From a virus, in the IMG/VR virus record IMGVR_UViG_3300043331_002603, positions 1-28,491 of that record: 28,491 bases of DNA; one strand, written 5' to 3'. Positions 1-28,491 of this stretch are shown one piece after another. Below the pieces are notes generated by a model. The model was not told the DNA's origin. It saw only the letters and a program-made list of their open reading frames with translations, and did not search any database. The translations under genes were made by a program, and so were the position numbers. Within the stretch, counting starts at the first letter, position 1. Each line of letters starts with the position of its first letter.

Positions 1-60
1 GGCGGCCGCGCCGGCGCGGCCGAAGACGGTGGGCGAGATCATGGAGGCGGTGGTCTGCAC
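1..60 (-). CDS. 5' end of a leftward gene of unknown function (partial)
   Basis: A leftward reading frame begins with GTG at 60 and runs off the left edge; only 20 codons are visible. The start is supported by a Shine-Dalgarno-like AAGGA nine bases upstream, the same motif used by the next two leftward genes. The visible residues begin MQTTASMISPTVFGRAG and are too few to assign a family. The gene follows a 181-base spacer holding two operator-like palindromes, so it may be under separate control from the genes at 242-658. Function not recognised. Confidence 0.45.
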   Translation of the reverse strand, partial: MQTTASMISPTVFGRAGAAA

Positions 61-84
61 GGCTGTTTGTCCTTCGGCTGTTTG
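60..84. repeat. 10-bp direct repeat bracketing a ribosome binding site
   Basis: CGGCTGTTTG occurs at 60-69 and again at 75-84. On the leftward strand the AAGGA ribosome binding motif lies between the copies and the GTG start is at 60. The repeat could serve as a binding site for a translational or transcriptional regulator, or be coincidental. Confidence 0.4.
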
Positions 85-115
85 GCCCCGAGGGTGAAGC
101 CCCGCGGGCCGGTCC

Positions 116-130
116 GTCTCAGGTCGGGCC
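116..130 (+). promoter_or_regulatory. Operator-like site 1 (degenerate right arm)
   Basis: GTCTCAGGTCGGGCC shares the left nine or more bases with site 2 (154-168), 38 bp away. Its right arm departs from the GAGAC consensus, so it is the weaker member of the pair. It overlaps the left stem of the 127-150 hairpin. Confidence 0.4.
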
Positions 131-150
131 GTCGCGTCCACGCGACGGCC
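127..150. terminator. Perfect 10-bp GC hairpin
   Basis: Positions 127-136 and 141-150 are perfect reverse complements (arm GGCCGTCGCG) with a four-base loop, TCCA. There is no T-tract on either side. It lies downstream of the leftward gene ending at 242, so it may be a non-canonical terminator for that transcript, or DNA structure between the two flanking palindromes. Confidence 0.4.
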
Positions 151-153
151 GCT

Positions 154-168
154 GTCTCAGGTCGAGAC
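154..168 (+). promoter_or_regulatory. Operator-like site 2
   Basis: GTCTCAGGTCGAGAC has 5-bp perfect arms (GTCTC and GAGAC) around a 5-base centre. It matches the palindrome found at 1153-1167 in 13 of 15 positions and lies in the spacer upstream of the leftward gene that starts at 60. Confidence 0.55.
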
Positions 169-241
169 GCGCCCTGGCGAGCCAGGACGCGCCCCCTCGC
201 GTCGGTCGGTCGGGTCGACCGGCCGGCGCGGCGGGGCGCGG

Positions 242-535
242 TCAGCGGCCTTCGCGCTCGCGGCGGTTCTTGGCGACGATGTCGTGCGCTCTCCGCCTGC
301 GCGCCAGGCGTTCTTCCTCGGGGTCGCCGATCGCGTCGAGCACGCGCGACAGGAAGTCGAGGGTCTCGCTCGCGCCAGCGCGCTCGTCGGGCCCGAAGCA
401 CGTGGTGAAGGCGTCGTTGAGGTTGTGGAACACGACGTCGAGCCCCTGGCGCAGGGCGAGCCGGTCGTCGTCGTCGAGCTCGCGGAACTGGGCCTCGAGG
501 CAGGTGAGGTTCACGGTGAAGGTGCGGTCTCGCAT
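242..535 (-). CDS. Hypothetical 97-aa acidic/basic protein
   Basis: This leftward gene starts at ATG 535, 12 bases after the stop of the gene at 548-658, with AAGGA nine bases upstream, so the two are probably co-transcribed. The protein is soluble and mainly helical in character. A central acidic stretch (ELDDDDRLALRQGL, about residues 19-32) is followed by a C-terminal third rich in Arg and Glu (EEERLARRRRA and NRREREGR). There are two Cys (residues 12 and about 46) and no signal peptide or membrane segment. I do not recognise the family. Its position, leftward of the terminase genes, is where phages often keep small early or regulatory proteins. Confidence 0.7.
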   Translation of the reverse strand: MRDRTFTVNLTCLEAQFRELDDDDRLALRQGLDVVFHNLNDAFTTCFGPDERAGASETLDFLSRVLDAIGDPEEERLARRRRAHDIVAKNRREREGR

Positions 536-547
536 TGGTGTAGGTCC

Positions 548-658
548 TTACTCGTCGCACTCGCAGGTCGGTTCGGGCCGGTCGTGGTGGAACGCGATCG
601 GCGCTCCGCACTCGTGGCAGACTTCGTCGGGCTTCTCGGACACGCGGTAGTCGTTCAT
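548..658 (-). CDS. 36-aa Cys-rich mini-protein (zinc-knuckle-like)
   Basis: A short leftward gene starts at ATG 658 and ends with TAA at 548. It has an AAGGA Shine-Dalgarno six bases before the start, and no other ATG, GTG or TTG occurs upstream in this frame before a stop. The peptide contains CHEC at residues 14-17 and CEC near the C-terminus (about 32-34), plus two adjacent His between them, a plausible Zn-binding set. Function is unknown; such mini-proteins are often metal-dependent adaptors or host-takeover factors. It precedes the 97-aa gene by 12 bases. The good ribosome binding site and Cys spacing support a real gene despite its size. Confidence 0.6.
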   Translation of the reverse strand: MNDYRVSEKPDEVCHECGAPIAFHHDRPEPTCECDE

Positions 659-711
659 GGTGAGTCCTTCATCGGCCGTCGGCCGGTGGAAGTTTACGGT
701 GAAACAGAGTA

Positions 712-726
712 GTCTCAGAGCGCGAC
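712..726 (+). promoter_or_regulatory. Operator-like site 3
   Basis: GTCTCAGAGCGCGAC matches the left arm exactly and GCGAC on the right, as in site 4. It overlaps the last codons and stop of the 28-aa leftward peptide and lies about 55 bp upstream of the start of the 36-aa gene, so it could control that gene. Confidence 0.45.
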
Positions 727-801
727 GATCGCCGAGAGCAGCAGACCGGCGACGACCGCGATCGAGATCAGACGGAGCGAGCGGAGCGTTGTGTGCGTCA
801 T
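715..801 (-). CDS. 28-aa single-pass membrane peptide, probably leaderless
   Basis: The leftward frame starting at ATG 801 encodes MTHTTLRSLR followed by an uninterrupted hydrophobic segment (about residues 11-28) ending at TGA 715. A positively charged N-terminus before one hydrophobic helix is the layout of a small inner-membrane peptide. There is no Shine-Dalgarno. A TAAGCT hexamer ends seven bases before the ATG, the geometry expected for a leaderless transcript and similar to the promoters before the genes at 1190 and 15561. Possible roles include superinfection exclusion or lysis control, but none can be assigned. The frame stays open upstream to 1137, but that part looks like GC-driven read-through. 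Confidence 0.45.
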   Translation of the reverse strand: MTHTTLRSLRLISIAVVAGLLLSAIVAL

Positions 802-808
802 GTTATAG

Positions 809-814
809 AGCTTA
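809..814 (-). promoter_or_regulatory. Putative -10 box of the leftward transcript
   Basis: On the leftward strand TAAGCT fits TANNNT and ends seven bases before the ATG at 801, predicting transcription starting at or next to the start codon. Operator-like site 4 lies about 40 bp upstream. It lacks the extended TG seen in the rightward promoters. Confidence 0.35.
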
Positions 815-854
815 TCGGCAGCGGCGAGCGAGAAGCTAAATGCAAAAAGCGGTA

Positions 855-869
855 GTCGCAAGCTGAGAC
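855..869 (-). promoter_or_regulatory. Operator-like site 4
   Basis: Read on the leftward strand this is GTCTCAGCTTGCGAC, identical to site 5 (1153-1167) except for one base. The two sites point in opposite directions across the divergent region, each about 30-40 bp upstream of a start codon-proximal -10 box. Confidence 0.6.
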
Positions 870-896
870 CGTGATTCGGAGTTGTAGCACCGGGCC

Positions 897-944
897 GGGG
901 CTCGTTCTCGCGCGCCGGCGTCCCCCGGACGAGCCCCAGCTTTT
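897..944 (+). terminator. Large inverted repeat with following T-tract
   Basis: Positions 897-905 (GGGGCTCGT) and 929-937 (ACGAGCCCC) form a 9-bp stem around a 23-base GC-rich loop, followed by AGC and TTTT at 941-944. It resembles a rightward intrinsic terminator but with a long loop. No rightward gene precedes it, so it might instead be part of a packaging site or a leader structure. Confidence 0.35.
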
Positions 945-1005
945 CCAACTCATGGAAGCTCCCTCCGGCGGCCGGCGCCCCGGCGTCCCCGCGCCGGAGC
1001 CCCCA

Positions 1006-1061
1006 GGCCCCTGCCCGGCGTCCCCTCGCCCTCGGCCCCTGCCCGGCGTCCCCTCGCCCCC
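1006..1061. repeat. 28-bp tandem direct repeat, two copies
   Basis: Units 1006-1033 and 1034-1061 are identical at 27 of 28 positions. Each contains CGGCGTCCCC, which also occurs near 917 and 981, so the decamer appears four times in about 140 bp. Located 130-185 bp upstream of terS, the repeats could be terminase-binding elements; they may also be simple GC-rich slippage. Confidence 0.6.
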
Positions 1062-1152
1062 AGCCGCGGCCCATGGTGACCCTCCCTCCCAGCGCGCAGC
1101 GCCGCCCGCAGCGCGAGGTCGCCCCCTCGCTGCCCACAAGGTAGGGATTCCT

Positions 1153-1167
1153 GTCTCAGCTTGAGAC
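1153..1167 (+). promoter_or_regulatory. Operator-like site 5, at the terS promoter
   Basis: GTCTCAGCTTGAGAC is a near-perfect palindrome ending nine bases before the -10 box of the terS promoter, covering roughly -37 to -23. A protein bound here would contact or replace the -35 region and so could repress or activate packaging and head gene expression. Confidence 0.65.
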
Positions 1168-1170
1168 CCC

Positions 1171-1182
1171 ACGTGGTACAGT
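1171..1182 (+). promoter_or_regulatory. Extended -10 promoter before terS, leaderless
   Basis: ACGTGGTACAGT has TG one base before TACAGT, a classic extended -10. The box ends seven bases before the GTG at 1190, so transcription would begin at the start codon. The same 12-mer recurs with one change at 3406-3417 and 15543-15554. Confidence 0.65.
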
Positions 1183-1189
1183 TGCTCCT

Positions 1190-1669
1190 GTGGGACGGAT
1201 CGACGAGCCCTGGAGGGGAGCGTACCTGGAGGCCCTGCGGCTCACCGGCAGCCCGGCCGCCGCTCGCCGCGACTCCGGCGCCCCGCGCGTCGACGTCGAC
1301 CGCCTCCTGGCCGACGACCAGTCCTTCGCCGACGACGTCGCCGAGGCCGTCGCCCTGTTCCAGTACGAGCAGGTCGAGCAGCCCATCCAGGAGCGCGCGA
1401 CCAAGGGCGTCAAGCGGGCCGTGTACTGGAACGGCGAGGTCGTGGGCTGGGAGACCCAGTACAGCGACAAGCTGCTCCTCGCCATGGCCAAGGCGCACGT
1501 CGACCGCTACCGCGACAGGCTCGAGGTCAAGGGCCTGCCCGCCGCCGCGCCGCTGGACCTCGACGGGCTGAGCCCCGAGGGCCAGGAGCGCCTGCGCGAG
1601 CTGCTGCTGGGCGAGCTGGCGCGGCGCGAGGAGCGCGAGCCGGACGCGCCCGGGTCTGGGGCCGGGTGA
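1190..1669 (+). CDS. terS: Terminase small subunit (probable)
   Basis: This gene encodes 159 residues and directly precedes the packaging and portal genes, the usual place of the small terminase subunit, which recognises phage DNA and hands it to the large subunit. The N-terminal part (WRGAYLEALRLTGSPAAARR, about residues 8-27) reads as the helix-turn-helix common in these proteins. A middle part follows (YWNGEVVGWETQYSDKLL, near residues 83-100), which is typical of small terminases and phage HTH proteins. The C-terminus is charged and helical, suited to oligomerisation. The GTG start has no Shine-Dalgarno but lies seven bases after a -10 box, implying leaderless translation. The family call rests on context plus these motifs. 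Confidence 0.75.
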   Translation: MGRIDEPWRGAYLEALRLTGSPAAARRDSGAPRVDVDRLLADDQSFADDVAEAVALFQYEQVEQPIQERATKGVKRAVYWNGEVVGWETQYSDKLLLAMAKAHVDRYRDRLEVKGLPAAAPLDLDGLSPEGQERLRELLLGELARREEREPDAPGSGAG

Positions 1670-1676
1670 GGCGGCC

Positions 1677-1892
1677 TTGCGCGAGCGGGTCACGCCCACG
1701 AGCCGGAGGAGCCCGCGCTGCAGGTGGTGCGGGATGCCCTGCGCCTCCCCGACCCTCTGGTCGCGCAGCCACGACCTCCGGGACCAGGTGCTCGCGGGCG
1801 CCTACTGCGACTCGGAGTGCCTGCTGATGGCGCACGAGGCCTTCAAGCGCTTCGCCGGGCGCCCCCAGCTGCCGGTGGGTCAGGGCGGGTGA
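1677..1892 (+). CDS. 71-aa Cys-rich small protein
   Basis: A small gene lies between the two terminase genes, starting at TTG 1677 (GAGG five bases upstream) eight bases after terS. The protein contains CRWCGMPC (about residues 15-22) and YCDSEC (about 43-48), a spacing resembling FCS/treble-clef zinc fingers. The stop overlaps the GTG of the large terminase in a GTGA junction, so the two are translationally coupled. Small zinc-finger or HNH-like genes are common around terminases; no HNH catalytic triad is visible here, so an endonuclease role is not supported. An in-frame ATG lies within the Cys motif and would destroy it, which favours the TTG. Confidence 0.6.
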   Translation: MRERVTPTSRRSPRCRWCGMPCASPTLWSRSHDLRDQVLAGAYCDSECLLMAHEAFKRFAGRPQLPVGQGG

Positions 1893-3406
1893 GCGCGGAG
1901 CGCTCCCTGAGCCTGCGGGGCGCCGACGAGCTGCTCCGGAGGGCGATGAGGGACCCCCGGGCCGCCCTGGACCAGCTCGACCGCGCCAGGTGCGCGCGCA
2001 GCCTGTACGCCTTCTGCGAGCGCTTCTGGCCGGTGGTCGAGCCGGGCAGGGAGATGGTGCGCGGGCGCGCGATGCGCGTCGTGTGCGAGCACCTCGAGGC
2101 GGTGTCCGACGGCCGCATCAAGCGCCTCCTGATCAACGTGCCTCCAGGCACCTCGAAGTCGCTCGTCACGTGCGTCTTCTGGCCGGCGTGGGCGTGGGGC
2201 CCGGGCGGTCGGCCGGACAGGCGCTTCATCAGCTGGTCCTACGCCGAGGCGCTCGCGCTGCGCGACAACCGCAAGTGCCGCCTCGTGATGCAGTCGGACG
2301 ACTACCGCCGCCTCTGGCCCGACGTCAGGCTGGTCGCCGACCAGAACGAGAAGTCCTACTTCGAGAACGTCGCGCGCGGGTTCCGCCAGGCGTGCGGCAT
2401 CACGGGCGCCACCACCGGCTACCGCGGCGACCTGCTGGTGGTCGACGACCCGCACAACGTGAAGCAGGCCGAGTCGGAGGCGGTGCGCGAGGCCGCGCTG
2501 CACTGGTTCAGCGAGGTGCTGCCGTCGCGCACGAACGGCGACGACGCGGCCATCGTCGTCATCATGCAGCGCGTCCACCAGAGCGACGTCTCCGGGCACG
2601 TGCTCGAGAAGCTGCCGAGCTGGGACGTGCTGTGCCTCCCGATGGAGCACGAGCCCGACCACCCGACGCCCAGCCGGACGAGGCTGGGGTTCGTCGACTG
2701 GCGGTCCGAGCCCGGCGAGCTGCTGTGGCCCGAGCTGTTCCCGTCGTCGCGCGTCGAGGAGCTCAAGGAGCAGCTCCGCTCGTGGGGCGGCGAGTACGCC
2801 GTCGCGGGCCAGCTGCAGCAGCGCCCCGTGCCGCGCGAGGGCGGCATGTTCCACGCGGACGACTTCACGGTCGTCGACGAGCCGGCCCCGGCGTCGGCGC
2901 GCCGCGTGCGCGGGTGGGACCTCGCGGGCACGCGCGACAAGCGGGCCGCGGCGACGGTGGGCGTGCTCATGGCGCTGCACGAGGGGACGGTCTACGTCGA
3001 GGACGTGGTCCGCATCCAGGGCCGCCCCGCCGAGGTCGAGGCGCTGCTGCGCTCCACCGCCGAGCGCGACGGGCGGCAGGTCGAGCAGTCCATCCCGCAG
3101 GACCCCGGCCAGGCGGGCAAGTACCAGAAGGGCGCGCTGGCCAAGCTCCTGCACGGCTACCCCTGCCGGTTCACGCCGGAGACGGGCAGCAAGGAGGACC
3201 GCGCGCGGCCGCTGGCGGCGCAGGCGGAGGCGGGCAACGTGCGCCTCGTGCGCGCGCCCTGGAACGGGGCGTACGTCTCCGAGATGGCGATGTTCCCCGG
3301 CGGGAGCTGGCGCGACCAGGTGGACGCCTCCTCGCGCGCCTACTCCGCGCTCGTGGTGAAGAAGACCAGGCTGGTCGGCGGTGCGCCCACCCTGTACGTG
3401 GGCTGA
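1889..3406 (+). CDS. terL: Terminase large subunit (ATPase-nuclease)
   Basis: The 505-residue product is the packaging motor that translocates and cuts concatemeric DNA. The N-terminal ATPase has a Walker A-type loop, VPPGTSKS (residues 84-91), and a Walker B, LLVVDD, with Asp186-Asp187 as the acidic pair. The C-terminal RNase H-like nuclease shows GWDLAGTRDK with Asp344, a second acidic position in PQDPGQ (Asp405) and a third in WRDQVDA (Asp476/Asp479). Length is normal for the family. The start is GTG at 1889 in a GTGA overlap with the preceding small gene; longer upstream starts would overlap that gene completely. The promoter for the next gene overlaps its stop codon. Confidence 0.93.
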   Translation: MSAERSLSLRGADELLRRAMRDPRAALDQLDRARCARSLYAFCERFWPVVEPGREMVRGRAMRVVCEHLEAVSDGRIKRLLINVPPGTSKSLVTCVFWPAWAWGPGGRPDRRFISWSYAEALALRDNRKCRLVMQSDDYRRLWPDVRLVADQNEKSYFENVARGFRQACGITGATTGYRGDLLVVDDPHNVKQAESEAVREAALHWFSEVLPSRTNGDDAAIVVIMQRVHQSDVSGHVLEKLPSWDVLCLPMEHEPDHPTPSRTRLGFVDWRSEPGELLWPELFPSSRVEELKEQLRSWGGEYAVAGQLQQRPVPREGGMFHADDFTVVDEPAPASARRVRGWDLAGTRDKRAAATVGVLMALHEGTVYVEDVVRIQGRPAEVEALLRSTAERDGRQVEQSIPQDPGQAGKYQKGALAKLLHGYPCRFTPETGSKEDRARPLAAQAEAGNVRLVRAPWNGAYVSEMAMFPGGSWRDQVDASSRAYSALVVKKTRLVGGAPTLYVG

Positions 3407-3417
3407 CGTGGTACAAT
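3406..3417 (+). promoter_or_regulatory. Extended -10 promoter overlapping the terL stop
   Basis: ACGTGGTACAAT is identical over all 12 bases to the promoter at 15543-15554. Transcription would begin near 3424, giving a short leader of about 15 bases before ATG 3440. The preceding bases fit the GTCTCA palindrome poorly, so this copy may be free of that control. Confidence 0.6.
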
Positions 3418-3439
3418 CTTAGCTCGAGGCTCGAAGAAG

Positions 3440-3640
3440 ATGACGGCGACCTACTGCGCGGGGTGCGGGGGCTGGTTGAGCGGGGCGGTCTGGGCGAGCC
3501 CGCCGCCCGCGGGGTGCCAGTGCCCTCCGGGCTGGCCGCGCCAGGCGTGGACGCTCGACTGGCCCGACCGGGCGCCTGAGCCGGCCGCGCGCCCCGACCC
3601 CGCGCCTCACGACCGCGAGCTGGAGCGCGCCTTCCCGTGA
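3440..3640 (+). CDS. 66-aa Cys-rich small protein with its own promoter
   Basis: The gene starts at ATG 3440, preceded by a purine-rich GAAGAAG, and ends in a GTGA overlap with the portal gene. Residues 6-9 are CAGC and a second pair, CQC, occurs near residues 26-28, separated by a Trp/Pro-rich stretch. This is a plausible zinc ribbon or a redox/metal-binding mini-protein. The last 25 residues are Pro/Ala/Arg-rich and probably disordered. It is the second Cys-rich mini-protein in the packaging region. I do not recognise the family. Its dedicated promoter, shared with portal, suggests portal and head genes can be expressed apart from terminase. Confidence 0.6.
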   Translation: MTATYCAGCGGWLSGAVWASPPPAGCQCPPGWPRQAWTLDWPDRAPEPAARPDPAPHDRELERAFP

Positions 3641-5049
3641 GCGACCTGACCCCCATGACCGACGTCGGCGTCCCCAAGCGCCGCGTCCCGCCCTCGGCGC
3701 GCGGCGGCGTGCCGGGCGTCGCGGTCATCGGCGGCTACCCGCAGACCAACGAGCTCAGCTCCGAGCTGAGCGGGCGCGCGCGGTACCGCACGTTCCGGGA
3801 GGTGCTGCTCAACACCAGCATCGTCGCGGCGTCGGTGCGGTCGTACCTCAACCTGCTCGGCAACGCCGGGTGGACGGTCGAGCCCTCGAAGAAGCGCGGC
3901 GGCAAGCGCGTCGCCGAGCTGGTCGAGGACGCGCTGTTCAAGGACATGGAGACGCCCTGGCACCGCGTGGTGCGTCGGGCCGCCATGTACCGGTTCTACG
4001 GGTTCTCCGTCCAGGAGTGGACCGCGAAGCGCGGCAAGCGCGGCCGGGTGACGTACGCCGACGTCGAGTCCCGCTCCCAGAACACCATCGTCAAGTGGGA
4101 CGTCGACGTCAAGACCGGCGAGGTGCTGGGCGTCGTCCAGGAGTCGCCGTGGAACGGGGTCGAGCTCTACGTCCCGCGCACGAAGCTGCTGTACCTCGTC
4201 GACGACTCGCTCAGCGACAGCCCGGAGGGCGTCGGGCTGTTCCGCCAGGTCGTCGGACCGGCGCGCCGGCTGAAGGTCCTCGAGGACCTCGAGTGCTACG
4301 GCTACGAGTCCGACCTCCGCGGCATCCCCATCGGCCGCGCGCCGATCAGCGAGCTGCGCGCTCAGGGCTGGACGGAGGACGAGATCAAGGCCGAGATCGC
4401 CGGGATCCGTGACTTCCTCGAGAACCACCGGCGCACGCCGCAGCTCTCGCTGCTCCTCGACTCGATCACGTACGAGAGCGAGGACGAGTCGGCGGCGGCG
4501 TCCGCGGCCAAGCAGTACGACGTGAGCCTCCTGCAGGCCTCGACGACCGGGCACGAGCACGTGGCCAACGCCATCGAGCGGCTCAACCGCGAGATCGCGC
4601 GCAGCCTCGGGGCCGAGAGCCTGCTCACGGGCGAGAACGGGTCTGGGTCGCTCGCCATGGCGCGGGACAAGAGCCAGACGTTCGCGCTGACCGTCGCCGC
4701 GAGCCTCCAGGAGATGACGCAGGTGTTCCAGCGCGACCTGGTCACGCCGCTCATGCTGATGAACGGCGTCGACGAGAGCCTGCGCCCCGAGCTCAAGCCG
4801 GACGCGATCCAGCACCGGTCGGTCATCGAGATCACCGAGGCGCTGCGCGACCTCGCCCTGGCCGGCGCGGCCCTCGACCCGGCCGACCCCGTCGTCGACA
4901 GGCTGCGTAGCCTCATGGGGCTCCCGCGCTCGGTGGTGGTGCGCGAGAAGCCCGCGGCCGACGCGACCCTCGACGGCACCCCAAGGAACCAGCTGACCCC
5001 GAACAGCCGCCCGCCCCAGGGCGCGGGGGACGGCGCAGACGACGACTAG
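3637..5049 (+). CDS. Portal protein (DUF935 / Mu gp29-like)
   Basis: The 470-residue protein forms the dodecameric ring at the capsid vertex through which DNA enters and to which the neck attaches. It shows features of the DUF935-type portals: an N-terminal wing with RYRTFREVLLNTSIVAASVR (about 47-66), a central AMYRFYGFSVQEW segment, and a long helical stem with NAIERLNREIARSLG followed by TGENGSGSLAMARDK. The C-terminus is Pro/Gly-rich and acidic and likely disordered. GTG 3637 overlaps the previous stop. The family is typical of Mu-like heads, but here no Mu-type minor head protein (SPP1 gp7-like) follows; adornment genes come next instead. Confidence 0.87.
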   Translation: MSDLTPMTDVGVPKRRVPPSARGGVPGVAVIGGYPQTNELSSELSGRARYRTFREVLLNTSIVAASVRSYLNLLGNAGWTVEPSKKRGGKRVAELVEDALFKDMETPWHRVVRRAAMYRFYGFSVQEWTAKRGKRGRVTYADVESRSQNTIVKWDVDVKTGEVLGVVQESPWNGVELYVPRTKLLYLVDDSLSDSPEGVGLFRQVVGPARRLKVLEDLECYGYESDLRGIPIGRAPISELRAQGWTEDEIKAEIAGIRDFLENHRRTPQLSLLLDSITYESEDESAAASAAKQYDVSLLQASTTGHEHVANAIERLNREIARSLGAESLLTGENGSGSLAMARDKSQTFALTVAASLQEMTQVFQRDLVTPLMLMNGVDESLRPELKPDAIQHRSVIEITEALRDLALAGAALDPADPVVDRLRSLMGLPRSVVVREKPAADATLDGTPRNQLTPNSRPPQGAGDGADDD

Positions 5050-5073
5050 CAAGGCAGCAACGGAGAACAGGCA

Positions 5074-5502
5074 GTGCAGATCCGCTTCCCAGACAGCATC
5101 TACGGTGACCTCGGCAACAACAACGTCGACCTCGGCGCCGACACGTTCAAGGCCATGCTCGTCACCTCGGCCTACACGTTCGACTTCGCGCACGACCGGC
5201 GCGACGACGTGACCAACGAGGTGGTTGGCACGGGCTACACGGCGGGCGGCGTGACGCTGACCGGCGTCACGTACGTCATCGACGGGACCAACCGGCGGTA
5301 CAAGTTCGACTTCAACGACCCCAGCTGGGCCAGCTCGACCATCACGGCGCGCGGCTGCTGGGTCTACAAGAGCCGCGGCGGCGCGGCGTCGGCGGACGAG
5401 CTGGTGGCGTTCATCGACTTCGAGCAAGACGAGTCCTCGAGCAACACCGAGTTCAAGATCCAGCTCAACTCGGTCGGCCTGTTCGTGATGCGCGCGGGCT
5501 AG
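5074..5502 (+). CDS. Virion-associated beta-rich protein, function unknown
   Basis: The 142-residue product begins at GTG 5074 with GGAG upstream. It is mainly polar beta-type sequence with landmarks AMLVTSAYTFDFAHD (about 27-41), GTGYTAGGVTLTGVTY (about 52-67) and STITARGCWVY (about 89-99). I know these landmarks from unnamed phage structural proteins encoded near portal or capsid genes. It has no membrane segment or signal peptide. It is the first of five compact genes between portal and prohead protease. A capsid or tail decoration role is inferred from family resemblance and context, with no enzymatic motif seen. Confidence 0.6.
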   Translation: MQIRFPDSIYGDLGNNNVDLGADTFKAMLVTSAYTFDFAHDRRDDVTNEVVGTGYTAGGVTLTGVTYVIDGTNRRYKFDFNDPSWASSTITARGCWVYKSRGGAASADELVAFIDFEQDESSSNTEFKIQLNSVGLFVMRAG

Positions 5503-5506
5503 ACCG

Positions 5507-5776
5507 GTGGGCCTGACCGAGCAGGAACGCTTCGAGGTCTGGGCGGACCTCATGCGGAGGCGGGTGTTCCCGCCTGGGCTCCTGAAGTCCGAGATCCGCG
5601 CGGCCCTGAACGCCGCCGACGACTGGGTGGACGCGAACGCCGCCAGCTACAACACCGCGCTGCCCCAGCCGTACCGCGGGGCCGCCGACCCTGACCAGAA
5701 GGCGATCCTGCTGGCGCTCATCTGCCTGAAGCGCGCAGGGGTCCTGCCAGGAGGGCTGCTCGAGTGGCTACCGTAA
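5507..5776 (+). CDS. Small helical phage protein, unknown function
   Basis: The 89-residue product starts at GTG 5507, four bases after the previous stop. It is helical: ERFEVWADLMRR at the N-terminus, a middle AALNAADDWVDANAASYN, and a C-terminal hydrophobic helix (QKAILLALICLKRAG). This pattern is familiar from small hypothetical proteins that accompany beta-rich structural proteins like the neighbours on both sides. Its last 13 bases overlap the next gene, implying coupled translation. Function unknown; a linker or assembly partner for the adjacent virion proteins is plausible. Confidence 0.6.
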   Translation: MGLTEQERFEVWADLMRRRVFPPGLLKSEIRAALNAADDWVDANAASYNTALPQPYRGAADPDQKAILLALICLKRAGVLPGGLLEWLP

Positions 5777-6270
5777 GCACCATCCTCAGCCCGCGGCACG
5801 CGGACTTCGACCCGAACATCTCGTCCCCGCAGCTGCGGCGGGTCAACGGGACGAACTTCTCCCGCGTCGTGGCCGCGTTCGACGCCGCGCTCAAGGAGAC
5901 CCTGTTCTTCGTCCTCGCCGCCGTCCGGTGGGGGTCTGGGAGCCTCACGCTGAAGGTGAGGTGGTCCGCCGCCTCGGCCACGTCGGGGAACGTGGTCTGG
6001 GAGGCGAAGCTCGCGGCGATCACCCCCGACGCCGACTCGGGCTCGATCCAGTCCAAGGCGTTCGCCGCGGCCCAGACCGTGACCGACTCGCACCTCGGCA
6101 CGAACGCTGACCGCCTCCACGAGGCGACGATCACCGTCAGCAACCTCGACAGCCTGGCGAACAACGACATGATCGTCCTCAGCTTCGCGCGCGACGCGGC
6201 GAGCGGGAGCGACACCATGTCCGGAGACGCGTGGCTCGACCACCTGATCCTCGAGTGGTCTGACGTCTGA
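5764..6270 (+). CDS. Predicted beta-sandwich virion protein
   Basis: The 168-residue product starts at GTG 5764 inside the end of the preceding gene, with a good GGAGGG ribosome site. The sequence is alternating beta type. Landmarks are VRWSAASATSGNVVWEAKLAA (near 65-85), a middle AAAQTVTDSHLG, and the final SFARDAASGSDTMSGDAWL, seen in many phage virion proteins related to carbohydrate-binding jelly-roll domains. The final Asp/Gly/Ser-rich turn could bind calcium. No catalytic residues are evident. With the lectin-like gene that follows it suggests a surface-exposed, glycan-binding module, an inference from fold-like patterns only. Confidence 0.6.
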   Translation: MATVSTILSPRHADFDPNISSPQLRRVNGTNFSRVVAAFDAALKETLFFVLAAVRWGSGSLTLKVRWSAASATSGNVVWEAKLAAITPDADSGSIQSKAFAAAQTVTDSHLGTNADRLHEATITVSNLDSLANNDMIVLSFARDAASGSDTMSGDAWLDHLILEWSDV

Positions 6271-6277
6271 GGCGCTG

Positions 6278-8599
6278 ATGCTCTGGGCCGGGAGCAACGA
6301 CGCGCTGCGCACCACCACCCCGGTGTCCTACCAGCAGGACTACACCGTCTGCTGCTGGGTGCGGGCCACGGAGAACAGCGGGACCTACGCCGCCTGGGCC
6401 CTGGACGACGACTCTGGGGACAACTACCTCCACCTCTTCTACGACGTGGGGACCGGGTTCTGGTACTGGGGCGCGGACGGTGACGCGTTCGACCCAGCGG
6501 TGGGGGCGGTCACCTTCAGGAACGACGAGCGGTGGCAGTTCATCGCGCTGGTGAGGACCAACGGCTCGTTCATCCCTGACACCCACAGGTTCAGGAGCTA
6601 CTGCCGGCTCGACGACAAGGACGACACCTGGGACTTCGCGCTCGACTACGACGACAAGTCGGGGCCGAGCGACGAGTTCGAGTACCTGCGAGTCGGGGCC
6701 GGAGGCGGAGGCGCCGCCCCGTACGTCGGGAACCTCATGCACCTGAAGGTGTGGGGCGCAGCGCTGACGTCCGACGAGCTGCTTCGAGAGAGCCAGAGGG
6801 GCGCCCCGTACCGCACGGACGACCTCATGGGCTGGTGGCCCCTGGAGAGCACCGAGGGGTCGACGACCACGTACCAGATCCGCGGCCAGGGCGACGGGAC
6901 CACGTTCGACAACTACCAGGGGAGCCACCCGACACAGGACCAGACGTCCCCGCCTGTGTGGTGGGACGACGAGCCTGCTCCGCAGCTCCGCCTGAGGTAC
7001 GGCCGGGGCGGGACGGTGTCGCTGCCGCTGGCCTCCGTCGAGCTGGCAGGGGTGTGCCCCGACCTGCACCGCGCCCCGATCGTCACGCTGCCGCTCGGCG
7101 CGCTCGAGCTGGCGGGCCTCGCTCCTTCTGTGCGCCAGGCTCCGCGGCTGCGCGTCCAGCTGGGCGCCCTCGAGGTCGAGGGCCTGTGCCCAGCCGTGGC
7201 CGTCGGCCCGAAGGTCCTCGCTCCGCTCGGCGCGCTCGAGGTCGCGGCGCTCGCGCCGAGCGTTGCCACTGGCCCGGTGGTCTCCGCCCCGCTCGGGGCG
7301 GTCGAGCTCGAGGGCCTGTGCCCCGACGTGACCGTCGGGCCGGAGCTGCTCGCCCCGCTCGGGCACGTCGAGCTGGAGGGCCTGCCGCCCAGCGTCGGGT
7401 CGGGCCCGGTGGTGACCGCCTCCCTCGGCGCCGTCGAGCTGGCCGGCGTGGCGCCGACGGCCCCGCGGGCCCCGGTGGTCGTCGCCCCGCTGGGCGAGGT
7501 CGAGCTCGAGGGGCTGCCGCCCAGCGTCGGCTCCGGCCACGTGGTCCACGCGCCGCTCGGTGAGGTGGAGGTCGAGGGGCTGTGCCCCGCGGTGCCGCGG
7601 CCGACCGTCGCGCGCGCCCCGCTCGGCGAGGTCGAGCTGCAGGGCATCTGCCCGGTCGTCCTCGTCGACGCAGACAAGGCGTGCGTGGTCCACGCCCCGC
7701 TCGGGCACGTCGAGCTGGAGGCCCTGTGCCCCGTCGTCCGGCACGGCCAGCTGGTGTCCGCGCCCCTGGGCGAGGTGGAGGTCGCCGGGGTCGCTCCGGT
7801 GGTCGCGCGCTCCCCGGTCATCGTCGCCCAGCTGGCGTCCCTCGAGCTGGAGGGGCTCCCGCCCAGCGTGGCTTCGGGACACGTGGTCCGCGCGCCGCTC
7901 GGCGAGGTCGAGCTGCAGGGGCTCTGCCCCGAGGTCCTCACCGGCCAGGACGAGGCTGCGACCGTCGTCCACGCTCCGCTCGGCGAGGTCGAGCTGGAGG
8001 GGCTCGAGCCTCAGGTCGAGGTCGGCACGCTGCTGGTCGCGGGCCTGGGCGCCCTCGAGCTGGTCGGCCTGTCCCCGGTCGTCCTGGTCGGCCCGGGGGT
8101 CATCGCCGTCCTGGGCGAGGTCGAGCTGCGAGGGTTCGAGCCGACGGTGGTCACCTCCACCACGATCCTGCCCCCGCTCGGGGCCCTCGAGATCGCTGGC
8201 CTGAGCGCGTCGGTGAGGACGGGGCGCGTGGTGCGCGCCGGACTCGGCGCCATCGAGCTCGAGGGGCTGTGCCCCGAGGTGCGCTTCGGGCGCACCGTGT
8301 CGCCCGGACTCGGGGAGCTGGTCGTCGAGGGCCTGTCCCCGGTCGTCGTCCGCGGACCGTGCCTCCGCGCGCCCCTCGGCGTCGTCGAGCTGCGCGAGCT
8401 GGCGCCCAAGGTGCTCAGCCTGACCAGCGTGATGCCCGCGGAGGGCTTCGTGGTGACGCTCGAGGCCGACGACCGCTCCGCGGCTCTCGAGCCCGACGTG
8501 GCGGTGGCGCTAGAATCGGAAGAGAGGGCCGTCTCCCTCGAGCCCGACCTGTCGGCGGGGCTCGACGACGGCCTGGACGTGACCCTGAGCGAGGACTGA
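6278..8599 (+). CDS. LamG-like protein with 21 tandem 22-residue repeats
   Basis: This 773-residue protein has three parts. Residues 1 to about 235 look like a concanavalin/LamG-type jelly roll: an N-terminal strand with TVCCWVRA, a central DNYLHLFYDVG, then LMHLKVWGAALTSDELL and DLMGWWPLE, the usual closing motif of such domains. Residues 246-716 are 21 consecutive repeats, 19 of exactly 22 residues and two of 26 and 27, with consensus VV.APLG.VELEGLCP.V..G. Residues 717-773 are acidic and include short LEPD repeats. The repeats suggest a beta-solenoid or fibre shaft of regular rise, with a glycan-binding head. The ribosome site is GAGG before ATG 6278. It is probably a virion fibre or capsid adornment; the placement next to portal rather than tail genes is unusual. 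Confidence 0.75.
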   Translation: MLWAGSNDALRTTTPVSYQQDYTVCCWVRATENSGTYAAWALDDDSGDNYLHLFYDVGTGFWYWGADGDAFDPAVGAVTFRNDERWQFIALVRTNGSFIPDTHRFRSYCRLDDKDDTWDFALDYDDKSGPSDEFEYLRVGAGGGGAAPYVGNLMHLKVWGAALTSDELLRESQRGAPYRTDDLMGWWPLESTEGSTTTYQIRGQGDGTTFDNYQGSHPTQDQTSPPVWWDDEPAPQLRLRYGRGGTVSLPLASVELAGVCPDLHRAPIVTLPLGALELAGLAPSVRQAPRLRVQLGALEVEGLCPAVAVGPKVLAPLGALEVAALAPSVATGPVVSAPLGAVELEGLCPDVTVGPELLAPLGHVELEGLPPSVGSGPVVTASLGAVELAGVAPTAPRAPVVVAPLGEVELEGLPPSVGSGHVVHAPLGEVEVEGLCPAVPRPTVARAPLGEVELQGICPVVLVDADKACVVHAPLGHVELEALCPVVRHGQLVSAPLGEVEVAGVAPVVARSPVIVAQLASLELEGLPPSVASGHVVRAPLGEVELQGLCPEVLTGQDEAATVVHAPLGEVELEGLEPQVEVGTLLVAGLGALELVGLSPVVLVGPGVIAVLGEVELRGFEPTVVTSTTILPPLGALEIAGLSASVRTGRVVRAGLGAIELEGLCPEVRFGRTVSPGLGELVVEGLSPVVVRGPCLRAPLGVVELRELAPKVLSLTSVMPAEGFVVTLEADDRSAALEPDVAVALESEERAVSLEPDLSAGLDDGLDVTLSED
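7013..8425 (+). repeat. 66-bp period coding repeat array (21 units)
   Basis: The array is 1413 bp, equal to 19 units of 66 bp plus units of 78 and 81 bp (the 10th and 14th). The best conserved core encodes APLGEVELEGL. Position 15 of the unit is Cys in eight units (1, 3, 5, 9, 10, 11, 14 and 19). Units have diverged at the DNA level, which argues for an old expansion kept by selection. Recombination between units could change fibre length. Confidence 0.85.
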
Positions 8600-8600
8600 C

Positions 8601-8951
8601 GTGGCCTGCCCGCCTACCATCGACATCTGCCGCAGCCGCGGCGACACCTACCCGTTCGTGTTCACGATCAAGGACTCGTCGGGGGTCCCGATCGACATCA
8701 CCGGATTCAGCTTCTCGCTGGCGGTCGACCCGAACCCCGACCCCAGCACCAGCGCCAACAACCTGTTCGTGCTGGCTGGGACGATCATCGACGGGCCCAA
8801 CGGCCGCGTCCAGTTCTCCCTCAGCGGGGCGCAGTCCGACCAGCAGCCGCAGACGGCGTACTACGACCTCCAGATGACGGACGGGACCGGAGCCAAGCGC
8901 ACCGTGGCGCAGGGCGAGTTCCGCTTCGAGCAGGACGTGACGAAGACGTAG
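8601..8951 (+). CDS. BppU-like N-terminal domain virion protein
   Basis: The 116-residue product starts at GTG 8601 (GAGGA five bases upstream), immediately after the repeat protein. Its pattern, RGDTYPFVFTIKDSSGVPID near residues 13-32 followed by a beta-rich body and YYDLQMTDGTGAKRTVAQGEF near 92-112, matches the small beta domain at the N-terminus of baseplate upper protein BppU and related phage proteins, which dock appendages to a virion. It could anchor the preceding fibre-like protein. It is the last gene before an intergenic promoter, closing the adornment cassette. Confidence 0.65.
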   Translation: MACPPTIDICRSRGDTYPFVFTIKDSSGVPIDITGFSFSLAVDPNPDPSTSANNLFVLAGTIIDGPNGRVQFSLSGAQSDQQPQTAYYDLQMTDGTGAKRTVAQGEFRFEQDVTKT

Positions 8952-8994
8952 CCTCGATGGGAGCGACGGGTGACGCGCGTCCGCAGAAAAGGTC

Positions 8995-9009
8995 GTCTCA
9001 ACGTGAGAC
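8995..9009 (+). promoter_or_regulatory. Operator-like site 6, at an internal promoter
   Basis: GTCTCAACGTGAGAC has perfect 6-bp arms and a three-base centre, the most symmetric copy in the window. It ends eight bases before the -10 box at 9018-9023, the same arrangement as at the terS promoter. It lies in an 86-base spacer, one of the few true gaps in the rightward block. Confidence 0.7.
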
Positions 9010-9011
9010 TC

Positions 9012-9023
9012 TCGTGGTAAGAT
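9012..9023 (+). promoter_or_regulatory. Extended -10 promoter for the head operon
   Basis: TCGTGGTAAGAT carries TG plus TAAGAT. Transcription would start near 9030, leaving a leader of about eight bases before ATG 9038. It likely drives the connector, protease, scaffold and capsid genes. Confidence 0.6.
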
Positions 9024-9037
9024 CTCAGCTGTAGGCG

Positions 9038-9598
9038 ATGGCGTTCACGATCGTAGTCGGGACCAACAGCTACGTGACCCGCGCTGAGGCGGACGCGAGG
9101 CTGGAGCAGGGGCTGGGGCAGGCGCTCTGGTTCGCCCTGTCGGGCGTCCAGCGCGACCAGCACCTGGTGGAGGCGTTCCAGCTGATCGAGCGCCAGCGGT
9201 ACCGCGGGACCCGCACCGGAGGCGCCGCGCAGCTGACCCAGTTCCCGAGGGACGGGGTCACGAGCTGCGACGGGTACGACGAGAGCGGGGTGACCCCGGC
9301 CCCGGTCGCGGTGAAGGAGGCGCAGGTCCTGCTCGCCCTGGAGCTGGCGCGCGACCCTGGCGTCGCCACCGCGGCCGGGGTGGGGAGCAACGTCCGCCGG
9401 GCGAAGGCCGGCAGCGCCGAGGTGGAGTTCTTCGCCTCGGCCCGCAACTCCGCCGGCCTCGACGCCGAGCGCTTCCCGACCCCCGTGCAGGAGCTGCTCC
9501 GCTGCTACCTGGCGAGGGGCGGCGCGGCCACGTCGGAGGCCTTCGGGACCGGCGCCGAGTACCAGTGCCCCGACTTCGGGGTGGGCGGTAACGGCTAG
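9038..9598 (+). CDS. Head-tail connector, DnaT-like family (probable)
   Basis: The 186-residue protein opens with FTIVVGTNSYVTRAEADARL (residues 3-22), the hallmark start of the phage family annotated as DnaT-like ssDNA-binding protein. Members are encoded near head genes and are often read as connector or adaptor proteins. A helical middle (LIERQRYRGTR) and an FPRDGV motif also fit. The DnaT label comes from distant similarity, and a replication role is not supported by this context. ATG 9038 sits eight bases after the predicted transcription start with AGGCG just before it. Confidence 0.65.
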   Translation: MAFTIVVGTNSYVTRAEADARLEQGLGQALWFALSGVQRDQHLVEAFQLIERQRYRGTRTGGAAQLTQFPRDGVTSCDGYDESGVTPAPVAVKEAQVLLALELARDPGVATAAGVGSNVRRAKAGSAEVEFFASARNSAGLDAERFPTPVQELLRCYLARGGAATSEAFGTGAEYQCPDFGVGGNG

Positions 9599-9599
9599 C

Positions 9600-9971
9600 G
9601 TGGGATTACGCATCCTGGGAACCGACATCGCCGGCATCGTGGCCCGCGCCCTCGGCGGCGGGGCGCTTAGCGGCACCCTCCACTCCGTCTCGCGCGGGAC
9701 CCGCTCCGCCGCCGCGCTGGCCGGCGGCACGAACCCGACCTACTCGGACCACGCGTTCAAGGGGTTCTCCGAGTCGCTGTCCCGCTCCCGGATGCCCGAG
9801 AGCGTGGTGGCCAAGGCGAGGCGCGCGGTGCTCGTGCTCGGTGACACCGTCTCGCCAGCCGTCGCGCCGAAGTCCGGCGACCAGCTCACCTTCGAGGGCG
9901 AGCGGGGGCACGTGCTCACCGTCGAGCGCGACCCGGACGCCGCGGCCTACCTGTGCCTCCTGAGGGAGTGA
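9600..9971 (+). CDS. Head-closure-like protein (probable)
   Basis: The 123-residue product starts at GTG 9600, one base after the previous stop and without a clear Shine-Dalgarno, so it is probably coupled. The C-terminal half is beta-rich: RRAVLVLGDTVSPAVAPKSGD, then TFEGERGHVLTVERDPDAAAYLC, the pattern of phage proteins that follow DnaT-like connectors and have been read as neck or head-closure components. The N-terminal half is Gly/Ala/Ser-rich. Assignment is from context plus this pattern and is tentative. Confidence 0.5.
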   Translation: MGLRILGTDIAGIVARALGGGALSGTLHSVSRGTRSAAALAGGTNPTYSDHAFKGFSESLSRSRMPESVVAKARRAVLVLGDTVSPAVAPKSGDQLTFEGERGHVLTVERDPDAAAYLCLLRE

Positions 9972-10381
9972 TGACCAAGGTGATGAAGAGGTTCCAGCTG
10001 CTGAAGGTCGACGACGACCTCGGGCTGGTGTTCGGGTTCGCGGTGGTCTGCTCCGAGGACGGAGAGCCCTACGTCGACCTCCAGGGCGAGCTTGTCACGC
10101 CCCAGGCGATGATGAAGGCCGCCGTCGACTTCGCGCGCGGAGCGCGCCGCGGCCGCGAGATGCACGAGACCGACGACGGCGACGTGGTCTTCCTGTTCCC
10201 GCTGACGGCGGAGGTCGCGAAGGCCCTGGACATCGAGACGCGTCGCACTGGCCTGCTGACGGCTCTCGCGCCGTCGAACCCGGAGACGCTCGCCAAGATC
10301 AAGGCCGGCGAGTACACCGGGCTCTCCATCGGCGGGGAGTACGTGACCGTCGAGACGGTCGAGATGGAGGAGGCGTCGTGA
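9971..10381 (+). CDS. Prohead protease, XkdF-like
   Basis: The 136-residue protein is related to XkdF of the Bacillus PBSX element, a putative serine protease of head maturation. Landmarks are LVFGFAVVCSEDGEPYVDLQ (residues 19-38), EMH with His65, FLFPLTAEVAKALDIE (74-89), and TGLSIGGEY with Ser119. His65 and Ser119 are the likely catalytic residues, by analogy with S78-type proteases. The ATG overlaps the previous stop by one base (TGATG), and the end overlaps the scaffold gene (GTGA). The expected role is cleavage of scaffold and possibly capsid N-termini during maturation. Confidence 0.8.
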   Translation: MTKVMKRFQLLKVDDDLGLVFGFAVVCSEDGEPYVDLQGELVTPQAMMKAAVDFARGARRGREMHETDDGDVVFLFPLTAEVAKALDIETRRTGLLTALAPSNPETLAKIKAGEYTGLSIGGEYVTVETVEMEEAS

Positions 10382-11703
10382 GCTACGGGAAGCCAGGGAA
10401 GCGGAAGAAGCGGAAGGTCCGCGTCCTCAAGGAGTTCCGCCTCGACGAGATCAGCATCGTGGACAAGCCGGCCCAGGAGGGCGCGCGGATCGTGCTCATG
10501 AAGCGCGACGGCGGGGTCGAGAAGGGAGACATCTGGCCCGACGGCGGGATGCGCTCGCCCCGGCTGACCACCTCGGTGGACGGCCACTCGCACCTGCTCG
10601 ACGCCTCGAGCGAGGCGGGCGTGACCACGTGGTCGAAGACCGAGGGCGAGGAGTACGGGCACGACCACCCGTTCATCCGCAAGCCCGACGGCAGCATCGA
10701 GATCGGCGAGTCGGACGGGCACGGCCACGCCGTAATCCCGCTCGAGGCGATGAAGCGAGACGTCTCGAGCGAGGAGCGCGAGCGGCTGGCGGAAGCAGGG
10801 AACGCGCTGCCGGACGGCAGCTTCCCCGTCGCGAACGTCCAGGACCTCAAGAACGCCATCCAGGCGTTCGGCAGGGCGAAGGACAAGGAAGCGGCAGCTA
10901 GCCACATCAAGCGCCGCGCGAAAGAGCTAGGCCAGGAGGAGCTGCTCCCCGAGGAGGGCATGCTGGCCAAGAGTGAGACCACCGGGGGTTCCGGTGGCGG
11001 TCAACCAACGGAGAGATCCATGACGAAGAGTGAGACGGCCGCCACCCCCGACGTGGTGGCGAAGCAGCTCGAGGCCGCGCAGGCCGAGCTGAAGATCGCC
11101 AAGGCCTACGGGGCCCTGAGCGACGCGGAGAAGAAGTACTGCGGCGCGCTGCCGGAGGCGGAGCGTGACGAGTTCATCCAGAAGGACGCCGGCGCGCGCG
11201 CCGCGCTCGTCCAGAAGTCCCTCGAGGCCGACGCGGTCGTGTACACGAGCGAGACCGGCGAGACGTTTCGCAAGTCGGACGACCCGCGCCTGGTGCGCCT
11301 GGCGAAGCAGGCCGACGAGAGCGCACGGCTGGCCAAGGCCGAGCGCGAGGCGCTGCAGAACGAGCGGCTCGCGAAGCGGGCCGAGGCGGAGCTGAGCGCC
11401 TGCCCGGGCGAGACGCCGGTGAAGGTCGCCCTGCTCAAGGCCGTCGACGGGATCTCGGACGCCTCGCTGCGCGCCAGCGCGTCGGCGATCCTGAAGGCGG
11501 GCAACGACGCCCTGTCCAAGGGGTTCGACACCTTCGGCACCAGCGGCTCGGCCGGCGACGGCGGCAAGGCCGACGCCGAGCAGAAGCTCGAGGCGCTTGC
11601 CAAGCGGTACGCGGCGGACAACAAGTGCAGCCTCGTCGAGGCTCGCGACCGCGTGCTGGACACCGACGAGGGCGCGGCTCTCGTCCTGGAGATGAGGAGC
11701 TGA
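10378..11703 (+). CDS. Head assembly/scaffold precursor
   Basis: The 441-residue product follows the protease with a GTGA overlap. Its N-terminus is basic (about residues 5-20), then FRLDEISIVDKPAQEGARIV (about 21-40), a motif that in other phages lies at the C-terminal end of XkdF-type proteases. The protease and this segment may therefore be a split version of one protein. The middle contains His-rich GHSHLLD and YGHDHPFIRKPDG stretches. From about residue 215 on it is a charged helical scaffold (KQLEAAQAELKIAKAYGAL and later KAEREALQNERLAKRAEAEL). An internal ATG with a strong ribosome site probably makes the scaffold alone. Confidence 0.75.
   Translation: MSYGKPGKRKKRKVRVLKEFRLDEISIVDKPAQEGARIVLMKRDGGVEKGDIWPDGGMRSPRLTTSVDGHSHLLDASSEAGVTTWSKTEGEEYGHDHPFIRKPDGSIEIGESDGHGHAVIPLEAMKRDVSSEERERLAEAGNALPDGSFPVANVQDLKNAIQAFGRAKDKEAAASHIKRRAKELGQEELLPEEGMLAKSETTGGSGGGQPTERSMTKSETAATPDVVAKQLEAAQAELKIAKAYGALSDAEKKYCGALPEAERDEFIQKDAGARAALVQKSLEADAVVYTSETGETFRKSDDPRLVRLAKQADESARLAKAEREALQNERLAKRAEAELSACPGETPVKVALLKAVDGISDASLRASASAILKAGNDALSKGFDTFGTSGSAGDGGKADAEQKLEALAKRYAADNKCSLVEARDRVLDTDEGAALVLEMRS
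11020..11703 (+). CDS. Nested scaffold protein from an internal start
   Basis: An in-frame ATG at codon 215 of the preceding gene is preceded by GGAGAG at the right distance (five to six bases), while the surrounding linker encodes Gly/Ser-rich sequence. The shorter 227-residue product would start MTKSETAATPDVVAKQLEAA and contain only the helical scaffold. It would fill the procapsid and be lost or cleaved on maturation. The arrangement is like Nu3 nested in lambda gene C. The linker repeats a KSET tetrapeptide on both sides of the start. Confidence 0.6.
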   Translation: MTKSETAATPDVVAKQLEAAQAELKIAKAYGALSDAEKKYCGALPEAERDEFIQKDAGARAALVQKSLEADAVVYTSETGETFRKSDDPRLVRLAKQADESARLAKAEREALQNERLAKRAEAELSACPGETPVKVALLKAVDGISDASLRASASAILKAGNDALSKGFDTFGTSGSAGDGGKADAEQKLEALAKRYAADNKCSLVEARDRVLDTDEGAALVLEMRS

Positions 11704-11706
11704 GCC

Positions 11707-12081
11707 GTGGCCAAGCACGAAGCCATCGAAGTCATCAGCGTCGAGGCGTCCGCGGACCTCTCGGCGCACCAGTTCAAGTTCATGGCGCTGTCCTCGGGGC
11801 AGCTGGCCCTGCAGACGAGCTCCTCGGCGGCCAACGTCGGGGTGCTCCAGGACAAGCCGGCGGCCGCGGGCCGCGTCGGCTCGGTCGCGATCAGCGGCCG
11901 TGTCAAGGTCGTCTCGGGCGCGGCGGTCTCCGTCGGAGCGCTCGTGATGTCCAGCACCACGGGGAAGGCGATCACGGCCACCGGCTCGGGCAACCGCGTC
12001 GAGGGCCTCGCCCTGACGGCGTCCGGCGCCGACGGCGAGCTGATCGAGATCCTCAAGTTCGGCCCCTACCTGCTCGCGTGA
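11707..12081 (+). CDS. Capsid decoration protein, DUF2190-like
   Basis: The 124-residue product starts at GTG 11707 with GGAG upstream, between scaffold and major capsid genes. It is rich in Ala, Gly, Ser and Val with regular beta strands (VGSVAISGRVKVVSGAAVSV, about 58-77, and GALVMSSTTGKAITAT), typical of the DUF2190 type of trimeric capsid cement proteins. It lacks Cys. Such proteins bind the capsid at three-fold positions after expansion and stabilise packed DNA. Length and place in the order protease-scaffold-decoration-capsid fit well. Confidence 0.75.
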   Translation: MAKHEAIEVISVEASADLSAHQFKFMALSSGQLALQTSSSAANVGVLQDKPAAAGRVGSVAISGRVKVVSGAAVSVGALVMSSTTGKAITATGSGNRVEGLALTASGADGELIEILKFGPYLLA

Positions 12082-12097
12082 GCCAAGGAGCACCACC

Positions 12098-13108
12098 ATG
12101 AGCGCCAACAAGTTCATCCGCAAGCAGCAGCCGACCCAGTCCGACGTCCACGTCGACCGTCCGCTGACCAACATCTCCATCGCCTTCCTGCAGAAGGCGG
12201 AGATGTTCATCGCCGACCGCGTGTTCCCCAACATCCCGGTCTCCAAGCAGTCCGACAAGTACTTCACCTTCCCGCGGGGCATGTTCAACCGCGACGAGAT
12301 GGCGAAGCGCGCGGACTGCACCGAGGCCGCGGTGGTCGGGTACACCGTCTCGACGGACAGCTACTACGCCGACGTGTGGGCGCTCGCCCACCAGATCGGC
12401 GACCAGCGGCGCGCCAACTCGGACTCGCCGCTCCAGCCCGACCGGGAGGCCGTCGAGCTCCTGTCGCACAAGGCCATGATCCGGCGCGAGCGCGCCTGGG
12501 CCGCGGACTACTTCGTCACGGGCGTCTGGACGAACGAGCGCGCGGGCGTGGCTTCCGGCCCGACCGGCTCGCAGTTCCTGCGGTGGGACGTCTCGGGCTC
12601 CGACCCCGTCGGGATCGTCGAGGCGGCCAAGACCACGATGCTCAACTCGACCGGGTTCGAGCCCAACACGCTCGTCCTGAGCCGCGCCGTCTGGGCCGCC
12701 CTGCGGAACCACGCGGACCTCAAGGACCGGGTGAAGTACACGGGCAGCAACCAGGTGCCCGGCGTGGTCAACCTCCAGGCTCTCGCCCAGGTCATGGACG
12801 TGGAGCGGATCCTGGTGGCCAAGGCCATCCACAACAGCGCCGTCGAGGGCGCCGCGGACTCGCACGGCGCGATCATGGGCAAGAACGCCCTGCTCGCCTA
12901 CGTGGCCCCGAGCCCCGGCCTCATGACCCCGTCGGCGGGCTACACGTTCTCGTGGACGGGCCTGCTCGGCTCTGGCGCCCAGGGCCAGCGCATCACCCGG
13001 CTGCGCGACGACAAGAAGAAGTGCGACCACGTCGAGATCGAGATGGCCTTCGACCAGAAGCTCGTCTCGGCCGACCTCGGCTTCTTCTTCCTGGACGCGG
13101 TCTCCTGA
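12098..13108 (+). CDS. Major capsid protein
   Basis: The 336-residue product has the best ribosome site in the window (AAGGAG before ATG 12098), as expected for the most abundant protein. The order after scaffold and decoration genes, the N-terminal arm (about 1-30) followed by ADRVFPNIPVSKQSDKYFTF (about 39-58), the RRERAWAADYFVTGVW segment and the P-domain-like NTLVLSRAVWAALRNH region (about 189-204) fit an HK97-fold capsid protein. No long N-terminal delta domain is present, which agrees with a separate scaffold. A strong hairpin follows 8 bases after the stop. Confidence 0.87.
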   Translation: MSANKFIRKQQPTQSDVHVDRPLTNISIAFLQKAEMFIADRVFPNIPVSKQSDKYFTFPRGMFNRDEMAKRADCTEAAVVGYTVSTDSYYADVWALAHQIGDQRRANSDSPLQPDREAVELLSHKAMIRRERAWAADYFVTGVWTNERAGVASGPTGSQFLRWDVSGSDPVGIVEAAKTTMLNSTGFEPNTLVLSRAVWAALRNHADLKDRVKYTGSNQVPGVVNLQALAQVMDVERILVAKAIHNSAVEGAADSHGAIMGKNALLAYVAPSPGLMTPSAGYTFSWTGLLGSGAQGQRITRLRDDKKKCDHVEIEMAFDQKLVSADLGFFFLDAVS

Positions 13109-13116
13109 CCGTGAAC

Positions 13117-13141
13117 CGCCCGCCGCTCTGAGCGGCGGGCG
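13117..13141 (+). terminator. Strong GC hairpin after the capsid gene
   Basis: Positions 13117-13127 and 13131-13141 form a perfect 11-bp stem (arm CGCCCGCCGCT) with a CTG loop. No U-tract follows. Its place after the capsid stop and 10 bases before the next start suggests partial termination or 3'-end protection, which would leave capsid mRNA in excess over tail mRNA. Confidence 0.65.
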
Positions 13142-13151
13142 CCTCCCCGCC

Positions 13152-13577
13152 ATGGCGACCGAGGCGCAGCTGACGATCACGAAGCTGAGGAACGCGACCG
13201 GCCGGTCTGTCCGGAGGCTCGCGCTCACGACGCTCGCCCGTCTGATCGTCGACCCTCGCCAGGGAGGCACCCCGGTCGACACCAGGCACGCCCAGACCAA
13301 CTGGGTGCTGTCGGTCGGGAACCCGTACACGCGCGTGGACGGCACCAAGGAGGCGATCTCCGAGGGAGCCCAGCGCGCAGGCGCGGCGAAGGTCGAGCGT
13401 TGGCGGCTCGGCCAGCCGCAGATCTTCCTCACCAACAACGTCCCTTACGTCTCGCTCCTCAACCAGGGGTCCTCGAAGCAGGCCCCGGCGGGGTTCGTGG
13501 AGGCGGCGGTCCAGGCGGCCCTCGACAAGGAGCGCGTCATCCGCGACCTCGAGCGCGCCGTCGGTGGCGGACGGTGA
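13152..13577 (+). CDS. HK97 gp10-like neck/tail-completion protein (probable)
   Basis: The 141-residue protein has a basic N-terminal half and the motif NNVPYVSLLNQGSSKQAPAG (about 96-115), which matches the region (VPYA..LE.G....APAGM) of HK97 gp10-like and related tail-completion proteins. It ends in a helix, VEAAVQAALDKERVIRDLERA. The ATG has no evident Shine-Dalgarno and begins 10 bases after the hairpin. The end is a GTGA overlap with the next gene. The order (capsid, this gene, tail terminator, tube) supports a neck function. Confidence 0.65.
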   Translation: MATEAQLTITKLRNATGRSVRRLALTTLARLIVDPRQGGTPVDTRHAQTNWVLSVGNPYTRVDGTKEAISEGAQRAGAAKVERWRLGQPQIFLTNNVPYVSLLNQGSSKQAPAGFVEAAVQAALDKERVIRDLERAVGGGR

Positions 13578-13990
13578 CCAGCCTCGCCGAGGCCCAGCAG
13601 GCGTGCTACGTCCGCTTCCTGGCGCAGTGGTCTGGCACGGCGGCCGGCAACGTGGTCTTCGAGAACGAGGGGCACGCGGCGGTGGACGCTCAGGAGCTGC
13701 CGTGGGTGAGGGTGTCTGTGCAGGAGACCGGAGGGGGCCAGGAGAGCCTGGGGCCGACCGGGTCCCGAAAGTACCGCCGCCGAGCGCGGGTGGCGGTGCA
13801 GGTGTTCACCCCCGACGACTCGGGGGCGCGCCAGGGCGCGCTGCTCGCCGAGCAGGCGCGCGCCATCTTCGAGGGGTCGGCATTCAGCGACCTCGACTTC
13901 TACGACGCGACCGTGACGCCACAGGGACTGGACGAGAAGTGGCTGGTCACCGTCATGCTCGCGACCTTCGAGTTCTACGAGACCAAGTGA
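13574..13990 (+). CDS. Tail terminator protein (probable, gpU/DUF4128-like)
   Basis: The 138-residue product uses GTG 13574 in a GTGA overlap. It has a helix with ARFLAQW-like sequence at the N-terminus (ACYVRFLAQWSG, about 11-22), the motif ELPWVRVSVQETGGGQ (about 38-53), then beta strands RARVAVQVFTP and a helix ALLAEQARAIFEG, a pattern typical of phage tail terminators that cap the tail tube. It ends with LDEKWLVTVMLATFEFYE. Position just upstream of the tube gene agrees. Confidence 0.68.
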   Translation: MTSLAEAQQACYVRFLAQWSGTAAGNVVFENEGHAAVDAQELPWVRVSVQETGGGQESLGPTGSRKYRRRARVAVQVFTPDDSGARQGALLAEQARAIFEGSAFSDLDFYDATVTPQGLDEKWLVTVMLATFEFYETK

Positions 13991-13997
13991 GGCCCCA

Positions 13998-15521
13998 ATG
14001 GGACGCGTACTGACCAACAAGACCACGACCGCCATCGCCGCTGAGGCCAGCCTCGGCGTCCTGCCCGGCTCCCCGGTGTGGTACCAGCTCGAGCCGAACG
14101 ACATCCCCTCCTACGGCGGGGAGAACTCCCAGATCGCGCGCGAGCCGATCAGCCAGTTCCGCCAGCGGCGGAAGGGGATCGTCTCCGACCGCGACAGCGC
14201 CGCGGAGATCGAGCACGACCTGACCCTCGAGCTGGCCAACATCGGGCTGCTCGAGGCGTTCGTGTTCGCCGTCACCAAGTGGCCGCTCAACCAGGCGCCG
14301 GTGCGCGCTGGCGGCTCGCCCTACGGCCAGAACCTGGCGGTGACGTCGTCCACGGTTATCGGGCACGACGCCCTGTCGGCGGCGATCCCGGTCAACACCC
14401 TGGTCTACCTGCGCGGGTTCTCGAACGCCGCGAACAACGGCCTGAAGCTGGTCACGGCGTCGACGACCACGACCACGACCATCGGCGCGGCCGGCCTCGT
14501 CGTGGAGACCCCCTCCGGGCCCTCCGGGGCGCGGATGGAGATCGCCGGGCGGCGCGCCGCGACGAGCGACCTCGAGCTCACCGTCACCGGCACCACGGGC
14601 ACGCTCGAGAGCACGGTCCTGGACTTCACCACGCTGGGCATCCGCGTGGGCCAGACCATCCACATCGGCGGCCTCACCTCGGCCAACTGGTTCGGCGCGA
14701 CGAACCGGGGCTACGTCCGCGTTCTGAGCGTGGCGGCGAACCTCATCACGTTCGACAAGGCCGACAGCACCCTGGTCACCGACGCGGGCACCGGCGACAC
14801 GGTGGACCTCCTGTACGGCGGGTTCATCCGCAACGTGGCGACCACCCACGCCGACTACGTCGAGCGGAGCTACCAGGCCGAGGTGGCGTACCCGAACCTG
14901 CAGGTCCCCGGACCGGGCGACGAGTACGAGTACTCGAAGGGCAACCTCGCCAACGAGCTGGCCCTCGCCCTGCCCCTGACGGACAAGGCCACGGTCACCA
15001 TCGGGTTCGTCGGGACGGACACCGAGGACCCGACGACCTCCCGCAAGACGAACGCAGCCACCCCCGTGCTGCCGGTGGCCACCGCCGCCTTGAGCACCAC
15101 CTCGGACATCGCCCGCCTGCGCATCGAGCGGGTCGACGGGACGGGGCTGACGTCGTGCTTCACGGACCTCAACCTGACGCTCAACAACCAGGTGAGCCCG
15201 GAGAAGTGCCTGGGCACGCTGGGCGCCGTGTTCATGAACTTCGGGAACTTCCTGGTCGACATGGAGGCGCAGCTGGTCTTCACCGACAGCCGGGTCGTCG
15301 CGGCCATCCGGGCCAACACCACCCTGACCATGGACCTGGTCCTGCGCAACAGCGACGGGGCGCTGGCCATCGACCTCCCGGCGATGACCCTGGGCGACGG
15401 CAGCCGCGAGTTCCCGCTGAACGAGTCGGTCAAGGTGAACCTGTCCGGGCAGGCCTTCGGGGACCCGGCGCTGGGCTACAGCCTGGGCCTGAGCACGTTC
15501 GCTGCGGTGCCGCTGGCCTGA
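13998..15521 (+). CDS. Major tail tube protein
   Basis: The 507-residue protein starts at ATG 13998 with GAGG upstream. The N-terminal half carries TTAIAAEASLGVLPGSPVWY (about 10-29) and a beta-rich body with a helix EHDLTLELANIGLLEAFVF, and the C-terminal part has TSCFTDLNLTLNNQVSPEKC, ending GDPALGYSLGLSTFAAVPL. The polar, Thr/Gly-rich composition, absence of membrane segments and position between tail terminator and the frameshifted chaperones identify it as the tube subunit. It is longer than the roughly 150-350 residues common for the family, so an additional surface domain is likely, probably in the 130-260 region. Confidence 0.75.
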   Translation: MGRVLTNKTTTAIAAEASLGVLPGSPVWYQLEPNDIPSYGGENSQIAREPISQFRQRRKGIVSDRDSAAEIEHDLTLELANIGLLEAFVFAVTKWPLNQAPVRAGGSPYGQNLAVTSSTVIGHDALSAAIPVNTLVYLRGFSNAANNGLKLVTASTTTTTTIGAAGLVVETPSGPSGARMEIAGRRAATSDLELTVTGTTGTLESTVLDFTTLGIRVGQTIHIGGLTSANWFGATNRGYVRVLSVAANLITFDKADSTLVTDAGTGDTVDLLYGGFIRNVATTHADYVERSYQAEVAYPNLQVPGPGDEYEYSKGNLANELALALPLTDKATVTIGFVGTDTEDPTTSRKTNAATPVLPVATAALSTTSDIARLRIERVDGTGLTSCFTDLNLTLNNQVSPEKCLGTLGAVFMNFGNFLVDMEAQLVFTDSRVVAAIRANTTLTMDLVLRNSDGALAIDLPAMTLGDGSREFPLNESVKVNLSGQAFGDPALGYSLGLSTFAAVPLA

Positions 15522-15536
15522 TCCCTCGCCCCGGCC

Positions 15537-15551
15537 GTCTCAACGTGGTAC
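15537..15551 (+). promoter_or_regulatory. Operator-like site 7, overlapping a -10 box
   Basis: GTCTCAACGTGGTAC matches site 6 at 13 of 15 bases. Its right arm is merged with the extended -10 of the chaperone promoter, so bound regulator would directly block RNA polymerase here, whereas at sites 5 and 6 it lies further upstream. Confidence 0.6.
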
Positions 15552-15554
15552 AAT
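15543..15554 (+). promoter_or_regulatory. Extended -10 promoter for the tail operon, leaderless
   Basis: ACGTGGTACAAT ends six bases before ATG 15561, so the transcript would begin at or within a base of the start codon. The intervening AGGGAC is too close to the ATG to act as an efficient Shine-Dalgarno. Confidence 0.65.
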
Positions 15555-15560
15555 AGGGAC

Positions 15561-15974
15561 ATGTTCGACAGACTCAAGTCCCTCAACGTCTCCGCGGACG
15601 CGACCGCGGTCTTCGTGTTCGACCGGCTGGAGGGCGCTCCCTCCCTCCGGGTCCGCCCGACGTCGGAGCAGAATCGTCCCTACCTCAACGCCGTCCTGTC
15701 CGAGGGCAAGCGCCTCGCCAGGCGGCGCAAGCTCAGCGCGGCGCTGCTCGCCGAGACCCGCGCGCGCGACCTCGAGCTGTTCCCCAAGCACGTCGTCGTG
15801 GGGTGGGAGAAGCCCGCCCTCCTGGACGACGGCTCACCGGCCAGCAACGAGCACGTGGCCGCCTTCCTGGAGGCCATCCCGCCGGACATGTTCGACGAGC
15901 TGCGGGGCTTCTGCGGAGACCTCGACAGCTTCCGTCCGGGCAGCGACCCGGACGACCTTGTGGGAAACTCGTAG
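15561..15974 (+). CDS. Tail assembly chaperone, gpG-like
   Basis: The 137-residue product lies directly between tail tube and tape measure genes, where lambda-type phages encode gpG and gpGT. It is acidic and helical at the C-terminus (AAFLEAIPPDMFDELRGF), as expected for chaperones that coat the tape measure during tail assembly. It begins with ATG 15561, probably on a leaderless mRNA. The stop TAG 15972 is four codons past a slippery GGGAAAC. A fraction of ribosomes is expected to shift -1 there and make the longer product listed separately. Confidence 0.8.
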   Translation: MFDRLKSLNVSADATAVFVFDRLEGAPSLRVRPTSEQNRPYLNAVLSEGKRLARRRKLSAALLAETRARDLELFPKHVVVGWEKPALLDDGSPASNEHVAAFLEAIPPDMFDELRGFCGDLDSFRPGSDPDDLVGNS

Positions 15975-16306
15975 AGCGGCTCCTGTGGCAGCTGAAGTAC
16001 GGGGGAGAGCTCGGCCAGGCGTTCGAGGTGCTGCTCGAGCGCGGGGCGCAGGTGCCCACGGACTTCCTCGAGGAGCCGCAGCTGCCAGACGGGTGCGAGT
16101 GGCTGATGCAGGCGTTCTGGGACCTGTCGACCGAGCGGCAGGTCGGAATGACGCTGGGCCCGATCCCGATGAGCCGGGTCGACGCCCTGGCTGACCGGTC
16201 GGGGCTCGACCGCGACAACGCCGACACCCTGCGGCGAGCGGTCCGAGCGATGGACAGGGAGTTCCTGAAGTGGGCGGCGGCCAAGGCGAAGAAGGAAGAG
16301 AGCTGA
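15561..16306 (+). CDS. gpGT-like fusion chaperone by -1 frameshift
   Basis: Reading the first frame to AAC at 15966-15968 and then continuing at CTC 15968 in the -1 frame gives a 248-residue fusion. Its C-terminal 112 residues start LVERLLWQLKYGGELG and end in a Lys-rich helix, AAAKAKKEES. The downstream frame has no start codon with a ribosome site near its beginning, so frameshifting is the natural way to express it. In lambda gpGT recruits tube subunits to the tape measure complex; the same role is inferred here. It stops one base before the GTG of the tape measure gene. Confidence 0.8.
15962..15968 (+). promoter_or_regulatory. Slippery heptamer GGGAAAC (-1 frameshift)
   Basis: In the upstream frame it reads G GGA AAC, an exact X XXY YYZ site; re-pairing gives GGG AAA. 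It differs from the lambda GGGAAAG site only in the last base. I see no convincing downstream pseudoknot by eye. Confidence 0.85.
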
Positions 16307-16307
16307 C

Positions 16308-18899
16308 GTGGCGGACTTCAGGATCAGGGTCATCGTGGACCCGGCGCAGGCGGTGCGCGGCGTCACCCAGGTCGAGGCCCGGCTGTCGGGGCTCGAGAAC
16401 CGGGCGAACCGGCTGCGCGGCACGCTGGGCACCGCCCTGCGGTTCGCCGGCCTGACGTTCGTCCTGCGCGAGCTGGCCCAGCTCGGCGACGAGTTCACGA
16501 GCCTGCAGAACAAGATCCGCTTCGTCACGGAGAGCCAGCAGGAGCTGACCACGGTCACCAGGGAGCTCTTCCAGATCAGCCAGGACACCCGCGCGTCCTT
16601 CTCCAACACGGCCCAGCTGTTCACGCGCGTGGCCGTGTCCTCGCGCGAGCTGGGCGTGTCGTACCAGGACCTGCTCGGGTTCACGAAGTCGCTCAACCAG
16701 GCCATCATCCTGTCGGGCGCCTCGACGAAGGAGGCCGGAGCCGCGCTCATCCAGCTGAGCCAGGGCCTTGCGTCCGGAGCCCTGCGCGGCGACGAGCTCC
16801 GGTCGGTGCTCGAGCAGCTGCCCGCAGTGGCCGACGTCATCGCCAAGCGCATGAAGGTGACGCGCGGAGCGCTGCGCGCGCTCGGACAGCAGGGGCGCAT
16901 CACGTCGGACGTCATCATCAAGGGGTTCCAGGACGCCTCCAAGGAGCTGGAAGAGAAGTTCGCCAGGACCGTGCCGACCCTGTCTCAGTCGTTCGAGGTC
17001 CTGCGCAACAGCGCGCTGAACTTCGTCGGAGTCTCCGACCAGGCCGGCGGGGTCATGGCGAAGCTGAGCCGCTCGGTCATCTTCTTGGCCGAGAACATCG
17101 AGACGGTCTCGAGGATCATCCTCACCGTCCTCGTGGCCAAGGCCTTCGCGGCGCTGCTCTCTGGGCTGAGCGCGATCAGGGTGGCTCTCCTGACCAACCC
17201 GTTCGGGCTGTTCCTGGGAGCGATCGGGCTGGCCGCGGGCGCCGTCGCGGGGTTCGGCGACAAGATCGTGGTGCTGTCCGACGGGGTCACCACGCTGCAG
17301 GACGTGGTCGTGTCGGCGTTCGACAACATCGTCGAGGCGATCAAGAACGGAGACTTCTCGATCGCCGGCGTGACGGCCGCCGTCTCTGGCATCCTGATCG
17401 GGCTGGTAGCCCTCGCCACCCCTCTGCGCCTCGCGGCGGCCGGAGTGCTGAAGCTCGGCGGCGCCCTGACCGCGCTCGGGACCATCCTGATCAGGAACCC
17501 CTTCCTGATCATGGCGGCCACCGCCGTCGCCGCCGCCGTGGGCGTGGTGAGCCTCATCAAGCGCATCGAGGAGCTGAACAAGCGCACCGGCCAGGCCGTG
17601 GCCGACGGGGAGAAGTACCAGGAGTTCGCGAGCCGCATCCGCAACGCCACCGCCGAGATCGAGCGCCTGGACCGCCTCATCGCGGTCGCTCCGGGCAACC
17701 AGGCAGCGCAGCGGCAGCTCGACGCCGCCGTGGCGCGGCAGCAGGCGCTGCTGGCCGACCTCGACAAGTTCCGCGGCGAGGCCGAGCAGCGGTTCAAGGA
17801 GCGGGACGTGGCGCGGTCGGCCGCCAGCGAGATCGCCGCGGGCATCGAGGAGTCGGGCTTCGCCGGGATCATCGACAAGATCTTCGGCGACGCGGCCGAC
17901 CGCGCCGCCGAGCGGGCGAAGGCCGCCGCAGAGTCTGCGAAGAGCGCCGACCTCAGCGGCCGGTTTGGGGACCCGGCCGACCCGGTCGCGCTGTCGGCGC
18001 GGCTCATCCAGCTGGAGGAGGAGACCATCCTCCTGGCGAAGGTAGCCATCGCGTCGTCGAACTACGCCGAGGCCCTGAGAGAAGAGCACAAGATCGGGAT
18101 CTCCCTCAGCGCCAGCCAGCGCGAGCGCCTCACGACCGCGGTGCTGATCAGGGAGCACCTGGAGCTCCAGGCCAAGATCCTCATGGACCTCAACCGCGAG
18201 GAGGACACCAGGATCAAGACGACGGCGGCGCTGAACGCGCTCCTGGACGCGGGAGCCATCTCCAACGAGGAGTACGCGCGGAAGCTCGCCGACGTCCAGC
18301 TCGCCGCGGCGCGCGCGAGCCACACGCTCGAGGGCGGGTTCCAGGCGGGGCTGATCAGGGTCGCGCAGACGATCGACGACGTGGGCTCACTGATGGAGAA
18401 CACGCTGGTCAACGCGTTCACGGCCGCCGAGGACGCGCTGGTCAACTTCGTCCGCACGGGCAAGTTCGAGTTCGAGGAGTTCGCGAACGCCCTGCTGGAC
18501 GACATCGCCCGGCTGCTCGTCCGGCTGCTCATCCTCCAGGCGATCCAGGCCGCCACGGGGACCGGCGGGGCCACTCAGGCCCTCACGGGAGTGGCGCAGC
18601 GCGCGGGCGGCGGCCCGATCGAGGCGAACCGGCCCTACCTCGTGGGCGAGGAGGGGCCCGAGCTGATCTTCCCCGACCGCGCTGGCATGGTGCTAAGCGC
18701 GCAGGACACCGCCTCGGCGCTCGGTCAGGCCGCGCCGCCGCAGGTCATCCAGGCCCCGGCGCCGCAGGTGAACGTGAGCGTGGTGAACAGCATCGACCCG
18801 CGCATGTCCGTGGACGCCATGGACAGCCCGGCGGGCCACCAGGTCATCATGAACGCCATCGCGGCGAACCCCAAGAAGGTCCAGCGGATGCTGGCCTGA
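16308..18899 (+). CDS. Tail tape measure protein
   Basis: The 863-residue protein sets tail length and passes through the tube on DNA ejection. The N-terminal tape measure domain is clear: TQVEARLSGLENRANRLRG (about 21-39), FTSLQNKIRFVTES (about 63-76), RTV-type helices and SGASTKEAGAALIQLSQGLA (about 138-157), with LRGDELRSVLEQLP. Hydrophobic, potentially membrane-inserting segments occur near 255-315 and 360-410. The middle is a charged coiled coil. The C-terminus has GGGPIEANRPYLVGEEGPEL, the common closing motif of lambda-group tape measures. At about 1.5 angstrom per residue the tail would be near 130 nm. GTG 16308 follows the chaperone stop by one base with GAAGGAAGAG upstream. Confidence 0.92.
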   Translation: MADFRIRVIVDPAQAVRGVTQVEARLSGLENRANRLRGTLGTALRFAGLTFVLRELAQLGDEFTSLQNKIRFVTESQQELTTVTRELFQISQDTRASFSNTAQLFTRVAVSSRELGVSYQDLLGFTKSLNQAIILSGASTKEAGAALIQLSQGLASGALRGDELRSVLEQLPAVADVIAKRMKVTRGALRALGQQGRITSDVIIKGFQDASKELEEKFARTVPTLSQSFEVLRNSALNFVGVSDQAGGVMAKLSRSVIFLAENIETVSRIILTVLVAKAFAALLSGLSAIRVALLTNPFGLFLGAIGLAAGAVAGFGDKIVVLSDGVTTLQDVVVSAFDNIVEAIKNGDFSIAGVTAAVSGILIGLVALATPLRLAAAGVLKLGGALTALGTILIRNPFLIMAATAVAAAVGVVSLIKRIEELNKRTGQAVADGEKYQEFASRIRNATAEIERLDRLIAVAPGNQAAQRQLDAAVARQQALLADLDKFRGEAEQRFKERDVARSAASEIAAGIEESGFAGIIDKIFGDAADRAAERAKAAAESAKSADLSGRFGDPADPVALSARLIQLEEETILLAKVAIASSNYAEALREEHKIGISLSASQRERLTTAVLIREHLELQAKILMDLNREEDTRIKTTAALNALLDAGAISNEEYARKLADVQLAAARASHTLEGGFQAGLIRVAQTIDDVGSLMENTLVNAFTAAEDALVNFVRTGKFEFEEFANALLDDIARLLVRLLILQAIQAATGTGGATQALTGVAQRAGGGPIEANRPYLVGEEGPELIFPDRAGMVLSAQDTASALGQAAPPQVIQAPAPQVNVSVVNSIDPRMSVDAMDSPAGHQVIMNAIAANPKKVQRMLA

Positions 18900-18914
18900 G
18901 CGAGACGACACCCC

Positions 18915-20480
18915 ATGGCATGGCACGCAGGCACGACCTCCGGATACCGCGACGCCCTGGCGAAGGTCGTCCAGATGGCGACGTCCAAGCACGTGTCCGC
19001 GGCGGTCAAGAACGCCGGGGGCTCGGGCTACACGGTCGGCGACGTGCTGTCCGTGCCGCACGCCGGCGGCCTCCTCGAGGCGACCGTGGAGGTCTTGACC
19101 CTGAGCGGCAGCGCGGTGGACACGGTGAAGCTGCGCAACATGGGCGCCTACTCCAACCGCGTCGCGTCCGCCACGGTGGTCGTTGGCGGGGCTAACTACG
19201 CCGTGGGCGACATCCTGGAGGTCGACGGCGGGACGGCGACGGAGAAGGCGCGGCTGCGCGTGGCCACGCTCAGCGGCAGCGCGGTGGCGACGGTGACCGT
19301 CTACGAGGGCGGCGGCGCCTACTCGACCGCGCCGTCCGGCACCCAGACCACCACGCTCGTGGGGCCGAGCACTGGGACCGGCACCGGGGCGACGTTCACC
19401 GTCACCATGAGCACGCTGGTGGGCACCACCAACGTGGCCACGACCGGCGGCACCGGGACCGGCGCGACGCTCGACCTCACGCTCACCGACACGGGCTGGA
19501 CGGCGCTGCGCAACCGCAACAACTTCTCGCACAACAGTGTGAACGACGAGAAGGAGGTCGTGCTGCGCGGGACCTCCGGCGGCGGCGACCACCCGTACGT
19601 GGGGTTCAGGACCTACACCCGCACCGTCGGGCTCGACACGTACTACTACTTCTACTCGTGCGGCATGAGCGCCTTCAACGCGGGCCTGGCGCTCTCCGCG
19701 CAGCAGGACGTGTCGGCCACCACGGTCGCGAACAACCTGCCGATCACCCCGCTCTTCAACACGTCGATGCCGTTCTGGTTCGCGATCAACGGCCGGCGCA
19801 TCTTCACCGAGTTCCGCACCGACGGCGGCGCGGTCGACTCGTACCAGAGCGGATACCACGGCCTCGGGCGCCCGTTCGGCACCCAGACCGAGAATCCCTT
19901 CCCTATGCTGGTGTGCGGGAGCCTCGCCGACTTCGACCAGAAGCCTGACAGCGCCGCCGAGTCGAACACGGGGCTGTCCGAGGCTCGTCAGGCGGCGGGG
20001 TTCACCACCCCCATGTACATGTTCGAGATCACGGACCGCACGTGGCGCAACCTGGCGAACACGCTCGACAGCGCCACGGAGGCCACGACGCGGGGCGTCT
20101 ACCCCGGCTTCGCCGGCGCCGCGGTGGGCTCGCTCGAGGGCGCCATCGTCGCTCCGGGGCCGATCAACATGACGACCGAGGTGTTCCGCGTCGCGGGCGG
20201 CGCGGCGACGCGCAGCGTCAAGCCGACGGTCGACCCGGGTGACGACCCGTTCCTCCTGTGGCCGCTGACCGTCCTGAGCACGGCCGACGGCGCGACCCAG
20301 GGCGTGCTGACGTTCGTCCACTGCGAGCTCGAGGGGCTCTTCTGGGTCAGCGCGACCAAGACCGACGGGAGCCTCATCGCACCGCAGGACACCTTCACCG
20401 TCGGCTCGGACCGGTACCGCGTCTTCCCGTGCGCGCACCGGCGCGAGCGCTACTCGTTCTTCTGCGTCAAGGAGGCCTGA
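18915..20480 (+). CDS. Tail protein with tandem beta repeats
   Basis: The 521-residue virion protein follows the tape measure. After a short helical start (TTSGYRDALAKVVQMATS, about 7-24) come two similar repeats of roughly 55-60 residues with GSGYTVGDVLSV then TLSGSAVDTVKL, and ANYAVGDILEVDGG then TLSGSAVATVTV, followed by a Thr/Gly-rich tract. The rest is a beta-rich body with PFWFAINGRRIFTEF (about 290-304), common in phage tail proteins. It ends TVGSDRYRVFPCAHRRER. This last region resembles the end of the next protein, suggesting duplication. The exact place in the tail tip is unknown. Confidence 0.7.
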   Translation: MAWHAGTTSGYRDALAKVVQMATSKHVSAAVKNAGGSGYTVGDVLSVPHAGGLLEATVEVLTLSGSAVDTVKLRNMGAYSNRVASATVVVGGANYAVGDILEVDGGTATEKARLRVATLSGSAVATVTVYEGGGAYSTAPSGTQTTTLVGPSTGTGTGATFTVTMSTLVGTTNVATTGGTGTGATLDLTLTDTGWTALRNRNNFSHNSVNDEKEVVLRGTSGGGDHPYVGFRTYTRTVGLDTYYYFYSCGMSAFNAGLALSAQQDVSATTVANNLPITPLFNTSMPFWFAINGRRIFTEFRTDGGAVDSYQSGYHGLGRPFGTQTENPFPMLVCGSLADFDQKPDSAAESNTGLSEARQAAGFTTPMYMFEITDRTWRNLANTLDSATEATTRGVYPGFAGAAVGSLEGAIVAPGPINMTTEVFRVAGGAATRSVKPTVDPGDDPFLLWPLTVLSTADGATQGVLTFVHCELEGLFWVSATKTDGSLIAPQDTFTVGSDRYRVFPCAHRRERYSFFCVKEA

Positions 20481-20482
20481 CC

Positions 20483-21493
20483 GTGGCGTTCATCACCGAG
20501 ACCGTGGTCAGCATGTCCGACCTGATCAACAAGCTGGACGCGTTCCTCGTCGGGGAGGGCTGGACGCAGGACCAGCTCGACACGGGCGCGGGCAAGTGGG
20601 CGATCCACAAGACCGGGATCGGCGACGACGTGTACGTCCAGGCGCGGTGGGACACCTCGACCCCCTCTAACCTGGGCCTCTACCAGTCGACCGGGTTCTC
20701 CGGCACGGGCACCGACCCAGGCAACCACACGGGCGACAGCGGCAACGGAGCGATCTCCGGGACGAACGCCACGCTCGGGACCGCGCGGCACGTGCCGATC
20801 GGCTCGTCGCCCGCGCCCCGCCAGTACTGGGCGTTCGCCGACACGGATTACGCGCACGTGGTCGTCGAGCGCGGGACCTCCGGCGTCAGAGAGTTCGTGC
20901 ACTTCGGGTTCGGGAACGTCGACAAGGTCGGGGCGTGGACCGGCGGAGCCTACTGCTACGGGTTCCGCCAGGAGCTCACCGGCGGCCAGGTGGCGCTGCA
21001 GCAGGGGACGACGATCCTGCTCGACGGCCTCTCCCAGAACGGCGGGCTCGCCCCGTCCAACTTCCAGAACTACGTCGCGACCCTGCGCCTGTCGGGGTTC
21101 CCCAACCAGCCAGCGAGCCAGTGGGGCGTGGTGCTCGGCAGCGAGACGACGCTGGGGACCGACCGCGGGGGCAGCGCCCGCGCCCGGCTCGTGGGCGGCG
21201 CGCGCGGGGGGCCGGTCGCGCGCGGGTTCGGCCGGTTCCAGACCCGCAACACGAAGGGCCTCATGCCAGGGTACCCGATCCTGACGTGGTACTACAACAC
21301 CACGAACGGCGAGGTGCAGCCGCTCGGCTGGATGAAGGACGTGCGGGGCGTCAACATGGAGTTCCTCTCGCCGGGGGACGAGCTGACCGTCGGCGGAGAG
21401 ACGTGGGTGGTCTTCCCCACGTGGCGCAAGTACGAGGGCGTCATCACCAACACCTCCGGCTACCAGGCCTGGGCGTACCGCAAGTTCTCGTGA
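20483..21493 (+). CDS. Tail protein related to its upstream neighbour
   Basis: The 336-residue product starts at GTG 20483 with a strong AAGGAGG site. The N-terminal helix-rich start (SMSDLINKLDAFLVGEGWT, about 10-28) and the motif QYWAFADTDYAHVVVERGT (near 113-131) are characteristic of phage tail proteins encoded after the tape measure. It ends DELTVGGETWVVFPTWRKYEG before a short tail, matching the TVG-x4-VFP-x2-R end of the protein at 18915-20480. The two probably form a related pair of tail-tip subunits. Gene end overlaps the next start (GTGA). Confidence 0.68.
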   Translation: MAFITETVVSMSDLINKLDAFLVGEGWTQDQLDTGAGKWAIHKTGIGDDVYVQARWDTSTPSNLGLYQSTGFSGTGTDPGNHTGDSGNGAISGTNATLGTARHVPIGSSPAPRQYWAFADTDYAHVVVERGTSGVREFVHFGFGNVDKVGAWTGGAYCYGFRQELTGGQVALQQGTTILLDGLSQNGGLAPSNFQNYVATLRLSGFPNQPASQWGVVLGSETTLGTDRGGSARARLVGGARGGPVARGFGRFQTRNTKGLMPGYPILTWYYNTTNGEVQPLGWMKDVRGVNMEFLSPGDELTVGGETWVVFPTWRKYEGVITNTSGYQAWAYRKFS

Positions 21494-23229
21494 CCGACTA
21501 CCCGGCAGCCGCCAGCAAGGACACCCTGGTCGCCTTCCCGCTGGCGGGGAGGACGTCGGGGTTCGCCTACCCGCCGCCGTCCACGGCGCGTCTGGACCTC
21601 CACACGATCGGGGCGACCGACCCGACGCCGGAGGCCCTGTGGGCTGCTGGGGGCGTCGCGGACCCGCCCGTCGCGCCCGTCGACCGGATCGCCGTCAGGG
21701 ACCCGCGCGCCAGCGTCGCGGCGAACTGGTTCGACCGCGTCCACGGGATCCCGCGCGAGCTCGACTTCGGGAACATCATCACCCCGGTCACGAAGCGCTT
21801 CGAGGTCCACAACGCGAGCGACGCGCCGGTCACCATCACCGCGATCACGAACAACCCGCAGCTGGGCATCTCGCTGCCGGACACCGTGGCGCCGCACGTC
21901 CTCGGGGCGCACGCGTCGACGCTGGACCCCTCGGCGAGCCTGTCCCTCGCCCCCGCGGGGGCGCGCGCGATCGCGGGAGCTGTGGGCGCCGCGTTCTTCG
22001 ACGAGCCGCTGGTGTTCTTCACCGCGCTGAACCTTGTCGAGATCGGGGTGACCGGGAGCCGGACGGTGGTCCTGTTCTCCCCCTGGGAGTCCGGCACCGA
22101 GGAGTGGCTCGAGTGGCTCACCCCGATCATCGAGGCCCAGGACGCCACGGAGCAGCGGATCAGCGCGCGCTCGTTCCCGCGCCAGGGGTTCAACGTCCGG
22201 TGGCAGCTCGAGGGCGCGGAGCGCAGGCGGATGAACCTGCTCGTGGAGCAGCTCCACGGCGCGTCGGTGGGCATGTCGGTGTGGACCGAGCAGGTGGCGC
22301 TGACCGTCGCGGCGAGCGCGACCCAGACCGTCCTCACCGTCGACTCGACCAACGACGTCGACCTGCGCGTGGGCGAGCTCGCCATCGTGTACGGCGGGCC
22401 CGGCACGTTCGACGTCCAGCGCGTGACGGCCAAGACCGCGACGACGATCACGCTCGAGGCGGGGCTGCTCAACTCCTACCCAGTGGGGACCCCGGTCATG
22501 CCCCTGAGGCTGGGCCTGCTCGCCCCGAGCGTGTCCGGGGCCCGGTACCCGACCACCGTTCAGGACATGGCGACCAGGTTCACGGTCACCGACAACCACA
22601 CTGGCGCCCCGACCGGATCGACCGCGGGCTGGTCGGCGCTCGATGGCAAGGTGTTCCTGGACGACTTCAACTTCGTCGACGTGGCCATGCAGGAGGCCCG
22701 CGAGCGGCGGCTGCTGCTGCTCGACAACGAGACCGGGATCCAGGGGCACACCAGCCGCTGGGCGCGGGACCGACGGCGGCAGTCGAAGCGGTGGCACACG
22801 AAGACCCGAGCTGAGCTCATGAAGCTGCGCCGGCTGCTGCTCGCGCTGCGCGGCCAGCAGGTGTCGTTCAAGGTGCCGACGTTCGCCGAGGACCTGGTCG
22901 TGACCCAGACGCTCAGCTCTGGAGCCAACACGATGGTCATCGAGAACGTGGCCTTCTCCCGCTACGTGGTGTCCGGCCGTCAGTTCAGGATCACGTTCAC
23001 CGACGGATCGAAGCTGGTCAGGACGGTCACCGCGAGCTCCGAGCTGAGCGCGACCGAGGAGCAGCTGACGCTCAACGACACGTGGCCGTCCACCAAGCTG
23101 GCCAGCGAGGTGGTGCGCGTCGAGTTCGTCGAGACGTGTCGCTTCGCGTCGGACCGGATCACGATCCAGCACGGGGCTCACGTGGGCAAGGCCACCGTAG
23201 AGGTGCCCGTGCGCCAGCTGAAGGAGTGA
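21490..23229 (+). CDS. Distal tail/baseplate hub-like protein
   Basis: The 579-residue product starts at GTG 21490 in a GTGA overlap. The central region has WESGTEEWLEWLTPIIEAQD (about 200-219), EQRISARSFPRQGFNVRW and QLEGAERRRMNLLVEQLHG, a pattern of phage tail proteins that attach to the tube end upstream of gpL-like genes. A following domain has SVWTEQVALTVAASATQTVL and beta strands, and a basic, helical stretch (RWARDRRRQSKRWHTKTRAE) lies near residue 420. It ends with a beta domain and EVPVRQLKE. The N-terminal 60 residues are Pro-rich. Function in tip assembly is inferred from order and pattern. Confidence 0.68.
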   Translation: MTDYPAAASKDTLVAFPLAGRTSGFAYPPPSTARLDLHTIGATDPTPEALWAAGGVADPPVAPVDRIAVRDPRASVAANWFDRVHGIPRELDFGNIITPVTKRFEVHNASDAPVTITAITNNPQLGISLPDTVAPHVLGAHASTLDPSASLSLAPAGARAIAGAVGAAFFDEPLVFFTALNLVEIGVTGSRTVVLFSPWESGTEEWLEWLTPIIEAQDATEQRISARSFPRQGFNVRWQLEGAERRRMNLLVEQLHGASVGMSVWTEQVALTVAASATQTVLTVDSTNDVDLRVGELAIVYGGPGTFDVQRVTAKTATTITLEAGLLNSYPVGTPVMPLRLGLLAPSVSGARYPTTVQDMATRFTVTDNHTGAPTGSTAGWSALDGKVFLDDFNFVDVAMQEARERRLLLLDNETGIQGHTSRWARDRRRQSKRWHTKTRAELMKLRRLLLALRGQQVSFKVPTFAEDLVVTQTLSSGANTMVIENVAFSRYVVSGRQFRITFTDGSKLVRTVTASSELSATEEQLTLNDTWPSTKLASEVVRVEFVETCRFASDRITIQHGAHVGKATVEVPVRQLKE

Positions 23230-23233
23230 CCAG

Positions 23234-24052
23234 GTGACCTCGTTCGACGTCCTCGAGAGCAGCGCCGAGTCCTCGGTCCCGATCGAGGTGTACGAGCTGG
23301 CCATCGGCAACGACGTCTACCGGTACACCTCCACCGAGGACCCGATCACGCTGGGCGCCAACACCTACTCGCCGGAGGAGATCGAGCGGGGCAGCCTGGC
23401 TCAGGGTCAGGAGGAGCGGTCCCGGCTGCTCGAGATCACCCTGCCGATGCTCAACCCCTTCGCGGTGAGGTACCTCAACGTGGTCCCGGGCGAGAGGGCC
23501 GAGGTGACCATCATCCAGCTGCAGCGCAACGAGGTCCCGACGTTCGACACCCAGCTCGTCCGCTACCGCGGGCGGGTGCGCTCGGTGAGGTACGACGACG
23601 AGGACAACGCCGTCCTGGGCTGCCAGTCGCTCGAGTTCGCCCTGTCGCGGACGATCCCGAACTTCGTCTACTCCGGGCTCTGCAACTGGTTCCTGTACGG
23701 CAGCGGGTGCGGCGCCGACCCCGCGTCGCACAGCCTCGTGAGCGCGCTGGTGACCAACGTCTCCGGCAACGTCATCACCGTCGACGGCGTCTCGGGGAGC
23801 GGCAAGAACTTCGTCGGCGGGTACTGCAAGATGACCAGCGCCAACGACTTCCGCATGGTCATCGCCCAGTCCGGGAACCTGCTCACGCTGCTGCTGCCGT
23901 TCGCCGTGAGCCCGCTCGGCGGCACCGTCGACGTGTACGAGGGGTGCGACCACGACCTGCTCGGCGACTGCGAGGCGAAGTTCGGGCGCGGGCTCGAGTT
24001 CGGCGGCTTCTACTACGTCCCCAAGAAGAACGTGTTCCGGAGCGCGCTGTAG
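23234..24052 (+). CDS. gpL-like tail tip protein, BR0599/DUF2163 family
   Basis: The 272-residue protein matches the BR0599 (DUF2163) family. The first half has YRYTSTEDPITLGANTYSPE (about 31-50) and a beta body. The second half carries six Cys: LGCQSL, GLCNWFLYGSGCG, GYCKM and EGCDHDLLGDC. It closes with AKFGRGLEFGGFYYVP, a highly typical ending. In lambda gpL, the C-terminal Cys residues hold an iron-sulfur cluster; a similar cluster is possible here. It sits between the hub-like gene and the gpJ-like gene, where the tip complex genes are expected. GTG 23234 has AAGGAG upstream. Confidence 0.85.
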   Translation: MTSFDVLESSAESSVPIEVYELAIGNDVYRYTSTEDPITLGANTYSPEEIERGSLAQGQEERSRLLEITLPMLNPFAVRYLNVVPGERAEVTIIQLQRNEVPTFDTQLVRYRGRVRSVRYDDEDNAVLGCQSLEFALSRTIPNFVYSGLCNWFLYGSGCGADPASHSLVSALVTNVSGNVITVDGVSGSGKNFVGGYCKMTSANDFRMVIAQSGNLLTLLLPFAVSPLGGTVDVYEGCDHDLLGDCEAKFGRGLEFGGFYYVPKKNVFRSAL

Positions 24053-24053
24053 C

Positions 24054-26936
24054 ATGAGCTTCTGGCTGACCCTCTTCCTACTCGCCGTCACGTTCGTCGC
24101 GAGCGAGCTGCTCCGGCCGAAGCCGCGCATCGAGAACGCGCGGCCCCAGAACTTCGAGGCCCCGACCGCCACGCAGGGCCGCCCGGTGCCTCTGCTGTGG
24201 GGCCGCAAGAAGCTCGCCGGGCCGAACGTCACGTGGTACGGAGACTACCGTCAGGAGCCGATCCTCGAGAAGATCAAGACCGGACTGTTCTCGAGCAAGC
24301 GGGTCGTGCGCGGGTTCAGGACCTTCGTCGGTCTCCAGTTCGGACTGTGCCGCGGCGACGACACCTGCCGGCTGCGCCGGATCCGCGTGGGCGAGAAGAC
24401 GCTGTGGGAGGGGACCCTGGGCGACGGTGCCTTCGTCGACATCAACGAGCCCGAGTTCTTCGGAGGCGACACGAATGGCAACGGAGGCATCGTCGGGCGC
24501 CTCCGGTTCCACGTGGGCACCAGGACCCAGGCGCCCAACGCCTACCTGCAGCAGCACCAGACGCTCGCGGGCGTGACCCCGCGCTACTCGGGCACGGCCT
24601 ACGCCGTCTGGGAGGGAGGTAACGTCGGCAACAGCCCGCGGCTCGAGCCGTGGGAGTTCGAGGTCGAGCGGTACCCCAACGGGCTCGGGCTGTCGGGCAG
24701 CGGGAAGGTCGGGACGAGCGACCTGAACCTGATGAACGTGCTGTACGAGCTGTTCACCAACGACGAGTGGGGCTACGACTACTCCGCCACCAGCATCGAC
24801 GTCACGAACTGGCAGGCCGCCGCGGCGACGCTCCTCTCCGAGGGCAACGGGTTCTCGATGCTGCTCGAGCAGACCACCGAGGGCACCACCCTCATGGAGG
24901 AGGTCGAGCGCCAGGCGGACATGATCACCTACCTGGACCACAGGACCGGGAAGTGGAAGGTGAACCTCGCCCGCGGCGGCTACGACGTGATGACGCTGCC
25001 CGAGCTCACCCCGTCCAAGATCCGCGATGTGCGGGACTTCTCGCGCGGGTCGTGGTCGGAGACCACCAACGTGGTACGGGTCAAGTTCCAGCAGCGCGGC
25101 AACGACTACAACGAGTCCTACGCCCTGGCGCACGACATGGCCAACGCCCTCATGCAGGGCGGCGGCACCGTGGCCACGCCGACGCTGATCACGGCGGAGG
25201 AGTACTACCCGGGGGTGAGCAACGAGGCGCTCGCCAACCAGATCGCGTGGCGCTCGCTCCGAACCCTCAGCTACCCCCTGGCCAAGGCCGAGATCGCGGT
25301 GACCCGCGAGTTCTGGGACCTCGTGCCGGGCCAGGTGGTCGCGTGGACCGACGCGGGGCGCGGGTTCACCCGGCTGCCGATGCGCATCCAGAAGATCGAC
25401 TACGGAGAGCTCCAGCGTGGCTACCTCGTCCTCAGCCTGGTGCAGGATGTCTTCGCGTTCGCCGCCGGAGCGTTCGCGCCGCCGCCGAACACCGGGTGGA
25501 CGCCGCCGGAGGACACGCTCGCGGCGTTCGCGTCCACCGAGCAGCTGGCGTTCCCGGCGCCGCGCGGGTTTGTGACGCGGGACCCGGAGATCCCGGGCCT
25601 GCAGGACCGGGTGTGGGCGACTGGCCGGCGCCAGGGCAACGCCTCGAGCTTCCTCATCCGCGAGCGCCACTCGTCCGGGACGCCCACCGGCTCCTTCACC
25701 GACGCCGGCGAGGGGTTCGGGTTCACGCTGATCGGGCAGCTCGCCAGCGGGCTCGCCGCGGGCACGGCGGTGCCCACGACGTCGGTCATTGTGACGCCGA
25801 CCCCGACGGCGCAGGCGGTCCTCGAGGCCGCCTTCGTCGACGACCCGGACCTCGTCGACCAGGGCAAGAACCTCATCAACCTGGTCATGGTGGGCACCGA
25901 ACTGATGCTCGTGCGCTCGGCGTCGCTCAGCGGGTCGGACGTGTCGCTCAACGGCGTGTACCGCGGGGTCCTCGACACGGGGCAGCAGAAGCACGCGTCC
26001 GGCACCAAGGTGTTCGTGCTCGCCGCGGGCGGCGCCCTGTCCGACTCGACCTTCACCGAGACCCACAACGTCGACGTGAAGCTGCTCCCGCGGTCCCAGT
26101 TCGACACGGTCCTCGAGTCGGCCGCGACGACCATCAGCTTCAACATGGACAAGCGGCTGCGCCGGCCCTACCCTCCGGCGTCGACGACCGCCAACGACAG
26201 CGGGTCCCCGTTCCCGGCGTCCAACAGCCTCGACTACCTCGCGAGCGGGGCCGCCGAGACGACTGGCATCAAGCTCACCCTGCTGCGCCGCGACTACCGC
26301 CTGGGCGACGGCGCGGTGGACGAGGTCGCGGGGCTCCTCACCGACGCGGAGACGCTGTACCCCGACTACCCCGCGCGCAACTCCACCGACCACGACGTGG
26401 CGGTGCGCAACGACCCCGACGGCGCCAACACCCTGCTCTTCACCGTGACGGACGTGCCGGCGCGCGACGCCTCGGTCCTGCGGCTGCGGGTGCTCCGGCA
26501 CACGGACGGGGTCGTGCCCACGCGCATGCGCGTAGAGGTGACGTCGAAGCACGACGAGGGGGCGGACACCAACCTGGCGAGCCGCCACGCGATGGTGTAC
26601 GACTTCAACACCACGTCGGCCGCCCTCGCCGGCAAGCACAACTTCGGCGCCCGCGCGGCGAACGCCGCGAGCACGGCGTACACCGCCCTGGCGACGGGGA
26701 CCTTCAACCTGGTGCTGTCGAGCGCGTTCACGGCGGGCACGGTGGACTACCGGCTCGACGGCGGCTCGTGGGTGACCGAGATCACCGCGGGCAACACCAC
26801 CGGCGCCGGGTTCTCGGTGACGTCAGGCCAGACCATCGAGGTCCGGCACACGAGCACCGACGTCAGCGCCCTCAAGCAGATCAACCTCAACGACCCCACC
26901 CCCACCTTCGTGGCCTACGGAGTCTTCTACACGTGA
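24054..26936 (+). CDS. Tail tip / host-contact protein, gpJ-like
   Basis: The 960-residue protein begins with a hydrophobic helix (about residues 3-18) and then LLRPKPRIENARP, the familiar start of a large class of phage tail-tip proteins with a membrane-like N-terminus. It continues APTATQGRPVPLLWG and NVTWYGDYR, the gpJ-type N-terminal domain. A central region contains YELFTNDEWGYDYS, QTTEGTTLMEEVERQADMIT and TREFWDLVPGQVVAWTDAGR, matching tail-tip hub domains. From about 480 on it is Thr/Ala-rich with beta domains suited to receptor contact. This is probably the main host-range determinant. ATG 24054 lies one base after the previous stop; end overlaps the next gene by GTGA. Confidence 0.85.
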   Translation: MSFWLTLFLLAVTFVASELLRPKPRIENARPQNFEAPTATQGRPVPLLWGRKKLAGPNVTWYGDYRQEPILEKIKTGLFSSKRVVRGFRTFVGLQFGLCRGDDTCRLRRIRVGEKTLWEGTLGDGAFVDINEPEFFGGDTNGNGGIVGRLRFHVGTRTQAPNAYLQQHQTLAGVTPRYSGTAYAVWEGGNVGNSPRLEPWEFEVERYPNGLGLSGSGKVGTSDLNLMNVLYELFTNDEWGYDYSATSIDVTNWQAAAATLLSEGNGFSMLLEQTTEGTTLMEEVERQADMITYLDHRTGKWKVNLARGGYDVMTLPELTPSKIRDVRDFSRGSWSETTNVVRVKFQQRGNDYNESYALAHDMANALMQGGGTVATPTLITAEEYYPGVSNEALANQIAWRSLRTLSYPLAKAEIAVTREFWDLVPGQVVAWTDAGRGFTRLPMRIQKIDYGELQRGYLVLSLVQDVFAFAAGAFAPPPNTGWTPPEDTLAAFASTEQLAFPAPRGFVTRDPEIPGLQDRVWATGRRQGNASSFLIRERHSSGTPTGSFTDAGEGFGFTLIGQLASGLAAGTAVPTTSVIVTPTPTAQAVLEAAFVDDPDLVDQGKNLINLVMVGTELMLVRSASLSGSDVSLNGVYRGVLDTGQQKHASGTKVFVLAAGGALSDSTFTETHNVDVKLLPRSQFDTVLESAATTISFNMDKRLRRPYPPASTTANDSGSPFPASNSLDYLASGAAETTGIKLTLLRRDYRLGDGAVDEVAGLLTDAETLYPDYPARNSTDHDVAVRNDPDGANTLLFTVTDVPARDASVLRLRVLRHTDGVVPTRMRVEVTSKHDEGADTNLASRHAMVYDFNTTSAALAGKHNFGARAANAASTAYTALATGTFNLVLSSAFTAGTVDYRLDGGSWVTEITAGNTTGAGFSVTSGQTIEVRHTSTDVSALKQINLNDPTPTFVAYGVFYT

Positions 26937-27217
26937 CCGAGCAGAGACTGAGCCAGATCGAGGCCAGGCAAGCCGAGACCCTCACCCTCCTGAGGGGCCT
27001 GTGCGACCGGGTGGACGAGCACGCGGACGACGCGCGCGACCGGCAGGAGAAGCTGGAGCGCCTGCTGCACGGCGCGAACGGCGCGCCAGGGCTGATCGTG
27101 CGCGTGGACCGGCTCGAGCAGGCGGCGGCGAAGATCAGCGGGGCGGTGCGCCGGGTCGGCGTCGCGGTGCTCGGGGCGATGGCCGCGGCCGTCGGGGCCT
27201 GGCTGCAGAGGCGCTAG
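26933..27217 (+). CDS. Coiled-coil protein with C-terminal membrane helix (XhlA-like?)
   Basis: The 94-residue product begins at GTG 26933 overlapping the tip gene. Residues 3-46 form a charged coiled coil (QRLSQIEARQAETLTLLRGL and following heptads), and residues about 75-91 form one hydrophobic helix, GVAVLGAMAAAVGAWL, before a basic tail, QRR. This layout resembles XhlA-type holin accessory proteins found after tail genes. A chaperone or membrane-anchoring role is also possible. No endolysin follows in this window. Its stop codon overlaps the stop of the leftward gene in CTAG. Confidence 0.6.
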   Translation: MTEQRLSQIEARQAETLTLLRGLCDRVDEHADDARDRQEKLERLLHGANGAPGLIVRVDRLEQAAAKISGAVRRVGVAVLGAMAAAVGAWLQRR

Positions 27218-28284
27218 GCGGGCTGCGCAGCCCGCGCTCGGCGCTGGTCCTTGACGGTCATGTCGAAGAAGACCAGCCCGTCGCGCTCCTCCGGCAGCCG
27301 CTCGAAGCACCCGCGCCCCCTGAGCAGGGCGGGCTCGAGCACCCACTCGCACACGCGCTCCGACGCGTCGGGGCTCACCGACTTGGCCAGCAGCGTCTGG
27401 ACGTCGAGCCCGACCTTGCGCCCCGCCACCGCGCGCGAGGGGTAGCCCATCACGGCGCACATGTCGCCGAGCGTCGCCCACTCGGGGCCGTCGTCCCAGT
27501 CGAGCAGCCACGGCTTCCCCTGGCCGAGCACCGCCGGGAAGTACAGGGCCTCGGGCCCGACCACCCGCGGCTTCGCGCTGTCGAACCGGATCCCGCCGCT
27601 CTTCGCCCAGTCGACGTAGCTCAGCGGGCGGAGGCCGGGGCACGGGGCGCCCCGCTTCCTCTGGCCCTCGCTCCGGCGCGGGACGACCGGCAGGTCGTCG
27701 TCCTCGCGCAGCGTCGACGCCGCGCGCGCCGCCTCGAGCCAGCTCAGCGCGGTCCGCTCCGGTGGCCAACGAGGGCCCGGGTAGGAGACGCTCGGCAGGT
27801 CGACGTCGTCCAGGAAGTGGAGGACGTGCGTCCGCGGCCGGCGCTGCGGGGACCCGCCGTATCGGCAGTCGTAGGAGACGACCGCCGTCTCCCGGGCGCC
27901 GACCGCCTCGGCCGTGGACCGGATCACCCCGAGCCCGCGGGTGGCCGCGAGCGGGCCAGTCTCCCACCACAGGACGCGGGCGCCGACCTGGCGGAGCGTC
28001 GGCACCACCTCGCCCAGCTCGCAGAACGCCCCGACGTCGGCGCGCTGGGCGTCCGTGTAGCTCGCGTGGCTCATCACGCTGAACCGGCTGCACGGCGGGT
28101 TGCTGACGACGACGTGCGCGCGCCGACCGGTGAGCGGGGCGTTCACGGGGAGCCCGAGCCACGACGCCATGCGCGCGCCGGGCTTCCACGTCTCGACGGT
28201 GCCCAGCACCTCGTGCCCCTGCCGCTTCAGGCCGAGCAGGAAGCCGCCGGCGTAGCAGTGGTGCCCGACGACGCGCAGCGTCAC
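27214..28284 (-). CDS. Divergent C5 cytosine DNA methyltransferase
   Basis: The 356-residue leftward protein carries the order of C5-methyltransferase motifs. Motif I-like HHCYAGGFLLGLKRQGHEVL lies at 8-27 for AdoMet, with Glu31 at the end of the next strand. Motif IV SNPPCSRFS (61-69) has Cys65 as the likely nucleophile. Motif VI-like WWETG has Glu108, and motif VIII YGGSPQRRPRT spans 142-152. C-terminal LGDMCAVMGYPSRA and AKSVSPDASERV resemble motifs IX and X. ETG instead of ENV and NPPC instead of GPPC mark it as divergent. No partner nuclease is visible, so it is probably an orphan enzyme that protects phage DNA or marks regulatory sites. GTG 28284 overlaps the upstream gene's TGA. Confidence 0.75.
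   Translation of the reverse strand: MTLRVVGHHCYAGGFLLGLKRQGHEVLGTVETWKPGARMASWLGLPVNAPLTGRRAHVVVSNPPCSRFSVMSHASYTDAQRADVGAFCELGEVVPTLRQVGARVLWWETGPLAATRGLGVIRSTAEAVGARETAVVSYDCRYGGSPQRRPRTHVLHFLDDVDLPSVSYPGPRWPPERTALSWLEAARAASTLREDDDLPVVPRRSEGQRKRGAPCPGLRPLSYVDWAKSGGIRFDSAKPRVVGPEALYFPAVLGQGKPWLLDWDDGPEWATLGDMCAVMGYPSRAVAGRKVGLDVQTLLAKSVSPDASERVCEWVLEPALLRGRGCFERLPEERDGLVFFDMTVKDQRRARAAQPA
27218..27235. terminator. 18-bp perfect palindrome at the convergent gene ends
   Basis: GCGGGCTGCGCAGCCCGC is a perfect palindrome beginning one base after the rightward stop and lying within the last codons of the methyltransferase gene. It can form a 7-bp stem with a GCGC loop in either transcript. There is no T-tract. 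A bidirectional stop or RNA 3'-end structure is plausible. Confidence 0.5.
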
Positions 28285-28491
28285 GACGGCCTCCGGCAGA
28301 CCCACAGGTTGTTGCGCGCGGCGTCCGGGTACATGGGCGCGAACGTGCAGCTGAGCGCGTCGTCGTCGTAGTACCGGCGCAGCTCGTCCCACGTCCGCAG
28401 CGCGGCGGCGCCGCGGTCGCCGTCCTCGCGCATCGCGCGCTTCAGCGCGAGCAGGTTGCCGAACGTGCCGTGGCGGGCCTCGACCGTGAAG
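28281..28491 (-). CDS. C-terminal end of an unknown leftward gene (partial)
   Basis: The visible 69 residues run from the right edge to TGA at 28281, which overlaps the methyltransferase GTG (GTGA), so the two genes are likely co-translated. The peptide includes GTFGNLLALKRAMREDGDRG, then WDELRRYYDDDALSC and ends NNLWVCRRPS. It reads as a folded, real protein end with coding-like composition, but I do not recognise the family. A role linked to DNA modification is possible from the coupling, no more. Confidence 0.6.
   Translation of the reverse strand, partial: FTVEARHGTFGNLLALKRAMREDGDRGAAALRTWDELRRYYDDDALSCTFAPMYPDAARNNLWVCRRPS

Follow-up and report, generated by a model that had tools for sequence, protein, structure and literature searches.

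Dispersed operator-like GTCTCA-N3-TGAGAC dyads at predicted promoters of a high-G+C siphovirus

Gene organization

The window is the whole 28,491-base virus record IMGVR_UViG_3300043331_002603, and the record itself may be a fragment. G+C content is 71%, non-coding share 3.5%. The rightward block opens with terS, the terminase small-subunit gene (1190..1669, + strand; phrog_4044, 5e-16), and continues with terL, the terminase large-subunit gene (1889..3406, + strand; phrog_38, 2e-82), and with portal, adaptor, capsid, tail and tape-measure genes. The major capsid gene lies at 12098..13108 (+ strand; phrog_1005, 1e-90). Small leftward genes are situated to the left of the block. No regulator gene is recognised among the genes of the 28.5-kb window.

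The dyads

With no more than two mismatches, GTCTCA-N3-TGAGAC is present at six sites, starting at 154, 712, 855, 1153, 8995 and 15537. Perfect at 1153 and 8995; one mismatch at 154 and 855, two at 712 and 15537. The first-pass annotation had counted seven copies, adding position 116. All seven coordinates are correct and the sites are real, but they comprise two perfect dyads, four imperfect ones and a half-site (116, three mismatches). Matches with three mismatches occur at chance level over the whole window (16 found against 13.6 expected); site 116 is not significant by itself and hence stands by its context alone. The best core is GTCTC-N5-GAGAC, perfect at three sites (154, 1153, 8995). 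Flanking positions outside the 15-bp site each carry less than 0.5 bit of information. Compensatory change on the opposite arm is absent from the two-mismatch sites of the window.

The excess over shuffled sequence, a check that the annotation had suggested and that was run here on the window, is confirmed. Whole-window shuffles contain 1.46 sites with at most two mismatches on average (maximum 5), and 0 of 150 reach six. All six sites lie within non-coding gaps or on their edge; first-order Markov shuffles of the gaps give a mean of 0.037 (maximum 3), and 0 of 2000 reach six. In a scan of all 6-base arms with gaps of 0–11, GTCTCA-N3-TGAGAC is the most over-represented dyad of the window (0 of 60 shuffles as extreme). 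None of the six sites is located within a long gene, in agreement with the annotation, which had placed none within a structural gene; site 712 touches the stop codon of a possible ORF. These dispersed, operator-like dyads are real.

Predicted rightward promoters

Each of four rightward gaps carries one extended -10 (TGGTAnnnT). The common core, CGTGGTA(A/C)(A/G)(A/G)T, starts at 1172, 3407, 9013 and 15544 (4 found, 0.017 expected). The predicted promoters P1–P4 are all on the + strand. Dyad centres are reckoned with +1 placed 7 bases after the -10.

P1 lies upstream of terS and has a perfect operator-like dyad at 1153..1167 (centre about -30), the core ACGTGG-TACAGT at 1171..1182 and the terS GTG start at 1190. 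P2, after terL and before the portal block, has the core ACGTGG-TACAAT at 3406..3417; it belongs to the same promoter family and is without a dyad. P3 has a perfect operator-like dyad at 8995..9009 (centre about -28) and the core TCGTGG-TAAGAT at 9012..9023, followed by the ATG of the head-tail adaptor gene at 9038. P4 has the core ACGTGG-TACAAT at 15543..15554, an ATG at 15561 and a degenerate dyad with two mismatches at 15537..15551, lying over the -10 (centre about -17). The start codon follows the -10 after 7 bases at P1 and 6 bases at P4, a spacing consistent with leaderless messages. P3 and P4 have CGTCTCAACGTG in common, and P4 looks like P3 minus the 11 bp that separate two CGTG copies.

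No -35 is recognisable at P1 and P3, where the perfect dyad occupies its place. The right dyad arm is just 8–10 bp upstream of the -10 at both promoters and therefore cannot serve as a -35. The dyads of P1, P3 and P4 overlap promoter-like sequence, as the annotation had held. Its further claim, that packaging, head and tail expression would be switched together, is overstated: P2, which precedes the portal block, shares the core but lacks a site, so joint switching is not required.

Leftward sites

The dyad at 712..726 (- strand, two mismatches, centre about -35) covers the -35 of PL712 (CTGAGA-16-TAAACT), a predicted promoter that reads leftward; the -10 of PL712, TAAACT at 691..696 (- strand), stands ahead of a 36-aa ORF starting at 658. 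The stop codon overlapped by this dyad is that of a possible 28-codon leftward ORF. The dyad at 855..869 (- strand, one mismatch, centre about -36) provides with its right arm, TTGCGA, the -35 of the predicted promoter PL855 (TTGCGA-17-TAGCTT), with the -10 TAGCTT at 833..838 (- strand) or, alternatively, TAAGCT at 814–809. The -35 and -10 assignments of PL712 and PL855 are weak, and a consensus scan of positions 1–1300 found no sigma-70 promoter. Together with those at P1, P3 and P4, five sites thus occupy the -35 to -10 interval of a predicted promoter, which bears out the earlier placing of the sites at control points.

The half-site at 116..130 (- strand, leftward GGCCCGACCTGAGAC) is located between leftward genes, right after a 10-bp hairpin, with no promoter near. 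Its CGACCTGAGAC context recurs exactly at 154. The operator-like dyad at 154..168 (- strand) is GTCTC-N5-GAGAC with perfect 5-bp arms, also between leftward genes. Positions 60–241 lack the TA dinucleotide, therefore no -10 is possible there, and neither 116 nor 154 is a promoter operator. Two strong stem-loops are predicted for the leftward transcript (127..195, ends approximate, - strand; z = -3.4), each followed by CGACCTGAGAC; they are terminator-like but without a U run.

Occurrence in other viruses and in bacterial genomes

At least five other virus contigs contain the dyad in numerous copies. Viral contigs were searched for the dyad with a downstream -10, yielding 27 and 44 loci. At least three copies with at most one mismatch occur at 8 of the 44 loci, whereas the same search with the reversed dyad gave 54 loci, none of them with three copies; L182/L196 and L185/L204 are the same or near-identical regions, so that about six of the eight are independent. 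Contig G713 (53 kb, 48% G+C) carries nine perfect dyads but not a single degenerate one; they all lie at 26.7–32.5 kb in a leftward early operon, with a divergent terminase small-subunit gene at 32.7 kb. The copies are mostly in gene leaders, just 5' of the ribosome site; the first dyad is preceded, at a distance of about 100 bases, by a TTGACA-17-TATTAT promoter. Candidate helix-turn-helix products encoded by G713 are four HTH_17 proteins at 34726–35903 and a 184-aa protein at 31915–32469. Contigs G717 and G716 contain 66 and 26 sites with at most two mismatches (reversed control, 3 and 6), densely packed, with many imperfect copies inside coding sequence. Compensatory changes are found in 1 of 41 cases in G717 and 0 of 13 in G716. 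Four multi-copy contigs have a GP88 gene (PF17338) within their dyad cluster or next to it. GP88 is not adopted as the binder: the dyad is absent from six named GP88 phages.

The controlled count supports the view that one dyad is reused across unrelated phages. For any single contig, coincidence between independently evolved operators is possible, because the recurrence came from searching for the dyad itself. GTCTCA-N3-TGAGAC could, tentatively, be a shared code of one regulator family in several unrelated phage groups with G+C contents from 34% to 71%, though we rate this below an even chance by a wide step. Such a code would be read at promoters in the window, in gene leaders in G713 and in dense early-gene arrays in G716 and G717. 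If the dyad does serve unrelated phages, a single binding experiment would open the way to one regulator family and also to dispersed dyads of the Corndog kind; the protein, once found, would account for dyads scattered like those of cluster O.

Bacterial genomes rarely contain perfect dyads: 696 genomes yielded 47 places (26 in 397 Actinomycetota, 21 in 299 Pseudomonadota), never more than two per genome. In Actinomycetota some adjoin GAF-HTH_8 genes at two loci, L129 and L133 (one pair 23 bp apart, one single), and one adjoins, at a third locus, L140, a TetR gene with a divergently oriented P450 neighbour. Given these neighbours, dimeric regulators can plausibly own a GTCTCA-N3-TGAGAC dyad.

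Comparison with known phage operators

The operators of phiC31 are conserved inverted repeats, intergenic, some of them at promoters. Repressor sites are dispersed in phiC31 and L5 at 18–30 per genome (PMC4557955). The window resembles the Streptomyces phage phiC31, which has many near-identical inverted repeats; here there are six, all non-coding or at a gene edge. Unlike phiC31, the window has no counterpart of the repressor gene and its isoforms, and the two are compared by layout, not by operator sequence. By this comparison the present dyads would work most like phiC31 operators.

Stoperators of L5 are asymmetric, monomer-bound and oriented with transcription (PMC4557955, PMC4351075). The stoperator analogy drawn by the annotation fits 116 and 154 best: they lie between genes, away from promoters, as in cluster A phage L5, with no TA and no -10. 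It fails in symmetry, since the window sites are dyads and two of the three rightward sites are perfect palindromes rather than asymmetric sites. The five sites other than 116 and 154 are on promoter-like sequence.

Cluster O mycobacteriophages carry the repeat TGTTCGG-N3-CCGAACA, of unknown function, in 34 copies in Corndog; roughly one third of the copies fall within genes, and the majority lie away from promoters (PMC4351075). Shared features are two arms with a 3-bp centre, dispersal and a mostly intergenic position. TGTCTCA-CAG-TGAGACA of G713 has the same 7-3-7 layout as the 17-bp cluster O repeat. In the window, by contrast, the core is GTCTC-N5-GAGAC, all six sites stay clear of long genes, and five fall on predicted promoters. 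Mycobacteriophage BPs has extra repressor sites, O6, O27, O55 and O61, that occupy short stretches between genes beyond its immunity region (PMC4557955). The window sites are likewise in small gaps. The BPs operator differs in consisting of two half-sites and a spacer, one half-site being a 12-bp palindrome; here a single 15-bp dyad is present.

Searching the literature for GTCTCA in connection with palindromes, promoters and repressors brought up nothing relevant to phages. To our knowledge, no operator of the sequence GTCTCA-N3-TGAGAC has been described. The layout, that of dispersed operators, is of a known kind; the sequence appears to be new.

Proposed function

On balance, the dyads are probably dispersed operators at which one dimeric transcription regulator, encoded by the phage and most likely a repressor, binds. 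One regulator acting on several transcripts, as the annotation had proposed, is the simplest reading of sites that are real, non-coding and promoter-overlapping. We infer the regulator itself, and with it dimer binding, repression rather than activation, the phage origin of the protein and a purpose in lysogeny or timing. Its gene would be outside the 28.5-kb fragment. A dimer bound at the five promoters (two leftward; P1, P3 and P4) would cover the -35 to -10 region and exclude RNA polymerase. At 116 and 154, between leftward genes and just past strong hairpins, leftward transcription would meet the bound regulator as a roadblock, or the sites would serve it as auxiliary operators. On this reading a compact control layout, one dyad serving five predicted promoters, would govern the structural genes of a high-G+C siphovirus.

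Dyad centres at about -36, -35, -30, -28 and -17 are all within the polymerase footprint. Class II activation needs a site centred near -41.5. MerR-type activation needs a long promoter spacer, which is absent from these promoters. The position of the dyads inside the core promoter thus points to polymerase exclusion, not to class II activation. An RNA hairpin is rejected as the basis of the repeats: the mismatches are uncompensated, and the P1 dyad is upstream of its own transcript start. Loss of pairing at the mismatches argues for a DNA dyad. Against a repressor stand P2, which has no site, and the copies within coding sequence in G717 and G716, which simple promoter repression does not explain. 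The lack of a recognised regulator gene in the window, the weak leftward promoter assignments and the absence of the sites from relatives with 52–61% capsid identity also count against it.

Two alternatives are each unlikely, to a similar degree. A host regulator, for example of TetR or GAF-HTH_8 type, could own the dyads, the phage thereby coupling its genes to the state of the host. The single or paired perfect dyads at regulator genes of some Actinomycetota (L129, L133, L140) agree with this. The rarity of perfect dyads, at most two per genome in 696 genomes, argues against use by a host regulon in the two sampled phyla, although the phylum of the host may be outside the sample; the multi-copy dyads in phages of very different G+C content also speak against it. 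Of the earlier alternative, a phage-encoded or host regulator, the host global regulator is accordingly disfavoured in these phyla. Alternatively, the dyads could be activator sites, the rightward late promoters being switched on by an early phage protein bound there. An activator is often required by the late operons of phages, and P1 and P3 combine a good extended -10 with no recognisable -35 and a perfect dyad instead. However, site positions range from -36 to -17, the P4 site overlaps the -10, P2 also lacks a -35 yet has no dyad, and 116 and 154 have no promoter.

That the dyads act apart from transcription initiation, as genome marks read by a different dimeric protein (in partition, replication, packaging or genome organisation), is somewhat less likely again. 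Dense arrays that extend into genes, 50 sites in 4.4 kb in G717 and 21 in 2.3 kb in G716, would suit such marks, and the cluster O repeats have been argued to serve something other than initiation (PMC4351075); the sites of the window, however, are non-coding and on promoters. Mimicry of a dyad by chance and promoter-like similarity (TGAGAC as a -35 variant) is very improbable, since no gap shuffle reaches the observed count and the right arm at P1 and P3 is too near the -10 for a -35, even if TTGCGA (855) and CTGAGA (712) can act as -35 elements.

Relatives of the phage

The siphovirus has no close relative in the collections searched. Its capsid, terminase and tail-tube proteins are about 40–48% identical to those of Pseudomonas KPP23/RSP, Roseobacter RDJL, Shewanella S0112 and Arthrobacter Laroye-type phages. 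With capsid, terminase and tail proteins as queries, the best relatives among viral contigs, genomes and named phages reach 61% for the capsid and 55% for a partial terminase, others 35–47%, all without the sites. A matching site set is absent from records with capsids 52–61% or terminases about 44–55% identical. Conservation in related phages, on which the annotation had made its own reading depend, is thus not observed, though relatives with 52–61% capsid identity are distant. No comparable over-represented palindrome occurs in the relatives. LexA (SOS) boxes of alpha- or actinobacterial type, with the forms GTTC-N7-GTTC or GAAC-N4-GTTC, have no match in the window. One distant relative carries alphaproteobacterial LexA-like boxes and so probably has another host. 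The composite promoter pattern at L020 is a chance match inside a low-G+C capsid-like gene. In G002, three GTCTC-like dyads are found 37–40 bp before GTTC-N7-GTTC boxes; they overlap stop codons or other repeats and are suggestive only.

Genes associated with dyad clusters

In the four virus contigs that carry the GTCTCA-N3-TGAGAC dyad in many copies (G713, G714/G715, G716 and G717), a GP88 gene (PF17338) lies within or adjoining the dyad cluster in every case (4/4), and a DUF932 gene in two of the four. The dyad is absent from all six named GP88 phages examined. In G713, which has nine perfect copies, four HTH_17 genes stand in a row, oriented leftward (locus L213, G713:C1:34726-35903); one of their products may be the protein that binds the dyad. 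The Actinomycetota genome G406 has, inside a longer tandem repeat (locus L130, 1996-2044), a pair of perfect dyads that are identical to each other and separated by 34 bp.

Other repeats and gene labels

The gap 5' of the terminase small subunit gene terS (1190-1669) contains four copies of CGGCGTCCCC, at 916, 981, 1016 and 1044 (span 916-1053), those at 1016 and 1044 being inside a near-exact tandem unit. This region is possibly the terminase recognition (pac or cos) region. In the compared virus record G002 (locus L111), a GTTC-N7-GTTC box of the alphaproteobacterial LexA-like type precedes each of three small genes at 2780-3600, all upstream of terL; two of the three boxes lie within a repeated 39-bp unit.

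Gene 9953-10381 of the window is labelled a DNA methyltransferase by PHROG, whereas Pfam assigns it to the XkdF-type phage serine proteases (PF14550). Gene order favours its reading as a putative protease, because it precedes the capsid gene (12098-13108). The leftward ORF 27214-28260 (minus strand) contains NPPCSRFS, similar to motif IV of cytosine-5 DNA methyltransferases; it has no match in Pfam or NCBIfam. Gene 6278-8599 has an N-terminal Laminin_G_3 domain and at least 14 repeat copies at 7000-8440, spaced mostly by 66 nt (22 aa).
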